Shown one piece after another: positions 1 through 64,000 of a DNA stretch of 64,000 bases (position 1 is the stretch's first letter; every line of letters starts with the position of its first letter). The stretch lies in assembly GCF_041860085.1 (NCBI RefSeq), contig NZ_CP124747.1, forward strand, positions 1,364,001 through 1,428,000. The letters run 5' to 3'. The position numbers and the translations under genes were made by a program. The stretch is from Schlesneria sp. DSM 10557. Its GTDB lineage: Bacteria; Planctomycetota; Planctomycetia; Planctomycetales; Planctomycetaceae. The notes beneath the pieces were generated by a model, which saw nothing but the letters and a program-made list of their open reading frames with translations, was not told the DNA's origin and made no database searches.

Positions 1-309
1 CCGACGGGCGAGCGTTCTTCCCCAGTCCGATTCAGCTCACCAAGATCCTTACGGCAGGAATGCCCAAGTCACGCACCGCAGACCACAGCAGGTGAACTTG
101 CCCCACGTCGCGGATCGAGCCTGATAAACGTTCCTCGCTTGACCCCGCATCGCCGCAGTCCCAGCGGGTGAACATCTTGACGGCGGCATTGACTCGGATG
201 TTCCTCCGTCACATCTTACACTCAGCTTCATGGCCTGCCTCGGCGAGACGGAAAGCCAAACAGGCAAGCATCATCGCTGATAGCAAATTTGAGGAAAGGG
301 ATTCGTACG
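1..309. other. Left-edge stretch without a recognisable gene
   Basis: No reading frame here resembles a known family, and no partial gene enters from the left edge on either strand. The only open frame of note is a 72-codon minus-strand frame at 49-267 with an arginine-, serine- and cysteine-rich composition and no visible domain. The last 20 bases hold the ribosome-binding site GAGGAAAGG (291-299) of the TspO-like gene. Confidence 0.5.
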
Positions 310-717
310 ATGTCCTGGCTTGAATGGTACAACTCACTCGCAAAGCCAACCTGGACACCTGCGCCCGCCACGATCGGACTCATCTGGCGGATTCTCTATC
401 CGATCATCGCAATCAGTTTTGGATTCGTCTTCGTGCAGGCCGTGCGAAAAAAGATTCCGGTGTCCGTTGCCATTCCCTTCGCGATCAATCTGGTCGCCAA
501 TCTGATCTTCACACCGATTCAGTTCGGAATGCGAAACCTGCCACTGGCTGCCGTCGACATTCTCATCGTCTGGCTGACCCTCATCTGGTGCATGGTTGCC
601 GTCTGGAGGCACTACCGCTGGGTCGCATTTGCGCAGATCCCCTATTTCATCTGGGTCACGATCGCCACCTCGCTGCAGCTCTCGATCACCTGGATGAACT
701 CCGGCAAAGTCAATTGA
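310..717 (+). CDS. TspO/MBR family membrane protein
   Basis: Predicted 135-residue inner-membrane protein of the TspO/MBR (tryptophan-rich sensory protein) family, whose members bind porphyrins and related ligands. The N-terminal KPTWTPAP, a run of about five hydrophobic segments, NLIFTPIQFG in the middle and PYFIWVTIATSLQLSITWMN at the C-terminus follow the family pattern. It is somewhat shorter than the usual 155-170 residues. A TTG lies in frame at 289, but ATG 310 has GAGGAAAGG at a good distance upstream and is preferred. It stands alone, with 515 bases before the next gene. The SOUL heme-binding gene at 3.3 kb is another tetrapyrrole-related gene nearby, but a functional link is only a guess. 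Confidence 0.85.
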   Translation: MSWLEWYNSLAKPTWTPAPATIGLIWRILYPIIAISFGFVFVQAVRKKIPVSVAIPFAINLVANLIFTPIQFGMRNLPLAAVDILIVWLTLIWCMVAVWRHYRWVAFAQIPYFIWVTIATSLQLSITWMNSGKVN

Positions 718-1232
718 AACTTCATCGGCACGCATCCAGGGTCATCCAGGACAGCTCAATCCCTTTCCTTCAAAACGGGACAAAAGTCCGTTCCGTCGGC
801 GATGTCCAGGGTTCCCTCAGCAGCAGCCCGGCTCATCTCCTTTCCCCGGATCGGTCGCGATTGGCCGCTTCTCAAAACTTGAGAACGAAGCACGTTTGAA
901 CGACGTGATCATCTCGCTCGGGTGCGACAATCCGAACGCTGCGGGTGGATTCCGTCCGGTGTTCCTGGACGCCGCCAGAGCGATGCATTGACAGCAAGTC
1001 AACTCCAGCGCCGCTGACGTCATTTGCCTGGCATCAGGACGCAGCGATCTTGCAGGGGGACTGGACTGCCAACGATTCTCAGAAAAACCTGCGACTTTTT
1101 TGCATCCGATTTTGCCACGGCAGCGAAAACAGGTCTGAGCAGCTCAATCAGGAATGTCGCGACAAACTCTTAACAATCCCCAGGCGTTTCACCTCAGAAA
1201 CGTTCAGTCAAAATTTAGATGAAGGTTTCTCA
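718..1232. other. Intergenic region before the fasciclin gene
   Basis: No convincing gene. A frame stays open from 945 into the fasciclin gene, but its first 96 codons show no domain and no ribosome-binding site, so I treat it as leader. The region should contain the promoter of the fasciclin-sigma-anti-sigma group. I could not pick out a reliable -35/-10 pair. GAAGG at 1221-1225 is the ribosome-binding site of the fasciclin gene. Confidence 0.5.
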
Positions 1233-1721
1233 ATGAAGTCGTTTTCAGTTCGCATGCTCGTACTGGCTTTGGTCACAAGCTTCAGTGGTCTTCTGAGTGC
1301 AGAAGACAAGGCCAAAGATATCGTCGACACCGCCGTTGCCGCAGGCAGTTTCAAGACTCTGGCCGCCGCACTGACGGCCGCCGACCTCGTTGATACCCTG
1401 AAGGGGAAGGGTCCATTCACCGTCTTCGCCCCAACCGATGAAGCATTCGCGAAACTGCCGAAGGAAACACTGGAATCGCTGCTCAAGCCAGAGAACAAAA
1501 AGAAGCTGGCCTCGATCCTCACCTACCATGTTGTTCCCGGCAAAGTGCTGGCCAAGGACGTCGTCAAACTTTCGAACGCGAAAACCGCCCAGGGCTCATC
1601 AGTGAAAATTGTGGTCAAAGATGGCAAAGTAATGGTAGACGGTGCCAATGTGGTCAAGACGGATATCGAAACCAGCAACGGCGTGATTCACGTGATCGAC
1701 ACAGTGATCATCCCCAAATAG
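1233..1721 (+). CDS. Secreted fasciclin (FAS1) domain protein
   Basis: 162-residue exported protein made of a signal peptide (residues 1 to about 23, hydrophobic [15 protein letters not shown]) and one FAS1 domain. Box 1 is [11 protein letters not shown] (62-72), the conserved YH pair lies in LTYHVVPGK (98-99), and the domain closes with [15 protein letters not shown]1 domains act in adhesion at the cell surface. ATG 1233 is chosen because GAAGG sits seven bases upstream and a signal peptide follows directly. It precedes an ECF sigma factor and an RskA-like anti-sigma factor on the same strand. The same three protein types occur together around mpt70/mpt83-sigK-rskA in Mycobacterium tuberculosis, so it is probably a target of the neighbouring sigma factor. 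Confidence 0.93.
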
Positions 1722-1749
1722 GTCCCTACTGACGGACAATCGAGTGTCT

Positions 1750-1777
1750 GCGAGGTCGGCAGCGATGCCGGCCTCGC
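1750..1777 (+). other. 12-bp hairpin with GCGA loop between fasciclin and sigma genes
   Basis: GCGAGGTCGGCA (1750-1761) pairs with TGCCGGCCTCGC (1766-1777) with one G-U pair, closed by a GCGA tetraloop. No T-run follows, so it is not a standard intrinsic terminator. It could protect the 3' end of the fasciclin message, lower read-through, or mask initiation at ATG 1785, which lies eight bases downstream. Confidence 0.6.
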
Positions 1778-1805
1778 TACGTTGATGAAAACAGGAGAGA
1801 TTGAA

Positions 1806-2372
1806 TTGCAAGCGCCGATACTTCCCCGTGTAGCGCAGGGTGAGACGAATGCGATCGATGAATGCATCGACCGATATGGTGGTCTTGTCTGGTCACTTGC
1901 CTGCAGACTGTCACCTTCGACTGCTGACGCTGAAGACGCCGTCCAGGAAATCTTTGTGGATTTGTGGCGTAATGCGGGACGGTTTCGCGAAGAACTTGGC
2001 ACGGAGGCAACCTACATTTCCGTCCTCGCGCGACGACGATTGATTGATCGGCTGCGGAAGATTCGTCGGAATCCCGAGCCACAATCCATTGAAGAGGCGG
2101 AGATTGACCTCCCCGCTCCCAAGCCGGTCTCCAGGCTTGAACTCGCAGAAGACGGAACACGGGCAACGGCCTGCCTCGAAAAACTTCGCCAGAACGAACG
2201 CGAAGTACTGGAACTTTCGATCTATCACGGTTTGACTCAATCTCGAATCGCAGAGCGGACTGGCGTTCCATTGGGTACGGTGAAATCACTGATTCGCCGC
2301 GCCCTGGTTCAGCTGCGCAACTGCATGCAGTTTGGTCGCCAGCTTGGTGTGGAGGGGGGGGTGCCCCTATGA
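1806..2372 (+). CDS. ECF-type RNA polymerase sigma factor
   Basis: 188-residue extracytoplasmic-function sigma factor. Region 2 covers about residues 20-90 (DRYGGLVWSLACRL, then DAEDAVQEIFVDLWRN). Region 4 covers about 130-180, with a helix-turn-helix in GLTQSRIAERTGVPLGTVKS. There is no region 3, as expected for the class. The start is uncertain. ATG 1785 has no ribosome-binding site and lies right behind a hairpin; TTG 1806 has GGAGAG (1794-1799) six bases upstream and gives an N-terminus LPRVAQGE typical of the group, so I prefer it. Its stop overlaps the start of the anti-sigma gene by four bases (ATGA), indicating translational coupling. Confidence 0.92.
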   Translation: MQAPILPRVAQGETNAIDECIDRYGGLVWSLACRLSPSTADAEDAVQEIFVDLWRNAGRFREELGTEATYISVLARRRLIDRLRKIRRNPEPQSIEEAEIDLPAPKPVSRLELAEDGTRATACLEKLRQNEREVLELSIYHGLTQSRIAERTGVPLGTVKSLIRRALVQLRNCMQFGRQLGVEGGVPL

Positions 2373-3169
2373 ACAATCCCGCAAATGGGGACAACGATCG
2401 TTGGGAAGAACTGCAAATCACGCGGTTATTGTTCGGACTCTCGCCAGACGAACAAACGGAATTTGATAGACTGGCAGAGCAGTCCCCTGTCGAACAGTTG
2501 CATCACTTCGAGCAGGTGGTTGCATCACTTGATCTCGCATGGTCGGATTCAACGTCAATGCCGCTGCCAGACCATCTTCGCAAGGCAATCAGATCGCGGG
2601 CTATTGAGGAACTGGGCGGTCCTGTCACCGTGCCGACCCGTCCGTCGGAACCAACCACAACCAGTTCGCCTCGATCCAGTAAGTTCCCGTGGCTGGTTGC
2701 GGCAGCGTGCCTGGCCATCACGATGCTGACACTCTTCAATTCGAAGCTGGATCCACTCGATCCTTCCACCGCGCTGGACTTGTCACAGCAACGTTTGAAA
2801 CTGATCTCGACAATCGACGATGTTGTCCAGGTGGACTGGGCGCCCGGTCCCACAGAGATTGCGAACGCCGCAGGGGACGTCGTCTGGAGTCCATCAGAGC
2901 AGTCCGGATTCATGCGTTTCCGTGGCCTGCCCGTTAATGATCCCACTCGGGAACAGTATCAGTTGTGGATCTTTGACAAGAACCAGGACGACAAGACTCC
3001 CATCGATGGCGGTGTTTTCGACATTTCGTCCGAACAGGAGGCGATCGTTTCTATTCATGCGAAGCTCAGGGTTCAAGAAGCCTACCTCTTCGCGGTGACG
3101 ATCGAGAAGCCTGGCGGTGTTGTGGTTTCGTCACGCGAACGATTGCCGCTGCTGGCTGAAGTCAAGTAG
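2369..3169 (+). CDS. RskA-like membrane anti-sigma factor
   Basis: 266-residue protein with a cytoplasmic N-terminal part (residues 1-105), one membrane segment (about 106-123, PWLVAAACLAITMLTLF) and an exported C-terminal domain of the anti-sigma-K (RskA) type. That domain shows QLWIFD near 197-202 and ends VTIEKPGGVVVSS. In this family the N-terminal part binds the sigma factor and regulated proteolysis releases it. The four-base overlap with the ECF sigma gene supports a cognate pair. The HxxxCxxC zinc motif common in other anti-sigma factors is not visible in the N-terminal part, as is usual for RskA-type proteins. Confidence 0.88.
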   Translation: MNNPANGDNDRWEELQITRLLFGLSPDEQTEFDRLAEQSPVEQLHHFEQVVASLDLAWSDSTSMPLPDHLRKAIRSRAIEELGGPVTVPTRPSEPTTTSSPRSSKFPWLVAAACLAITMLTLFNSKLDPLDPSTALDLSQQRLKLISTIDDVVQVDWAPGPTEIANAAGDVVWSPSEQSGFMRFRGLPVNDPTREQYQLWIFDKNQDDKTPIDGGVFDISSEQEAIVSIHAKLRVQEAYLFAVTIEKPGGVVVSSRERLPLLAEVK

Positions 3170-3321
3170 CTGCGGCATCGGTGCAGATTGTTGCCGACGA
3201 CATGATTAAGGTCCGCTGAGAGACAAGTCTGGCGCCCGTTTCAGCAACCCGCTGGACAGGATTCCTCGGGTTCAATGATGTGCAATCACCTCAACAAACT
3301 AAGATGGATTCAGGATCGACT

Positions 3322-4209
3322 ATGATGACACAATCAAGAGCAATGGCTTGCCTGATTGCATTTTGCACCGCTTCGTTCTTGTATTCCTCGCAGACCGGTC
3401 ACGGGGAGGATCGAGCCATGACTCCGGTCGAGGTCGCCGACAAATTGGATGCGGCATTGAGCACGGCGGAATCACTGCGTGACCCGGTGAAAGAGCTCGC
3501 GCACTTGCAAGCCGCGGCGTTGGAAGCGATGAACGCGGCACCGGCGAATGTGGTCCTGGCAGAGTCATTCACAAAAACGGCCACGTCGAAGGAGTCGGAT
3601 TCCAAGAAATTTGTCAAACAATGGCGGACCGCCATCAAAGAAGCACGCGACATTTTACGGTTCGAACCTCAAGAGGAAGCCCCCCGACCTGAGGGATTCC
3701 CGGAACTGACACCAGTTGGTGAGATCCGTCTGCAGCAGTACCCCAAATATCGACTCGCGAAAACCGAGATGACGCTGATTGAAGGACGGGCTTTCTGGAC
3801 TTTGTTCAATCACATCAAGGAGCGCGATATTGCAATGACTGCTCCGGTCGAGGTGACCTATGCGAGTAACGAAAAAGCGACCAAGAAGACGTCCATGTCA
3901 TTCCTTTATCGCACCACCGAGCAAGGCAGCCTCGGACCCGCCGACAAGGTTGAAGTGGTCGATATTCCCGCTCAGATGGTTATCAGCATCGGCATCCGTG
4001 GCACCGCAAATCGGGATCGCGTCTCAGAGGCCAGACGTCACCTCGATACGTGGCTGCTCGCACATCAGGACGAGTATGAATCGTGTGGCCCCCTGCGAGT
4101 GATGAGTCATAACAGTCCTTTCGTATCGGACAGCAAGCAATACTCCGAAGTACAGCTGCCCGTTCGCCTCAAGGACAGCCCCGCGGAAACGGCTCCGCGA
4201 CAAGATTAA
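3322..4209 (+). CDS. Exported SOUL-family heme-binding protein
   Basis: About 295 residues: a signal peptide (MMTQSRAMACLIAFCTASFL), a helical stretch of about 90 residues, and a C-terminal SOUL domain recognised by IRLQQYPKYRLAKTEM, IAMTAPVEVTY, MSFLYR and the terminal SKQYSEVQLPV. SOUL proteins bind heme or related porphyrins; the role in bacteria is poorly defined. GTG 3280 and ATG 3304 are alternative starts, but ATG 3322 places the signal peptide at the N-terminus. It is followed by a hairpin at 4221-4251 and is probably transcribed on its own. Confidence 0.85.
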   Translation: MMTQSRAMACLIAFCTASFLYSSQTGHGEDRAMTPVEVADKLDAALSTAESLRDPVKELAHLQAAALEAMNAAPANVVLAESFTKTATSKESDSKKFVKQWRTAIKEARDILRFEPQEEAPRPEGFPELTPVGEIRLQQYPKYRLAKTEMTLIEGRAFWTLFNHIKERDIAMTAPVEVTYASNEKATKKTSMSFLYRTTEQGSLGPADKVEVVDIPAQMVISIGIRGTANRDRVSEARRHLDTWLLAHQDEYESCGPLRVMSHNSPFVSDSKQYSEVQLPVRLKDSPAETAPRQD

Positions 4210-4220
4210 TCAGCAGGTTC

Positions 4221-4251
4221 CAAGCGAGGTTTAATTTTTTGACCTCGCTTG
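4221..4251. other. 10-bp perfect stem-loop with T-rich loop
   Basis: CAAGCGAGGT (4221-4230) and ACCTCGCTTG (4242-4251) are exact inverse complements around an 11-base loop containing six T. It lies 12 bases after the SOUL gene. The T-run is in the loop rather than after the stem, so terminator function is uncertain. Confidence 0.5.
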
Positions 4252-4424
4252 CAGGCAATCTCGGCCGTTTCCTGGCTGCTCGCTTCCCGAGTCCCCCGTG
4301 GAGGAAATCAGCAGCGGGAACAAACCTGATCCAGAGCAGATTTGCCTCGATCCACTGGCGGAATCGCATAGGTTCATTAACATGCGTTTCAGACTCGAAT
4401 CACGCCACAGAGAGAGTGCCAAAA

Positions 4425-7400
4425 ATGCTGAAACGGCCCCTGATTGTATTTCTTTATCTGGCCTCGCTGGTCCTTTCACCGGTTTCAGTAGTACACGCAG
4501 CCGACGACCTGTTCCGCGATGAGAATCTCGTTGCCTGGTGCATCGTTCCCTTCGATTCTAAGAAACGCGGTCCCGAAGACCGTGCGGCCATGCTCGAGAA
4601 GCTCGGCTTTTCGAAGTTCGCGTACGACTATCGTGCCGAGCATATTCCGACGTTCGATGCAGAAATCGAAGCCTTGAAACGGCACAACGTCGAACTGACA
4701 GCCTGGTGGTTTCCCACCGTCTTGAACGACGAAGCGAAAATGACGCTCGAAGTCTTCAAGAAGCACAAAGTCACCCCGCAGCTTTGGGTCACCGGAGGGG
4801 GGGGCCCCACCGCAACCCCCCAGGAGCAGCGTCAGCGAGTCATCGACGAAGCAGCCCGGATTCGGCCAATCGCACTGGCGGCTGAACAGGCTGGCTGCAA
4901 GGTTGCTCTGTACAATCACGGCGGCTGGTTCGGACAGCCCGAGAATCAAATCGCGATCATCAAAGAACTGGAACTTCCCAATGTCGGAATCGTTTACAAC
5001 CAGCACCACGGACATGAGCACCTTGATCGCTTTCCCCAGCTTCTGAAGGCAATGCTGCCGTATCTCTACACGTTAAACCTCAACGGAATGGTGATCGACG
5101 GGGATAAAAAGGGGCAGAAGATTATCCAACTGGGTCAGGGTGATCTGGACCTCGCACTTCTGAAGGTAATTCGGGACAGCGGGTACAAAGGTCCGATCGG
5201 CATCCTGGGACATACCGACGATGATGCGGAAGAACGATTGCACGACAACCTGGATGGTCTCCATTGGTTGAAACCGCAACTCGCCGGCAAACCGGCAGGT
5301 CCCAAACCTGTCCCGCGAACTCCCGTCCCGGTGCCACAAGCCGCACTCCCCCGAGTCACCCCCGCCGACCGACTGACGGCAGGCAAATTTGGACGCGCTT
5401 TCAATGCCGCGGGAGGCGGTGTCTCTGTCGCCGCGCAAGAAGGTTTTCGGCAGTTTCCCCTGACCGTCGAATGCTGGACACAACTGACGGACAAGGGCCC
5501 CTACAACATCCTGGTTGCGCACGAAGACAAGTCGTCAGGGACGCATTGGGAACTCTTCTCGATGGCCGGTAATGGTCATCTGACGGTTTACACGCCCGGG
5601 TTTACTCCTGACCACTGCCATTCCACTGCCAATATCTGCGACGGGAAATGGCATCATGTGGCGATGGTCCTGGAAGCGGATCGCATTCGATTGTTTGTCG
5701 ATGCCAGGCAAGTTGCCAGCCAGCCAGTCCAGCGCACTGACAGGCAAACCGTCCCTGGAGGACTGGCGATCGGCAGCCTCGTCGATCAGGGGATCGGATG
5801 CAGTGGTCTGATTGATGAGGTACGTATTTCACGCGGCGTTCGGACGTTTGAGGCCTCCCCTTCCGGCCCCTTTGAAGTCGACGAGACGACGCTGGGGCTT
5901 TGGCACTTCGATGAACTGAAGGATGAAAAGCATTTTGACGACGCCACCGGCAAGAGCGCGGCCTCTGTGACTCAGGCTGCCGCTGCCGCCGGTCCCCCGT
6001 CAAAAAAAAAGGATCGAATTGAAGGACATTGGGGCGAAGATGCACTCGGTTTTCGGTGGACCGAAGAAGATTCACGCGATGATCGTTTTGGCCAGATGGA
6101 TACTGGCCCCTTCTTCAGCGGATCAATTACCGGCCCGGGCGGTACCGTCTACAAGGGGATTGTTGTCCGTGTCGGTCCAGAGCAGACGGATGCCGTTCTT
6201 TATGACACGGAACTGATGCGCGCCTCGGCCGGATGGAAGGGCTTTATCCGGTTCGATGCCGCTCGATTCGGAATTATTGTTCCTCCCCGAATTGAGGGCG
6301 ACGTCACGTTCACAAATCCGTTGCTGGCAGGAGTGTCGCGCGATGGTCAGTTCACGAACCATCGTCAGGAGAACCCCTATGGGCCCCTTCCCAAAACGGA
6401 AGCTCACTACGAAGGGCTTTACCGACACGAACAGCGTGTAATCCTCAAATTCACTGTCGGCTCAAAAGAGACTTCCAAGGCCGGTTCCCAAGCACCGACA
6501 GTTCTGCTGGAGTCCCCCTGGCGCGAGTCGGCTGAAGGGATCAGTGCCCTCAGTCGAACCATCTCCATCGGTCCTTCCGACACTCCGATTTCGATCCTGG
6601 CGGCGGATGGCTCGGCACGGGTCCGACTGATCAAATCGAAAGAGAATGCAACTCTGACGCGGGGACCAGACGGAGCTCACGTGCTGACCGTTGCTCCGCA
6701 TGCAGGCCAGGTCCTGGTGAAGCTACTGATCGGGTCTCCTGCTTCGGACGAAGTCGCCTTCGAGCGTCTGGCGGCGTCTTCGTCCGCAGCGGAAGAACTG
6801 GCGAAACTGATGACCCCCGGTCCCACGATCTGGGGCGAGCCCCTCGTCACGGTCGGTGAAGTCGCGAAGGACACGGCCCCCTACGTCATCGACACAATCA
6901 CGGTCCCATTTGAGAACCGATTTAACGCATTGATGTTCTGCGGAGGTCACGACTTTCTGCCTGATGGCCGGGCTGTCGTCTGTACCCTGCATGGAGACGT
7001 CTGGCTGGTCGACGGAATCGATGACAAGCTGGCAAAAATCACCTGGCGTCGCTTTGCCACCGGCTTGTTCCAGCCGCTGGGCGTGAAGGTGATTCATCGG
7101 GAAAAAGGAACCGGGAAAAGCGCGAGTCCAAATGAAATCTACGTCGTCGGTCGGGATCAGATAACGCGTCTTTACGACATCAACAATGATGGCGAGGCCG
7201 ACTACTACGAGAACTTCAACAACGATGCGTATGTGTCTCTCAACGGCCACGAGTACGTCGCGTGTCTCGAAACGGATCGTGCCGGGAATTTTTACTACGT
7301 CAAAGGGAACTGTAATTCGGCCATACCTCACGATGGATCGCTGCTGAGAGTCTCGGCGGACGGACAGAAACTGGACGTTTATGCGACAGGGTTTCGCAAT

Positions 7401-10328
7401 CCGAATGGCATGAGTATCGGCCCTCAGGATGAGATCACGGTCGCGCCGCAGGAAGGGGAGTGGACCCCCGCGTCCGCCGTCTTCGACGTCCATCAGGGGG
7501 GGTTCTATGGGGGGATGATGTCGCATCATCAGGCGACACCTCCCACCGACTTTGAACGTCCTTTCTGCTGGTTCCCACGGCTTGCAGACAACAGTTGCGG
7601 CAGTCAGGTCTGGGTCACCAGTGATCGCTGGGGACCTCTTTCGAATCAACTGCTCCATCTTTCCTATGGCCAGTGTGAATTGCGTCTCCTGCTACGTGAG
7701 AAACTGGTCCGAACCCCGGAAACGCAAGTCGTCACCGGCCCCGCAGGACCTTATGCCGGACCGCTGATGAACGGTGGATCGACCGAATTCAATCTGCAGT
7801 TCGCCTCGGGCGTTCATCGTGGAAAGTTTCATGAAAAAGATGGCCAGCTTTACCTCACCGGACTCAAAGGCTGGGTGAGTAGTGCGGTGAACGATGGCTG
7901 CTTTCAACGCGTTCGCTATACCGGTCAAGGCATCGATCTTCTGGTCGGAATGAAGACCTACCGGAATGGGATTTCACTCACGTTCTCACGCGAGCTACTT
8001 CGCAGTGATGCAGAGGACATCGACAACTATGACCTTGAAGCCTGGAACTATCGCTGGTCTGCCGAATACGGTTCACCCGATTTGAAGCCTTCGGCACCAG
8101 GACAGATCGGACGTGACGTGGTGGAACCCAGGTCAGCGACATTGCTGCCCGATGGGCGAACCGTCTTCATCGAGATTCCCGACCTGAAGCCTGTCGATCA
8201 GATCGGAATCAGCTACCTGCTGCGGAGCACCGACAAAACAACGTTCGAGCAAACCGCCTACCTCACCTTGAACGGACTTCCCGGGGATGTATTCCCCGAG
8301 GACCACCTCCATCGAACAACGCTCGATCCCGAGAAAGAAGCACTGCTCGCGCGACTACAGCCCGGCGTGGTTCTGTCAGGTTCCACTTTGCCACATCCCA
8401 TCATTCGGCGGCAACTGGCGTGGTCAGGGATCACCCCCAGTTTGAACTCTGAACCGGTCACCGTCTCTGGTTACCTGAAAGTCCCCTTCACGGGGGACTA
8501 CCGATTCAGCGTTCGATCGAGGGTCGGGGATGACGCGAACAGTGACACTGAAGACGCGGCCGAAAAGTTTGCCCACTCTCAGACGATTCTCGAAATCAAT
8601 GGAGAGCAACAGCGAATTGGCCCTACCCCCATCACCTTTCGCCTGCGAAAAGGCCTGAACTCCATTGGAATCAGCCATGTCCCCACCATCACAAGTCCGG
8701 ACTTCGGTCTGATGTGGGAGAGTGACCGTTTTCCCAAAGAGTTGATTCCAGCAACGCTGTTGTTTCATGACTCGGCACAGGATGCGGATCCCCGCGACAC
8801 GACGGCCGACTCGGGACGACTTCTCTACGAGAAACATCAGTGTGCTCGCTGCCACATTGAGAATGTCGAATCATCAGCATCATTCCCCACCGGACTGACC
8901 GTGGAACAGATTCGTCTGGCGCCACGTCTGGACGGCATTGGTTCGCGACTGCAACCAGGCTGGCTGAATGAATGGCTCCGCCATCCCGCTCACGTACGTC
9001 CTGACGCAACGATGCCGCGCCTGCTCGGTAAAACTGATGATCAAGCGGTCGCTGACCTTGTCGCTTATCTCACTTCGATACCGGATTCGGAGCTTTCGCC
9101 TGCAGGATCACAGGAGCTGGCCGATGTCACGGACGCGATTGAGAAAGGGGCCGTCCTCTACGAACGACTTGGATGCATCGCCTGCCACACATTCACCCGG
9201 TCTGACGAGAACGCCGAGTGGGATCGGGTTTCACTCCATTTCGTAAAGTCCAAGTTCAAGCCAGGACAGTTGCAGCGATTCCTGGCAGCACCTCATCGGA
9301 ATCACACGACAAGCCGGATGCCCGATTTTCATCTGACACCGGAGGAAGTCGTCGCCCTGTCGGCCTATCTCGAACACTCCTCGACAGGCATGGTCCCCGC
9401 GTCAGCAAATCCCCTTCAAGGGGACGTCAAGCGAGGTCACAAACGCTTCCTCGAGCTCCGTTGTCATCACTGTCACCAGACAAAAGAGACCGACCAGCTG
9501 GCACCACCTGATGTCCGTTCGCTTTTCATGGGGACTGCTACAAAAGGCTGCCTGCAAACCGAAGCGACCGGCCCGCATCGCATCACCTACGACCTAAACG
9601 ACGACGATCGCTCATCGCTAGGTCAGTACCTCAAGTCCGGGCGCACGCCTGTCAACTCCACTCCTGAAGACTCAGGACGCCTCCAGCAAATTCTGACATC
9701 ACTCCGCTGCTCGGCCTGTCACTCACGAGATTCCGCATCCTCCCTGTGGCCCGAGATCATCGCCGAAGAAGGTTCGGGACAATCGCCCGAGGCGGTCCCG
9801 CATCTGACATGGGTCGGTGAAAAGCTGCAGGGGCCGTGGACTGCCCAGTTCCTCGCAGGCAACATCAAGCAGAAGCCACGTCCCTGGCTCCGCGCCCGCA
9901 TGCCCAGCTTCCCTGCCTACGCCAACCTGATCGCACACGAGTTGGCCTCCGAACACGGCGTCGCTTTCGAAGAGCCAGTACCGACCGAGCTGACATCGGC
10001 CAAAGTCGAACAGGGGCGGCTACTGACCCTGCGGGATGGTGGGCTGGATTGCCGCCAGTGTCATGCTGTCGGGAAGGATGTTCCACGTGGAGACAAAGCC
10101 ACTCAGATCGCCCTGGGGATCAACTTTGCCTTTGCGAAAGACCGACTCCGGCCTGAATTCGCACTGCGTCAAATGCTCGATCCACCCCGTTACGACATGG
10201 GCTCTCGCATGCCCAGGTTTGCACCTGATCTGAAAACAACCGCAGCCACTCAGGTCGAAGGGGGGAACGCCCGTCGGCAGTTTGAGGCGATCAAGCAGTA
10301 TTTGTGGTCGATCAGAACGGACGAGTGA
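4425..10328 (+). CDS. Giant secreted multi-domain pentaheme cytochrome-type protein
   Basis: 1967-residue exported protein. Domains by eye: signal peptide (1 to about 25); a TIM-barrel like sugar-phosphate isomerases (about 29-283, with YNHGGWFG); a LamG/concanavalin-like domain (about 318-480, WHHVAMVLEADRIRLFVD); a DUF6797-like segment (about 530-680, WGEDALGFRWTEED); a propeller of the PVC dehydrogenase type (about 825-1180, GFRNPNGMSIGP); a PA14-like segment (about 1345-1440); then a cytochrome c tail with five CXXCH motifs: CARCH 1473, CIACH 1584, CHHCH 1680, CSACH 1762, CRQCH 1876. ATG 4425 is chosen for the signal peptide. A periplasmic carbohydrate-binding or oxidising enzyme that passes electrons along several hemes is the natural inference; the substrate is unknown. 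Tandem hairpins follow the gene. Confidence 0.88.
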   Translation: MLKRPLIVFLYLASLVLSPVSVVHAADDLFRDENLVAWCIVPFDSKKRGPEDRAAMLEKLGFSKFAYDYRAEHIPTFDAEIEALKRHNVELTAWWFPTVLNDEAKMTLEVFKKHKVTPQLWVTGGGGPTATPQEQRQRVIDEAARIRPIALAAEQAGCKVALYNHGGWFGQPENQIAIIKELELPNVGIVYNQHHGHEHLDRFPQLLKAMLPYLYTLNLNGMVIDGDKKGQKIIQLGQGDLDLALLKVIRDSGYKGPIGILGHTDDDAEERLHDNLDGLHWLKPQLAGKPAGPKPVPRTPVPVPQAALPRVTPADRLTAGKFGRAFNAAGGGVSVAAQEGFRQFPLTVECWTQLTDKGPYNILVAHEDKSSGTHWELFSMAGNGHLTVYTPGFTPDHCHSTANICDGKWHHVAMVLEADRIRLFVDARQVASQPVQRTDRQTVPGGLAIGSLVDQGIGCSGLIDEVRISRGVRTFEASPSGPFEVDETTLGLWHFDELKDEKHFDDATGKSAASVTQAAAAAGPPSKKKDRIEGHWGEDALGFRWTEEDSRDDRFGQMDTGPFFSGSITGPGGTVYKGIVVRVGPEQTDAVLYDTELMRASAGWKGFIRFDAARFGIIVPPRIEGDVTFTNPLLAGVSRDGQFTNHRQENPYGPLPKTEAHYEGLYRHEQRVILKFTVGSKETSKAGSQAPTVLLESPWRESAEGISALSRTISIGPSDTPISILAADGSARVRLIKSKENATLTRGPDGAHVLTVAPHAGQVLVKLLIGSPASDEVAFERLAASSSAAEELAKLMTPGPTIWGEPLVTVGEVAKDTAPYVIDTITVPFENRFNALMFCGGHDFLPDGRAVVCTLHGDVWLVDGIDDKLAKITWRRFATGLFQPLGVKVIHREKGTGKSASPNEIYVVGRDQITRLYDINNDGEADYYENFNNDAYVSLNGHEYVACLETDRAGNFYYVKGNCNSAIPHDGSLLRVSADGQKLDVYATGFRNPNGMSIGPQDEITVAPQEGEWTPASAVFDVHQGGFYGGMMSHHQATPPTDFERPFCWFPRLADNSCGSQVWVTSDRWGPLSNQLLHLSYGQCELRLLLREKLVRTPETQVVTGPAGPYAGPLMNGGSTEFNLQFASGVHRGKFHEKDGQLYLTGLKGWVSSAVNDGCFQRVRYTGQGIDLLVGMKTYRNGISLTFSRELLRSDAEDIDNYDLEAWNYRWSAEYGSPDLKPSAPGQIGRDVVEPRSATLLPDGRTVFIEIPDLKPVDQIGISYLLRSTDKTTFEQTAYLTLNGLPGDVFPEDHLHRTTLDPEKEALLARLQPGVVLSGSTLPHPIIRRQLAWSGITPSLNSEPVTVSGYLKVPFTGDYRFSVRSRVGDDANSDTEDAAEKFAHSQTILEINGEQQRIGPTPITFRLRKGLNSIGISHVPTITSPDFGLMWESDRFPKELIPATLLFHDSAQDADPRDTTADSGRLLYEKHQCARCHIENVESSASFPTGLTVEQIRLAPRLDGIGSRLQPGWLNEWLRHPAHVRPDATMPRLLGKTDDQAVADLVAYLTSIPDSELSPAGSQELADVTDAIEKGAVLYERLGCIACHTFTRSDENAEWDRVSLHFVKSKFKPGQLQRFLAAPHRNHTTSRMPDFHLTPEEVVALSAYLEHSSTGMVPASANPLQGDVKRGHKRFLELRCHHCHQTKETDQLAPPDVRSLFMGTATKGCLQTEATGPHRITYDLNDDDRSSLGQYLKSGRTPVNSTPEDSGRLQQILTSLRCSACHSRDSASSLWPEIIAEEGSGQSPEAVPHLTWVGEKLQGPWTAQFLAGNIKQKPRPWLRARMPSFPAYANLIAHELASEHGVAFEEPVPTELTSAKVEQGRLLTLRDGGLDCRQCHAVGKDVPRGDKATQIALGINFAFAKDRLRPEFALRQMLDPPRYDMGSRMPRFAPDLKTTAATQVEGGNARRQFEAIKQYLWSIRTDE

Positions 10329-10346
10329 TGGCAGGTCATCGGTCAT

Positions 10347-10415
10347 CGCCCGCGTTTCGATCCTGTCGCGGGCGTTCCATGGCAGAATGAAGTCCCTCTT
10401 TCGCAGGGGACTTCA
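10347..10415 (+). terminator. Two hairpins in tandem after the giant gene
   Basis: CGCCCGCG (10347-10354) pairs with CGCGGGCG (10367-10374). TGAAGTCCC (10388-10396) pairs with GGGACTTCA (10407-10415). Both are exact. Neither is followed by a real T-tract, so they may stop transcription weakly or protect the message end. Confidence 0.4.
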
Positions 10416-10602
10416 CCGAAGTGAGTTCCAAGCCTATCCAAAAATCAGAATGGCAAATCACCCTCTAAACCGGTCTTGTTGCGTTCTGATTTTTTGGCTA
10501 GTGTCCGCGACATTCCAGTCATATTGAATCTCATCTTCGATTGTTCACCTCCAATACTCGTATTTCCCGCCGAAGTTGTGGCGTTTCCCTTTGGATATCG
10601 GT

Positions 10603-12171
10603 ATGCGATCCGTGTTCGGCCCGCTGATGCTCGTACTTCTCTCGCTTACGGCGGGGGGATGTATGCTGCCTGCGCCGTTCGGTCGGGCAGAGAGTCTGGG
10701 TGACCGCCCCCTCGCGTCACCCTTCCTGAAGGGATCGCGCAAGGCCAAGTCAGAGTCGGATCTCAAGTCGCAGTCGGATATTTCCTTCCGCTCGCCAAAG
10801 ACAGCGCGCGGTGCAAGTCGATCGTCCGAAGACCGTCCTGCTGATGCAGAGCATATCGAGACGGCGGAACATTCGTCCGGCGACCATCCAGGCGATTCCG
10901 CCGTCAGTACAACGGGTCACGCCTCCCTGGCTCACGATTCGTTCGATGCTGATGAGCCACAGTTCGACGCTGAATCAATTCCCTCAGATGATGTACGCCA
11001 CAAACAAGTGGACGAGCATGTCTCGAAGGCGAATCAGCCGTTCTCTGACGAGTCGGATGCCGTTTCGGAAATCGGCAAGGTTCGTTTCGACTCGGTCGAA
11101 GAAGACGAAAAGGCCGACCAGGACGCTGTCGAGACGAGCCATCCAAAGAAGGGCGAGGCCGCCGCAGCCGAATTCACCGCAAGCGAAACGAACGACTGGG
11201 ATGCCGAACCCGCGAAGCCAGAACAGGCCGCTGCAACCGCTGACACCCTCGCAAGCGACGTCGAACAGGTGGCCGCCTCAGAGTCCGGCGTCCCCAAGTG
11301 GGCTGATCGGCACCTCGGTCACGCCGCCGCGTCTCGACTCGCCAAGTCGAAGTCGGAAGGCTCCGACAAACCAGAAACGACGCGTCTTCCCTACGACATT
11401 GATCAGTCCGAGATCCCAAGTGGTCCCATCACCGTCGGCACTCTCCCCATGTTGCCCTGGCAAGACGACCTGGAAGCCTTGATCTCCCGGATTGAACAGG
11501 AACTTGCCTCGACCAAGTCAGACCTGGACGGGGACCGCATGAACGAGCACATCCGTAGACACGCCCACTTGCGACTGCTCTACCTGATGGCACAACGACA
11601 GGAACAGGCACTGACGGCCATTCCCAGTGTGGACAACGCACAGCAGGAATACTGGCAGCAACTTCTCTGGGCCATGTCGAACAGCCTGGATACGGCTCAG
11701 TTTCCCGACGAGGTCGAACGCGCCGCCAAAACAGTTCCGCCACTCAGCGGGGCTCTCAGACAGATGCGCGAACAAGCCGGCTTGTCGATCAAGAACATGA
11801 CCTTCTGCCGGAAGATCTCGTACTTCGGAAACTATGAACGGTTTCCACGTAACGAGTTTACACCGGGACACGAGGTCCTGCTCTACGCGGAAGTCGAAAA
11901 TTTTGTGAGTGCGATGACCGCGGACGGCGAATACCGCACTTCACTGAAGTCTCTGATCGAAATCAAGGACTCCGAGGGGCAGATCGTCTGGACGAAGGGC
12001 TTCCCTTCGACAGAAGATTTCTGCCGTAACCCACGCCGCGATTACTTCCACAACTACCAGTTCTACATCCCCGAGGGTCTGTCGACAGGCGCATACACGC
12101 TGAAGCTGACCATTGTCGATGAACTGAGTAAGAAGCGGGCTTCCAACTCGCTCAGCTTCGTCTTGAAATAA
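10603..12171 (+). CDS. Lipoprotein of unknown function
   Basis: 522-residue protein. Residues 1-20 (MRSVFGPLMLVLLSLTAGGC) form a lipoprotein-type signal ending in Cys20, although the lipobox AGGC lacks the usual Leu at -3. Residues 40-270 are rich in Ser, Asp, Glu and Ala and look disordered. A folded C-terminal half follows, including MTFCRKISYFGNYERFP, HEVLLYAEVENFVS and GAYTLKLTIVDELSKK, which suggests a beta-sandwich. I do not recognise the family. TTG 10576 opens the frame, but ATG 10603 gives a cleaner signal. It converges with nadA, with hairpin-forming sequence between them. Confidence 0.75.
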   Translation: MRSVFGPLMLVLLSLTAGGCMLPAPFGRAESLGDRPLASPFLKGSRKAKSESDLKSQSDISFRSPKTARGASRSSEDRPADAEHIETAEHSSGDHPGDSAVSTTGHASLAHDSFDADEPQFDAESIPSDDVRHKQVDEHVSKANQPFSDESDAVSEIGKVRFDSVEEDEKADQDAVETSHPKKGEAAAAEFTASETNDWDAEPAKPEQAAATADTLASDVEQVAASESGVPKWADRHLGHAAASRLAKSKSEGSDKPETTRLPYDIDQSEIPSGPITVGTLPMLPWQDDLEALISRIEQELASTKSDLDGDRMNEHIRRHAHLRLLYLMAQRQEQALTAIPSVDNAQQEYWQQLLWAMSNSLDTAQFPDEVERAAKTVPPLSGALRQMREQAGLSIKNMTFCRKISYFGNYERFPRNEFTPGHEVLLYAEVENFVSAMTADGEYRTSLKSLIEIKDSEGQIVWTKGFPSTEDFCRNPRRDYFHNYQFYIPEGLSTGAYTLKLTIVDELSKKRASNSLSFVLK

Positions 12172-12179
12172 ACCGCATC

Positions 12180-12212
12180 GGGGTTGCGGGCCCGCGAGTC
12201 CAGCACAACCCC
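12180..12212. terminator. Hairpin between convergent genes
   Basis: GGGGTTG (12180-12186) and CAACCCC (12206-12212) are exact inverse complements, and the loop contains the palindrome GCGGGCCCGC. It lies in the 60 bases between the lipoprotein gene and the end of nadA, so it could serve both strands. No T-tract is present. Confidence 0.4.
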
Positions 12213-12231
12213 CTGCGAGCGGCCACCGTTT

Positions 12232-13227
12232 CTACTCAAGCAGACTTCGTTTCAAGACCTCTTGTGCCTGGGCGAAGTAAGGCTGCCAGACAATCTCGGG
12301 GCTGCCGTTCTTGAGGCAGTCCCGAACCTTCTGCAGTGTGTTCCGGGCCATGTGAGGACAGCGGTTGCACGCACACGTCTCACCCGTGGAGGCCATGATT
12401 CCCGGAACAGGGATGTATTCATGCTGCGGAGCCAGCTTTTTCAACGGATGAATCATGTTGGCTTCGGTCGCGACGAGGAACGTCTTCGGTTCCGTCACGG
12501 ACGCGACGTATTTACGCATCTTCTCGGTGCCGCCAATGACATCGGCGATCTCAAGAATATTCGCGGGGCATTCCGGGTGTGCCATGACCAGCGAACCGGG
12601 GTTGTTACGCTTGGCTCGCAGCAGGTCCTGAATGCTGAACACCTCGTGCACCATGCAGGAGCCGGGCCACAGGATCATCGGGCGGCCCGTCACGGAACTC
12701 AGATAGCGTCCCAGATGCTGATCGGGAACGAACAGAATTTCTTTATCCGCGGGAACCCGGTCGATGATCTCTCGCGCGTTGCCGCTGGTCACGATCCAGT
12801 CGCACAACGCCTTCACGGCTGCAGTGGTGTTAATGTACGCGACCGTCTGGAAGTCGTGTCCCTTCGCACGGAGTTCGGCCTGATAAGCGGCCAGTCGGTC
12901 TGCCGGACAGCTGTCAGCCAGCGAACAGCCGGCCTGCAGGTCGGGCATCAGAATCCGTTTTTCGGGATTGAGAATCTTGGCCGATTCACCCATGAAGTGA
13001 ACGCCGCAGAACACGATCGTCGAGGTCGTCACCTTGGTCGCATCGCGAGCCAGCTTCAGACTGTCTCCCGTGAAATCGGCAATGTCCTGCAGATCACCGT
13101 CCACGTAGAAGTGAGCGAGGATGGTCGCATCCTGTTTCTTTTTCAGCTCGTCAATTTCGTCCATGAGCGCCAGCGGATCTTCATAGACTTCGACAGGAGC
13201 GGCCATGTCCAGGACGGGAAGGTCCAT
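12232..13227 (-). CDS. nadA: Quinolinate synthase NadA
   Basis: 331-residue cytoplasmic [4Fe-4S] enzyme that condenses iminoaspartate with dihydroxyacetone phosphate to quinolinate in NAD synthesis. Diagnostic segments are [20 protein letters not shown] (39-58), [25 protein letters not shown] (100-111), PGSCMVHE (188-195), HPECP and [12 protein letters not shown] (281-292). Cluster cysteines are expected at C101, C191 and one of C284/C286/C289. Length fits the longer NadA type. No nadB or nadC is next to it. It is divergent from ftsW, with a small possible gene between. Confidence 0.97.
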
Positions 13228-13339
13228 GTTCTATCCAATTCTCAAATCGCAGGTGTACACGGTTCGGTTCTCATCAGCAGATCGATTCGCCACCGTGCTG
13301 ATGAAGGTGAGGATCACTGTCACGTGCCTCGGCTGTATT

Positions 13340-13555
13340 CTATTTCGCCAAATCCGAATAGGAAATGACCTGTAACAGACTTTCTCGAATCGACGTCCGA
13401 CTCCCAAGTCTTGACGCCACTTTGGGATCGAGGAAGAAAGCGGTTTTTCCGGGGATTTCGGCCGTCATGACATCGCTCGCCCCAAGTTTCTGCGGCCCCG
13501 ATTTTTGAGTGAAGTTACCACCCCAGACTGCCGATGGCACGCAAATGAGCATCAC
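13340..13555 (-). CDS. Possible small hypothetical protein
   Basis: 71 codons from GTG 13555 (ATG at 13552). The second half (SDVMTAEIPGKTAFFLDPKV, then IRESLLQVISYSDLAK) uses codons like the surrounding genes, which is why it is kept. There is no clear ribosome-binding site, no signal peptide and no recognised domain. It may be an intact small gene 112 bases upstream of nadA or the end of a decayed longer one. Confidence 0.3.
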   Translation of the reverse strand: MMLICVPSAVWGGNFTQKSGPQKLGASDVMTAEIPGKTAFFLDPKVASRLGSRTSIRESLLQVISYSDLAK

Positions 13556-13611
13556 GTAAGGGACGGGAACGCGCTGACTTCAGGAGGCGGAGGACACAGC
13601 AGGAGAATCCG

Positions 13612-14730
13612 GTGGACTTGTGCCGTCAACTTTTTGTCGCCTTCGCAGCCCTGTTGCTCGGCTTCGGGCTGTTGATGGTTCACAGTGCCAGCGTCACGTC
13701 CTGGCCGACCGAATACGAGCAAGTCTATCTCTCGCGACATCTGATCTTCCTCACAGTGGGACTTCTGTCAGCGTACTTCGCAGCCACACGGGACCCCGAA
13801 TTCTGGAAGTCCTGTGCGCCGTGGCTGTTCGTCGCGACGGTGATTCTGTTGATTCTGGTACTGATTCCGGGAGTGGGCGTCCGGGTGAAAGGGGCTCAGC
13901 GGTGGATTCGCGTCCCCGGCATGACCGCTCAACCGTCCGAACTCGCCAAAATTGCCGTCCCGCTGATGATGTGCTGGATCCTCGATCGAAACCGGCACCT
14001 GCTGTCCCGATGGGTTCAGGGGACTGTCCCGTTCCTGCTCCCCGTGGTGCTCACGGTCCCCCTTGTTCTGATTGAGCCCGACCTTGGAACGTCACTCTTC
14101 CTGCTCGCCAGTGCAGCTCTGGTGCTGTTCATGGGAGGATGGCCGCTACGCAACTTTCTGCTGGGGCTGGCCGTTGGTATCCCCACGATCCTGACGACAC
14201 TGGCCATGAAACCTTATCAGCAGCGACGCATCGTGGGTTTCATCGAGTCCTGGACGAACTTCGAGAACTCGCCCTACCAGTTGAAGCAGTCGCTCGTCAC
14301 GCTCGGTGCAGGGGGGCTGCACGGCGTCGGACTGGGCCGAGGCTGGCAGAAGCTGAGCTTTCTTCCCGAAGCGAACACGGACTTCGTCTTCGCGGTGATC
14401 GGAGAAGAGCTCGGTCTGATCGGCGGACTGAGCCTCATCGCACTATGGTGCGGACTGTATCTCTCAGGCCTCAGAATGATCAGTCACCTGGACCGCAGTC
14501 GCTTCGGTTTTCTGATCGGCTTCACACTTCTGACGCAGCTCGCAGGTCAGGCAATGCTGAACATTGCCGTCGTTACTGCCATGGTCCCCCCCAAAGGGAT
14601 CTCGCATCCGCTCATCAGTGCGGGGGGAAGCAATCTCGTCGTCAGTTTGCTCGCGATTGGAATCGTGCTGAGCGTTTCTCGGGACGATCCAGCGACGGCG
14701 ACGACTGACGAGAGCGAGCTGACCGACTAA
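13612..14730 (+). CDS. ftsW: FtsW/RodA/SpoVE (SEDS) glycosyltransferase, probably FtsW
   Basis: 372-residue polytopic membrane protein of the SEDS family, which polymerises lipid II into peptidoglycan. Family hallmarks are GAQRWIRVPGMTAQPSELAKI, SPYQLKQSLVTLGAGGLHG, GLGRGWQKLSFLPEANTDFV with FAVIGEELGLIGG, and a C-terminal PPKGISHPLISAGGSNLV. The LPEANTDF loop and the GLGRGWQK segment favour FtsW over RodA, but this is not certain. GTG 13612 is the start, with AGGAGA (13601-13606) at the right spacing. No mur, ftsZ or penicillin-binding-protein gene is adjacent. Peptidoglycan is present in planctomycetes although FtsZ is missing from the group. Confidence 0.9.
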   Translation: MDLCRQLFVAFAALLLGFGLLMVHSASVTSWPTEYEQVYLSRHLIFLTVGLLSAYFAATRDPEFWKSCAPWLFVATVILLILVLIPGVGVRVKGAQRWIRVPGMTAQPSELAKIAVPLMMCWILDRNRHLLSRWVQGTVPFLLPVVLTVPLVLIEPDLGTSLFLLASAALVLFMGGWPLRNFLLGLAVGIPTILTTLAMKPYQQRRIVGFIESWTNFENSPYQLKQSLVTLGAGGLHGVGLGRGWQKLSFLPEANTDFVFAVIGEELGLIGGLSLIALWCGLYLSGLRMISHLDRSRFGFLIGFTLLTQLAGQAMLNIAVVTAMVPPKGISHPLISAGGSNLVVSLLAIGIVLSVSRDDPATATTDESELTD

Positions 14731-14909
14731 GTGAACCGACGTGGCTGACTGCCTCGGTTCACTGACAAGTGGGCACGGAACGACCACCACTCCAGAATCC
14801 GCCGTGGCTCGGCATTGCGTTGAGGACTCGTTCTGCCGACCTCATCGGCCAGACACTGCGCAAGCCTCAAAAGTTGGAGTATCCGGTCCACTCATCAGCC
14901 TCGGGCTGA

Positions 14910-16862
14910 ATCGGGATAGGGGTCCGCCTCGCGGCGGAACCCCTCCCACACCACCGTGCGTACGGGTCCGTACACGGCGGTTCGGTTGGTTAAGCGGGTT
15001 TGGGTGTTAGTCGAGGAATTCCTAACGACATGAAGAAGTCGGTGGGGAAGGCGATGTGGAGAGCAGGACTTTTACTGATCCGCCACGGGCCGTGACAGCT
15101 TCCTGCAGTTTGAGCCGCAAGATCGCGTGAGACTTGCCCTTTGCGGAGCTCGGCAAATTTGTTCCCGCCCCGTCGCCATTGTTTCCAAAGAAAGGCCCGC
15201 AGCCTTCGATGGACCCACGAGTCAAGGTCACGCAACACACTGGGTGTTTCGCAAGCACCGAAGTACCCACGCCAGCCCTGCAGATAACGTGACAAGCTTG
15301 TCACTAGCTGCTCCAGACTGACCCCACGTGTCCGACGCGTCAGTTCTCGAATCTTCTCCTTAAATCGCTGGAGGGCCGTCGGCGCGATTCGCCGCTTCGG
15401 CTTCCGGTGATTCGTGAAGCTGAAACCGAGAAACTTTCGTTCCCACGGGCGAGCCACCGCACTTTTGGTCTCGTTGACCTTGAGCTTCAGTCGTGTGGTC
15501 AGAAAGCGAGTCACACTCGCCATCACTCGTTCACCCGCTCGGCGGCTGTTCACATAGATGTTGCAGTCGTCGGCATACCGGGCATAACGGAGACCACGTC
15601 GAATGAGTTCCTGGTCGAGATCGTCCAGTACGATGTTCGATAGTAAGGGTGAAAGTGGACCGCCTTGCGGCGTTCCCTCGTCGGTCGGATTGACCAGCCC
15701 ATCCTCCAGGACTCCCGCATTGAGAAATGCGCGAATCAGTCGCAATAGCCGGGGATCGTTGACCCGTTTCGCAATGCGTCCCATCAGGATATCGTGGTTG
15801 ACTCGATCGAAGAATTTCTCCAAATCGAGGTCGACCACCCAGCGATAACCCTCGGCGATAAAGCCTTGTGCTGCTGTGACGGCCTGGTGAGCCGAGCGAC
15901 CGGGTCGGAACCCATAGCTGTGCGGAGAGAATGTCGGATCCCATCGCGGTTGGAGGACTTGAAGAACCGCTTGTTGAATGAAACGGTCCAGGGCTGTCGG
16001 AATGCCAAGCTTGCGCACCCCGCCGCCTGGCTTGGGAATTTCCACTCGTTTCACCGGTTGTGGTTCATAGTCCCCCTTCAACAACCGTTCCCGAATGGCA
16101 GGCCAATGCTGCTTCAAGTGTTCCACCAGGTCGTTGACAGTCACCCCGTCAGTTCCCGGTGCTCCCTTGTTGCCTCGAACTCGCTTTAGCGCTTCCTCCA
16201 GATTTCGTCGTTCACAGACTTCCTCCATTAACGCTTCAAACTTTGCTGGGTTTTCAGGTTCCCTCTTCGCCATAGACGGTTCGGACCCTCCTCCTGAGGC
16301 CCTCGGGACTTCATCCCTACTCTCCTCCGGAAAGGCCAGGTACTTCTGGATTTTCGGCCGCATGTCGTCCACGAGATTCAGGCCTTAATGGCCCCTCCAT
16401 TCAACCCCAGTTGGGGACCGTTCGGGCCTTCGCGGTTGTCACGGTTTCACCGAGCACGAGCTGTTTCTCCCCCTTTCGAGCGAGTGTCCCGCCTGGCAAA
16501 CCGACGCCGCATACTACGCCCTCTGCTGACTTCTGCCGCTTGATCAGAGAATCTTGCGATCCTCTCAGTCTCGAATTCGGGACAAAACGGCAGATCTCCC
16601 GAGGTAAGTTTCTCCGCTTTCCACGCACAACCGCCGGATTTACGTTTTGCACTCTTGATGGATAAGGACTTCGCTGTCACGTGCCAGCTCGTCCAGTACT
16701 CACGCCTCACATCCGGTTTCTATACGTCGGCTCGCGTGTTTGCTCCATGCTTCTTTCAGACGCTGCCTCACGGCAATCGACCTTGCACTTCGCTAATCCT
16801 TCACTTCCATCAGGTTGGATAAGGGACTTACACCCTCAAGCTGAGAAACATGCTCGGCACAC
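14910..16862 (-). mobile_element. Complete group IIC intron
   Basis: About 1953 bases, read on the minus strand. The 5' end GTGTGCCGAGCATG (from 16862) resembles the GUGUGCCCGGCAUG start known for the Oceanobacillus iheyensis group IIC intron, followed by GAGGGTGTAAGTCCC. Near the ORF start is GAAGTCAGCAGAGGG, also as in that intron. Domain V is GAACCGCCGTGTACGG with CCGTACGCACGGTGGTGT (about 14943-14982), then a G-rich domain VI stem and the 3' end CCCGAT at 14910. The intron encodes a reverse transcriptase. Its 5' exon is a rho-independent terminator (16865-16900), the known target preference of class C introns. All parts are present, so it may be active. Confidence 0.93.
14990..16273 (-). 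CDS. ltrA: Group II intron reverse transcriptase/maturase (class C)
   Basis: 427 residues from ATG 16273; the frame stays open to GTG 16372, which would add 33 residues. The reverse-transcriptase domain shows RGNKGAPGTDGVTV, IPKPGGGVRKLGIPTALDR, SYGFRPGRSAHQAV, the catalytic DLDLEKFFD and YADD, and GTPQGGPLSPLLSNIVLD. The maturase (X) region follows (FKEKIRELTRRTRG, LQGWRGYFG). No HNH endonuclease is attached, typical of class C proteins, which insert without second-strand cutting. ATG 16273 is preferred because GGAGGG lies upstream and the length then fits the class. The frame is intact and both catalytic aspartates are present. It lies in domain IV, directly ahead of domain V. Confidence 0.93.
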   Translation of the reverse strand: MAKREPENPAKFEALMEEVCERRNLEEALKRVRGNKGAPGTDGVTVNDLVEHLKQHWPAIRERLLKGDYEPQPVKRVEIPKPGGGVRKLGIPTALDRFIQQAVLQVLQPRWDPTFSPHSYGFRPGRSAHQAVTAAQGFIAEGYRWVVDLDLEKFFDRVNHDILMGRIAKRVNDPRLLRLIRAFLNAGVLEDGLVNPTDEGTPQGGPLSPLLSNIVLDDLDQELIRRGLRYARYADDCNIYVNSRRAGERVMASVTRFLTTRLKLKVNETKSAVARPWERKFLGFSFTNHRKPKRRIAPTALQRFKEKIRELTRRTRGVSLEQLVTSLSRYLQGWRGYFGACETPSVLRDLDSWVHRRLRAFLWKQWRRGGNKFAELRKGQVSRDLAAQTAGSCHGPWRISKSPALHIAFPTDFFMSLGIPRLTPKPA

Positions 16863-16864
16863 AC

Positions 16865-16900
16865 AAAACAACCCCACCGAATCGCTTCGGCGGGGTTGTT
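16865..16900 (-). terminator. Rho-independent terminator that serves as intron target
   Basis: On the minus strand AACAACCCCGCCGAA, a GCGA tetraloop and TTCGGTGGGGTTGTT form a 15-bp stem with one G-U pair, ending in TTTT at 16868-16865. It lies 25 bases after the stop of the Gfo/Idh/MocA gene and directly against the 5' end of the group II intron. Confidence 0.9.
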
Positions 16901-16925
16901 TTCTGCAATTCAGATCAACGGAATC

Positions 16926-18302
16926 CTAGTACTCGCGGGTGGTTTTGATACCGGGTGCTGGTACCGGGTACTTTCCTTCGGCATTGGCCAGCAATGGTGC
17001 AGGGCCGTCGAGGGTCAGCTTGTCGACGTTCGGAGCAAACTCGTGGTCCGAGTTCAGGATCTCGTCGAAGGTGATCACGCGGCCTGTGTGGCAGGCCATA
17101 CGTCCCATCGAGGTGACGAGACTGGCTTCGGCGCCTCGCTTGGCTTCGTTATAGGGCTTGTCTGAACGGATAGCGTTCATCAAGTGATCCCATTCCAACT
17201 GGTAGGGGTTTGGTTCAGGTTCTTTGGCGCGCCAGACGACTTCGTCTTCGGTCATCTTCTGTGCCTTGAAGATTCGAGCCTTCGAAGGAGCGTGCCCCGA
17301 TTGGGAAATCACTGCCGACCCCTTGGTCCCGTGACAGTAACTGGCGAACTCATTCGCACAGTTGATCATGCCGCGACCTTCGAGCATCAGCTTCGCACCG
17401 TCGGCGAACGTGTACTCCACCGTGTACGAATCGAAGTTCTGATCGACATACTCACCACGGTAGTGACGACCACCGTAGCCCTTCGCTTCCACAGGCCAGG
17501 CATCTTTCATCCAGCAGCATTCGTCGATGTTGTGAATGAGGAAGTCGCTGAAGGCACCACCACTGGCCCAGAGGAAGCCGTGGAAGTTGCGGATCTGGTA
17601 CATCAATTCACTGATGTCACCCTGGCGCTTACCGACGAAAGCCGATCCGGTCGGACCGGTCACGCGGTAGGCTCGCATCAGGTTGAGCTGACCGAGCTGG
17701 CCATCCTGAATCCGCTCGAACAGTTCTCCACGGGCTTCGCAGTGGCGGCACATCAGACCGACACCGACCTTCAGATTCTTTTTCAGGGACTCTTCGTAAA
17801 GAGCCAGCATCTTGCGTGTGCTTGGACCGTCGACCGTGGTGGGCTTTTCCATGAAAACGTTCAGACCGCGGTCAATCGCATATTTGAAGTGGACCCAGCG
17901 GAAGGCCACGGGCGTCGTGAGAATGACAACGTCACCCTTTTTCAACGAATCCATCGCCTGCTTGTACCCGTCGAAACCGATGAACTTTCGGTCTTCCGGG
18001 ACATCGACCATCTCGTTGAACTTGGCTTTCAGCGCGTCATAGCTTGATTTCAGCTTCTCGGGAATGACATCCGCGATGGCAGTCAGTTTGACGGGGCCAA
18101 GCTTCGTCGACAACGCGTTCTCGGCAGCTCCCGTTCCACGTCCCCCGGCTCCAATCAGAGCAACTTGAATCGTATTCGTTTCGCCAGCATAGACGTGCTT
18201 TGGAATCACGATTCCGGCCAGTGCCGATGCGGCGGCGACGGTGCCGGTCGTTTTCAGCAGGTCGCGGCGCGAAACAGCGCCGTTTGATTCGATACTTTCC
18301 AC
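16926..18302 (-). CDS. Tat-exported Gfo/Idh/MocA family oxidoreductase
   Basis: 458-residue NAD(P)-dependent oxidoreductase of the Gfo/Idh/MocA family, probably acting on a sugar or sugar derivative. A Tat signal (SRRDLLK, 11-17, then a hydrophobic stretch to about 39) is followed by a Rossmann fold with VALIGAGGRGTG (48-58), AIADVIPEK, and the family motif EKPTT. The C-terminal half has GGHYRGEYVDQNFDSYTVEY. GTG 18302 is the start; AGGAG lies eight bases upstream. It is a single-gene unit ending in the strong terminator at 16865-16900. A second, distant family member is at 40356-41642. Tat-exported members are abundant in planctomycetes, with substrates mostly unknown. Confidence 0.92.
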   Translation of the reverse strand: MESIESNGAVSRRDLLKTTGTVAAASALAGIVIPKHVYAGETNTIQVALIGAGGRGTGAAENALSTKLGPVKLTAIADVIPEKLKSSYDALKAKFNEMVDVPEDRKFIGFDGYKQAMDSLKKGDVVILTTPVAFRWVHFKYAIDRGLNVFMEKPTTVDGPSTRKMLALYEESLKKNLKVGVGLMCRHCEARGELFERIQDGQLGQLNLMRAYRVTGPTGSAFVGKRQGDISELMYQIRNFHGFLWASGGAFSDFLIHNIDECCWMKDAWPVEAKGYGGRHYRGEYVDQNFDSYTVEYTFADGAKLMLEGRGMINCANEFASYCHGTKGSAVISQSGHAPSKARIFKAQKMTEDEVVWRAKEPEPNPYQLEWDHLMNAIRSDKPYNEAKRGAEASLVTSMGRMACHTGRVITFDEILNSDHEFAPNVDKLTLDGPAPLLANAEGKYPVPAPGIKTTREY

Positions 18303-18603
18303 AGTTGAAACTCCTCTTGAAAATGCTTCAGGGGCTCAGCTCAAAGCGAATGAGCCCTCAAATACACACGACAGCGCTACGTAGTATGTGGTCAGATGAC
18401 ATTTCAGTAAGTCGAGCAGACTGTAACAACGATACTCGTTGTACCGACATCGCGTCCGGCACGCGAGTGTTCCGGGGGCGAGAAAACGAATCGTATCGAG
18501 AGGGTAAGGTTCCTATTAACAGGTGATATAACACCAACAGTCGAGAATCTCAGAGGACCGACCACTGCACAGGGGTCGTGGCCGGTTTCGGCTTTCTGCC
18601 AGA
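18303..18603. other. Intergenic region between batE end and oxidoreductase start
   Basis: Holds the upstream region of the oxidoreductase, including its AGGAG (complement within 18311-18318), and the space after batE. I see no terminator-like hairpin with a T-tract and no gene. Confidence 0.4.
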
Positions 18604-19380
18604 TCACCTTGCGACACAGTCATTTCGGATCCATCCATCGCCGATGCCTTCAAAGTGGCCGAACGTCCAGCCGGGTGTTTCACCGAGCACCCGAAATTCT
18701 GCTCCATCCCGCAGTGGATGATCAAATGCCGCTTCGTAAGCTTCTCCGGTCCCTTTTCTGGCAATCGTTTCTCGAGTGATGACAGCTCGGTCAGCATCCA
18801 GTAATTCGGGATCGGTCAGCCAGGCGTCCAGGCCCATCGCCAGGCTCGCCACGACGAGGCCTGCAATCGGCAAACAAAAACGGGGGCGACGAAACCAGAA
18901 TGCCACAACCGCTGCAACCGCACTTATCGACATTCCGATCAAAAATGTGAGGCATTTCGACGGAAAAGAAAGCCAGTCCGTCCAGAAGAAAACGTGTGTC
19001 CACCACGGCTGCGGAACTTCGGTCAGTCGTCCTGGAGCCATCGCCAGTGCCTGTTCCAAGTTTGCTTTGAGGTAAGGATCGGTGGGAAGGTAGGACCTGG
19101 CCTTGCGGTAATTCAAAATCGCCCGCCCGAATTGCCCAGCCCGGAAGTAGGCATTCCCCAGGTTGTAATAGACGGCACCGTTGCGGTAGCCGTCCGCGAC
19201 GATCGACTCCAGTTCGCTGGCGGATTTGAGGTAGTCTTCGGTCGATTTTGCTGAATCGAAAAGTTCCAGAGCCCGCACGAACGAACGCTCTGCTGCCCCG
19301 GAATCCGCAGCAGAAACTTGCTGTCCCGTCATCAGGAGAAATACGCAGAGCAGTCGAGAAACAGTCGCAATCAATTTCAT
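18604..19380 (-). CDS. batE: BatE-like TPR protein with SH3-like tail
   Basis: 258 residues: a signal or anchor segment (VSRLLCVFLLMTG), a TPR region in the first half (AVYYNLGNAYFRAGQFGRAI, LNYRKARSYLPTDPYLKANL), two membrane segments near the middle, and a C-terminal SH3-like domain (GAEFRVLGETPGWTFGHFEG). This order matches BatE of Bacteroides-type aerotolerance operons. ATG 19380 is preferred over TTG 19392, four codons earlier. It is the last gene of the moxR-bat cluster, 46 bases after batD. Bat proteins are thought to form a membrane complex linked to stress tolerance; their precise job is unsettled. Confidence 0.85.
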   Translation of the reverse strand: MKLIATVSRLLCVFLLMTGQQVSAADSGAAERSFVRALELFDSAKSTEDYLKSASELESIVADGYRNGAVYYNLGNAYFRAGQFGRAILNYRKARSYLPTDPYLKANLEQALAMAPGRLTEVPQPWWTHVFFWTDWLSFPSKCLTFLIGMSISAVAAVVAFWFRRPRFCLPIAGLVVASLAMGLDAWLTDPELLDADRAVITRETIARKGTGEAYEAAFDHPLRDGAEFRVLGETPGWTFGHFEGIGDGWIRNDCVAR

Positions 19381-19426
19381 CTTAACCCGCAATTCACAAC
19401 GCCTGTGATGTCCCAGGACGCGAGCT

Positions 19427-21367
19427 TCAGGCTCGTTCCAGACCGCTTGTCAACCTGCCGATCAGACGAGACGTCTCGCCCATCGCCTCTTCAATTTGAA
19501 CCGATTGAGCCCCCCCGTACTCTGCCGACTCGATCGACTCCAGCAGTCGAATCACCGCCGCTCGGTCTTCTTCCGTCACGGACGAACCGGCAAGAATTTC
19601 ACGAACGTCCGCCGACGTCAGACCGTCCGCCACCCGGTTTTTCAGGTCGGCAATCAGTCCTATTAACGCAGCACGCAGCGTACGAAGAGCCACTTTCGCG
19701 TCACCTTTGCCGGTGAGTGACCGGGCTTCACTTAATCTTCGCTGTGCGTTGCTGCGGGCCTGCTGGCGTCGCACGAATCGCTCGTCTGAATTTCGACGCC
19801 GGAGCAGTGCAGTCAGTCCGATTGCAACCCCCGCACCACCCCAGACCGCGCCAGACGCGACCACGTACGAGAGCAGGCTGACTCGCTGATTTCGAACGGC
19901 CGAAAGGTTCGTAATGTTCTGAAAGATCCCCTCCGCACGCGATTTGATCGCTGCGGGCGAGGACGTCGTGAGGCTCCCTTTGATATCTCCCACGCTCAAT
20001 CGATCCGCCTCCGTGATTTCCAGCGGGATTGGTTGAGTCGCAATCGTCTCGAACTGCTCGCTTTGAGGATTAAAGGTGGAAATCGAAAGGGGCGGGACAC
20101 CCGACGAGAGGCGTTTTGGACGCAGTGCGTAGGTAAACAGCTTCGAAGTCCCTTCAACTCGCCCGGTCGGACTTTTGTCGATCAAATCAAAATTTTCGGC
20201 GAGCTCGGGAATCTCGGCCAGACCCGGAGCGGAAATGAGATCGAGCGACCCTGCCTGGTTCCCTCGATCGAACTTGAGCGTCAAAGTCAGGGGATCCCCG
20301 ACTCGAAGTTTCATCGGGCTGGCAGACGCCGTGACACGATACTCACCAATGCCTCCACAGTATGTCGGGGGGCGGGGCGAGGGAACCTCACGCACCTCAA
20401 GCTTGATTGCTGGAGAACTGGCGACCAGCCGTCGCCCGCGATACTCCCGCCGCTCGACCCCGGCGACGAACGTCCCTTTCACGAATGCGGGTCCAAGTGC
20501 GTATTCCCCCGTCTTCTCGGCAGTCAGGGTCCTGGAAAGTTCATACACAAAGTAGTCGACGTCCTTCCCCTCAAAATTTTTGCGGCTTTCACGTCCTTTC
20601 ATCAGGTTGAAAACGGCGGCGCGGGAACCGCCAAAAAACGAGTCTGTCCGTGTACTGAGATCATTCAACGTAAAGCCAACTCCGTCATCCGAGAGCATTG
20701 GCTGCAACCACATCTGCTTGTCGGAGGCTGTCAGCCCTGAAGGAGGATCGACCCAGTTAACCTGCAAATGCGGTGGTCGTTGTGTGAGCGGTGTCAGGGG
20801 ATCCAATTTCGGGTTATTCGGAACAGGCTGCACCAGAACCCGCAGCGTCACCGTGAATGGCTGGGTCGGGTAGACTTGCGAGGGATTCACCTTCATTTCC
20901 ATCAGGACAAGATCCTGCTCCTCAGCCGCAATCACCTTGAGCGGCACTTCCTCGCTCGAATAGGTCTTCCCCTCAATGCTGACCTTGGCAGGGGGAATCG
21001 TCAGTTCCCCTGCGATGCGAGGTGTAAGACGGTAGAGAAAGACATGGCTCAGAATGTTCTGCTGAGACACTTTCCCGTTGATGATCGTGATGGACGACTG
21101 ATTTCGGGAAGAATCTCCCTTGGCAGCGACGTCAAACAGCTCTTCGAAACCTGACAAATCGGGGCGAGGTGGACTTTCTACATTTTGAACTTCCACCTGA
21201 TAGTCGATGCTGTCGCCGACGTAAATTTCCTCGGCACTGGTCACAACGCGAACCTCAGGCGCAGCGGCAATCAGTTCGGCAGTTCCGATCAGGCAGACCA
21301 GCAACCAGATCCCTGCTGAAAAGAAATACCGTCGATTCCGAAAATCAAATTGTACGCGCGATGACAT
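19427..21367 (-). CDS. batD: BatD-like exported protein
   Basis: 646-residue BatD family protein. A signal peptide (RRYFFSAGIWLLVCLIGTAE) is followed by repeated Ig-like beta domains: VTSAEEIYVGDSIDYQVEVQ near the N-terminus, then LRVGDPLTLTLKFDRGNQAG further on. There is one membrane segment near residues 490-515 and a cytoplasmic helical tail. ATG 21367 overlaps the stop of the preceding gene by one base (TAATG), so the two are translationally coupled. The tail ends with a regular helical region similar to that of the BatD-like lipoprotein at 25504-26631, so this cluster appears to have two BatD-type members. Confidence 0.88.
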   Translation of the reverse strand: MSSRVQFDFRNRRYFFSAGIWLLVCLIGTAELIAAAPEVRVVTSAEEIYVGDSIDYQVEVQNVESPPRPDLSGFEELFDVAAKGDSSRNQSSITIINGKVSQQNILSHVFLYRLTPRIAGELTIPPAKVSIEGKTYSSEEVPLKVIAAEEQDLVLMEMKVNPSQVYPTQPFTVTLRVLVQPVPNNPKLDPLTPLTQRPPHLQVNWVDPPSGLTASDKQMWLQPMLSDDGVGFTLNDLSTRTDSFFGGSRAAVFNLMKGRESRKNFEGKDVDYFVYELSRTLTAEKTGEYALGPAFVKGTFVAGVERREYRGRRLVASSPAIKLEVREVPSPRPPTYCGGIGEYRVTASASPMKLRVGDPLTLTLKFDRGNQAGSLDLISAPGLAEIPELAENFDLIDKSPTGRVEGTSKLFTYALRPKRLSSGVPPLSISTFNPQSEQFETIATQPIPLEITEADRLSVGDIKGSLTTSSPAAIKSRAEGIFQNITNLSAVRNQRVSLLSYVVASGAVWGGAGVAIGLTALLRRRNSDERFVRRQQARSNAQRRLSEARSLTGKGDAKVALRTLRAALIGLIADLKNRVADGLTSADVREILAGSSVTEEDRAAVIRLLESIESAEYGGAQSVQIEEAMGETSRLIGRLTSGLERA

Positions 21368-24243
21368 TACCAATCCTTGTCGACTGGGACGCGACCGAGA
21401 AATTGTCCCTTCAGTTTACGATCTCGATCTCGCTTTTCCTGCTGCCGTTCACGCACCTTTCGGAGTGCATCCTCAAGACGATCATTGGACGCCTGAACGG
21501 GGTCCGGCCGACGCTCCTTCGATTCGTCTTGGTCCTTGTTCTGACTCTCATCTTTCTTGTTCTGTTCTTCTTCGGACGATTCCTTCTGATTGTTGTCCTG
21601 CTGCTGATCCTGTTTCTCGTCGTCCTGCTGGTTCTGCTGTTCCTGATCCTTCTGGTCCTGATCCTGCTGCTGGTCATCCTTGGGTTGTTCCCGCTCGATT
21701 TCCTCCAGAATCCGAAGTGCTTCCTCTGCCTGTCGCGCGGCGGCGCGCCTGTCGTTCTGCCTGAGGGATTGGATGGCCTCTTCCATCTGCTTCACGGCAT
21801 CCGGAGTACGAGCGATGGCGACTCGCAGTCCTTTCTTCGCGTCTTCCGGATCCACCTTTTGCATCGCCGCTCCCGCTGCATCGTCCTGCTGAGAATCATC
21901 CCTGGGGGCCTCGAGCTCATCGAGTTCTGCTTCTGCCTTGGGAACAAGAAGTTGAGTCCGCTTGAGCGTTTTCAACTGCCTGGCGACAACTCTGGAGAGT
22001 TCCTCTGCTGACGTCTCAGTCCCGGCGAGCGTCTGCGGCAGCCGATTCGATGGATTCGGGTTTTGATCCTGCGCTTCTCCAGTAGATGCTGTGTCATTGA
22101 CGAGAGGCAGCGAGTCCGACTCTGCCGAAGCAGGGGGTTCTTCAGAGTCGGTCTCTTCCGGCAAATCTGCCGCGAGGGCGGCTGTGATTTGCTTCTGCTG
22201 AACAATGTCTTCAGAGAGCAGGGGCTTGAAGGGGATGACTCCTTCCCAGATACGATCAAGCTCATCCAGTGCCGCCTGCTGATCGATGACCGCCTTTTCC
22301 CGATCTTTTCCAGACAGCTGCCGCGCTGCGGATCCCATTTTTTCCGCTGCGGTGTCGGCCCAGCTCTGTAGCAGCTTGATTCCGTCCTCCAGCTCCTTCG
22401 ATGGAGCCGATGTGTTGCCAGACTGCGGATCAGGCGGCGAGCGGAGCTCTGAATCGATCTTTTCCCGCAAAGTGGGGATCTCTTCCTTGAGCAGTTCCTG
22501 GGCCCGCTTCAATTCGGCAAAGGTATTTGAACGGACAGGTTCCTGCAGTCCCTGAACAGAATTTTTGAGTGTCGTCTGATCTTCGACGATGTAATTCAGG
22601 AATGTCAGCAGGTTTGATTCGTCGCGCCGCTTCTGTCGATCAATTTCGTTCCACCGGTCTGAGTAGTACTTGATCCATCGTCGAACCAGTTCCAGATTAC
22701 GGCGCGCAGAAGGATGATCTGACTGAAGTTCCAGACAATGCCGGTAAGCGGCAACGGCATGCGACAACTGATCCAGGATTTCCTGACGGTCCTTTGGCGC
22801 TACCAGTTCAGGCTTCTCACCCGCCAGAGTCCGCGCCTTTTCGGCTGACAGATTTCCCAGGTTGTAGTGTGCGGATGTCGCGATTCGCCGGTCCAGACTG
22901 AGACCCGCGCGGAGGTAGGCTTCCCTGGCCACTTCGAAATCACCTTTTCGATGAGCCGCACAGGCTTCGTCGAATGCGGCAACCGCGGCATCCGCTGACT
23001 TGCGCTGATCCAGTTCTTCTTTCGCTTCTGTGAATCGCGTCAGGGCCTCGTCATATTTCTCCGACGAGTAGAGCTGTAAACCTTCTTTCAAACTGGCGGC
23101 CGGTTCGATGGCATTGGCCACGTTACTCGGACCAGGGGCCCACGGAAGGACCGCGAAAAGGGCGATCAGACTGGAAGCAGTGGCCCCTCGTCGACGTTCC
23201 CTGGACGGATTTCCGGGCAGCGAAAGCGCCTTCTGTGGCAAGCCAGCCGGCTTGCGATAAACGCTGATTCCCAAGTCCACAAGGAGCAGCAGCAGGCTCA
23301 TCGCCAGAAACGTTTGGAACTTCTCGGAATAGCGGATTTTCTTCTGACTGGCCTCTTCGGCTCCCCGTCGTCCCCGCAGGTGGGCTTCGTACAGTTCACC
23401 GAGGTCATACGAACGCGTTCCGGCAGGAACGTAAATGCCGGCTGTTTTCAGCGCAATCTGTTCCAGCAGATCACCATCCAGTTTGCTCCAGACTTGTTGA
23501 CCCTGGTACTCGAGATAACCCTGTGCATCTCCCTTCAGCGGGACCCGTGCCCCCCGTTCTGCGTCTCCGAGACCGATGGTGAAGATCGATACCCGTCTCT
23601 CGTTGGCCGCCGCCGCTGCCTCCAATGGATAGGACTTCTGATCGTCGCCGTCGGTGATCAGAATCATCGTCTGATCTCGTTCGGCGTTCGCGCTGAACAC
23701 CTCCAGTCCCTTCCGGATCGCGTCGCCAATCGCAGTTCCTCCGCGCGGTGCACTGTCGGGATCCAATTCATCCAGCGATCGACGAAACGAATCGTAGTCA
23801 ACTGTCAGTGGGCACTTCACCACCGCCTGACCCGCGAATGCGATCAGTCCCACCCGTTCGCCCTCAAGACGATTGAGCAGCGATGCAACGTCCGCTTTCG
23901 CGCGGCCGAGTCGCGAGGGGACGACGTCATCAGCCAGCATCGACCGGGAGATATCGATCAGAACATAGATGTCAGAACCGCGCGGCACGACTTGTTCGAC
24001 TTCTGTCCCGAATCGTGGTCCGGCCAGGGCCACCAGACCGCAGATCATCGCACCTTCACGAAGAAGCAGTTTGGTGAAGAACCGGAGACGCAATTCCTCG
24101 GGAAGGATCCGCTCCCACATCGCCTGCGCTGCAAATGCTTCTCGCGCACGTCTGCGGCGCCGCTGAGACTCCAGTGCAAGCACGAGCCATCCGACGCACA
24201 GCGGCAAGATCAAATACAAAGCTTCAGGATGCTGCCAGTTCAT
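21367..24243 (-). CDS. BatB-BatC fusion: VWA domain, TPRs and Gln/Asp-rich tail
   Basis: 958 residues. The BatB part has two N-terminal membrane segments, a von Willebrand A domain with a complete MIDAS start DISRS (97-101) and ITDGDDQ, and a further membrane segment near 310-330. The BatC part starts near residue 380 with TPRs (GLQLYSSEKYDEALTRF, SAHYNLGNLSAEKARTL), then long charged helices. The last 120 residues include about 65 that are almost only Gln, Asp, Glu, Lys and Asn, then a basic end (LKGQFLGRVPVDKDW). BatB and BatC are usually separate proteins. ATG 24243 is chosen; TTG 24258 is in frame. The gene is coupled to batD by a one-base overlap. Confidence 0.88.
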   Translation of the reverse strand: MNWQHPEALYLILPLCVGWLVLALESQRRRRRAREAFAAQAMWERILPEELRLRFFTKLLLREGAMICGLVALAGPRFGTEVEQVVPRGSDIYVLIDISRSMLADDVVPSRLGRAKADVASLLNRLEGERVGLIAFAGQAVVKCPLTVDYDSFRRSLDELDPDSAPRGGTAIGDAIRKGLEVFSANAERDQTMILITDGDDQKSYPLEAAAAANERRVSIFTIGLGDAERGARVPLKGDAQGYLEYQGQQVWSKLDGDLLEQIALKTAGIYVPAGTRSYDLGELYEAHLRGRRGAEEASQKKIRYSEKFQTFLAMSLLLLLVDLGISVYRKPAGLPQKALSLPGNPSRERRRGATASSLIALFAVLPWAPGPSNVANAIEPAASLKEGLQLYSSEKYDEALTRFTEAKEELDQRKSADAAVAAFDEACAAHRKGDFEVAREAYLRAGLSLDRRIATSAHYNLGNLSAEKARTLAGEKPELVAPKDRQEILDQLSHAVAAYRHCLELQSDHPSARRNLELVRRWIKYYSDRWNEIDRQKRRDESNLLTFLNYIVEDQTTLKNSVQGLQEPVRSNTFAELKRAQELLKEEIPTLREKIDSELRSPPDPQSGNTSAPSKELEDGIKLLQSWADTAAEKMGSAARQLSGKDREKAVIDQQAALDELDRIWEGVIPFKPLLSEDIVQQKQITAALAADLPEETDSEEPPASAESDSLPLVNDTASTGEAQDQNPNPSNRLPQTLAGTETSAEELSRVVARQLKTLKRTQLLVPKAEAELDELEAPRDDSQQDDAAGAAMQKVDPEDAKKGLRVAIARTPDAVKQMEEAIQSLRQNDRRAAARQAEEALRILEEIEREQPKDDQQQDQDQKDQEQQNQQDDEKQDQQQDNNQKESSEEEQNKKDESQNKDQDESKERRPDPVQASNDRLEDALRKVRERQQEKRDRDRKLKGQFLGRVPVDKDW

Positions 24244-24423
24244 CTTTCGTACCGACAAGAAAGAGGGATTCGCACGTTCATCTTTTCAATACGGATTCAT
24301 CACGCGGCTTGAGAGACCGACCGGCGATTTCCCTGTGCGATTGTGACCATGTGATTCCCATTTTGTGTGAAGTTTGCCTGCGGTCTCCCGCCGCTTGCGG
24401 ACGGTTGTCGACTGTAACGTCGT

Positions 24424-25500
24424 CTACGGGAGCGAGCGAAAACGGGTTTCACTCAGTATCCCGATTCCCAGGACGATGGCGAGGCCAGGTCCTGCAAACC
24501 AGCGAAACAGCTCTGTGTATTCCGAGTACTTCGTTTCCTGGAATTGTGATTTTTCAAGTCGGTCAATTTGTGAATACACCTTGGTCAGGCCTGACGCATC
24601 AGACGCGTGGAAATATTCCCCGTTGGCGGTCGTCGCCATCTCGCGCAGCAGTTCTTCGTCGATGCGAAACTGGGCGGGAACCAGCACTCGCTTACCAAAC
24701 TCATCTTCCTGAGGAAGCGGAACAACGCCATTCCGTCCAATACCGACCGTGTAAACTTTCACCCCCGATTCTTTGGCAATCGCTGCAGCCTCTCGGGGAT
24801 CCACGACACCGGCGTTGTTATCTCCGTCGGTCAGCAGGATCACGACTTTGCTTTTCGCATTGACGTTCCGCAACCGGTCGACACCCAGTGCCAATCCATC
24901 CCCGATCGCCGTCGCGAGGTCTTCTTTCAGAATATCCGCGTTAATCAACCGTCCCCGTCGATCGCGTATCGGCTTGGGAACCTCGAGGCTGTGCACGATG
25001 TCCACCAGAGCACCGTGATCCAGCGTGAGCGGACATTTGCTGTCGGCGAACCCACCGAAGGCCACCACCCCCACCAGGTCATCCTTTCGGCCACTGAGCC
25101 CGCTTGTTCGGGAACCGAGGATAAATTCCGAGATCACGTGCTTCACTGCTTCGAGCCGACTCACCTCTTTCTCACCAAGCTGAAAATCGATCGCCTCCAT
25201 CGAGCCCGAAATATCCAGTACCAGCTCAATCGCAATCCCTTCGCCCGTGATTCTCGACTCGGACTTACCCGATTGGGGGCGAGCCAACCCCATGATGATC
25301 AGCACCAGCGCCAGTCCGTAGAGCAGCGGCAGCATCCGGCGGACCCGCTGCGCAAACGTGACGGGCAGTCCCTTCAGACCCTCAATGCTTGAGAAAATCG
25401 CAGCCGGTCGAGATCGCAGCTTCAAGCGAAACCAACCCACCAACAGAACGACGACGATGGCGAGAAACCACCCCCAGGAATGAAAGCGAAACGAGTCCAT
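24424..25500 (-). CDS. batA: BatA: membrane-anchored VWA protein
   Basis: 358 residues: two N-terminal membrane segments (WGWFLAIVVVLLVGWF, MLPLLYGLALVLIIMGLARP), a VWA domain with MIDAS DISGS (96-100), VVILLTDGDNNAG and TVGIGRNG, and a C-terminal membrane segment (WFAGPGLAIVLGIGILSE). This is the standard BatA plan. It starts three bases after the stop of the BatD-like lipoprotein gene, so they are co-transcribed. About 180 bases separate it from the BatB-BatC gene. Confidence 0.9.
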   Translation of the reverse strand: MDSFRFHSWGWFLAIVVVLLVGWFRLKLRSRPAAIFSSIEGLKGLPVTFAQRVRRMLPLLYGLALVLIIMGLARPQSGKSESRITGEGIAIELVLDISGSMEAIDFQLGEKEVSRLEAVKHVISEFILGSRTSGLSGRKDDLVGVVAFGGFADSKCPLTLDHGALVDIVHSLEVPKPIRDRRGRLINADILKEDLATAIGDGLALGVDRLRNVNAKSKVVILLTDGDNNAGVVDPREAAAIAKESGVKVYTVGIGRNGVVPLPQEDEFGKRVLVPAQFRIDEELLREMATTANGEYFHASDASGLTKVYSQIDRLEKSQFQETKYSEYTELFRWFAGPGLAIVLGIGILSETRFRSLP

Positions 25501-25503
25501 TGT

Positions 25504-26631
25504 TCAGTTTCCCTCCGTGGAAATCGGCATCGATTCCTGGCGTCGGTTGAGGTCGACAAATTCGTGAGCACGGCTGATCGACAACTCGATCTGGTCAGCG
25601 GAGGGTTGCTGGCCAGCATACTTCACCATGTCTGCCACCTCGAGAAAGTCCTTCAGACGGACAGCGCGTTCGGCAGAGAAGATGTCCCGCGTCCGCATTG
25701 TCCGAAGAAATTCTTCGGTTGTCAGTTCCGGCGCTCGGACTCCTGTCGTCCCTTCGATGAACCGGCGGACGATCCCCGTCAGACGAAGATAGAATTCCTT
25801 GACGAGTCCCTGTTCCGGCAGCTTCTCTGCCAGCAGCCGTTTCAGTTCGGCGTGAGCAATCTCTTCTGGCGACGGCGGTGGCGAAACTGCGATTCGTTTT
25901 CGTTTGCGAAGGTATCGCCACCATACGACTGCCACTGCCGCGATTGCCGCCAGACTCAGAATCCACCACTTCGGAAGTGTCGAGGAATCGAGCGCACGAG
26001 GGGGCAGCATCGGATCCAGGTCAGACAGGCTGGGAATCTGATCCTCCAGTTCGGAGGTGACATCGACCTCGAGAGGTTCGGACTCGATCAGAGCGAGCTG
26101 GTCCCGGATCTCGGACGTTGGTCGCCGATCAACAAATTCCAGAGCGAGTGAGCGAATCAGATGACGACCGGTCTGTGTCGGTTCCAGTTCATACAGGAAC
26201 CGGCGACTGTCGAGTCCCTTATCCTGAAGCGAACTTCGTGGTGGTTTGGTTTCCGAGTAGTCTCGGACCAGGAAATCGCCGACCCCTTCACCAAAATCGG
26301 GTGAACGGACTTCGACACCTTCCGGGAAGGTCACAGTGACTTCCATCTGCACCAGGTCGGAAAGCCGGGGTTCTGGCGGGCTGACTCGTACGACCAGTTT
26401 GACGGGCCCCTTCTCTGTGACCCGTTCGAGAAAATCCCCCTTCTCGGCCACAGACCCGTCACGGTCCGTCGGAGTCGTTCCGCATGCACTGCAAAACAGC
26501 AGCAGCAACGGCACGGCCAGCAAACATCGCCGCAAGCCGAACGCCCGCAGCGACACCCTTTTACGTGGCAGGGATAACGCGACCCGTCGACGCGTCACGC
26601 CCCAATTCGACACACATGGCGCTCGTTTCAT
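25504..26631 (-). CDS. BatD-like lipoprotein with a membrane segment
   Basis: 375 residues. A basic N-terminus of about 35 residues is followed by a signal ending LLLLFCSAC (Cys50), a good lipoprotein site. A beta-rich exported part (KLVVRVSPPEPRLSDLVQME) comes next, then a membrane segment (WWILSLAAIAAVAVVWW) near residues 217-235 and a cytoplasmic helical domain with EFYLRLTGIVRRFIEGTTGV and AADMVKY-like VADMVKY, resembling the C-terminus of BatD/DUF4381 proteins. ATG 26631 overlaps the DUF58 stop by four bases. Having both a lipobox and a later membrane span is unusual but not unique. Position between DUF58 and BatA is where many bat operons have such a protein. Confidence 0.75.
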   Translation of the reverse strand: MKRAPCVSNWGVTRRRVALSLPRKRVSLRAFGLRRCLLAVPLLLLFCSACGTTPTDRDGSVAEKGDFLERVTEKGPVKLVVRVSPPEPRLSDLVQMEVTVTFPEGVEVRSPDFGEGVGDFLVRDYSETKPPRSSLQDKGLDSRRFLYELEPTQTGRHLIRSLALEFVDRRPTSEIRDQLALIESEPLEVDVTSELEDQIPSLSDLDPMLPPRALDSSTLPKWWILSLAAIAAVAVVWWRYLRKRKRIAVSPPPSPEEIAHAELKRLLAEKLPEQGLVKEFYLRLTGIVRRFIEGTTGVRAPELTTEEFLRTMRTRDIFSAERAVRLKDFLEVADMVKYAGQQPSADQIELSISRAHEFVDLNRRQESMPISTEGN

Positions 26632-27512
26632 CGTTGTCGCTCCCGACTACGAAAGAACTTTTGCAGACTGAGCGCATAGGGCTGATCTGTCTGGATCGCA
26701 AGCCGGTCCACATTGGCTCGCCGCAGCCAGCCCGTCAGCGTCGCTTCTCGCTCTGCTGCCGCTTTGGCGAACAGGGCACGAACGCGGGGATGCCGGGTGT
26801 CGAGTTCCAGAATTTCATCCGTTTCTGCATCCCGCAGAGTCAAAAAGCCGACATCGGGAATTTCGGACTCGCGCGGATCCGTTAACGTCACGGCGACGCA
26901 GTCATGCCGGCGGTTGGCGATGGCCAGTGCGTGCGAACAATCGTCTCCCAGAAAATCACTCATCAGAAAAACCACACATTTCCGCCGCTGAACGCGTCCC
27001 AGATACTCCAGCGCCTTCGTCACGTCGGTCCGGGCTTTGACCGGTTCACACGCCAGAAGTTCTCGGATCAGCCGCAGGACGTTGGCTCGACCTTTTCGTG
27101 GTGGGATGTACTTAATGACATCATCTGCAAAGAACAGGACGCCGACTTTGTCATTGTTCTTCAGTGCAGTGAACATCAGCACGGCGGCAACTTCGACGGC
27201 GGTCTCCATCTTGCTTCGCTGCTGCGAGCCAAACGCCCCCGAAGCAGACACGTCTATCAGCAGCAGAACAGTCAGTTCCCGCTCTTCGCAGAATGTCTTC
27301 ACGAACGGAGATCCCGCTCTGGCGGTGACGTTCCAGTCGATAGATCGAATCTCGTCGCCCGGGACATACTCCCGCACGGCATTAAATTCCATCCCGCGTC
27401 CCTGAAACGCACTCAGGTACTCACCCGCCAGCAGATCATTCACCTGGCGTTTGGCAACGATCTGCAGTCGACGAACGTCTTTGAGGATGTCTTCCAGATT
27501 TCGAACGGCCAT
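26628..27512 (-). CDS. DUF58 (VWA-like) protein
   Basis: 294 residues of the DUF58 family found in nearly all MoxR operons. The N-terminal core motif is GRGMEFNAVREYVPGDEIRS followed by IDWNVTAR. A VWA-like fold follows with LLIDVSASGAFG, where DVSAS (about 87-91) is an intact MIDAS start, and VVFLMSDFLGDD. It is soluble, as no membrane segment is seen. ATG 27512 has AGGAA upstream and is preferred over TTG 27515. It overlaps the following gene by four bases and lies 154 bases after moxR. DUF58 proteins are presumed partners of the MoxR ATPase. Confidence 0.93.
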   Translation of the reverse strand: MAVRNLEDILKDVRRLQIVAKRQVNDLLAGEYLSAFQGRGMEFNAVREYVPGDEIRSIDWNVTARAGSPFVKTFCEERELTVLLLIDVSASGAFGSQQRSKMETAVEVAAVLMFTALKNNDKVGVLFFADDVIKYIPPRKGRANVLRLIRELLACEPVKARTDVTKALEYLGRVQRRKCVVFLMSDFLGDDCSHALAIANRRHDCVAVTLTDPRESEIPDVGFLTLRDAETDEILELDTRHPRVRALFAKAAAEREATLTGWLRRANVDRLAIQTDQPYALSLQKFFRSRERQR

Positions 27513-27666
27513 CAATGTTCCTGCCGAATATCAACGATGACTGTAACCCTGATCGAGGGTGGTCACGGTGAGCGCGTGCCTCGCTACTGCATCCCGTCCG
27601 CAGCCTGGCCCCGATACCACTGGCGCGGTCGTGGCCGGGATACGAAGTCAGGAGTATCGTCGAGAA

Positions 27667-28656
27667 TCAGGGGACCGGCACGGACTCCAGCACCTTTCGG
27701 ACAACATCATCCGAGGTCATTTGTTCTGCTTCTGCCTCATACGTCAAGACAATCCTGTGCCTCAGAACATCAAGTGCGATATCCTTGACGTCTTGTGGAG
27801 TCACGTACCCACGCCCCGCCAGGAAAGCGTTGGCTCGGGCCGCCAGACAAAGATTGATCGACGCGCGTGGAGAGGCACCATATTCGATGAGCGGCTTCAA
27901 TTGCTTCAGCTTGAACTCTTCAGGATTCCGCGTGGCGATCACGAGATCAAGGACATAGTCCTTAATCTTGTCATCCATATAGATCGTCGAGACGGTCTGT
28001 TTCATTTCGATCAGGTGCTGCGGTTCCAGGACCGGCTTGACTTCACGTCGAATGTCATCCAGTACGGTATCCACAACTTTCCGCTCATCACTTTTCGTGG
28101 GATAGCCCACCATAATCTTCAGCATAAAGCGGTCGACCTGGGCCTCGGGCAGGGGATACGTCCCTTCCTGTTCAATCGGGTTTTGAGTGGCCAGAACCAG
28201 GAACGGTTCTTCCAGAGGGTAGGTTTCGTCACCGATCGTGACCTGCCGCTCCTGCATCGCTTCCAGAAGCGCGGATTGCACCTTGGACGGAGCCCGGTTG
28301 ATTTCGTCCGCCAGAATCAGATTGGCGAAGATCGGACCCTTACGGGTTCCGAAAGAACCTTCCCGCGGGTTGTAGATCATCGTTCCGATCAAGTCGGCAG
28401 GAAGCAAATCCGGAGTGAACTGAATCCGGTTGAACTTGCAGTGCAGGGCGTTTGCCAATCCTTTGATTGCGGTTGTCTTCGCCAATCCCGGCAATCCCTC
28501 GAGCAGCACATGCCCCCCCGTCAGGATTGCGATCAGCAGGCGAGACAACATCGTGTCCTGGCCGACCAGAACTTTTCGCACCTCAGTCCTGACCTGCTCG
28601 AGTTGATCAGAATGCTTGAGAACCTGTTCCTTGATTCGCTGAATATCAACACTCAT
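27667..28656 (-). CDS. moxR: MoxR-family AAA+ ATPase
   Basis: 329-residue AAA+ chaperone-like ATPase of the MoxR family. Walker A is GLPGLAKT (54-61), Walker B lies in LILADEINRAP, and sensor 1 is ATQNPIEQEGTYPLPEAQVD, all strongly conserved. The C-terminal lid has ASPRASINLCLAARANAFL. MoxR proteins work with VWA proteins, here DUF58, BatA and BatB encoded just downstream, probably to insert cofactors or remodel complexes. It is the first gene of the minus-strand cluster, and 459 bases without a gene lie upstream. Confidence 0.96.
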   Translation of the reverse strand: MSVDIQRIKEQVLKHSDQLEQVRTEVRKVLVGQDTMLSRLLIAILTGGHVLLEGLPGLAKTTAIKGLANALHCKFNRIQFTPDLLPADLIGTMIYNPREGSFGTRKGPIFANLILADEINRAPSKVQSALLEAMQERQVTIGDETYPLEEPFLVLATQNPIEQEGTYPLPEAQVDRFMLKIMVGYPTKSDERKVVDTVLDDIRREVKPVLEPQHLIEMKQTVSTIYMDDKIKDYVLDLVIATRNPEEFKLKQLKPLIEYGASPRASINLCLAARANAFLAGRGYVTPQDVKDIALDVLRHRIVLTYEAEAEQMTSDDVVRKVLESVPVP

Positions 28657-29097
28657 GCTCGCAAAACGCTCCTCAAGTGACGAATTTTACTGAATCCGGT
28701 CGTCGGTGCAGCACACTCGCGCCGCCCGCTCGGTCGCTGCGGAAAGGTGTGCCTCAACGAACGAACAAGGTTACGACACAATCGTCTGATTCACTAAACG
28801 CTCAAGATTCCCCGTGCAAGCGACGGATCGCATTTTAGGGGACAACCCGGAATTGTGACGAGGGGACCGCCAGCGTCAACTCTTCCTCAACGGGACAGCA
28901 TCGGGCAACACCGTTGTGCCGAGCCTGCGCGGTCACTGACACTGCCGTCAACGCCGGCGCACCCGACGTTCCATTCAACAGGATGATTAACTTCACCAAG
29001 GGGGCGACCGGAAACGCTCTGCGGCAACTTCGTCGGGGACGTATGCCTGCCAACCCTGCCTGACTCTGATCGAGAGTCCCATTTTCGAACTTTGACT
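28657..29097. other. Intergenic region upstream of moxR
   Basis: No supported gene. The minus-strand frame at 28835-29158 overlaps the end of the DUF1549/DUF1553 gene, has no ribosome-binding site and shows no domain. The region should hold the moxR-bat promoter and the end of the DUF1549/DUF1553 transcript; I see no strong terminator. Confidence 0.4.
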
Positions 29098-29135
29098 CAG
29101 TGTTGAAACAAAAATTCAGTGTTGAAACAAAAATT
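29098..29135. repeat. 19-bp perfect tandem duplication at a stop codon
   Basis: The unit CAGTGTTGAAACAAAAATT occurs at 29098-29116 and again at 29117-29135 without mismatch. On the minus strand one copy encodes the final residues LFQH and the stop of the DUF1549/DUF1553 protein; the second lies just after the stop. Confidence 0.9.
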
Positions 29136-31581
29136 CTTTTGACGTCAGCACACTCCACAACAGGTCTTCCACCACCGCACGCCTCTCCTGGGCCCCCGCA
29201 TCCGCGAACGCCTGTACCAACTCCTGTCGTTCCAGGTTGGTGGGGTACCGCGAAAGGGCAGCCAGATATACGGTCTCGACGATCTCGTCGTTGGAAAGAC
29301 TCGATTCAAGGATTTGAGCGACACGCCCTTCGGTGGATTCGAGCTTCTCCTGGATCGTTTTCCCATTCAGCAGATGCAGCACCTGGGTCATACTCGGCTC
29401 GTCGGATCTCTCACACGTACACGTCAGCACACGTTCCGGCCGTCCGAAGGCATCCAGGAAGTACGACGCAACGCTCGCATCCGGCAACTGAATGGCCCGC
29501 GTCCCTTTGGGCAGATCTTTGAAAGCAGTCGGAACTCCCGTCACCTGTGAGATGGCGTCGAGCAGCACCTCTGCCTTCAGGCGCCGCGGTTGACTGTGAG
29601 CCTGAAATCGGACATCCGCAGCATTCTCCTGCAGGACCTCGTGCGACCGCTGATACGCCTCGGATTCCAGAATTCTGCGAATGATCATCTTCAAATCGTA
29701 GTGGTTCCTGACCAGGTCATTCGCCAGATGGTCAAGTAACCTGGCATTGCTGGCAGGATTTGTCAGCCGCAGATCATCGACCGCGTCGACCAGTCCGCGT
29801 CCGAAAAAGTTGGCCCAGATCCGGTTGACGATGGCCTTCGCAAAATAGGGATTGTCGGCTGCGGTCAGCCACTCAGCCAGGTGCTCTCGCCTGTCCCCCG
29901 GTTCGTCGAAAGAAATGGGTGACCCGTCGAGCGGTCTCGGGGGTTGCGGTCGGGCCGTACGGGGTTGAAGCACTTCCCCCTGGTCAGCCAGAAAAATCGT
30001 CCTGTTTCCGTCGCCACTGCGGAAGTCGCCTCCCCACCCTTTCCCCCGTACCCGCGCGAACAGACTCACCATTCCATAGTAGTCGTCGTTCGTCCATTTC
30101 TCATTGGGGTGATCGTGGCAATGAGCACATTGAATCGACATCCCGAGAAACGCCATCGAAGTCGTTTCGACCATATCCTGCGGATCCTGGTGCAGGGCAT
30201 AGAAATTGGCCGCCCCGTTCTCGAAGGTGCTTCCCTGAGAAAGAATGATCCCGCGTGCGAACTGGTCCCAAGGGGTATTCTGCTCGACACGCTCGCGGAT
30301 CCATTTGTAGTACGCCTTCAGCGCCTCAGGCCGCAGACGATTGCCCGTGAGCAGCAACAGGTCAGACCACTGGTAGGCCCAGTAGTCAACGTACTCCGGG
30401 CGTGACAGCAATTCTTCGATCACGCGACTTCGCTTGCCGGGTTCCGGATCCGAGAGAAACGCCCTCACTTCATCGACGGTCGGCAAAACACCAATCGTAT
30501 CGAGGTAAGCACGACGGAGAAATTCGGAATCGTCAGACCGCGGGGAAGGGGGCATGTTCAGAGCGTGCAGTTTGTCGATGACGTCGTCGTCAATGAAGTT
30601 CGCACGTTCTGAAGTGTTGAAGAGATCTGGCGACACGGACTGAACATACGGAACCGTGACGGTCGCTGTCGCATTCTGTGCCAGATACCAGGCAACGATC
30701 GCTCCTTCGCCGCTGCCGTTCACCTTCACGCGTCCCAGATCATCGACCGAACAGACCGTCAGATCCGAAGCGGTGTATTTGGCCCACCGCGTGACATCTT
30801 CCGAGTGGCCGTCCTGAAAATGAGCGACGACGATCATGGACAGTTCTGTCCCGGCTTTCAGACGTGAAGCCAGCGGCAGAACTTCAAGCCGGGTGATCCG
30901 CGAATCGGCCTCCGAAGGGCCGGCAAGTCCCTGAGCAATCCATTCCGAAACGACTCGGTATTCGTAGGAATCTTGCGTGAATCGCAGCCCCCCTTTGTGA
31001 GGAATCGCCCCTGTCGGCTTGGTCAGAATCAGGCTGCGTCCGGGGTCACCGGGCGAGACACGCCGTCCCCGGGCCTGATGAGTGATCGAAAAAAAATCGT
31101 GCTCGGGATCGTATCCTCTCAGCGACAACTTGAAGCCGTTCTTGCCGGCAGCAGCACCGTGGCAGGCTCCGCTGTTGCACCCGGTTTTCGAAAGCACGGA
31201 CTGGACGTGGTTTCGAAAGCTCCACTGATGAGCGTCTTCGAACTTGTCTACGGTCACGGTCGCTTCCGCCGTCGCCCCGTCCACCTCAACGACGATTCGG
31301 GTCGATCCATTTCCAGTGGGAATGACGGTTCCCTGGTCGATTCGGGCGACCGCTTCATTGTCACTTCGCCAGACGAGACCCGAGCGGAGGGACGCGATCA
31401 CACTTGATCCACGGTCGCGTCGAACGGCGAGTAAGCCGTGCCGTGCTTCCGGCCCTGTCAGTCTGATCTGACCGGGAAGCACCACCAATGATCCTTCTTC
31501 AACCTCCGCGGCAGAAGCCAAGGCGTCCCATAAAAGCAGGCAGACAGCAACAACGCCAAAGGCCAAGGTGCAGCACTTCAT
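29116..31581 (-). CDS. Secreted BIG2-DUF1549-DUF1553 protein
   Basis: 821 residues: a signal peptide (about 1-24), Ig-like segments (GSLVVLPGQIRLTGPEARHG; later LKAGTELSMIVVAHFQDGH), DUF1549 (DVIDKLHALNMPPSPRSDDS, then FLRRAYLDTIGVLPT) and DUF1553 (NRIWANFFGRGLVDAVDDLR, LKMIIRRILESEAYQRS). Two heme-type motifs are present: CNSGACH (135-141), which has four residues between the cysteines instead of two, and CAHCH at 485. In planctomycetes such proteins usually sit beside a DUF1501 gene; none is adjacent here. Their function is unproven. The gene is transcribed towards moxR and ends in a 19-bp tandem duplication. Confidence 0.9.
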   Translation of the reverse strand: MKCCTLAFGVVAVCLLLWDALASAAEVEEGSLVVLPGQIRLTGPEARHGLLAVRRDRGSSVIASLRSGLVWRSDNEAVARIDQGTVIPTGNGSTRIVVEVDGATAEATVTVDKFEDAHQWSFRNHVQSVLSKTGCNSGACHGAAAGKNGFKLSLRGYDPEHDFFSITHQARGRRVSPGDPGRSLILTKPTGAIPHKGGLRFTQDSYEYRVVSEWIAQGLAGPSEADSRITRLEVLPLASRLKAGTELSMIVVAHFQDGHSEDVTRWAKYTASDLTVCSVDDLGRVKVNGSGEGAIVAWYLAQNATATVTVPYVQSVSPDLFNTSERANFIDDDVIDKLHALNMPPSPRSDDSEFLRRAYLDTIGVLPTVDEVRAFLSDPEPGKRSRVIEELLSRPEYVDYWAYQWSDLLLLTGNRLRPEALKAYYKWIRERVEQNTPWDQFARGIILSQGSTFENGAANFYALHQDPQDMVETTSMAFLGMSIQCAHCHDHPNEKWTNDDYYGMVSLFARVRGKGWGGDFRSGDGNRTIFLADQGEVLQPRTARPQPPRPLDGSPISFDEPGDRREHLAEWLTAADNPYFAKAIVNRIWANFFGRGLVDAVDDLRLTNPASNARLLDHLANDLVRNHYDLKMIIRRILESEAYQRSHEVLQENAADVRFQAHSQPRRLKAEVLLDAISQVTGVPTAFKDLPKGTRAIQLPDASVASYFLDAFGRPERVLTCTCERSDEPSMTQVLHLLNGKTIQEKLESTEGRVAQILESSLSNDEIVETVYLAALSRYPTNLERQELVQAFADAGAQERRAVVEDLLWSVLTSKEFLFQH

Positions 31582-31643
31582 GGGACATCCCGGTTCTGTC
31601 GTGAATCAAGACCAGATCATGTCGTTACAGAGTACCCATCTGA

Positions 31644-34625
31644 TCACTGTAGCGGAATCTCCCCATCGAGATACCGCCAGTTCTTGAGGAACGAGATCAG
31701 ATCGGCCATCTGTTCAACGCTGATCGTTTTCTCGAACCCGACCGGCATCAGCGACTGTCCGGTCGTTCGCAGCTCGTCGACGTCGGACCGAAGGATGGTT
31801 TCCTCTTTGCCTTCCGGCAAACGCATCGTGATGGAGCCAGCGGTCTCGGCCTTAATCAGCCCGGTGAAGACTTTACCCTGATTCGTAACCAGGGTGTAAC
31901 TGAAGTAGTTGGCATCGACGGCCCGGTTCGGGTCGAGGATGTTCAGCAGCAGGTATTCGGGCAGCTTATCACGCGTATCACCGATATCGGGACCCACGTT
32001 GATCCCCATGTTATCGACACGGTGACACGTCACACAGTTCTTCTCGAAGACGGCCCGGCCCTTGAAGGCATCACCCTTCATTTCAAGCACGGGCTGGTAG
32101 GTCGCAATCACCGCCGCTCGGTCGGGAGCGATAGCGGAACTGAAAATCCTGGCGGCCCGTGAACTCAAATCCTTGTTTCGATGCCGAGTCAGGCGATCCT
32201 GTCGAGTCGGATCCAGTTCACTCAGCTTCAGCTCTTCTCGTTCGAGCAGCCCGAGCAACTGCTCGGTCCGTCCCTCCTGAGCCAGCATCAGGTCCAGAAT
32301 GGCGCGACGGATCGACGGTGTTTGCGAGTCAAACGCCGCCATCATTTCGTCACTGATCGAACGATCGGGCATCGTGGCCAGCACGTCAATGGCGGCCAGT
32401 CGAACGGGAACTTCCGTTCCAGACAGTGCCAGTTCCATCAGGGCAGAAACCAGCTCCGCCCCTTCGCCGTACGCCATGGTGCGGATCGCCATCAATCGTC
32501 GAGCCTCAGGTCCGTTTGGATCCTGCGCAATCCGCTGAATCGCCGCCATAAAGTCTCGGAACCCGGCTTTCTCGCCCTCTGTCAGATCGGCCCGTAACGC
32601 GGGAAATCCGACTCCCCGACGCAGCAAGCCCCGCCCAAGTCCTTGAACACCCGCAGCCGCCAGGTCGAGTCCTCCTTCGGCAGCCTTTTCCCGGGTGAAG
32701 TCCATCAGCTTACCGAGGATGGCTCGCGACTGAACCGGCTCAATCTGTGCACCGGCAACTTCGCAAAGCTGTTCCGTTAATTCAGCTCCCCCCTTCGGAG
32801 GCTGCGGCAGCGTCATCCAGTGGTCAAGCAGTTCCAGAAGCAACGCCTGTGGCGGTTCGGAAAACGTCGTTCCGATAGCCGCTCGCAACCACGGATCTTC
32901 AGCCCCGCGGTCAAGCAGTCTGACGAGTGCCTTTCGTCGGTTCGGCTGTTGCTCAACTCCGCCACTCAGATCCAGAGCCAGTCGGAAGCGAACGCGGTCG
33001 TCAGTTTCCTCCGTCGTGAGCTGGATGATTTCCTCCGGCAACAGTTCTTCGAGCCGGTCTCCAATCGCAGAGACAACCTGCTCGCGAACGCGAGGATCAC
33101 GGTTATCGATATCCGACCAGGCAATGACCGGAGGTGTCAGTCGCGGGTCCAGAATCTTCATCAGCCACAGAACGGGCAACCGGCTGCGGGTCAGGCGATT
33201 CTGCTTCCAGTTCTGCTTGAGTGCCTCAAGCACGGCGTCGCGATCCTGCTCCAGCAGCAATCGTGTCGCGGTTTCCCGATGCCATGAGTTGGCATGGTCC
33301 AGCAGTTTGACCAACTGCGGAACCGGCAGCTTATCCAGTGCCTGCTCAGGGCGATCCTGCGGCATGACGGATTCCTCTGACTTCACGCGCCAGATTCGTC
33401 CCCGGTCATTGCCGTCATGAAGATCTTTACGAGTCCGCAATTCATTCGGCATCCAGTCCGGGTGCTCGATCACGGCACGGTACATATCGACGATGTACAG
33501 AGCCCCATCCGGGCCGTTGGCCAGGTTAACGGGACGGAACCACGTATCGGGACTCGCCAGAAACTCCCTCTGCCCGTCCGAGGGGTGACTGATGAACGAG
33601 GCGCCGCTGGGGACGAGTGTTTCGCGATGGACGAGATTGGCGGTAGGATCACACGTGAATGAATTCCCCTTGTACTCGGGAGGCAATCCGTCACCACGAT
33701 AAATCGTCACACCGCAAGCCGCCGTGAACTGGTTGGCATGCAGAGTCGACGTCGTCCAGGCCTGACTGATGGGATAGAGCTTCGAATGCTCACCAAACGC
33801 AGCCACGTCCTGAACCGTGGATCTGACGGCGAAGAAGGGATTTCGCTTCGTGTAGTGGTCTTCAAGGACAATATGCTGGACGGGATTGCGGTTTGAACAG
33901 ACAAACCGGTTTCCGTAGTCGTCAAAGCAGAGTCCGAATTGACCGTGACCGGAAACAGCACCATAGTCGCCCGTCAGCGGATTGAATCGAAAGTCGAATC
34001 CTGCCAGGGGCAACGGAGCTCCCTTATCGCGCCACTCCGGCTTCGTCGGGACGATTGTGCCACCTCGCAGACCGTTGGCGACATAGATGTAGCCGTCTGG
34101 TCCCAGCGTCGGATGGTTCGCCCGTAACTGGGAATTTTCCTGGCTGAAGCCCTGAAACCAGGTTTCTTTGAATTCCGCTTTCCCGTCTCCATCGCGGTCA
34201 GTGAAGAAGGCAATTTCCCCCGCCAGAGTGACGATGATTCCATCCTTCCAGGGAAGCAGTCCTGTCGCAAACAAAAGCTCGTCGGCGAACACCGTCGCCG
34301 TTTCGTAGCGGCCATCATGATTGTGATCGAATAGCCGTTTGATACGAGATTTGGGCTTTTCGTCGGTGCCGGGTTTCGGCCCGTACGGATAGTCCCGCAT
34401 TTCGACGACCCACATTGATCCGTCGGCACCAAAGGCGATCGCGACCGGATCAATCACTTCCGGCTCGCCCGCAACGAGTTCCACCTTGAGATCGGGTGAG
34501 GCGAGTACGAACGAGCCCAGGGAGTCGTCGGTGGAGAGCGGGCTCTTCATTTGCTGAGGGTCCGCCGCAGCCAGCGGAAGTACCCCGCAAATCGACAGTA
34601 GCAAGAATCCGAATCTGTAGCTCAT
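31644..34625 (-). CDS. PVC-type propeller-HEAT-cytochrome c protein
   Basis: 993-residue exported protein. After the signal peptide (YRFGFLLLSICGVLPLAAA) comes a six-bladed propeller of the PVC dehydrogenase type (about 35-460: SMWVVEMRDYPYGPKPGTDE, WFRPVNLANGPDGALYIVDM), then HEAT-like helices (about 480-850) and a C-terminal heme-binding domain with CVTCH at 864 and MPVGFEKTISVEQMADLISF. ATG 34625 has GAGGGAAAG upstream; an open frame reaches 34793 without a signal peptide. It lies 62 bases ahead of the DUF1549/DUF1553 gene on the same strand, so they may form one transcript. The presumed role is periplasmic oxidation of a carbohydrate with electron transfer to the heme; no substrate is known for the family. 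Confidence 0.9.
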   Translation of the reverse strand: MSYRFGFLLLSICGVLPLAAADPQQMKSPLSTDDSLGSFVLASPDLKVELVAGEPEVIDPVAIAFGADGSMWVVEMRDYPYGPKPGTDEKPKSRIKRLFDHNHDGRYETATVFADELLFATGLLPWKDGIIVTLAGEIAFFTDRDGDGKAEFKETWFQGFSQENSQLRANHPTLGPDGYIYVANGLRGGTIVPTKPEWRDKGAPLPLAGFDFRFNPLTGDYGAVSGHGQFGLCFDDYGNRFVCSNRNPVQHIVLEDHYTKRNPFFAVRSTVQDVAAFGEHSKLYPISQAWTTSTLHANQFTAACGVTIYRGDGLPPEYKGNSFTCDPTANLVHRETLVPSGASFISHPSDGQREFLASPDTWFRPVNLANGPDGALYIVDMYRAVIEHPDWMPNELRTRKDLHDGNDRGRIWRVKSEESVMPQDRPEQALDKLPVPQLVKLLDHANSWHRETATRLLLEQDRDAVLEALKQNWKQNRLTRSRLPVLWLMKILDPRLTPPVIAWSDIDNRDPRVREQVVSAIGDRLEELLPEEIIQLTTEETDDRVRFRLALDLSGGVEQQPNRRKALVRLLDRGAEDPWLRAAIGTTFSEPPQALLLELLDHWMTLPQPPKGGAELTEQLCEVAGAQIEPVQSRAILGKLMDFTREKAAEGGLDLAAAGVQGLGRGLLRRGVGFPALRADLTEGEKAGFRDFMAAIQRIAQDPNGPEARRLMAIRTMAYGEGAELVSALMELALSGTEVPVRLAAIDVLATMPDRSISDEMMAAFDSQTPSIRRAILDLMLAQEGRTEQLLGLLEREELKLSELDPTRQDRLTRHRNKDLSSRAARIFSSAIAPDRAAVIATYQPVLEMKGDAFKGRAVFEKNCVTCHRVDNMGINVGPDIGDTRDKLPEYLLLNILDPNRAVDANYFSYTLVTNQGKVFTGLIKAETAGSITMRLPEGKEETILRSDVDELRTTGQSLMPVGFEKTISVEQMADLISFLKNWRYLDGEIPLQ

Positions 34626-34919
34626 AACTTTCCCTCGCGTTGAACTTCGATCGACGAAGACCCGGCTCCCCTCATCGTGAGTTGATTCATGAGACAGAGT
34701 CGTTCGGTCGAAGCCCCTCACGCAGTCCTCCGAGTAAAAATCTATGCACTGACATCGCGCACCATGATAAGTCGAATCACCGCTCAATCCCACCTCGGCG
34801 CAGGTACCCGCCTTCGTCTTCCCGATGGTTTGATTCTGAAAACCGTCTCGCCGCGCACTGTCAGGTCAACGCGTTCAGCCAGTTCAATCAATCCCTAGAG
34901 TGACGATTGTCTTCAACAA

Positions 34920-35588
34920 TCACAATTGCGACGGAGGAGCGGCCGTCTCGGCACTGCTTTTCAATGTGAACTTCGGCTCTTCACCCGCGAGCAGGCGGCG
35001 AATGTTGCTGCGGTGCTGAATGATAATCAGGAGCGGCACCATCAGGGCAAACACGCCCTGACTCCACGTCGCTTCAGAAAACGGGTTCGGACGAAGGCGG
35101 ATAAATTCAAACAGGCTGAATCCGACCGCCGCCAGAATCGAACTGAGTGAGACGATTCGCCAGCAGATCATCGAGCCGAAAAACAAAGCCGCGGCCACCA
35201 GCAGGCCCCACGGGCTGAGAATCAGCAAGACCCCCAGCGAAGTTGCCACCCCCTTTCCTCCGCGAAATCCGAGCCAGCAGGGGAACATGTGCCCGACGAT
35301 CGTACACACGCCTGACAACACCACCGCATGAGCGAACCAGGGGTTGCCCTCAGAAATCAGCAGCCGGGGGAGCAGTGCAACCGGCAGGAGCCCTTTGAGT
35401 GCATCCAGAGCCAGACAGATCAGCCCCCATTTTTTCCCCAGCACGCGCCCCGCATTGGTCGCCCCGATATTGCCGCTACCCAATTTGCGAAGATCAACAC
35501 CCTTAACGATTTTTCCAATGAGAAACCCGAAAGGAATCGACCCGGCCAGATAACTGACAAATGCCAGAACCGCAAAATTTACCCACAT
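34920..35588 (-). CDS. plsY: Glycerol-3-phosphate acyltransferase PlsY
   Basis: 222-residue polytopic inner-membrane enzyme that transfers the acyl group of acyl-phosphate to glycerol 3-phosphate, the first step of phospholipid synthesis. The three PlsY motifs are present: SYLAGSIPFGFLIGKI (13-28), LGSGNIGATNAGRVLGKKWG (36-55) and GHMFPCWLGFRGGKGVATSL (about 100-118). Length is normal to slightly long because of a polar C-terminal tail (LKSSAETAAPPSQL). ATG 35588 has AAGGG about 11 bases upstream. It is 294 bases upstream of the propeller gene and not obviously linked to its neighbours. Confidence 0.96.
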   Translation of the reverse strand: MWVNFAVLAFVSYLAGSIPFGFLIGKIVKGVDLRKLGSGNIGATNAGRVLGKKWGLICLALDALKGLLPVALLPRLLISEGNPWFAHAVVLSGVCTIVGHMFPCWLGFRGGKGVATSLGVLLILSPWGLLVAAALFFGSMICWRIVSLSSILAAVGFSLFEFIRLRPNPFSEATWSQGVFALMVPLLIIIQHRSNIRRLLAGEEPKFTLKSSAETAAPPSQL

Positions 35589-35838
35589 TCCGAAAACGCC
35601 CTTCTCGTACCGCCCACCCGGATCAACTGTGCACTATTACTCGACATCCGCCAGTCCGAGCCGAGAGTCTGATTCCCGTCGGCGATTTTCGCAACTTGGA
35701 TTCGCAAACGGCTCCCGCCAGAGAACCAATTCAGTCAAAATCAATCACAGTGACCTCGTTTGAGGCGCCGATGACTGGTATCGTTCGAATCGCCCACGGG
35801 CAACAGGAACAACCCGCCGGCGGTTCAACGTCCCCGTT

Positions 35839-35946
35839 CTCAATCTGCGCGAATCAGCGCAATCTGCGGACAATTCCTCGCAAGGTTTCATTTCTCATAA
35901 TGCAGTTTTATCCGCAGATTGCGCAGAGGAACGCAGATGATGAATT
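35839..35946. repeat. Palindromic repeat, copy 1 (5' of GxxExxY gene)
   Basis: Left arm 35839-35870 and right arm 35910-35946 share the exact inverse complement GCGCAATCTGCGGA / TCCGCAGATTGCGC, so the unit can fold into a hairpin around a 39-base spacer. The left arm matches copy 2 at 30 of 32 bases and the right arm at 35 of 37. Read in frame, the left arm spells VLNLRESAQSAD, the same as the C-terminus of the intact GxxExxY protein. The right arm carries that gene's GAGGAA and start codon. Confidence 0.85.
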
Positions 35947-36362
35947 CTCGGGATGAACAGACATACTCGATCATTGGCGCGGCGATGACCGTTCATCGGG
36001 AGCTGGGTTGTGGATTTCTTGAGCCCGTCTACCAGGAGGCGATGGAGCGTGAATTTCAATTCCAAAAGATTCCGTATGAACGCGAGAAGACTTTGCCGGT
36101 CCTCTACCGTGGGAGGCCACTCGACACGTTCTATAAAGTCGACTTCGTTTGCTTTGGTTCCGTGATTGTAGAAATCAAGGCATTGCAGCAACTCTCGTCA
36201 CGAGAAGAAGCGCAGGTCATCAACTACCTGAAAGCATCCGGTTTACAGAAAGCCCTCCTGATCAACTTCGGAACAACCAGCCTCCAGCAAAAACGCCTCG
36301 TCCTCAATCTGCGTGAATCCGCGCAATCTGCGGATCATCTGAGGGCGGAAAACGGACAATGA
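35937..36362 (+). CDS. GxxExxY protein (PD-(D/E)XK-like)
   Basis: 141-residue protein of the GxxExxY family. The name-giving motif is GFLEPVY (G26, E29, Y32). The core has the restriction-nuclease-like pattern D69 in YKVDF and E79-x-K81 in VIVEIKAL, then QVINYLKASG and KALLINFG. It may bind or cut nucleic acid; the function is unknown. Start ATG 35937 (or 35940) has GAGGAA upstream, inside repeat copy 1. Its last codons lie inside repeat copy 2. The family occurs in many copies in some PVC genomes, and the flanking repeats here suggest that this one was part of an array. Confidence 0.88.
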   Translation: MMNSRDEQTYSIIGAAMTVHRELGCGFLEPVYQEAMEREFQFQKIPYEREKTLPVLYRGRPLDTFYKVDFVCFGSVIVEIKALQQLSSREEAQVINYLKASGLQKALLINFGTTSLQQKRLVLNLRESAQSADHLRAENGQ

Positions 36363-36437
36363 ACTTTGAGTGAATTTCCGTTCTGCAGATACAGGGGATC
36401 ATCCGCAGATTGCGCCGAGGGACGCAGATGATGAATT
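36303..36437. repeat. Palindromic repeat, copy 2 (3' of GxxExxY gene)
   Basis: Left arm 36303-36334 (inside the coding end of the GxxExxY gene) and right arm 36401-36437, separated by 66 bases. The right arm again gives a GAGGGA ribosome-binding site and ATGATGAAT, as at the start of the intact gene. The frame then reads MMNYSFIVGYA, resembling the intact TYSIIGAA before it ends after 26 codons. This looks like the start of a decayed second copy. Confidence 0.8.
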
Positions 36438-37185
36438 ACAGCTTCATTGTCGGCTATGCGTCACCTTACGACATTGACATTTGTCGCATCTTCTTGGTAT
36501 GCTCATGAAGTTATGAAAAAACCGTTTTGATCGAAAATCGATTGGCAGAGCCGAATTAGCTGGAACGCGGGTTCCCGCAGTGATCGAATTCGTGGACATG
36601 AAGTTATTCGCCGAGAGAGAGCGGGGTCTGTCTGCCACTTGCTCCCAAGTTCGCCCTGGGTCTGACAGATCGCGGCCGTCGCGTCATTTCGGAGCGGTGA
36701 CTCGATTACGGTTTTCGCGATCCGAAAAATACAAGATTGGAAGTTGCTCATGTCGCGCAAATTGAGCAACTTCAAAACTGCCTCCGACACTGTGAAACAG
36801 GGATGTTGCTCAACTCGCTCAACTTGCTCAATGTATTTTTTTCCGATGAAAACCTGTAGCGGACTTGTCTTCCTTCAACGCCAACTTTGATCGCCTTCTG
36901 AAATTGCTTCGTGGAAGAGGCGACACCGTGTCGTCGCACCGCAGTCGCACCGTCGGCACACTGCACCAAGAGGGTTGAAGAGTGGTCGTCGCGATGGGGG
37001 GGCGTCGTGTGGGGAGCTACCTGGACCTTGTTCCGACGCTCGACTCGACTGCCTGTGATGGGTTACAACCGCGTAGCAGAGACAGTGGCCGCGCGGCATC
37101 ACGATTCCTTCCAATTCAGGGCGGAAACGGGAAGCGTCAACGTACGTGGCCGGCTCGACCGGGCATTCCTGAAGGACTCCTTTTG
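36438..37185. other. Long intergenic region with repeated TTGCTCAA motifs
   Basis: No supported gene in about 750 bases. Its first part is the remnant behind repeat copy 2. Its middle contains an inverted pair and three direct copies of a TTGCTCAA-type motif (36741-36832). An open frame from 36982 runs into the propeller gene, but has no domain before the signal peptide at 37186. GAAGGA at 37171-37176 is that gene's ribosome-binding site. Confidence 0.5.
36741..36832. repeat. TTGCTCAA motif cluster
   Basis: AAGTTGCTCA (36741-36750) and TGAGCAACTT (36763-36772) form an exact 10-bp inverted repeat with a 12-base loop. Then TTGCTCAAC, TCGCTCAAC and TTGCTCAAT follow as three direct 9-base units at 36806-36832. 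It could be an operator for the gene at 37186 or an iteron-like array. Confidence 0.7.
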
Positions 37186-40100
37186 ATGGTGAAATCGATG
37201 GCGGTATTTCGAATGGGTCAGATGAGCCAAATCGGTTTGATGGCGTTCGTGCTACTCGGGAAAATTGCAGCCGCAGGCGAATTCACCATCAACGAACACG
37301 TCTTCACGCTGCCAGACGGATTTGAGATTGAAGCGGTCGCAACGTCCCCGCTGGTGGATCGTCCGATTACCGCCGACTTTGATGAGCAAGGGCGCCTGTA
37401 CGTCGCAGATTCATCCGGATCGAACGAACGTCCCGATCAACAGTTGCTCAACCCGACCCATCGGATCGTCCGCCTCGCCGACACAGACGGAGATGGTCGA
37501 TTTGATGAAAGTGTCGTCTTCGCAGACAAGATGATGTTCCCCGAAGGAACCATGTGGTACGACGGGTCCCTCTATGTCTCCGCTCCTCCCAGCATCTGGA
37601 AACTCACCGACACCGACGGAGATGGGGTTGCCGATCAGCGGACCGAATGGTTCGAGGGCAAGACACTGACCGGCTGTGCGAATGATCTTCACGGCCCGTA
37701 TCTGGGGCCGGATGGCTGGATTTACTGGTGCAAGGGGGCGTTCGCTGAACAGACCTATGCACAGCCTGCCAAGCCTCACGCAGCAGCAAGTCAGGACAGC
37801 CCACAGCCGCAACTCGTCACAAAAGCCGCTCATATTTTCCGGCGTCGAGCCGACGGCACGGGATTTATCGAGAACGTGATGACCGGAGGAATGGACAACC
37901 CGGTCGATGTCGTCTTTTTGCCAAGCGGTGATCGGATCTTCACGACGACCTTTCTGCAACGACCAGGGGGCGGACTGCGCGATGGTCTGATCCACGCGAT
38001 TTACGGTGGCGTCTACGGAAAGGTTCACGACGTCACCGATTTTCATCCGCGCACAGGTGACCTGATGCCCCCTCTGGTCCATATGGGACCGGCTGCTCCC
38101 AGTGGACTCGCCCGCTATGAGTCGACCGTGTTCGGGGAAGAATTCCGCGACAACCTTTTCGCCGCGCAATTCAACATGCGCAAAGTCTCACGACATGCGC
38201 TGGAACGAGTCGGCGCCACATTCAAATCGACGGATAGTGACTTTGTCGTTTCCAGCAATCTGGATTTTCATCCGACCGACGTCATCGAAGATGCGGATGG
38301 AAGCTTGATTATTTGCGACACGGGGGGCTGGTACACACTCTGTTGTCCCACATCACAACTGACGAAACCTGATATTCTCGGCGGAATCTACCGCGTTCGA
38401 CGAGCGGGGTCACCACGTCAGGCCGATGCACGGGGCCTGAAACTGAACTGGGCCACCACTGGCGATGTCGAACTGACGGCCCGACTGGGCGATGCACGCC
38501 CCGCCGTCGCCCGCCGTTCGATTCAGCAGCTCGCTAAACGAGGCCCTGCCGCGGTCGGGGTTCTGAAAAAGTCGCTGCAGTCCAAAAACGACCGCACACG
38601 TCTGAGCTCCGTCTGGACCCTCACCCGCATCGACGATCCCTCGGCACGAACTGCGGTTCAGACTGCTGTCAGCGATCCCAACCTCGACGTGCGGCTGGCA
38701 GCCCTCCATTCCATCAGTCTCTGGAAAGACACATCCGCTTCCGCCACATTGAAGAAATCCCTGACCGACAAATCGCATGCGATTCGACGAGCCGCCGCCG
38801 AAGCGATCGGTCGTATCGGCGATGATACGGCTGCAGCCGACCTGCTGGGTGCGGTGACCGGCTCAGAAATCGATCGTGAGCTGCAGCACTCCGTCACGTA
38901 CGCCCTGATCGAAATTGGGAAGCCGGTCAATCTCTCCGTGGTGCCGAAAGAGCGGGTCTCGCCCCTGATGCAGTCGATCGCCATGATCGCCAATGATCAG
39001 ATGCCGGGTGGACACGTGGAACCGAAATCGGTCATCCCGTGGCTGACTTCAAACGAACCGAACTTGCGAGAAACCGCTCATTGGCTGGTCGGACGGCACT
39101 CAGAGTGGGGTGATTCACTGGCCGAGTACCTGCAGCAGCGGATTGCGGAACGCAATCTGACCGACGACCAGCGTCGGGAACTCGTCGAACAACTGGCACA
39201 GTTCGCAGGAAACGGGGCGATTCAACAACTGCTTGCCGATCAGATCCGTCCCGGCGAAAGCAATCCACTTGAAGCCCGGCGCGTTGCTTTAGACGCGATG
39301 CGCAGCAGTGGGCTGAAAGAACTTCCTGCAAGTTGGCTCGAAGGACTGACGCTAACCGTCGCCGAAGGGAATCCGGTCCTGGTTCCTGCCGCGATCGGCG
39401 CCCTGCGGGCGATTCCCGTGAAATCGGCCCACGAACCACTTACGCTCGCGCTGCTGGAAGTCGCCAGTCAGACATCGTTCCCTGACGGTGTTCGTGTCGA
39501 GGCGCTGGCTGCAATTCCCGAGGGGCTCTCCCAGCCGAAAACCGAACACTTGCAATTGCTGGCGAACAACCTGGGGGAACTGGTCAGCGTCAGCACACGC
39601 TCGGCCGCCGTCGACGCGCTTGTCCGGTCAAAACTCGACGCCGATCCGCTGAGCCTGCTGGCTGAATCCATTCCTGAAGTCGGGCCGTTGGAATTGAATC
39701 GATTGCTCGGCGCCTTCGAACATTGTTCCGACGAAGCTGTCGGGCTGAAACTGGTTGATTCACTGAAGAACTCTCCCGTGCTGACCAGTCTACGCGTGGA
39801 TACGGTGAAGGCCCGCTTAGCTAAGTTTCCTTCATCCGTGCAAACCCGCGCCGAAGAACTTTACGCCGCGATCAACGTCGAAGCAGGCCGCCAGCAGGAA
39901 AAGCTCAACGAGTTAGCCCAGTCCCTGACTGGAGGGGACATCCGCCGAGGTCAGCTTGTCTTCAACAGTGAGAAAGCGGCCTGTTCGGCCTGTCACGCCA
40001 TGGGCTACAAGGGTGGGGATATCGGCCCGGACCTGTCGCGAATCGGCAAGATTCGGACCGAGCGGGATCTACTGGAAGCAATCGTCTTCCCGAGCGTCAG

Positions 40101-40350
40101 CTTTGTGCGAAGCTACGAGCCGGTACTGATCGTCACTTTGGACGGAAAACAATTCAATGGTCTGATCCGTGCTGAAACGCCTGAAGAAATCACACTGGCG
40201 ACCGGAGCCCGGGAAAAGGTCCGCATCCTCAAGTCGGACGTGGAAGAAATCCGTCCAAGTACGATGTCGATTATGCCCGCAGGTCTGGAGACTCAGTTGA
40301 CCAGACAACAACTGGCCGACCTGATCGCATTCCTCAAGGCCAAGCAGTAA
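37186..40350 (+). CDS. PVC-type propeller-HEAT-cytochrome c protein
   Basis: 1054-residue exported protein of the same plan as the one at 31644-34625. The signal peptide includes MSQIGLMAFVLLGKIAAAGE. The propeller covers about 35-430 (GTMWYDGSLYVSAPPSIWKL, GMDNPVDVVFLPSGDRIFTT). HEAT repeats cover about 440-880 (SHAIRRAAAEAIGRIGDD). The C-terminal heme domain has CSACH at 933, GPDLSRIG and the ending IMPAGLETQLTRQQLADLI. ATG 37186 is chosen for GAAGGA and the signal peptide. It converges on a Gfo/Idh/MocA gene, with only five bases between the two stops, so the pair has no room for separate terminators. Confidence 0.9.
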   Translation: MVKSMAVFRMGQMSQIGLMAFVLLGKIAAAGEFTINEHVFTLPDGFEIEAVATSPLVDRPITADFDEQGRLYVADSSGSNERPDQQLLNPTHRIVRLADTDGDGRFDESVVFADKMMFPEGTMWYDGSLYVSAPPSIWKLTDTDGDGVADQRTEWFEGKTLTGCANDLHGPYLGPDGWIYWCKGAFAEQTYAQPAKPHAAASQDSPQPQLVTKAAHIFRRRADGTGFIENVMTGGMDNPVDVVFLPSGDRIFTTTFLQRPGGGLRDGLIHAIYGGVYGKVHDVTDFHPRTGDLMPPLVHMGPAAPSGLARYESTVFGEEFRDNLFAAQFNMRKVSRHALERVGATFKSTDSDFVVSSNLDFHPTDVIEDADGSLIICDTGGWYTLCCPTSQLTKPDILGGIYRVRRAGSPRQADARGLKLNWATTGDVELTARLGDARPAVARRSIQQLAKRGPAAVGVLKKSLQSKNDRTRLSSVWTLTRIDDPSARTAVQTAVSDPNLDVRLAALHSISLWKDTSASATLKKSLTDKSHAIRRAAAEAIGRIGDDTAAADLLGAVTGSEIDRELQHSVTYALIEIGKPVNLSVVPKERVSPLMQSIAMIANDQMPGGHVEPKSVIPWLTSNEPNLRETAHWLVGRHSEWGDSLAEYLQQRIAERNLTDDQRRELVEQLAQFAGNGAIQQLLADQIRPGESNPLEARRVALDAMRSSGLKELPASWLEGLTLTVAEGNPVLVPAAIGALRAIPVKSAHEPLTLALLEVASQTSFPDGVRVEALAAIPEGLSQPKTEHLQLLANNLGELVSVSTRSAAVDALVRSKLDADPLSLLAESIPEVGPLELNRLLGAFEHCSDEAVGLKLVDSLKNSPVLTSLRVDTVKARLAKFPSSVQTRAEELYAAINVEAGRQQEKLNELAQSLTGGDIRRGQLVFNSEKAACSACHAMGYKGGDIGPDLSRIGKIRTERDLLEAIVFPSVSFVRSYEPVLIVTLDGKQFNGLIRAETPEEITLATGAREKVRILKSDVEEIRPSTMSIMPAGLETQLTRQQLADLIAFLKAKQ

Positions 40351-40355
40351 GTCGA

Positions 40356-41642
40356 CTAAAGAGTCGGTAATTCAAATCCCTTGCGGCGAGCACGAGTCAG
40401 GTACTCGTTCGCGGACTTGTCGTCCGCGAACTGTTCCTTGACGGGGTCCCAGCGGAGGGGACGTCCAGCCGCACGAGTGATGTTCGCCAGATGACAGACA
40501 GTGACAGACCGGTGGCCGATTTCGACATCGGCAACGGGTCTCTTTCGAGAACGAATACAATCGAGCCAGTCCTGCATATGCCACCGTGCCTGCCAGAGGG
40601 CAAGATTGTCACTCCATTTCCGTTCTTCCTCGTCGACGTCGACCATCTTCTTCAGATTCTCGGCGATCTCCGGGGGATTGGACGCGAACTTGTTTCGATT
40701 GATCTCCAGCTTTCCTTTTTCGCCGATAAAGATTGCCCCACCCATAGGCCCTCGACCGGGCTCGATCACGAAGTGAACCTCGATCCCGTTGGCGTACTTC
40801 ATGAAGACTTGCCCGTTGGGACCTTCTGATAAGGGTTTCAGTTCAACCGGACCAGTGTTATCCATCCCCAGCGCCCATTGAATCTGGTCGACTCCGTGAG
40901 CACCCCAGTTGGTCATTTCTCCGCCGGCAAAGTCACGCCAGCGCATCCACGACATCCACTCGGGATTAAAGGGGCGCGATTCCGCCTGATTGAGCCACAT
41001 GTTCCAGTCGAGTCCCTCGGGAACGTCGACCGCGTCAGGTGTTTTTGCGGGCGAGCCTTCCGGTCCGCCATAGTTAATGGCCTGCACTTTCAGGATTTTT
41101 CCGAGTCCACCACTCCGGATAAACTCCCATGCGATCCGATTCATCGCCATCGACCGCTGCTGCGAACCGACCTGCAGGACACGTTCCGTTTTGCGGACCG
41201 CGTTCACCAGGGCCCGACCTTCGCTGACATAAAGCGTCAAAGGCTTTTCGGCGTAGACGTCCTTCCCCGCCTGACAGGCATGAATGCACGGCAGGACTCG
41301 TTGAAATTCGCCTGTCGCGACAATCACAGCGTCAATATCTTTTCGATCGAGGAGTCGCTGATAATCCTGATAGACGGGCCAGGCCCCATTCTGTTTTTCT
41401 TTAAACTTCTCGGCCCGCGCCCGATTGCAGTCACACAGCGCCACGATCTTCGCAGACTCGGGTAGCTGCTGCAGCAGGAGGGAGGCTCGTCCACCAACGC
41501 CGATGGCCCCGACGCGAATTTCTTCGTTCACACCCAACCGGTCCAGCGCGCCCACAGACCGGGTGACGGTACCGAGAGCGACTGAAGAGGCGACGGCCCC
41601 GAGAAATTGCCGGCGAGATGCTGCTTGCGGACGTGAAACCAT
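40356..41642 (-). CDS. Tat-exported Gfo/Idh/MocA family oxidoreductase
   Basis: 428 residues: a Tat signal (SRRQFLG, 9-15), a Rossmann fold with VGAIGVGGRASLLL and ALCDCNRARAEKF, the family motif YAEKPLTLYVSEG, and a C-terminal domain with GGEMTNWGAHGVDQIQWALG. That last motif is typical of the large planctomycete subfamily related to glycosidase-like and inositol dehydrogenase-like enzymes. ATG 41642 has AGGTGG upstream and places the Tat motif at the N-terminus. It is convergent with the propeller-cytochrome gene. The substrate is unknown; a sugar is likely from the family. Confidence 0.92.
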   Translation of the reverse strand: MVSRPQAASRRQFLGAVASSVALGTVTRSVGALDRLGVNEEIRVGAIGVGGRASLLLQQLPESAKIVALCDCNRARAEKFKEKQNGAWPVYQDYQRLLDRKDIDAVIVATGEFQRVLPCIHACQAGKDVYAEKPLTLYVSEGRALVNAVRKTERVLQVGSQQRSMAMNRIAWEFIRSGGLGKILKVQAINYGGPEGSPAKTPDAVDVPEGLDWNMWLNQAESRPFNPEWMSWMRWRDFAGGEMTNWGAHGVDQIQWALGMDNTGPVELKPLSEGPNGQVFMKYANGIEVHFVIEPGRGPMGGAIFIGEKGKLEINRNKFASNPPEIAENLKKMVDVDEEERKWSDNLALWQARWHMQDWLDCIRSRKRPVADVEIGHRSVTVCHLANITRAAGRPLRWDPVKEQFADDKSANEYLTRARRKGFELPTL

Positions 41643-42183
41643 TCCGGCCACCTTTCGAGCCAACAGGCGATACGCAATCGACGGATCTCATCACTGTCCG
41701 CAAGGAAAGCGGACGAGTGTCTACAAATACAGACAGGTCAAATGGAGAGATGTGTTTCGATTCAGTCTACAACTTCGAACAGTCGAACGGCAATCAATCG
41801 ACGGTGTGGGGTCCCGCGAAATGACCGATGTAAGTTAGACCCCGCTCGCAAGTCATCGCCGTTACCGTTCCGCATCCCCACGCTGCCACCTGACAGCGTG
41901 GCCCCCACCGGGACGCGGCTGGATTGCGCTCGATTTCGGCGTCGGGGATCCTGTTGTCGCATTCAAATGAGCGCAGGAACCGCGACCGAAGGGAGCAATG
42001 GTCCCGATGCTGTCCCTCATGCCTCTCTGGTCTGTTACGAATCAGTTTCGAACCTGAACATCGTGCGAGCAGAAGGGATCTCCACACTGCGGCACTGAGT
42101 TAGCTCATCGGTACGACAATTGCGACTCTTCCGACCCCAGGAAAAATACTCCCATCGAGCGGGCTGCACAGAGGAGAGAGACA
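41643..42183. other. Intergenic region upstream of the stress-type genes
   Basis: No gene seen. It contains an exact 8-bp hairpin, CCACGCTG (41878-41885) with CAGCGTGG (41894-41901). GAGGAGAGAG (42171-42180) is the ribosome-binding site of the gene at 42184. Promoters for the divergent oxidoreductase and the stress-type genes must lie here; I cannot place them. Confidence 0.5.
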
Positions 42184-42690
42184 ATGAATCCAATCGTCCA
42201 GGCTAACGAGTCGGTTGTCGGCGTCTTCGATACACTCGAGGCTGCACAGGATGCCATTAACGATCTGAAGCGTGGGGGTTTCACCGAAGCGCATCTTGGC
42301 TTTGCAGCCCCCTCGGAAGAATCTACGACGACCTTTACCGATGATGCAGCCAAGACTGCGGCCGCCGGTGCCGCAACGGGACTGGGTGCAGGAGCCCTCT
42401 GGGGGCTGGCGATTCTGGGAGGAATCCTCCCTGGAATCGGCCCGGCTCTCGTCGGTGGAACCCTGACGGCCGTTCTCTCCAGTGCGGCCGTCGGTGCGGG
42501 ATCAGGAGGACTCCTGGGAGCACTGATCGGGCTCGGCTTCACAAACGAAGATGCCCAGATGGTAGAGGATGAGTTCCAGGCCGGCAAAGTGGTCGTGACC
42601 GTCACTGCGGGTGATCGAGCAGACACGGCACGGGCCATCATTGAACACCGCCGCCAGGTCGAAGCGGGCGCGACAACGTCGGCTGTCTGA
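42184..42690 (+). CDS. General-stress-type protein with glycine-rich hydrophobic core
   Basis: 168 residues. The N-terminal 45 residues (VVGVFDTLEAAQDAINDLKR, GGFTEAHLGFA) match the domain of YflT/GSP17M-like general stress proteins. Residues 55-120 are rich in Gly and Ala (LGALIGLGFTNEDAQ at the end), like a glycine-zipper membrane or aggregation segment. The C-terminus repeats the soluble type (AGKVVVTVTAGDRADTARAI). A strong GAGGAGAGAG ribosome-binding site lies upstream. It begins a set of three small genes ending at the hairpin at 43284, probably one stress-induced transcript. Confidence 0.8.
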   Translation: MNPIVQANESVVGVFDTLEAAQDAINDLKRGGFTEAHLGFAAPSEESTTTFTDDAAKTAAAGAATGLGAGALWGLAILGGILPGIGPALVGGTLTAVLSSAAVGAGSGGLLGALIGLGFTNEDAQMVEDEFQAGKVVVTVTAGDRADTARAIIEHRRQVEAGATTSAV

Positions 42691-42763
42691 AGTACGTGTC
42701 GCCACGACGTTCACTGTCGTTTTGCCGGATTGCGGCACAAACCATGTTGGAAAGGAATAAAAA

Positions 42764-42961
42764 GTGAGTACTCAACAAGAGCCACCACGAGAAGGGAAAG
42801 CGATGGTTGATCCTCGGAACCTGCCCGGTAATGACTGTTGTTCCCCACCGCAACAACCGGGTCAGTCTAGTCAGAACGCAAAAGATAACTCAGCGCGTGG
42901 GCGGACGGATGAGAAACCGACAGAAGCTGCGGAAGGGAAGAAGCCCATTACGGCACCCTGA
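42764..42961 (+). CDS. Small hydrophilic protein
   Basis: 65 residues starting at GTG 42764 with AAAGGA at 42751-42756. The protein is almost wholly polar (PPREGKAMVDPRNLPGNDCC, then many Gln, Ser, Lys, Glu), with one Cys pair and no hydrophobic core. I do not recognise it. It lies 73 bases after the general-stress-type gene and 51 before another small hydrophilic gene, which supports a real member of a stress group rather than a chance frame. Confidence 0.55.
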   Translation: MSTQQEPPREGKAMVDPRNLPGNDCCSPPQQPGQSSQNAKDNSARGRTDEKPTEAAEGKKPITAP

Positions 42962-43012
42962 ATGCGGTGTGCGTTGGGATTCCGTTTAATCAATCAAGAG
43001 AGAGGACTTCCG

Positions 43013-43225
43013 ATGACCAATCCGACTCCGACGCAGTCCGATACCAAACAGACCCCGAAACAAAAACCCGAGCGTACCACCGAGCGTGAGCCCGATTCCG
43101 TGGAAGATGTTCCCGCCGTTGACCGGGGTGAGCGTATTGCGACTGGAAAGGGGATCGCACGAGGTGGCAAAGACTCGGGGTTCGTTCCCGGTGCCGATCC
43201 GCAACCTCCTGATGGGTCGAAGTAG
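43013..43225 (+). CDS. Small hydrophilic protein
   Basis: 70 residues, starting at ATG 43013 behind GAGAGAGGAC. The frame is open from 42962, but the start with the ribosome-binding site is clear. The composition is very polar (TQSDTKQTPKQKPERTTERE), with a Gly-rich end (GKGIARGGKDSGFVPGADP). It is probably disordered and perhaps a hydrophilin-like stress protein. A strong hairpin follows 58 bases after its stop. Confidence 0.55.
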   Translation: MTNPTPTQSDTKQTPKQKPERTTEREPDSVEDVPAVDRGERIATGKGIARGGKDSGFVPGADPQPPDGSK

Positions 43226-43283
43226 ACCTCTGCACATGAATGTAGGTATCTCTGAAGTCAGAGTGAGCGTGATGAAGCAGGTG

Positions 43284-43320
43284 GCCGCGGAGCTGTTGAT
43301 TAAACAGCTCCGCGCGGCCC
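43284..43320 (+). terminator. Strong hairpin ending the stress-type gene set
   Basis: GGCCGCGGAGCTGTT (43284-43298) pairs with AACAGCTCCGCGCGGCC (43304-43320), with one small bulge and a 5-base loop. A T-rich stretch (GATTTTTG, 43326-43333) follows after five bases. Confidence 0.75.
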
Positions 43321-43333
43321 CGTTGATTTTTGA

Positions 43334-43822
43334 GGCCTGCGAGCAGCGCAACCCGCTACGTCCGGTGTGAGGCACTTGTACTAGGCGCTGTGTCATCTGG
43401 CGATCGCACCTCTCTCAGCAATCGATGTCTCCCAAGGCCGCGGTACTAATATGACGCCGCTTTCCAACGCGGCGGCCTCTGGCGATAGTCGCTGACGAGC
43501 TTCGCGTAATCTGTCCCCTATCCCGATCGGTATGTCGGAACGAAACGCGGGGATTTCTTGAGGGCCCTACGGATCCGTCCGACCGCGTGCGTTCAAAGAA
43601 CGTTTTCTGCGGACTTCCGATATTTTACGACGACTTCCATCGGGTCCGGTTGACCTGCAGTTTTAACAGCCTGATGATCCTGACCGGCGGACGTAGAAAA
43701 TGGTCTGCAAAGTGGCTATAGAGGTTAGCTTGGTCGAGGAAACATGTGAGTCTGTTGCAGGCTATGATTACGGGTCCGGTCCTTGAGATCCGCGTCGGGC
43801 ACTTGATTAACTGAAGGTCTCT
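43334..43822. other. Intergenic region before the catabolic island
   Basis: No gene seen. A small exact hairpin, CGCCGC (43455-43460) with GCGGCG (43469-43474), is present. GAAGG at 43813-43817 is the ribosome-binding site for the enolase-superfamily gene at 43823. This stretch marks the left border of the island; I see no integrase, tRNA or direct-repeat boundary in it. Confidence 0.45.
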
Positions 43823-44938
43823 ATGAAAATCGAACGCATCGAAACGATTCCCGTCGAGATTCCCCTCAAAGAAGGGTTTTCAACGAAGACCGCTCACGGC
43901 GTGCACGCGGTTTCCAACTATGTCATCGTTCGTGTGCACACCGACGAGGGGTTAGTGGGATTGGGGGAAGCGACCGTAGCGCCGCGCTGGACAGGTGAGA
44001 CGAGTGCCACCTGTATCAGCGTGATCGAGCAGCTACTGGCGCCGGCAGTGATCGGACAAAATCCACTCGATATTACGCGACTTCGGCATCGCATGGATCG
44101 CGTCGTCAAACTGAATCCCTTTACCAAAGCCGCCATCGAAATGGCACTCTGGGATATCGCCGGAAAAGCGGCGAATATGCCGATCTGCCAGCTCCTGGGG
44201 GGACCCGTTCGCGAGAAGATGCGGATCAAGTTAGTGATCGGAGCTCTCGACATTCCGACCGCGGTTCAGCTTGCAGAACGCTTTCTGAATATGGGTGTCA
44301 CCTGCCTGAAGGTAAAGACCGGCATCAACGCAGAAGATGATATCGCTCGGGTTCGGGCTGTGCGGGAAGTTGCCGGGCCCAATATTCCCATCACGATTGA
44401 TTCCAACTGCGGCTGGAACATCACGACCGCCCGCCACACACTGCAGCGGATGGCTGACCTCAATATCCTGCTCGCGGAACAACCGATTCCGCCGAACGAC
44501 CCTGCTGCGATGGGGGCGCTGCGTGCTTCGGTCCCCATGCCGATTATGGCGGATGAAAGCGTGTTTACGCTGACGGATGCCTGGAATGTCTGCGCGGCAG
44601 GCGGAGCAGATATCCTGAGTGTTTATCCTGGAAAGCATGGGGGGATTGCCGGAACTGTCGAAATCGTCAATGTCGCCAAGGCCGCCGGGATCTCTTGCGC
44701 GATTGGCAGTAACCTGGAACTGGGGATCGCAACGGCAGCAATGCTTCACTTGGCCGCCGCATTGCCGACGATCGAAAGCGAAACGTACCCCGCCGACCTT
44801 GTCGGTCCTATTTACCATCAGGCCGATCTCTTGACCGAACCGTTGGAACTCGGTCCTCCCGCTGCGGTTTGTCCTATGGGTCCTGGCCTCGGCGTGACGC
44901 TGGATGAGAAACAACTCCAGAAGTGGCGCGTCGGTTGA
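43823..44938 (+). CDS. Enolase-superfamily enzyme, MLE subgroup (copy 1)
   Basis: 371-residue enzyme of the mandelate racemase/muconate lactonizing group. The capping domain has GLGEATVAPRWTGET (47-60). The barrel has all expected ligands and bases: K163-x-K165 in LKVKTG, metal ligands D193 (IDSN), E219 (AEQP) and D244 (ADES), and the opposite lysine K271 in YPGKHGG. A K-x-K plus late K pattern belongs to the MLE subgroup (cycloisomerases, dipeptide epimerases, N-acylamino acid racemases), so the enzyme abstracts a proton next to a carboxylate. A second copy is at 50538-51677. ATG 43823 has GAAGG five bases upstream. It converges on the amidohydrolase gene. Confidence 0.9.
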   Translation: MKIERIETIPVEIPLKEGFSTKTAHGVHAVSNYVIVRVHTDEGLVGLGEATVAPRWTGETSATCISVIEQLLAPAVIGQNPLDITRLRHRMDRVVKLNPFTKAAIEMALWDIAGKAANMPICQLLGGPVREKMRIKLVIGALDIPTAVQLAERFLNMGVTCLKVKTGINAEDDIARVRAVREVAGPNIPITIDSNCGWNITTARHTLQRMADLNILLAEQPIPPNDPAAMGALRASVPMPIMADESVFTLTDAWNVCAAGGADILSVYPGKHGGIAGTVEIVNVAKAAGISCAIGSNLELGIATAAMLHLAAALPTIESETYPADLVGPIYHQADLLTEPLELGPPAAVCPMGPGLGVTLDEKQLQKWRVG

Positions 44939-45202
44939 AGGCGGATTTCTCGATGGGCGAACGGATATCGGCCAACGAATTAAGTCGCCAAATAGACGAT
45001 GGGACTGGCAGGCGGTGCTCGCCGGTCCCACGATCTTCGACGGATTGGAAGTCTCGGCTTTAAGACATCGCAATTTTCAGCTAAGACCGAGCCTGCGCCG
45101 CAAAACAAGCGCTCGACCGGGATGACGCTGTCACTAGCGCATGGCACTCAGACCAGATACGGGTCATTCTCGTATCCGCTCTGAATGCTGTCCGTCGCTG
45201 CC

Positions 45203-46051
45203 TTAGTTCAGTCCCAGCAACGGCAGGCTATCCCGGTCGATGAGTCGCTCAATCGCTGCCTCGTTCAGACGGGGCAGGGCAGTCCCCTCCAGCATCTTGT
45301 TGAGGTTGCGGAGGCCGTCAAGAGTCGCCTTAACAGTAGTGAAAGGATAGTCGGTGCCAAACAACAACTTGTCCCAGACCCCGTATTCCTGCACGAGCAT
45401 CAGGCTGTGGTAGAACTGGAAAGGACGGTAGTGAAGAGCGGAAATATCCGCGTACAAGTGAGGATGCTTACGAATCACTGCAATACATTCTCCCTCGTAA
45501 GGGTGCCCCAGGTGAGCCAGAATCATGCGGACTTCAGGATACTTCGTGGCAACGGGATCGAGATGTCGAGGGAGAGTGCATTCGATCGGCGCCTGTGAGA
45601 TAAACGTCGTGCCGGTATGGAGCAGAACGGGCAGGCGGTGTTTCTCAGCGTATTTCCAGAGTGGATCGAGTCGTTCGTCCTGAGGCAGGAAACCGGCATA
45701 CATCGGCATCAGCTTGATCCCTCGCAGGCCAAGTTCCTGATGTCCAAAATGCATCTCCTTCTCCCAGCCTGGCTGATTCGGATCAAGCGAAAGGAAGCCA
45801 ATCAACTGTTCAGGGTGAGCCGCGACATAATCGTGAATATCCCGATCATCGACCCAGAGGCCTGACAACTGTGCCTTGCCTCCAAAAACGATGGATCTCA
45901 CGCCGGGCACGGACTGGCGCTGATAGTCTTCAAAGCGCACGGTCAAATCCATTTCGACCCCGGCTTTGGCACGTTTTGCCTGCTGGCGAAAATCATCCTG
46001 AAAGTGATCGGGATAGCGCCAGAAGTGGCTATGGACGTCAATGAGTGGCAT
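45203..46051 (-). CDS. Amidohydrolase-2 (COG2159) family enzyme (copy 1)
   Basis: 282-residue metal-dependent hydrolase or decarboxylase of the amidohydrolase superfamily. Motifs in order: DVHSHFW with the HxH metal pair (5-11), GLRGIKLMPMYAGF, LLHTGTTF, ILAHLGHPYEGE and LLFGTDYPF with the catalytic Asp. COG2159 members include lactone hydrolases and non-oxidative decarboxylases. The start lies inside the end of the MFS gene (14-base overlap) with GGAGAA eight bases upstream, so transporter and enzyme are made together. A paralogue at 58123-59019 shares the HxxLYAxxSALHYRP segment. Confidence 0.9.
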   Translation of the reverse strand: MPLIDVHSHFWRYPDHFQDDFRQQAKRAKAGVEMDLTVRFEDYQRQSVPGVRSIVFGGKAQLSGLWVDDRDIHDYVAAHPEQLIGFLSLDPNQPGWEKEMHFGHQELGLRGIKLMPMYAGFLPQDERLDPLWKYAEKHRLPVLLHTGTTFISQAPIECTLPRHLDPVATKYPEVRMILAHLGHPYEGECIAVIRKHPHLYADISALHYRPFQFYHSLMLVQEYGVWDKLLFGTDYPFTTVKATLDGLRNLNKMLEGTALPRLNEAAIERLIDRDSLPLLGLN

Positions 46052-47387
46052 TCGCGAGTTCTCCGATTTCTTCTGGGGGTTCTACGGGGACGAACCTGAA
46101 ATTTGCCCAGAGCAACCCCGCTACGATCAGCACACCAATATCAATATAGAAGATGGGATCCCATTGAACGCGCCCCGTATAGCCGTGCTTTCCCAGCCAG
46201 TCCGCGATACTACCAACCAGGTACTGAGAACTCAGTCCTCCAAAGACTCCTGCAGAATTCATTAATCCGAACAGTGCTCCCACGTGTCTGCCGCTGATGC
46301 CGATTGCACAGGACCACCAGAGAGGTTGAGTCGACTGGGTCAGAAAGCAGGAAAGCGAACAACAGGTCGCAGCGAGCCAGGGCTCGCGACTCATTAAAGC
46401 GAAGCTGAGACAGACGGCGGCAGCGAAGAATGCGGTCCCTGCAAAGATTCGCTGACGTCCCTGGTGGCCGGCCCCCAGGAGACGATCGAGAATAATACCG
46501 CCGAAGAACGTTCCCACTGCCGAAGAAGCAAGGACCGTCGAAGCCATCCAGCCAGCCTGAATTTGATCGACGCCCCGGCCTTTGACCAGATAGGTCGGGA
46601 ACCATGAAAAATAAATGTAACTGTTAAATGTGCCGAAGACCATAATGAGACTTAAGAACCAGATGCTTGGATTTTTCGCAACGAGTTCCCAGGGGATCGC
46701 AGTATGGACATTCTGGGAGGTCGCTCTTCTGCCAATCAGTTCGACCTCTGCCGCGTTCACTCCCCAATGCTTTGCCGGATCATCACGAAACCACAACCAG
46801 AAGCCGACCGCCCAGACCACCCCGACGGCCCCGAACAGGACGAACGTCCATCTCCAACCAAACTGACTGATGAGAATTGCTGCTAGAAAAGGAGCTAATG
46901 CTCCACCAATTTGCGATGCTGCTAACAGAAATCCTTGAGCTCGTCCCCGTTCTTCATCCGGAAACCAGCGCGACATGACCCGGGCGACGTTGGGAAAGGC
47001 TCCCGCTTCTCCCGCCCCGAATAAAAACCGTACGACGACCATCATCCACAGGTGTGTGCACGCCCCTGTGAGAGCCGTAAACGCAGACCACCACAACGAG
47101 ATCCGGGTCAGCACGCGACGCCCCCCCAGTACGTCGCCCCATCGTCCCGTCGGAACCTCGAACAGGCCATAGGCCAAAGTGAAGGCCATCAGGACATAGC
47201 TCGTTTGTTCGTTCGAAAGCTCCAAGTCCTGTTGAATAGAGGGGAGTGCCTGCGAAATGCAGATACGATCAAGATACAGCACACCTGACAACAGACACAG
47301 CACGGCTAAAACGACAAATCTCGTACCTGTCGCAGGGGCCGAGTCCACAACTTCGGGAACCGTTGCTTCCGTGACAACATCCGACAT
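46038..47387 (-). CDS. MFS permease, anion:cation symporter type
   Basis: 449-residue, 12-segment major facilitator permease. LYLDRICISQALPSIQQDL, LAYGLFEVPTGRWGDVLGGR and FLFGAGEAGAFPNVARVMSR match the ACS family, which imports organic anions such as hexuronates, glucarate, phthalate and other carboxylates. The frame is open to 47564, but ATG 47387 gives a normal length and has AAGG upstream. It is divergent from the dimethylformamidase-like gene at 47598 with 210 bases between, and overlaps the amidohydrolase gene by 14 bases. It is probably the uptake system of the island and implies an acidic substrate. Confidence 0.9.
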   Translation of the reverse strand: MSDVVTEATVPEVVDSAPATGTRFVVLAVLCLLSGVLYLDRICISQALPSIQQDLELSNEQTSYVLMAFTLAYGLFEVPTGRWGDVLGGRRVLTRISLWWSAFTALTGACTHLWMMVVVRFLFGAGEAGAFPNVARVMSRWFPDEERGRAQGFLLAASQIGGALAPFLAAILISQFGWRWTFVLFGAVGVVWAVGFWLWFRDDPAKHWGVNAAEVELIGRRATSQNVHTAIPWELVAKNPSIWFLSLIMVFGTFNSYIYFSWFPTYLVKGRGVDQIQAGWMASTVLASSAVGTFFGGIILDRLLGAGHQGRQRIFAGTAFFAAAVCLSFALMSREPWLAATCCSLSCFLTQSTQPLWWSCAIGISGRHVGALFGLMNSAGVFGGLSSQYLVGSIADWLGKHGYTGRVQWDPIFYIDIGVLIVAGLLWANFRFVPVEPPEEIGELANATH

Positions 47388-47597
47388 GAGCTGAACCTTG
47401 AAAGAGTGGCCGAGCAGATGGGAAGCCGCTTGGAAAAAGACATGATTCGTCGCTGGCATAAACAAGATCGTTATTGTTACCTTAAGCTCTCCATGCATCA
47501 AGGAACACAACTGCGATTCTGACCTGCGGAACCCGCAACTTCGGATCGCCGTAATCTCGTTCACTACTCCTCCATGCAGATTTTGTGAGCCCGAAAC
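47388..47597. promoter_or_regulatory. Divergent promoter region of the island
   Basis: 210 bases between the permease (minus) and a dimethylformamidase-like gene (plus). It must hold promoters for both. It contains ATCGTTA at 47467-47473, which equals one half-site of the palindrome at 60368-60388 near the GntR gene. A single 7-base match is weak evidence. Confidence 0.4.
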
Positions 47598-49187
47598 ATG
47601 CTGATTGGCTACGTGAGTGACGAACGCTATGTAGCGCTCGCCGACGTTGTGTTAGAATTCGTCAACGAAGACGGTTCGTCTTGGGAAACCCGTTCCAGAG
47701 CCACCGGTTCGGTCCATTTGGACATCCCGGCGGGCAAGTATACGGTCACACTTCAGAAGCCAGGATACGGTGCGAAGCGCAGCCAGGTGAGCGTTCCACT
47801 TCCGGCCCCGCATCAGTTCCGCCTGCTGAGCGATGGATTGAGCGGGTATGCATGGCCAAAGTGGGTGAGAAGCGGCGAATCCAGCGAGTTTCGAGTCCAC
47901 TCCGTCGAACCCTATCAGCTCGAACTCTGGCGATACGGCTGGAAGCCCGAACTCGTCAAGAGCCTCGGCTGGCACGATGAACATGGGCCCCGTGCCACAA
48001 TGCAGGTCACGCCGGATGGTGACTACACACAGACCGGAGTCAAATGGAACAGTGTAGGCTATACAAATGAAGCTCACAAACAGTATGTCGAGGCGCCGGA
48101 GTTATCCGGGCTCTACTATTTTCGTGCGCAGACAGCTTCTGGACTGAAGTTCTCGTTTCCGTGGATTGTGGCGCCTCGTACTCCAGTCGCCCCCCTGGCA
48201 GTCCTTGGAAGCAATCTTACCTGGAACTCCTATAACAGTTTCGGTGGCCGCAGCAATTATATTAATGCAGATAAGCTACCCCCGACACCGACGGTCAATT
48301 CGCGTTACGATCTGGTTCGTTACTGCGATCCGCGGTTCCTCACATGGAACTGGCCATCCTATGCGCCACTGTCGTTTGACCGGCCCGAGCCGTTCAACCA
48401 CATCGACTTTGATACTCAGATCACGGACCCTATTCATGGCCGCCAAGCGTGCCATCTTGCTCCAGCCGAATGGCGATTGCTGGGCTGGCTGGAACGGCAA
48501 GGGCTGGCCTACGACTTTTACGGCGAAACTCAGCTCGATGACGAAACCCTCGATCTGCAGGCTTATCGAGCACTCATCACAGCCGTTCATCCAGAGTACT
48601 GGACACGAAAGATGTATGACCGTGTCAAGAAATGGGTCTTCGAAGAAGGTGGCCGTTTAATCTATCTCGGCGGCAACGGACTGAACTGCGAAGTGACTCT
48701 GCAGGGGTCAGCCATGGTCGTACATAATGGCGAGATTACAGGACTCGATGTTGACGGTGTGGGGGGTGAAAGCCGGCTGGCTCTTCGACATGAATCCGAG
48801 GCAAGTCTTCTCGGAGTTGTCTTCACGCCCACCGGGATCATGACGGGAGCCCCCTACGAGGTCATCGATAATAATCACTGGGCGTTTGATGACACCGGTT
48901 TGAATAATGGTGACTTGTTCGGCACCAGGTCACTGCATATGCGCTGCCCCGGCGGAGCCTCGGGGCACGAGACCGATAAGATTTCGGCGAGTTCTCCAGC
49001 CAATTCCAGGTTGCTGGCCAAAGGACTTAACCCCGATGACGGAGGGGCCGAAATGGTCAATTTCGAGACTTCCAATGGTGGAAGCGTCTTCTCGGTGGGG
49101 TCAATCTCGTGGGTGAGCAGCCTTCCCGTCGATGAACATATCTCGCAGATTACGGAAAATGTCATCCGGCGATTCATTGAAGAGTGA
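47598..49187 (+). CDS. N,N-dimethylformamidase large-subunit-like protein (copy 1)
   Basis: 529 residues. The N-terminal 75 residues form a carboxypeptidase-regulatory-like beta domain (MLIGYVSDERYVALADVVLE, IPAGKYTVTLQKPGYG). The rest matches the dimethylformamidase beta-subunit C-terminal domain: FSFPWIVAP, NSYNSFGGRSNYIN, LLGWLERQGLAYDFY, VHPEYWT, LIYLGGNGLNCEV, PGGASGHETDK. Known dimethylformamidase uses a mononuclear iron held by two Tyr and one Glu; candidates are the Tyr of PEYW and of IYLGG and the Glu of GHETDK, not verified. No signal peptide. The small subunit of the known enzyme is not seen nearby. A paralogue with the same N-terminus is at 54011-55666. Confidence 0.85.
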   Translation: MLIGYVSDERYVALADVVLEFVNEDGSSWETRSRATGSVHLDIPAGKYTVTLQKPGYGAKRSQVSVPLPAPHQFRLLSDGLSGYAWPKWVRSGESSEFRVHSVEPYQLELWRYGWKPELVKSLGWHDEHGPRATMQVTPDGDYTQTGVKWNSVGYTNEAHKQYVEAPELSGLYYFRAQTASGLKFSFPWIVAPRTPVAPLAVLGSNLTWNSYNSFGGRSNYINADKLPPTPTVNSRYDLVRYCDPRFLTWNWPSYAPLSFDRPEPFNHIDFDTQITDPIHGRQACHLAPAEWRLLGWLERQGLAYDFYGETQLDDETLDLQAYRALITAVHPEYWTRKMYDRVKKWVFEEGGRLIYLGGNGLNCEVTLQGSAMVVHNGEITGLDVDGVGGESRLALRHESEASLLGVVFTPTGIMTGAPYEVIDNNHWAFDDTGLNNGDLFGTRSLHMRCPGGASGHETDKISASSPANSRLLAKGLNPDDGGAEMVNFETSNGGSVFSVGSISWVSSLPVDEHISQITENVIRRFIEE

Positions 49188-49374
49188 AAGCAGCTGGACC
49201 AGATCCGCGGAATCAACAACTGCCACGGACGATACAGAATCGGATGAATCGCGCCGTTTACGTGGGGTGACCGAAGCGTATGCACGGCATCCATGTCTCA
49301 CGAACGCACTTCTGATCAGACTGACAGCAGGCCCAAGTCGAGGCCGCTCTTGTTCATTGTTTCATGAGATCAAC

Positions 49375-50415
49375 ATGCAGCTTGTCCAGTTCGTTATTCC
49401 CAATAACGGTCGACGCGTCGGGTACGTTCGTGAGGGTGGTGTCATCGACCTGACGTCCGTCGCTGCCGACTGTCGGACTGTGTATGACCTGATCCAACAG
49501 GCGATAACCCAGAATCTCCGTCTGGGCGACGTTGTGCAAAAACTCACGACGGGAAATCAGCCCGACACTTATGCCTATGCAAATCTACTGAAAGCGATTC
49601 CCGGTGGTCCTGATCCGTACCTGATTGCGCCGATTGACCACCCCGAACCAACTCGCCTGCTGATCAGTGGAACAGGGCTATCTCACTTGGGAAGTGTTCA
49701 GTCACGAAACCAGATGCATGGTGGTGCGGCCACAACCGAACCTCAGACCGACTCGGCCCGAATGTTCGCCATGGGACTGCAGGGAGGTCGTCCGCAAGGG
49801 GATCAGCGAGGGGTTTCACCCGAGTGGTTCTACAAGGGGAACGGCCACAATTTGCGTGGCCCCCTGGCAGAACTCGATCTTCCTGCTTATGCACTGGATG
49901 GGGGAGAAGAGCCCGAGATCGTCGGCTGTTACATCGTTGACCCTGCCGGGCAGCCACGTCGAATCGGATTTGCTCTCGGTAATGAATGGTCGGATCACGC
50001 CACGGAAAAGATCAACTACCTGTATCTTGCTCCTTCCAAACTCCGCGTTTGCGCCATCGGCCCGTCCATTCAGGTCACTGAAGACTTTTCTGACATCCGA
50101 CTGCGCTGCTCGGTAACTCGAGAGGGTCTGCAAATCTACGACAGCGGAGAATTGCTGTCTGGTGAAGAGCACATGTGCCATTCACTCCAGAACATCGAGG
50201 ATCATCACTTTAAGTACGCGCAGCACCGGCATCCTGGCGACATTCACCTTCATTTTTTTGGAACCAGTAAACTGAGTTTCGGTACCCGTACCTGGAAGTA
50301 TGAAGCGGGTGACCGCATCGAGATCTCAGCGCCCGGGTTCTCTGAACCGCTCATCAATACGGTGACTGTGGGGAATGAGCTGGAAGGGATGCCGATCCGG
50401 GTCACGCCGATCTGA
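49375..50415 (+). CDS. Fumarylacetoacetate-hydrolase-family enzyme, AraD1/GguC type
   Basis: 346 residues of the FAH superfamily. The N-terminal part (GRRVGYVREGGVIDLTSVA) and the core (LLISGTGLSHLGSVQSRNQM) resemble the AraD1/GguC group. Metal-binding acidic residues are expected in EEPEIVGCYI; the C-terminal core is HLHFFGTSKLSFGTRTWKYE. Family members dehydrate or cleave 2-oxo-3-deoxy acids. ATG 49375 follows 187 bases after the dimethylformamidase-like gene on the same strand, so they are probably one transcript. It fits as a late step acting on a 2-oxo acid made by the enolase-superfamily or DapA-like enzymes. Gene symbol not assigned because the exact substrate is unknown. Confidence 0.85.
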   Translation: MQLVQFVIPNNGRRVGYVREGGVIDLTSVAADCRTVYDLIQQAITQNLRLGDVVQKLTTGNQPDTYAYANLLKAIPGGPDPYLIAPIDHPEPTRLLISGTGLSHLGSVQSRNQMHGGAATTEPQTDSARMFAMGLQGGRPQGDQRGVSPEWFYKGNGHNLRGPLAELDLPAYALDGGEEPEIVGCYIVDPAGQPRRIGFALGNEWSDHATEKINYLYLAPSKLRVCAIGPSIQVTEDFSDIRLRCSVTREGLQIYDSGELLSGEEHMCHSLQNIEDHHFKYAQHRHPGDIHLHFFGTSKLSFGTRTWKYEAGDRIEISAPGFSEPLINTVTVGNELEGMPIRVTPI

Positions 50416-50537
50416 TTCCGACAATTGTCTGTACTCCTGCTTGCTCACCATCATCACCCGAAGCATGACGGTACGTCAGACGCGACTCTCAGCAGTCGAT
50501 GGACAGTCGTCTGTCGACTGCACGGTGAGAGAGGCCT

Positions 50538-51677
50538 TCATCGCTGGCTCTCATATTGATCCTTCGAAACCTGCGATAATCGCTCAGAATTCAACGTCAC
50601 GCCGAGGCCGGGGTCTGCCGAAGCGCGTGCGAAACCCGGTTCGCCCAACTGGGACGTTTCACAAGCATGTTCTATGTGGAAGACAGGACCGATGATGTCT
50701 GCCGCGTAGCGTTCGACACAGATATTCGGAATCGCCATACACGCATGAATCATCGCCGCCGAACCGACATCCCATTCCAGATTACTGCCGATCGCACAGT
50801 GTACTCCAGCCGCTTCCGCTAATGCGGCGATCGCCAATGTATTGAGTAGTCCGCCGTTCTTTCCCGGGTAAACGCTGATAATGTCAGCCGCCCCCTTCTG
50901 AATACAGGCGATGGCATCCTGAATCGTGAAAACGGACTCATCAGCCATAACAGGGAGACGAACGTGCTGGCGAACGCGAGCCAGTCCATCAAGATCGAGC
51001 CGATGGACGGGTTGCTCGATAAAGACCACTCCATATTCTTCCAGCAGAGGCGCCGCGCGAATCGCCTCGTTCACGCTCCAGCCTCCATTCGCATCGACTG
51101 TCAGTCGAATCTTTGGACCAACCGCCTCCCGCACCTGACGCACCCGTTCGAGGTCATACTCCAGTGGATCGTGGCCCACTTTGAGCTTTAATGTCCCGAA
51201 CCCTTCTGAAACCATTCGCTTGCCGACAAGAGCGGACTCTTCCGGTCCCACCGGCATAATGGGGAAGCGCAGTGGTAGATTAGCACTGCGAACGGCCCCA
51301 CCCAGGAGTTGGTAGACGGGTGCATTCAGTGATTTTCCAAGGAGATCGAATAGTGCCATTTCGATCCCTGCCTTGGCGAAGGGATTGGCAAATGTTTTGG
51401 ATAACCTGTCCATGCAGTGGCGAATTCGTCGTGGATCTTCACCAATCAACTTGGGGATGAGATGCTGTTCCAGCAGCGCTTTCGCCCCCAGGCACGTTTC
51501 GCCGCTCCAGTCGGGTGATCCCGTGACTTCACCGATTCCCACAAGTCCGGTGTCAGTCTCCACAAACATCATCAGGATATGAGAGGTAAATCGAAATCCC
51601 TTTGTGTTCTGTACCAGCCCAACTCGACGGTCAACGCCGATCCGCACGGGCTGCGTTCTGATATTGGCGATCTTCAA
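50538..51677 (-). CDS. Enolase-superfamily enzyme, MLE subgroup (copy 2)
   Basis: 379 residues, paralogous to the enzyme at 43823. Active-site pattern intact: K164-x-K166 in LKLKVG, D195 (VDANGGW), E221 (IEQPV), D246 (ADES) and K273 in YPGKNGG. The capping domain has GIGEVTGSPDWSGET. The frame is open to 51716, but TTG 51677 has AAAGG six bases upstream, lies 10 bases after the creatininase stop, and gives a start (KIANIRTQPVRIG) matching copy 1 (KIERIETIPVEIP). It is the last gene of the minus-strand run. The two copies differ clearly, so they probably handle different isomers or substrates. Confidence 0.9.
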   Translation of the reverse strand: MKIANIRTQPVRIGVDRRVGLVQNTKGFRFTSHILMMFVETDTGLVGIGEVTGSPDWSGETCLGAKALLEQHLIPKLIGEDPRRIRHCMDRLSKTFANPFAKAGIEMALFDLLGKSLNAPVYQLLGGAVRSANLPLRFPIMPVGPEESALVGKRMVSEGFGTLKLKVGHDPLEYDLERVRQVREAVGPKIRLTVDANGGWSVNEAIRAAPLLEEYGVVFIEQPVHRLDLDGLARVRQHVRLPVMADESVFTIQDAIACIQKGAADIISVYPGKNGGLLNTLAIAALAEAAGVHCAIGSNLEWDVGSAAMIHACMAIPNICVERYAADIIGPVFHIEHACETSQLGEPGFARASADPGLGVTLNSERLSQVSKDQYESQR

Positions 51678-51687
51678 TTCCGACCTT

Positions 51688-52455
51688 TCACACAGTTGCC
51701 TGGCTATCAAACTCAACCATCGCTTTTGCTAGGGTGTCGACCGTAGCATCCAACCAGCTTCGACCCAATTCTGACGTTCCCCGATCAGGGCTATCGGTAA
51801 AACCGTCGATTGCCTGCCAGGTTCCGTGGTGTTCTGCACGATAAGGTCGGACGAAGCCTCGGGGATCCGTTGAGCCCGTGTGGTCTCGATGCGGACGTGG
51901 TTCGTGAACTAGATCCGGTCGTAATGCCATCATGAGGGACGTCTCGAATTTGCCCGCGTGCCCCGGTAAGCGACAGTCATTATGCGCGTTCAACTCGACC
52001 AGCGCGTCCCACGCGATCGTCCAGTACGAGGCCGCGGCCATGCTTACGGGATAATTGAGAGCCAGATCCCGCGCCACCAGTTGCACAAGTTCGTGATTGC
52101 CACCATGACCATTCAGGACGAAAATCTTCCGGTACCCGCAGACGATCAGTGATTCGGCTAATTCATAGACCATCCGGTAATATGTCTGGGTGGTCAGCGA
52201 CATTGTCCCGCCGAAAGGAAGGTGATGGTGAGACGACCCAAACGGAAGTGTCGGGGCGACATGGACAGAGATCTCGGAAGAGGCTTTCTCGGCCGCTTGG
52301 CGGGTCAGAAATTCGATGGTGAACGTATCTGTACCAACGGGAAGATGGGGTCCGTGCTGCTCGATTGCCCCGACGGGCCAGACCACGAGCGTCTTCTCGG
52401 CGGCCGTCCGGGATTCCGTTCGAGTGAGTTCCTCAAGCAGTCTGCATTCAGTCAT
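51688..52455 (-). CDS. Creatininase-family amidohydrolase
   Basis: 255-residue enzyme of the creatininase family, metal-dependent hydrolases of cyclic or linear amides (creatinine, formylated intermediates). Conserved segments: WPVGAIEQHGPHLPVGTDTF with Glu, His and Asp ligands (26-45), FGSSHHHLPFGGTMSL, VLNGHGGNHELVQ and GHAGKFETSLM. AGGGAAA lies upstream of ATG 52455. It is 10 bases from the following enolase-superfamily gene, so the two are probably translated together. It is one of three amide-hydrolase families in this island. True creatininase activity is not implied; the family is broad. Confidence 0.9.
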   Translation of the reverse strand: MTECRLLEELTRTESRTAAEKTLVVWPVGAIEQHGPHLPVGTDTFTIEFLTRQAAEKASSEISVHVAPTLPFGSSHHHLPFGGTMSLTTQTYYRMVYELAESLIVCGYRKIFVLNGHGGNHELVQLVARDLALNYPVSMAAASYWTIAWDALVELNAHNDCRLPGHAGKFETSLMMALRPDLVHEPRPHRDHTGSTDPRGFVRPYRAEHHGTWQAIDGFTDSPDRGTSELGRSWLDATVDTLAKAMVEFDSQATV

Positions 52456-52626
52456 CGCTTTTCCCTGGATGAGCTATCCACATTTCACAAACCATGACCA
52501 CCAGCCGCCATCGACAGCAATCGAAGAGTCACATGTCTGTCTTTCACCTACGAAGAAGCTCTTCGCGAGAAATCGCGCACTCGGTCACCACATTTGCATC
52601 TACCGCAGAATTGTTCTTTTCTCGAT

Positions 52627-53988
52627 TCAGATCAACTCCCGAATCGGGTGTCCCTCCCCGAGGATGGGAATCGGACGTCCTGCCATGTCCGGGAATGAGA
52701 CCTGCGGATCAATCCCCAGGTGACGGTAGATGGTGGCCAGCAGATCGAATGGCGTCAGCGGGCATTCTGTGGGAAACTCGGCCTTCGAGTTGGTCGCTCC
52801 GACCACCTTACCCATCTGCAGCCCACCCCCGGAAATAAGGGCGCTGTAGGCGTCCGGCCAGTGATCCCGTCCCGTGCCGAGCGAGTTTGTTGCGATACGC
52901 GGTGTTCGCCCAAACTCACCCACAACGACGACCATGATCTTGCGATCCACACCCCGCTGAAAGATATCCTCAATCAAAGCGGACAGAGCCTGATCGAGAT
53001 AGGGTAACCGGGTGCGCATATACCCTGCGAAGTGCCCCGGGCGTCCTGCGTTTCCGCTGTGATCATCCCAGTTCGTGTAGTCAGGACCCGTTTGCGGCGT
53101 ATCGATATAGAGATTCACGACCGCAGTGCCCGCTTCAGCCAGACGACGGGCGAGCAGGCAGCCTTGTCCCCACAGATTTCGGCCGTATCTGTCTCTCAGC
53201 ACCGGGTCTTCCCGCTGGATGTCGAAGGCGTCGGCCACTTCCGGCGCCGTCAGCATTTGGAAAGCCAGATTTCGGAACTGATCGGTCCCCTCAAGACTTC
53301 CGCTTTGATCCAGATTACCCCGCAAACGATCGAGCTGCCGCAACAGGGTCTTGCGATCTTCCAATCCCTGTCCTGCTAATCCCGCCGCGAGCTTCAAATG
53401 AGGTGGTGCAAAGTTCGGTAACGATGGATCGCCGACCTCGAACGGCCCATGATGAACACCCAGGTAAGTTGGACGCGTCATGTATGGCTTCATCGGAAGC
53501 GTCACGTAGGGGGGCAGAGAATTATGAGTCATTCCCCGCACTTTACTGGCTATGGATCCAAAATCTGGATGCTCGCTCTTCGACTGCGACGTCGGATCGA
53601 GTCGGCTGGGACGCTTCCCCGTCAGAACAATGATCCCGCCGTCGCTGTGAATGCCGATGTCATGATGCAGCGAGCGAATGAGAGAAAATTTATCCGCGAT
53701 CTTCGCCTGAAGCGGGAAGTGCTCACAGATGTCAATGCCCGGGACGTTAGTCGGGATGGACCCGAACAGACTGCGATATGTCGAGGGAGCCTCCGGTTTG
53801 AGATCGTACGTTTCCAGCTGTGACGGACCGCCATGCAGATACAACATGATGACCGAAGTCTGTTCAGACGACCGCCCTGTCGCAGCGCGGGCCGCAAGCA
53901 CATCCGACAATGACAGGCCACCGAGAGCTAACGCACCGACTTGCAGGAACTCCCTGCGGCGATGTGGGCCACAGCATTGATTCAGCAT
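52627..53988 (-). CDS. DUF1501 protein with Tat signal
   Basis: 453 residues of the DUF1501 family (sulfatase-like fold). A Tat-type signal is present (HRRREFLQVGALALGGLSL). Family segments are LYLHGGPSQLETYDLKPEAP, RSLHHDIGIHSDGG, NWDDHSGNAGRPGHF, VVVGEFGRTPRI and GRDHWPDAYSALI. ATG 53988 has AGGAG eight bases upstream. In planctomycetes DUF1501 genes normally pair with DUF1549/DUF1553 genes; here it sits between a dimethylformamidase-like gene (22 bases upstream) and the creatininase gene (171 bases downstream). The product should be exported. Function unproven. Confidence 0.9.
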   Translation of the reverse strand: MLNQCCGPHRRREFLQVGALALGGLSLSDVLAARAATGRSSEQTSVIMLYLHGGPSQLETYDLKPEAPSTYRSLFGSIPTNVPGIDICEHFPLQAKIADKFSLIRSLHHDIGIHSDGGIIVLTGKRPSRLDPTSQSKSEHPDFGSIASKVRGMTHNSLPPYVTLPMKPYMTRPTYLGVHHGPFEVGDPSLPNFAPPHLKLAAGLAGQGLEDRKTLLRQLDRLRGNLDQSGSLEGTDQFRNLAFQMLTAPEVADAFDIQREDPVLRDRYGRNLWGQGCLLARRLAEAGTAVVNLYIDTPQTGPDYTNWDDHSGNAGRPGHFAGYMRTRLPYLDQALSALIEDIFQRGVDRKIMVVVVGEFGRTPRIATNSLGTGRDHWPDAYSALISGGGLQMGKVVGATNSKAEFPTECPLTPFDLLATIYRHLGIDPQVSFPDMAGRPIPILGEGHPIRELI

Positions 53989-54010
53989 CGGGATCACTCC
54001 TCTCTCCAAC

Positions 54011-55666
54011 TCATTGGCCTGACACGAAATCCGGCATGGTCAGGAATCGCGTAATCACGTTGGACGTAATCCGTGAAATTGCATCGTCGACAAGCAGACA
54101 AGGAACATAAGTGATCGACCCGGCCGAGAAGACGGCCCCTCCGCTCTTTGTTTCATAGCATACGATTTCGGCACCCCCGTCGTCGCAGTTGATCCCCTTC
54201 GCCAGTAATACTGTCCCCGGTGGGGAATGTGGACTCATCTTGTCGGTCTCATGGCCGGACGCACCACCGGGAATTCGTTCCTGCAGACTTTTCTCACCGA
54301 ACAGATCTCCGTTCTTCAGTCCTGTTCCGGCGAAAACCCAATGGTCGTCCCGCACCACTTGATAAGGAGCTGCCGTCATAATTCCTGTATCGGTGCAGAC
54401 AACTCCGAGCAGGTTCGCCTCTGACTCTACTGTACGATGCATCCTGCTATCCAGATAAATCTCCGGATTCGCAGGGTCGGGCATTCCCAGTGCTCCCCCG
54501 GTACTGGGGGCGAGATAGGTTTTAAACCGAAGCCGGTCTTCTCCCAGAAACTCGACCTCACAGTTCAGGCCATTACCACCCAGATAAATGAGCTTTCCAC
54601 CCCGATTCCAGACCCAGTCCTTGACCTTTTGGTACATCTGCTTTGACCAGTATTCCGGATGAACGCTGATCATCAGGATTTTGTACGAGTCCAGATCGAG
54701 ATCTCCATTGTGGAGTTGCCATTCTGAATAGTAGTCGTATTCGAATCCTTCCCGCTCCATCCATCCCAGCAGACGCCACTCTGCGGGTGCCATCCCGCAA
54801 GTCAGGCGTCCTTCGATCGGGTCTGTCACTTCTTCGTGTTCGCGAACAACATTCCCGATTTCAGGCCGCTCGAAGGAAAGAGGAAGATACTCGTGGTCCT
54901 GAAAGCCCCAAACGTTGAACGAGCCCGCATGCGTGTAACGGATCAGGTCCTGCCGCGCGTTGACGACTGGCGCGTCCGGGAGCTGATGAGCGTTGATGTA
55001 ATTGCTGCGGCCACCAAAGTTGTTATAGGCAAGCCAGGTATTGGTCGATGCCAGAATGGCAATCGGGGCTGTCAGTTGAGCTGGCGCAACGACCCACGGA
55101 AACGAGAAGAACTCCCCCGTGCGTTCCCCTTTGGCGTGCAGGTAGTAGAGCCCTGATTTTTCCGGTCCAACCACAAACTGGGTGTGATGAGCGTTATTTC
55201 CATAGCCAACACGGTTCCACCCAACCCCGGTCTGGGTGAAATCTCCGTCGGGCAGAATCTGCATGACCGCACGAGGGCCATGTTCATCGAACCAGCCGAG
55301 GAGTTTGACGAATTCTCGTTTCCAACCGTACCGCCACAGGCTCAGCCGGTAAGGCTCGGTAGCATGCACGCGGAACTCCGATCGCCCCCCCGTCTGGACG
55401 GATCGGGGCCAGACATAACCCAGGATCCCGTCCGATAACAGGCGAAAGTGATGTGGGCGGCGGGAATCAACAGTCATGCGAGAATGCTTTGAGCCGTAAC
55501 CCTCTTTGACGAGAGTAACGACGTATTCACCTGGCTCCAGATTCGCTACGACCGCTCCTCGGGGAGTCGATCGAACAATGTCCCGTGTCTGTCCTCCCGA
55601 CTGAAACTCCAGCAGTACGTCGGCAAGTGCTACGTATCGTTCGTCACTGACATAGCCAATCAGCAC
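54011..55666 (-). CDS. N,N-dimethylformamidase large-subunit-like protein (copy 2)
   Basis: 551 residues from GTG 55666 with GAGGGAA six bases upstream. Same plan as the protein at 47598: a regulatory-like beta domain (IGYVSDERYVALADVLLEF, EPGEYVVTLVKEGYG), then the dimethylformamidase-type domain (AYNNFGGRSNYIN, LLGWMEREGFEYDYY, VHPEYWS, LIYLGGNGLNCEV, PGGASGHETDK). It has about 20 extra residues after LNCEV (FKTYLAPSTGGALGMPDPAN). The first 17 residues are nearly identical to copy 1, so the pair arose by duplication, now in opposite orientation. It lies 22 bases before the DUF1501 gene. Both could hydrolyse substituted amides. Confidence 0.85.
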   Translation of the reverse strand: MLIGYVSDERYVALADVLLEFQSGGQTRDIVRSTPRGAVVANLEPGEYVVTLVKEGYGSKHSRMTVDSRRPHHFRLLSDGILGYVWPRSVQTGGRSEFRVHATEPYRLSLWRYGWKREFVKLLGWFDEHGPRAVMQILPDGDFTQTGVGWNRVGYGNNAHHTQFVVGPEKSGLYYLHAKGERTGEFFSFPWVVAPAQLTAPIAILASTNTWLAYNNFGGRSNYINAHQLPDAPVVNARQDLIRYTHAGSFNVWGFQDHEYLPLSFERPEIGNVVREHEEVTDPIEGRLTCGMAPAEWRLLGWMEREGFEYDYYSEWQLHNGDLDLDSYKILMISVHPEYWSKQMYQKVKDWVWNRGGKLIYLGGNGLNCEVEFLGEDRLRFKTYLAPSTGGALGMPDPANPEIYLDSRMHRTVESEANLLGVVCTDTGIMTAAPYQVVRDDHWVFAGTGLKNGDLFGEKSLQERIPGGASGHETDKMSPHSPPGTVLLAKGINCDDGGAEIVCYETKSGGAVFSAGSITYVPCLLVDDAISRITSNVITRFLTMPDFVSGQ

Positions 55667-55755
55667 ACCAGTTCCCTCAGTTCAGACTTTGCTGTTCCCA
55701 GCGAGAACAGTACGAAATCGTTACACCAGCTTCGCTGCAGATGGTCCTATGTTGA

Positions 55756-56676
55756 TCACAAATTCGAATTAAGTCGCAAGAGTTCCTCCGCTGCTCCCTT
55801 AATTGCCGCTTGGTCAGATTCTTTCGTCGGAGACAGAAAAGGGGTAATGGGTCCTGTTTGACTGACACCACAAAGCGACACGGCGTCATGGAGTACCCGC
55901 ACCGGGTTGATCGAATCTCGCAGTGATTCCAAAGGAACAAACTGCTGACGAATCCGCTCAGCAGTCTCATCATCCCGTGCCTGAAGGGCTCGCAGCATAT
56001 TCGTTGAAAGCCGCGGAGCGATGCAGACACACCCCGACGTGAAGCCAGCGAGGTGGAAATGCCGCAAATGCACGGCAGCCGGTTGCTCACCCATCCCACT
56101 GACGATCAATGTGGGACCGATCGCATCGATCAATCCACTCAGAAAAGGATCGTTCAGAGTGTCTTTGCGAACGATGGCATATTTGATCCAGGAAATCAGA
56201 CCGTCTTTGAACATCTGCACGACCGTCCCGACATCGACCATTTCCTCGTGTTTGAGATACAGAACCGCCGGGCGTTCAATCCGATCAACGAATCGCTTCA
56301 TGCCGCTGGCAATTCCCGCGGGTGTCGTCCCGTCGCGACTTGGCAACAGCATCGCAGTGGGAAAGGAAAACTCTCTCAGGATGGCAGCTTGATCCATCAT
56401 CATGCCGAAGGTGGGACCAACTGACGGTATGACGGTGATGTCTGATCCCGCCGATTCGGTCAGCATCTTCAGTAGCGAAGGATATTCCCGCAGGGAGACA
56501 TGCGCTAAAGCGGCGTTTCCGCCATACAGCAATGTTCTCACGCCACCCGCTTCCAGATGACGGATCTGCCTGACATTTTCCGCGACATTCAGTTCCAGAT
56601 TCGAGTCACGAGCTAACGGAGGAACAGCAATCACAGAGTTCGCCAATGAGGCGGGGGTCATTCGTCGCGTGTCCAT
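55756..56676 (-). CDS. DapA-like (dihydrodipicolinate synthase/aldolase) family protein
   Basis: 306-residue TIM-barrel lyase of the DapA/NAL family, whose members form a Schiff base with a 2-oxo acid. The likely Schiff-base lysine lies in SWIKYAIVRKD, and the tyrosine that assists it in AVLYLKHEE. VIPSVGPTFGMMMDQAAIL replaces the usual glycine-rich segment. The carboxylate-binding GTTG motif of true DapA is not seen (GGNAAL at that place), so dihydrodipicolinate synthesis is unlikely. ATG 56676 is chosen seven codons inside the open frame. It lies 89 bases upstream of the dimethylformamidase-like gene. It may cleave or dehydrate a 2-oxo-3-deoxy acid made in the pathway. Confidence 0.85.
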   Translation of the reverse strand: MDTRRMTPASLANSVIAVPPLARDSNLELNVAENVRQIRHLEAGGVRTLLYGGNAALAHVSLREYPSLLKMLTESAGSDITVIPSVGPTFGMMMDQAAILREFSFPTAMLLPSRDGTTPAGIASGMKRFVDRIERPAVLYLKHEEMVDVGTVVQMFKDGLISWIKYAIVRKDTLNDPFLSGLIDAIGPTLIVSGMGEQPAAVHLRHFHLAGFTSGCVCIAPRLSTNMLRALQARDDETAERIRQQFVPLESLRDSINPVRVLHDAVSLCGVSQTGPITPFLSPTKESDQAAIKGAAEELLRLNSNL

Positions 56677-56847
56677 TGTCGAGCGTTTCCAATGCAATGA
56701 AGTGTATAAATGAGTTTCGACCGGGTCTCATCGCGACCGAAGGGCTGACAACCTGGCGGTGCAGCAAACAAACGTCGTGTCGATTAGCATTCCAGTTTCC
56801 AACCGGACGACGTAACTCTGAGACTCTATTCTTCGCTGCGGGGCTGA

Positions 56848-57915
56848 CTATTTCCTGATCAGCTTCCAGACATCGGGCTGCATGTTGTTCCCGGCAATCA
56901 TCCAGAGGTTTCCGTCATGCACCACCAGACTGGCGGCGTGACGAGGATTCCAAGGCGTATCTGGAAGCTCGGTCCAGTCGGTCCCATCCTTCGAAAACCA
57001 GACATCTTTACGATTTCCGCCGTTTTCGTGATATCCCTCCATCACCCAGAGTCGATCGTCCCAGACAGCGACATCATGGTACTGACGAGGGTGCCACGCA
57101 GCCTTGGAGGTGTGCAGTTTCCAGTGAACGCCGTCCTCAGAACTCCAGACATCGTTGTAGTACTTGCGTTGAGGCGTGGTGGGAGTGTCGTAGGTCCCAC
57201 CGCCGAGGATCCAGATTCGGCCATTCATCACGGCCGATCCGCCGATCATCCCTCGAACGGACCAGCAGGGTTCTTCAGGTTCAATTTTCTCCCAGTTCAC
57301 ACCGTCCGTCGTGGTCCAGGCGTCGCGGTAGAATCTTTCTTCTCCACCACCAAACGCAGGCATCGTCTGACCTCCGATGACCCAGATCTTGTCCTTATGC
57401 ACCACGGTGTAGTGCAGGGCCCTCGGCCCCCAGGGAACATCCTTCCCTTTATTGACGTAGTCCCACGTCTTTCCGTCCTGCGAGGACCAGACATCGTTCT
57501 GGTAGTGGCGCTGATTGCAATCGCCACCGACGATCCACATCCGATCTTTGTAGACGACATATCCAGCGGTGTGACGCCCCTCCCAGTCGCTGGTCGGATC
57601 AAATGATTTGTCTTTGAAGGTGTTGGGTTTGACCAGAGTCCAGTCGGCGCCGTTTTCTGAGGACCAGACCTCGTTATTGCAGATCAAGGGAAAGAAAGGG
57701 CGGTCGGCGACGATCGGATTCCATCCACCTAAGAGCCACAGTTTCCCCTTGTAACTCAGAATTCCCGCTCCATCCCTCGCCACCCACGGCGCCTTCATCG
57801 TGATTAACTGCCACTCATATTTCGGATCGCTTGACGGTTCCGCGGCATCGACCAGTCCCATTGACCCTAACAGGACTCCTAGAAGTAAGAGTCGACGACA
57901 AGCTTCTCGCATCAT
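56848..57915 (-). CDS. Secreted Kelch-repeat protein
   Basis: 355 residues: a signal peptide (CRRLLLLGVLLGSMGLVDAA) followed by about six Kelch-type repeats, each with a hydrophobic strand, a double Gly and a Trp-containing closing strand (GKLWLLGGWNP, DRMWIVGGDCNQR, DKIWVIGGQTMPA, GRIWILGGGTYD, DRLWVMEGYHENGG). YNDVWSSEDG-type turns recur between them. A six-bladed propeller in the periplasm is expected. Some Kelch proteins are epimerases or lyases, but no active site is visible. ATG 57915 has GAAGGA five bases upstream; ATG 57912 is next to it. It is part of the minus-strand catabolic run. Confidence 0.85.
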   Translation of the reverse strand: MMREACRRLLLLGVLLGSMGLVDAAEPSSDPKYEWQLITMKAPWVARDGAGILSYKGKLWLLGGWNPIVADRPFFPLICNNEVWSSENGADWTLVKPNTFKDKSFDPTSDWEGRHTAGYVVYKDRMWIVGGDCNQRHYQNDVWSSQDGKTWDYVNKGKDVPWGPRALHYTVVHKDKIWVIGGQTMPAFGGGEERFYRDAWTTTDGVNWEKIEPEEPCWSVRGMIGGSAVMNGRIWILGGGTYDTPTTPQRKYYNDVWSSEDGVHWKLHTSKAAWHPRQYHDVAVWDDRLWVMEGYHENGGNRKDVWFSKDGTDWTELPDTPWNPRHAASLVVHDGNLWMIAGNNMQPDVWKLIRK

Positions 57916-58122
57916 GCAGTCCTTCTTTGTCAGTGTTCCCGAATACGCGTACCGATGGTCCAAAATCGTTCTTTCGTTTCGGGTGCGGTTAAACACCGTC
58001 GGCTTATAATCCATCCTGGATGATTGATTCGAGCTGCCGATTCACCTGTCCCCACAGTTTTGCGGTGATTGGAAGTGTCCACCCTTATCAACTCCTGCCA
58101 AGTAATTAATGGCCAGATCCCG

Positions 58123-59019
58123 TCAGGTGTATTCGGGCAGGAACCGTTTCCAGTTTTCATAAATGATGTTGTGAATGACTTCATCAGAGACACGAGGAAA
58201 CTTCGTTCCCTCGACGACATCGTTGACTTTCCATTGTCCCGCGATGACCTGAGAGAATGTGGCAGACGGAAAGTCCGATCCTATGATCAGTTTATGCTCG
58301 ACCCCGTATTCAATCGCCGTCATGAAGGCCTGGTAGTGACGGAGCGGTCGGTAATGTAATGCTGACACATTGGCATAGAGATTGGGGTGCTTCCGAATCA
58401 GGACAACGCACTCGGTTTCCCAGGGGTGCCCCATGTGGGCAATCACGATTCGCAGATCCGGGCAGGCAATGGCAATATCTTCCAGTTGCACAGGGTTGGC
58501 ATACTTGAGCGGACCGGGGCGAACGAACGACGTCCCCTGATGAATATTGACAGGAATGCCAAGCGATTCCGCTTTACGGAAGAGCGGCAGGTGACGGGGG
58601 TCTTGCGGGTCCCAGTTCTGATAGATCGGCGACACCTTCAGACCACGGAAACCAAGCTGGTTCACGTAGTAGTCCAGTTGGCTAACACACTCAGGGTCAT
58701 TGGGATCGACGGAACACCAGCCGATGAAACGATCCGAATGCTCGCGGACGAATTTCGCGATCAGTTCCTGGTCGGCATGAATGCCACAAAAAGGGGCGAC
58801 GATCCCAAAGACGATCACCTTATCGGCGGTACGCGTGGCCTCCAGTAATTGCTCGGGTCGGGAATCGAACGTGTTTTTATAACTGACATCGTCGCCTGCA
58901 TAGTAAACATCGGATGAGAGCTTCATCTTTGCCCGTTTAGCTTCCCAGGCGAATTCGACAAATTCCTCAGAGTAATGATCCGGGTACCACATCAAATTCG
59001 TATGTGTATCAAACAGCAC
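58123..59019 (-). CDS. Amidohydrolase-2 (COG2159) family enzyme (copy 2), altered HxH
   Basis: 298 residues, paralogous to the enzyme at 45203: GFRGLKVSPIYQNW, VNIHQGTSFV, IVIAHMGHPWETE, HPNLYANVSALHYRP and LIIGSDFPS. The N-terminal metal motif reads DTHTNLMW, so the second His of HxH is Asn. The remaining His and the Asp of GSDFP are intact. Metal binding may be changed, and the enzyme could be a decarboxylase-type member or have lost hydrolase activity. GTG 59019 has GGAG upstream. It lies 207 bases ahead of the Kelch gene in the same run. Confidence 0.88.
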   Translation of the reverse strand: MLFDTHTNLMWYPDHYSEEFVEFAWEAKRAKMKLSSDVYYAGDDVSYKNTFDSRPEQLLEATRTADKVIVFGIVAPFCGIHADQELIAKFVREHSDRFIGWCSVDPNDPECVSQLDYYVNQLGFRGLKVSPIYQNWDPQDPRHLPLFRKAESLGIPVNIHQGTSFVRPGPLKYANPVQLEDIAIACPDLRIVIAHMGHPWETECVVLIRKHPNLYANVSALHYRPLRHYQAFMTAIEYGVEHKLIIGSDFPSATFSQVIAGQWKVNDVVEGTKFPRVSDEVIHNIIYENWKRFLPEYT

Positions 59020-59239
59020 GTTGCACTCCGGCAGGTATCAGAGATGGTCGAGCAGAGGTCAGTGATCGGCACAAGCTCCCAACGGTTTGAGCACGGGATT
59101 ACGCTCTCGTACCTGAACTGGTTTCAACGGTCTCGGACGAGGAAACACCAATGACGGCAATTTAAGGAAAACGCGTGTCACGAATTTGATCGACATTCGA
59201 AGTCTGGACAGCACAATGCCAGTCGATCCTGTGGATTCT

Positions 59240-60154
59240 TCATTCTTTCTTCGTCACAGGAACTGCGGGACCGACATACTTGCGATTGATACCACACCCC
59301 ACCGTTCCACTACCGTAGTAGCCGATGGAAATTCGTCCCACATGCGTCAGCAGGTCATAGGCATCCCAGCGATTCCAGCCATAATCCACTTCCATCCAGA
59401 GAATCAGCCTCGCGTAGGCTTCGGCGATCGCCCGTTCTGGCGAGTTCTGGGTGGCAACCGTCATGAGAAACTCGGGGTTCGCGATTCGGATTCCTGTGAG
59501 CGGTGATCCACGAAGCAGATCGACCTGAATTGTCGACCACGCTGCCATCTCAAGACCGGTTGCAGAGAGCTCGCCATGCCCCATCGCGGCGTGCGCGTCT
59601 CCCAGATACAGGTAGCCACCCGGCACAGAAACAGGAAGAAACAGCGTGCTTCCTGGACAGACCTCCACCAGATCCATGTTCCCCCCGTGGGGTCCGGCGG
59701 GGCCAGTGGTGGGTACACCCCAGTCAGGCGCTGTTCCGATGCATCCGAGCATCGGCTGGTAGGGAATCTGAATTCGTTCTTTCCAATGGATGAACCCATC
59801 GCGAATCGGACTGACGTGGGCTCCATGAGGGACCTCTGCCCCCAACCATTCGACCAGTTGTTTCGGAGCCCCCGTATAAGTCGCACACTGACCGTCCCGG
59901 GGTTCGATCGACTTGATCGTGACGGCCAGATAGTCCCCTTTCTCGGCCCCATCAACGACAATCGGACCCGCGACGGGGTTGCTGTAAGGAACGACAGACT
60001 TGTCCCGACGATCGCCCGCAGAACGAATTTGACCAGAGAGAGCGTCTTCCGATTCGACACAAAAAGTCTCACCCGGCTTGACGCGACATCGCGGTTGGCA
60101 GTGCCGACTGAATTCATAGACGAGAGGTTGCGCTGGTACCCGTTGCATACACAT
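59240..60154 (-). CDS. Acetamidase/formamidase family enzyme
   Basis: 304-residue enzyme of the FmdA/AmdA family, which hydrolyses formamide or acetamide to the acid and ammonia. Typical segments: SNPVAGPIVVDGAEKGDYLA, MLGCIGTAPDWG, TTGPAGPHGGNMDLVEVCPG, VPGGYLYLGDAHAAMGHGEL, and YDLLTHVGRISIGYYGSG at the C-terminus. ATG 60154 is the start. It is the first gene of the minus-strand run and faces the divergent GntR gene across 532 bases. Formamide would be the natural product for it if the dimethylformamidase-like enzymes release a formyl amide, but this link is inference. Confidence 0.92.
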   Translation of the reverse strand: MCMQRVPAQPLVYEFSRHCQPRCRVKPGETFCVESEDALSGQIRSAGDRRDKSVVPYSNPVAGPIVVDGAEKGDYLAVTIKSIEPRDGQCATYTGAPKQLVEWLGAEVPHGAHVSPIRDGFIHWKERIQIPYQPMLGCIGTAPDWGVPTTGPAGPHGGNMDLVEVCPGSTLFLPVSVPGGYLYLGDAHAAMGHGELSATGLEMAAWSTIQVDLLRGSPLTGIRIANPEFLMTVATQNSPERAIAEAYARLILWMEVDYGWNRWDAYDLLTHVGRISIGYYGSGTVGCGINRKYVGPAVPVTKKE

Positions 60155-60686
60155 CCCGCATCAACTGCCACCCCGAAAAGGGGGGATAGGTTGGTGATGA
60201 TGCAGGAGCCACGCACCCGCATTTTTTGGATACGGTATACAATCCATCCAGACTGATGTCAAACGGCCCGAACGTATTGAGCGACCCAAGTGGCTGGCCT
60301 TTTTCGGGAGACGGATCCCGCCTGACGAAACTGGAAGGGGATCTCTCTCTGCCCAACCCGCTGCTATAATCGTTACGGCTTAACGATTGAGAATCATGGA
60401 AGATTCCTTAATGTTATCGGCCTCCTTCACTCAGACGAATCGACGGAATAACAGATTGCCTGCGAGCGCATCGCTTCTGGCAGTTCGTCATTTTTTGTGC
60501 CCGTATGTAACACTCCCCCCGATATGCGTTCGATTCTCCCTGATGACCCTGGCCAGCTTCACATGTCCTCCTGGATGAGGATGTCCGGCAATGACGCCTG
60601 GATTGCAACCAATTGTCGATTGTGTACAAACCACTTCCTCGATATCGTAGATTTCAAACGGGTATGCCCCGGGAAAGATAAACCAC
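60155..60686. other. Divergent regulatory region of the GntR gene and the amide-degradation run
   Basis: 532 bases between the acetamidase start (minus) and the GntR start (plus). Contains a perfect palindrome at 60368-60388 and the partly symmetric GATACGGTATAC near 60230. Small frames in it (for example 60387-60578) have no domain or ribosome-binding site and are not called. Confidence 0.5.
60368..60388. promoter_or_regulatory. Candidate GntR operator
   Basis: AATCGTTA (60368-60375) and TAACGATT (60381-60388) are exact inverse complements around CGGCT. It lies between the divergent acetamidase and GntR genes, where an autoregulated FadR-type repressor would bind, although the size is larger than the usual GntR site. 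Not followed by a T-run, so a terminator is less likely. Confidence 0.5.
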
Positions 60687-61439
60687 ATGAGTCGGCCCGT
60701 GATTTCCGTTCTGGATCAGATTGCTTCTCGATTGCGTGCGGACGTTCGCAAGGGGGTCTTCGTTCCAGGTGACGCTCTGCGTGAAGAGCACCTTGCCAGT
60801 CGCTTTGGCGTCAGCCGCAGCCCGATTCGTCAGGTGCTGCAGCAGTTGACGTTCGAAGGGTTACTTCACGCCCGACCGAATTGTGGCACCGTCGTCGCGG
60901 AACCGCCAACCCGCGAAGTTGCGGAGGTGCTTTACGAATGTCGGGCCAAACTGGAATGCATTGCCCTGCGGCAATGTTTCCATCTGCTGGACGACGCTGA
61001 CTTCAAGCAGTGGCGCGATATCCTCGAAGAAATGTATGAGTGCTGCGACAGGGAAGATCACAGCGGCGCGTTCCACCAGGATTCACTATTCCACCGGGTC
61101 ATTATCGATAAGGCTTCCCCGGCTGGATCACTGGGCGTCTACTTTGCGATTGCAGGTGCAACAAGTGAGTACCTGACGGTCGACCGCAATCGCCCGTTCC
61201 ATGCGGATTTCCGGGAACTCTATGGAATGCACGCAGCGCTCTATGCCATGTTCCAACTCGGCGATATCGAGGTTGCCTGCGAAGCGTTGTCACAGCACAT
61301 ATTGAAACAGGAATTTGTCGCCGCCTCATGTCGTTGCTGGACCGAAGCAGGGAAGCCACGTGAAATTGATGGAGTCTATGACAAGCTGGCACAACCTTTG
61401 CGGCGGGCCGTCAAAAAGAAGAAGGAAGCAGACAAGTAG
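60687..61439 (+). CDS. GntR-family regulator, FCD (FadR-like) type
   Basis: 250 residues. The N-terminal winged helix-turn-helix is EEHLASRFGVSRSPIRQVLQ (33-52) with LLHARPNCGTVV as the wing. The all-helical FCD effector domain covers about 77-225, with possible metal ligands in DSLFHRVI and HAALYAMFQLGD. FCD regulators respond to carboxylates such as sugar acids and 2-oxo acids, in agreement with the ACS-type permease. The C-terminal tail is Lys-rich. ATG 60687 has GGGAAAG upstream. It is divergent from the minus-strand run and is the only regulator seen in the island, so it probably controls it. Confidence 0.93.
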   Translation: MSRPVISVLDQIASRLRADVRKGVFVPGDALREEHLASRFGVSRSPIRQVLQQLTFEGLLHARPNCGTVVAEPPTREVAEVLYECRAKLECIALRQCFHLLDDADFKQWRDILEEMYECCDREDHSGAFHQDSLFHRVIIDKASPAGSLGVYFAIAGATSEYLTVDRNRPFHADFRELYGMHAALYAMFQLGDIEVACEALSQHILKQEFVAASCRCWTEAGKPREIDGVYDKLAQPLRRAVKKKKEADK

Positions 61440-61593
61440 CACCTGTAGAACAGTGTGCATCAATGGCCTGTACCCCTATTGAGAAGATTGCTCGTGGGGG
61501 TGAGCTACGAATTGGCGGAATGGAGAATACCCGGAAGTCACATTGAGGGTCAGGCGTTTTCAAGGGCAGAGGTGCTAACCAACGAGGCGGTCG

Positions 61594-63012
61594 ATGCTTC
61601 ATTTGTTCACGAATCCCACGCACAATTCCGGGCAAGTGACACGACGTCAATTGCTGAAGATGAGTGCGCTCTCGACCGGTATCGCGGGCGGATTAGGCCA
61701 TCTCCCTCAAGCCAAAGCAGAGACACATTCTTCCCGCGGCCGTGCGAAAGGATGCATCTATCTCTTTCTCTGTGGTGGGCCCTCACAGCCGGATCTCTGG
61801 GACCTTAAGCCCTTAGCTCCCAGCGGCGTCCGATCAGAGTTTGATTCGATTGCGACGAGTGTACCGGGATTGCACTTTGGGGAACTCATCCCACAGGTCG
61901 CACGTCATGCCGACAAGTTGGCAGTGATCAGGTCGATGACACATACAGACAACGATCACGTCGGAGCGATCGTTCACTCCCTGCTGGGTCAACTCCCTGC
62001 TGGCCCCGGGCAGTTCTATATCGACCGAAAAGATCACCCCGGCCTCGGAGCTATCGTTCAAAGTCAGCGACCTCAAAATAGTCCCCTTCCGCCCTGGATC
62101 GTCTTACCCAGATACTTCACCACGGGATCCCCGGCATACAAAGGCCAGTCTGCGGGCTTCCTCGGTTCCCCCTACGATCCGCTCGTTTTCAATAAGGAAA
62201 CGAAAGCTTCTCTCTCCGATTCCCCCCTCACTTTAGGAGATTTGGAGCTTTCAGCCGGTATCACACGTGAACGTCTGATGGCACGTCATGACCTGTCCCG
62301 TTCCCTCGGTCAGAAGTTGACCGCCGGGAATACGGCGCGTGCGGACGAGATGTTCGAACAGGCTTTCGGCATGCTGGTTACTCCTGCTGTTCGCCGGGCC
62401 CTGCAGCTCGACGACGAATCGACACAGACCCGAGAGCGTTACGGCAGAAACGAATACGGACAAAGCCTGCTGATGGCGCGACGTCTGATCGAAGCAGGGG
62501 TCCAGTTCGTCAACGTCTTCTGGACGTTCTTTGATTCCAAAGGCTGTCAGTTTAACCTGTGGGACAACCATGGTGTCGCCAACGACGTGTGTGGAATTGA
62601 CGGTCAACTGACGGGACGGCAACAACTGACGCACCAGTACTGCACTCCCTCCTTTGATCGATCATTTTCGGCCCTGATTGAAGACCTGTCTGATCGGGGA
62701 CTTCTGGACGAGACACTCGTAGCGGTGGCAGGAGAATTCGGCAGAACGCCCAAGATCAACGCTACGGCCGGACGCGATCACTGGGCACACTGTTACACAC
62801 AGCTTCTTGCAGGAGGGGGCGTTCGTGGTGGGAGTATCTGGGGTGAGAGCGACGCACAAGGGGCTTATGTCGCACGCGATCCCGTCAGCCCGGACGACTT
62901 CGCCGCCACCATCCTGCACGCCTTTGGCATCGATGCGGAGTCGCTGATTAAAGACAACCTGGGCAGACCTTTACCGGTCACAACGGGGCGTCCTGTCACA
63001 GCGTTGTTCTGA
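61594..63012 (+). CDS. DUF1501 protein with Tat-type signal
   Basis: 472 residues of the DUF1501 family. Tat-type motif TRRQLLKMSALSTG (16-29), then IYLFLCGGPSQPDLWDLKPL, RSMTHTDNDHVGA, LWDNHGVANDV, VAVAGEFGRTPKI and GRDHWAHCYTQLL. ATG 61594 has GAGGCGG upstream. It is clearly different from the DUF1501 at 52627. It is followed after 64 bases by a DUF1549-type cytochrome gene on the same strand, the usual planctomycete pairing. The pair begins 155 bases after the GntR gene and may be a separate unit. Confidence 0.92.
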   Translation: MLHLFTNPTHNSGQVTRRQLLKMSALSTGIAGGLGHLPQAKAETHSSRGRAKGCIYLFLCGGPSQPDLWDLKPLAPSGVRSEFDSIATSVPGLHFGELIPQVARHADKLAVIRSMTHTDNDHVGAIVHSLLGQLPAGPGQFYIDRKDHPGLGAIVQSQRPQNSPLPPWIVLPRYFTTGSPAYKGQSAGFLGSPYDPLVFNKETKASLSDSPLTLGDLELSAGITRERLMARHDLSRSLGQKLTAGNTARADEMFEQAFGMLVTPAVRRALQLDDESTQTRERYGRNEYGQSLLMARRLIEAGVQFVNVFWTFFDSKGCQFNLWDNHGVANDVCGIDGQLTGRQQLTHQYCTPSFDRSFSALIEDLSDRGLLDETLVAVAGEFGRTPKINATAGRDHWAHCYTQLLAGGGVRGGSIWGESDAQGAYVARDPVSPDDFAATILHAFGIDAESLIKDNLGRPLPVTTGRPVTALF

Positions 63013-63076
63013 ATCGCCCTCATTCTGTTGTTAGCGGAAGCAAGGCTCTACGGCAGCTTAATCTGGAATCAGCGTC

Positions 63077-64000
63077 ATGCAATGGATGATCCGGCTACTT
63101 TCCGTCAACGCCTTTGTCGCAGTCGCCTCTGTCGCGGGCGCACAGGAAGTGGACTATCTGAAAGAGATTCAACCCATCCTGAAACAGCGGTGCTGGTCCT
63201 GTCACGGTGCATTACAGCAGCAGGTACAACTTCGTCTCGATACCAGGCAAAGTATGGTCAAAGGAGGAGACACCGGTCCCGCGATTGTTCCTGGACATCC
63301 CGAACAGAGCTTGCTGATAGAGCGAATCTCGTCCCCTGATCCCGCGATGCGGATGCCCACCGAAGGGGCCCCTTTATCGGCCGCTCAAATTGACTTGATC
63401 CGGAGATGGATCGAGCAGGGTGCCACGGCTCCCGCTGACGAACTCCCCGAGCCGGATCCACGAGAACACTGGGCGTTTAAAGCCCCCGTCCGACCGAAGA
63501 TTCCTGCGGTTGATTTGCCTGGTACGCCCCAGCATCCCATTGATGCGTTTATCCTGGCTGAACTTGGTCGCCATGGACTCAAGCCGGGTCCTCAAGCCGA
63601 CAAGTCCACTCTTCTACGACGTGTCTACCTGGACTTGATCGGCGTTCCGCCAACCCCCGAAGAACTGCGTCAGTTCCTGGCAGATGATTCTCTCGTCGCG
63701 TATGAAGTGGTGGTCGACCGGTTACTTCAAGACAGCCGCTATGGTGAGCGTTGGGGCCGTCACTGGCTGGATATCTGGAGATACAGCGACTGGTACGGAC
63801 GGCGATACGTCCCCGACGTCTGGAACAGCGCACCACAGGTCTGGCGCTGGCGCGACTGGGTCGTTCGTTCCCTGAACTCCGATCGTGGCTATGACTACAT
63901 GGTTCAGTCGATGATCGCCGGTGATGAAATTAACCCGGAAGAGAATGACTCCGCAGTCGCAACCGGCTATCTGATTCGCAACTGGTACGCCCTTAATCAC
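63077..64000 (+). CDS. Cytochrome-DUF1549 protein, cut by the right edge
   Basis: The first 308 residues are present; the gene continues past the window. A signal peptide (IRLLSVNAFVAVASVAGAQE) is followed by a planctomycete cytochrome c domain (YLKEIQPILKQRCWSCHGAL, heme motif CWSCH 39-43; later GHPEQSLLIERISSPDPAMR and MPTEGAPLS) and the start of DUF1549 (HPIDAFILAELGRHGLKPGP, LLRRVYLDLIGVPPTPEELR, YGERWGRHWLDIWRYSDWYG). ATG 63077 is taken as start; ATG 63086 is possible. DUF1553 should follow outside the window. It pairs with the DUF1501 gene just upstream. Confidence 0.92.
   Translation, partial: MQWMIRLLSVNAFVAVASVAGAQEVDYLKEIQPILKQRCWSCHGALQQQVQLRLDTRQSMVKGGDTGPAIVPGHPEQSLLIERISSPDPAMRMPTEGAPLSAAQIDLIRRWIEQGATAPADELPEPDPREHWAFKAPVRPKIPAVDLPGTPQHPIDAFILAELGRHGLKPGPQADKSTLLRRVYLDLIGVPPTPEELRQFLADDSLVAYEVVVDRLLQDSRYGERWGRHWLDIWRYSDWYGRRYVPDVWNSAPQVWRWRDWVVRSLNSDRGYDYMVQSMIAGDEINPEENDSAVATGYLIRNWYALNH

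What the first reader, a model, noticed from the sequence alone, without database searches (positions are those of the whole stretch)
43823..61439. Catabolic island with duplicated enzyme types and three unrelated amide hydrolases
Within 18 kb there are two MLE-type enolase-superfamily enzymes, two COG2159 amidohydrolases, two dimethylformamidase-like proteins, a creatininase-family enzyme, an acetamidase/formamidase, an FAH-family enzyme, a DapA-like lyase, an ACS-type permease and one GntR/FCD regulator. Family knowledge suggests uptake of an organic acid, amide cleavage, proton abstraction next to a carboxylate, and 2-oxo acid cleavage. I know of no described pathway with this set. The substrate is not deducible; an amide- or lactam-containing sugar acid or aromatic acid is an inference.
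Basis: partly seen in the sequence, partly recalled or inferred. Interest (0 to 1): 0.75.

Follow-up and report, generated by a model that had tools for sequence, protein, structure and literature searches.

The report
Conserved, undescribed planctomycete acid-breakdown gene cluster
A block of about fifteen genes in a planctomycete looks like a switchable pathway for taking up and dismantling an unknown acid, and parts of it recur in the same order in distant bacteria; which compound it consumes is not known.

Summary
The named enzyme families are present, and 8 of the genome's 33 matches to five of them lie in this 0.25% of the genome. A Kelch gene and a DUF1501 gene inside the run were not listed.

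FMD-AH2-Kelch-DapA-DMF2-CRE-MLE2 recurs in order in planctomycetes. DMF, CRE and MLE are same-strand neighbours in 12 distinct loci, including Chloroflexota and a Rhizobium MAG. AH1, AH2, MFS, MLE1 and Kelch share one cluster in five relatives, so the two amidohydrolases look like two steps of one pathway. GntR-FMD-AH2-DapA-MLE2 recurs in G072, with a rare TTGTRTACAA box in the shared promoter region of both.

'Amide cleavage' is only partly supported. Both DMF-like proteins keep two of three iron ligands of dimethylformamidase but align Trp at Tyr440. Of the NCBIfam models shown for the island's proteins, only GguC/AraD1 reaches its cut-off. The substrate stays open. Nine full-text searches found no description of the set.

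The parts
43823..44938 (+). MLE1, MLE-type enolase-superfamily enzyme (module B)
   Evidence: MR_MLE_C 177 bits; K163, K165, D193, N195, E219, D244, K271 invariant in 24 aligned rows; own clade of linked orthologs
45203..46051 (-). AH1, Amidohydro_2 protein with HxH motif (module B)
   Evidence: PF04909 114.5 bits; DVHSH motif and orthologs
46038..47564 (-). MFS, anion:cation symporter-like permease (module B)
   Evidence: MFS_1 217 bits; best NCBIfam name D-galactonate transporter, below cut-off
47598..49187 (+). DMF1, DMFA2_C protein (module B)
   Evidence: PF20254 179 bits; CarboxypepD_reg 29.9 bits, just below its cut-off of 32.3; ligand positions
49375..50415 (+). FAH-type protein of the GguC/AraD1 family (module B); start inferred from where the model match begins
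   Evidence: NF040903 383.7 bits, cut-off 340
50538..51716 (-). MLE2, MLE-type enolase-superfamily enzyme (module A); the listed start overlaps CRE and may be too early
   Evidence: MR_MLE_C 199 bits; K177, K179, D208, N210, E234, D259, K286 invariant in 23 aligned rows; own clade
51688..52455 (-). CRE, creatininase-family protein (module A)
   Evidence: PF02633 205.5 bits; E32, H34, D43, E171 invariant in 17 rows
52627..54009 (-). DUF1501 protein between DMF2 and CRE
   Evidence: PF07394 270 bits; at this threshold in 3 of 17 DMF2-type loci
54011..55666 (-). DMF2, DMFA2_C protein (module A)
   Evidence: PF20254 187 bits; orthologs at 72% or more in 18 of 170 genomes of the order, own genome included
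55756..56697 (-). DAP, DapA-like lyase (module A)
   Evidence: DHDPS 24.6 bits; PDB matches 3d0c, 3e96; K172 invariant in 13 rows
56848..58014 (-). KEL, Kelch-repeat protein (module A)
   Evidence: Kelch models over cut-off
58123..59019 (-). AH2, Amidohydro_2 protein with HxN in place of HxH (module A)
   Evidence: PF04909 117 bits; DTHTN in the window copy and all 10 orthologs of 80% or more that reach this part
59240..60154 (-). FMD, acetamidase/formamidase-family protein, first gene of the run (module A)
   Evidence: PF03069 102.7 bits; PDB 5ubu 182.8 bits
60232..60243 (.). imperfect operator-like box, 78 bases before the FMD start
   Evidence: two mismatches to ATTGTNTACAAT; not above chance on its own
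60619..60630 (.). operator-like box ATTGTGTACAAA, about 58 bases before the GntR start
   Evidence: only exact TTGTNTACAA in the window; equivalent box in the same spacer of L181
60687..61439 (+). GntR/FCD regulator, divergent from FMD
   Evidence: GntR 67.3 and FCD 46.2 bits, both over cut-off; 69% ortholog in the same place in G072

Best explanation
The island is one catabolic pathway assembled from exchangeable modules. The MFS carrier imports an organic anion (inferred). The GntR/FCD regulator acts on TTGTRTACAA boxes in its shared promoter region with FMD and switches the FMD-AH2-KEL-DAP-DMF2-CRE-MLE2 run when a pathway acid is present (site and its recurrence shown; binding and response inferred). 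Hydrolases open the substrate: CRE and the DMF-type protein at an amide, lactam or lactone, and FMD at a small amide released on the way (inferred from family chemistry). An MLE-type enolase abstracts the proton next to the carboxylate (residues shown; reaction type open). AH2 and AH1 carry out two hydrolysis or decarboxylation steps (co-occurrence shown, order inferred). The DapA-like lyase releases pyruvate or another 2-oxo acid through its conserved lysine, and FAH/GguC handles a 2-oxo-3-deoxy-type acid in the DMF1 module (both inferred). MLE1 and MLE2 are alternatives from two old subfamilies. In planctomycetes DMF and CRE are optional front-end steps, not the core.
For: Module A recurs in order in L010 and L011 and in parts in the other DMF2-type loci (at thresholds, of 17 loci: AH2 9, DAP 9, KEL 8, FMD 8, MLE 6, CRE 5). 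Genes of both modules stand in one cluster in L013, L053 and L062 and L185, L194-L197. In 20 AH2 loci, 15 have at least one other pathway gene: DAP 10, MLE 7, KEL 6, AH1 5, FMD 4. GntR(-)|FMD-AH2-DAP-MLE2 in L181 with TTGTATACAA in the spacer. DMF-CRE-MLE as same-strand neighbours in 12 distinct loci; about 10 of 18 CRE genes of 50% or more in 41 distant genomes lie in the fetched DMF stretches, 0.06 expected. MLE1 and MLE2 each sit in a 100/100 clade of linked orthologs.
Against: 5 of the 20 AH2 loci show no other pathway gene, and 33 of the 43 other DMF loci of the order show no partner at my thresholds; six of these lie by polysaccharide-type genes. CRE is in only 9 of 170 genomes of the order. 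The GntR is in only 2 of 170 at over 50% identity. Five other TTGTRTACAA places exist in the genome, by genes with no clear link. No box with at most one mismatch lies by module B. No step has a demonstrated activity.
Confidence: 0.55

Rival explanations
1. Two separate pathways happen to be neighbours here: module B (MLE1, AH1, MFS, DMF1, FAH) and module A (FMD, AH2, KEL, DAP, DMF2, DUF1501, CRE, MLE2, GntR).
For: L069 of the same genus has MLE1, AH1, MFS, DMF1, FAH without module A genes in its 20 kb, and L010 and L011 have module A without module B. The operator-like box is seen only by module A.
Against: Genes of both modules are mixed in single clusters in L013, L053, L062, L185 and L194-L197. 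AH1 and AH2 occur together in L046 and L062 as well.
Confidence: 0.25
2. It is an oxidative sugar-acid or sugar-lactone route in the manner of galactarolactone isomerase, galactarolactone cycloisomerase and KdgD, and the DMF, CRE and FMD proteins do not act on amides there.
For: Amidohydrolase-superfamily, enolase-superfamily and DapA-like enzymes with an ACS-like MFS are the same classes (class recall). The DAP's best NCBIfam names are 5-dehydro-4-deoxyglucarate dehydratases (32 bits of 278 and 24 of 374). FAH is GguC/AraD1. A second cluster in the same genome pairs MFS, DMFA2_C and DapA with an enolase closest to L-rhamnonate dehydratase models, below cut-off.
Against: MLE1 and MLE2 match muconate cycloisomerase and dipeptide epimerase chains (172-191 bits for the best) far better than 4ggb (85-99 bits), and none of these NCBIfam models passes its cut-off. 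No sugar dehydrogenase stands in the island; the nearest Gfo/Idh/MocA gene is outside, at 40356-41663.
Confidence: 0.3
3. It is a route for N-acyl amino acids, dipeptides or lactams, with MLE as a racemase or epimerase and DMF and CRE as amidases.
For: DMF1 and DMF2 match N-acetyl-(R)-beta-phenylalanine acylase and dimethylformamidase in the PDB. MLE matches include dipeptide epimerases and N-acylamino acid racemases. Oligopeptide-type ABC genes stand by DMF-CRE-MLE in L099, L109 and L128.
Against: Tyr440 is replaced in both window DMF proteins. The planctomycete clusters use an MFS and DapA-like lyase instead. Dipeptide-epimerase models are below cut-off (147.5 bits of 500 at best).
Confidence: 0.3
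4. A chance gathering of common catabolic genes.
For: MR_MLE_C (15 matches) and Amidohydro_2 (10) are multi-copy in this genome.
Against: Recurrent order and linkage far above chance.
Confidence: 0.03

Closest known systems
Galactarate-lactone pathway (galactarolactone isomerase, galactarolactone cycloisomerase, KdgD); steps recalled, papers seen as listings only
   Same: Amidohydrolase-superfamily, enolase-superfamily and DapA-like enzymes side by side, with a carrier.
   Different: The MLE and DAP proteins are not the members of that route by model score; FMD, CRE, DMF and Kelch genes are extra.
N,N-dimethylformamidase, large subunit (PDB 6lvb; PMC7686228, passages read)
   Same: DMFA2_C domain; Tyr399, His519 and Glu521 equivalents present.
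   Different: Trp aligned at Tyr440 in both window copies, a shorter loop there, about 530-550 instead of 775 residues, and another N-terminal part.
N-acetyl-(R)-beta-phenylalanine acylase (PDB 8huy)
   Same: DMFA2_C-type match, best PDB hit of DMF1 (53 bits).
   Different: The acylase keeps a Tyr at the Tyr440 place; low similarity over part of the protein.
Muconate/chloromuconate cycloisomerase and dipeptide epimerase group of the enolase superfamily
   Same: Same set of catalytic Lys, Asp, Asn, Glu positions (roles recalled).
   Different: TIGR02534 at 248.8 and 221.8 bits, cut-off 334.95.
GguC/AraD1 family
   Same: Passes the NCBIfam equivalog cut-off.
   Different: Stands with DMF1 and an MFS; its substrate here is unknown.

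Membership tests
N,N-dimethylformamidase | DMFA2_C (PF20254) domain in the large subunit | tested here: met
   178.9 and 187.4 bits, cut-off 27
N,N-dimethylformamidase | 2-Tyr-1-carboxylate iron site (Tyr399, Tyr440, Glu521; PMC7686228, passages) | tested here: not met
   Tyr399 and Glu521 kept in 22 of 22 rows; the Tyr440 column is Trp in both window copies (Tyr in 10, Trp in 9, Phe 1, Val 1, gap 1 of 22); the region is gappy, so the column is not certain
N,N-dimethylformamidase | small subunit encoded nearby | not tested
   No profile of the small subunit was searched; island ORFs under 150 aa were not scanned
Galactarate-lactone pathway | amidohydrolase-superfamily lactone enzyme | tested here: inconclusive
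   AH1 and AH2 are PF04909, no NCBIfam match; AH2 PDB matches are weak, best 3irs of unknown function
Galactarate-lactone pathway | enolase member is galactarolactone cycloisomerase | tested here: inconclusive
   85.3 and 99.1 bits to 4ggb (its identity as that enzyme is recalled) against 172-191 to the best MLE-type chains
Galactarate-lactone pathway | KdgD, 5-dehydro-4-deoxyglucarate dehydratase | tested here: not met
   TIGR03249 24.2 bits of 373.95; NF002958 32 of 278
Muconate cycloisomerase | TIGR02534 cut-off | tested here: not met
   248.8 and 221.8 bits, cut-off 334.95
Creatininase (enzyme) | TIGR04448 equivalog cut-off | tested here: not met
   98.4 bits of 235; Pfam family met at 205.5
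Formamidase FmdA (enzyme) | NF045496 equivalog cut-off | tested here: not met
   78.3 bits of 500; Pfam family met at 102.7
GguC/AraD1 (NF040903) | equivalog cut-off | tested here: met
   383.7 bits, cut-off 340
GntR/FCD regulator | GntR and FCD domains | tested here: met
   67.3 and 46.2 bits, over both cut-offs
GntR/FCD regulator | binds the box in the shared promoter region | not testable with these tools
   Only the recurrence of the box could be seen

The most novel reading that the evidence does not exclude
DMF-CRE-MLE is the core of an undescribed pathway spread over several phyla (Planctomycetota, Chloroflexota, an alphaproteobacterial MAG, with looser sets in Acidobacteria and an Acidimicrobiia MAG), in which a DMFA2_C protein with a rebuilt metal site opens a widespread natural amide or lactam, a creatininase-type protein hydrolyses a cyclic product, and an MLE-type enzyme racemises or isomerises the acid; planctomycetes joined it to an AH-DapA-FMD breakdown route under one GntR switch.
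Probability: 0.25. Interest if true: 0.75.

Novelty: new variant of a known kind. Interest (0 to 1): 0.5.

Why it matters
If right, enzymes that databases name 'dimethylformamidase', 'creatininase' and 'muconate cycloisomerase' by family alone work in one uncharacterised route carried by many environmental bacteria. The cluster gives concrete handles for finding an unknown natural substrate (a regulator with a candidate operator and a fixed run of eight genes), and it warns against reading solvent degradation from these annotations.

Tried and rejected
Rejected: plain duplication as the reason for two AH and two MLE genes (AH1 and AH2 travel together in L185 and L194-L197; MLE1 and MLE2 lie in separate supported clades). 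Rejected: dimethylformamide degradation as the likely role (ligand change; relatives also in polysaccharide-type contexts). Considered and left open: lignin-type routes with two amidohydrolases and an aldolase (recalled chemistry; no ring-cleavage dioxygenase among the island ORFs of 150 aa or more that I scanned).

Results that tell against the reading. The GntR-FMD spacers of the window and L181 show no long alignment, so the operator claim rests on the decamer. TTGTRTACAA has 6 places in the genome; of the other five, three lie outside the larger ORFs, one in a 115-aa ORF that may be spurious and one inside a 1367-aa ORF, and the neighbours scanned show no clear link. The 1-in-1.17-Mb background was counted on the given strand only. 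With two mismatches the box is no more frequent in the window than in shuffles (9 found, 6.2 expected). The proteins beside another box and beside an MLE paralog gave no lead.

Limits of the counts. Linkage counts depend on my thresholds and on contig length; several loci are short. L070, L071, L073 and L082 are the same contigs as L010, L011, L015 and L021 and are not counted again in the 12 DMF-CRE-MLE loci. For the CRE control I gave 44 of the 60 loci L090-L149, lying in 41 genomes, and matched CRE genes to DMF stretches by identity and number per genome, not by contig name. The 21 of 59 AH2 genes with a DMF hit within 15 kb were read by eye. The MLE tree lacks one fetched own-genome MLE locus (L167, no match) and one further weak match that I did not fetch, and rows with alignments under 220 residues were left out; it has long branches among unrelated paralogs, whose places are unsafe. 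One own-genome paralog (4005455) falls with DMF-linked MLEs of L083, L133 and L137. A structure of DMF2 was wanted and never obtained.
Full report
Observation. Two further genes stand in the run: a Kelch-repeat protein (56848-58014) and a DUF1501 protein (52627-54009). The genome is one contig of 7.07 Mb with the window at 1,364,001-1,428,000. Over the whole genome DMFA2_C, FmdA, creatininase, MR_MLE_C and Amidohydro_2 give 4, 2, 2, 15 and 10 matches; 2, 1, 1, 2 and 2 of these are in the island. That is 8 of 33 where about 0.08 is expected from length alone.

Two modules. Plus-strand MLE1, minus-strand AH1 and MFS, and plus-strand DMF1 and FAH form module B. The minus-strand run FMD-AH2-KEL-DAP-DMF2-DUF1501-CRE-MLE2, with GntR divergent, forms module A. 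DMF2 was searched in 170 genomes of the order (300 asked for); 103 have a match at E<=1e-60, and 18, the own genome included, have one of 72% identity or more. I fetched 60 stretches of up to 20 kb around DMF hits and laid the island's proteins on them. Module A recurs in the same order, most completely in L010 and L011 (FMD, an MFS, AH2, KEL, DAP, DMF2, CRE, MLE2). Among the 17 DMF2-type loci AH2 is in 9, DAP 9, KEL 8, FMD 8, MLE 6, CRE 5 (several contigs are short). Module B recurs in the same genus, in L069 as MLE1, AH1, MFS, DMF1, FAH. Of the other 43 DMF loci 33 show no partner at those thresholds.

Module mixing. AH2 at 74% or more is in 58 of 170 genomes (59 genes); in 21 of the 59 a DMF hit lies within 15 kb on the same contig (read by eye). 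I fetched 20 AH2 places, 19 of them with no DMF hit on their contig (in L200's contig one lies 24 kb away). Of the 20, 15 have at least one other pathway gene: DAP 10, MLE 7, KEL 6, AH1 5, FMD 4. L185 has AH1, MFS, MLE1, KEL and AH2 on one strand. L194-L197 have AH1, an MFS, AH2, KEL and MLE1, with DAP in three of the four. L181 has GntR divergent to FMD-AH2-DAP-MLE2. So AH1 and AH2 look like partners, MLE1 and MLE2 like substitutes for each other, and DMF and CRE like optional parts in planctomycetes.

Beyond planctomycetes. A scan of one genome per species gave 433 DMF relatives, of which the best 80 were kept. At my thresholds 43 of 80 have at least one partner, 23 at least two; MLE is in 26, AH in 19, CRE in 14, FMD in 10. 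DMF, CRE and MLE are same-strand neighbours in 12 distinct loci: L010, L011, L015, L021, L026 and L075 (planctomycetes), L096, L097, L099, L101 and L109 (Chloroflexota by record title) and L128 (a Rhizobium MAG by title). An Acidimicrobiia MAG (L091) has DMF-CRE with an MFS, and FMD further off; Acidobacteria L117 and L146 hold the three scattered within 20 kb. Control: in 41 distant genomes 18 CRE genes reach 50% identity; about 10 lie in the fetched DMF stretches, where 0.06 would by length alone. CRE at E<=1e-60 occurs in 9 of 170 genomes of the order, each of which has a DMF2-type gene.

Trees and residues. In a maximum-likelihood tree of 43 MLEs, MLE1 (6 rows) and MLE2 (7 rows) each sit in a 100/100 clade of linked orthologs; 10 of the 11 other own-genome MLEs in the tree fall elsewhere, and one (4005455) groups with DMF-linked MLEs of L083, L133 and L137. 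The catalytic positions of the MLE type (roles recalled) are invariant in the aligned sets. K172 of the DapA-like protein, which aligns with the lysine of 3d0c, is invariant in 13 rows. AH2 and its close orthologs have HxN where AH1 has HxH. DMF1 and DMF2 keep the equivalents of Tyr399, His519 and Glu521 of Paracoccus dimethylformamidase; Trp aligns at Tyr440 in both. The ligands, and that Y440A is inactive and loses iron, are in passages of PMC7686228. The label dimethylformamidase should not be taken over, though another residue may complete a site.

Regulation. GntR has orthologs at 69% (G072) and 59% (G062); the next match is 38%. In G072 (L181) it has the same divergent position to FMD. 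TTGTGTACAA is in the window's GntR-FMD spacer and TTGTATACAA in that of L181; in 63 loci (1.17 Mb, L181 included, given strand only) TTGTRTACAA occurs once, in L181. The whole genome holds 6 places. An imperfect second copy lies 78 bases before FMD; alone it would not stand out.

What it does. Shown: conserved co-localisation, intact catalytic positions in MLE and DAP, and a candidate regulatory site. Inferred: uptake of an organic anion, hydrolytic opening, proton abstraction beside a carboxylate, two amidohydrolase-superfamily steps and a DapA-type cleavage. The class composition resembles the galactarate-lactone route, but the MLE and DapA proteins are not its members by model score. The DMF-CRE-MLE core elsewhere, with oligopeptide-type ABC genes in L099, L109 and L128, leans to amides. 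A second cluster in the same genome (L178) repeats the kinds MFS, DMFA2_C, DUF1501, esterase, DapA and enolase with remote sequences, the enolase closest to L-rhamnonate dehydratase models but below cut-off, which leans to sugar acids. I cannot decide between them.

Literature. Nine searches (dimethylformamidase with planctomycetes, with iron and amidohydrolase, with operon or enolase superfamily, with Chloroflexi; the enzyme combination twice; GguC/AraD1; galactarolactone enzymes twice) gave no description of this gene set in the listings. Only passages of PMC7686228 were read. Most subscription journals are not in that library.

Noticed in passing
L178 (own genome 1064001-1084000): A second cluster with MFS, LamG+DMFA2_C, DUF1501, PSD1/PSCyt, BD-FAE esterase, DapA-like and rhamnonate-dehydratase-like enolase genes: the same kinds as the island, remote in sequence.
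   Followed up: partly
L028-L031, L034, L035: DMF1-like genes (about 70%) stand near glycosyltransferase, NAD-epimerase, DegT aminotransferase and ketoacyl-synthase III genes, a context unlike this island.
   Followed up: no
window 58123-59019: AH2 has Asn in place of the second His of the HxH metal motif, as do its 10 close orthologs that reach this part.
   Followed up: partly
L204 position 2537 (own genome 4016537): A TTGTGTACAA box lies upstream of a BNR-repeat gene and a sodium:solute symporter gene, 11 kb from an MLE paralog that groups with DMF-linked MLEs.
   Followed up: partly
L062 9095-12289: Two DMF-type genes in tandem between AH1 and AH2.
   Followed up: no
L151 (Haloferax gibbonsii plasmid pHGLR3): A full-length DMF relative (44-48%) in an archaeon, by ThDP-enzyme, aminotransferase, ABC and M81 peptidase genes.
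   Followed up: no
window 61594-63012 and 52627-54009: Two DUF1501 genes, one inside and one just outside the cluster; DUF1501 genes also recur by DMF-family genes in relatives.
   Followed up: no
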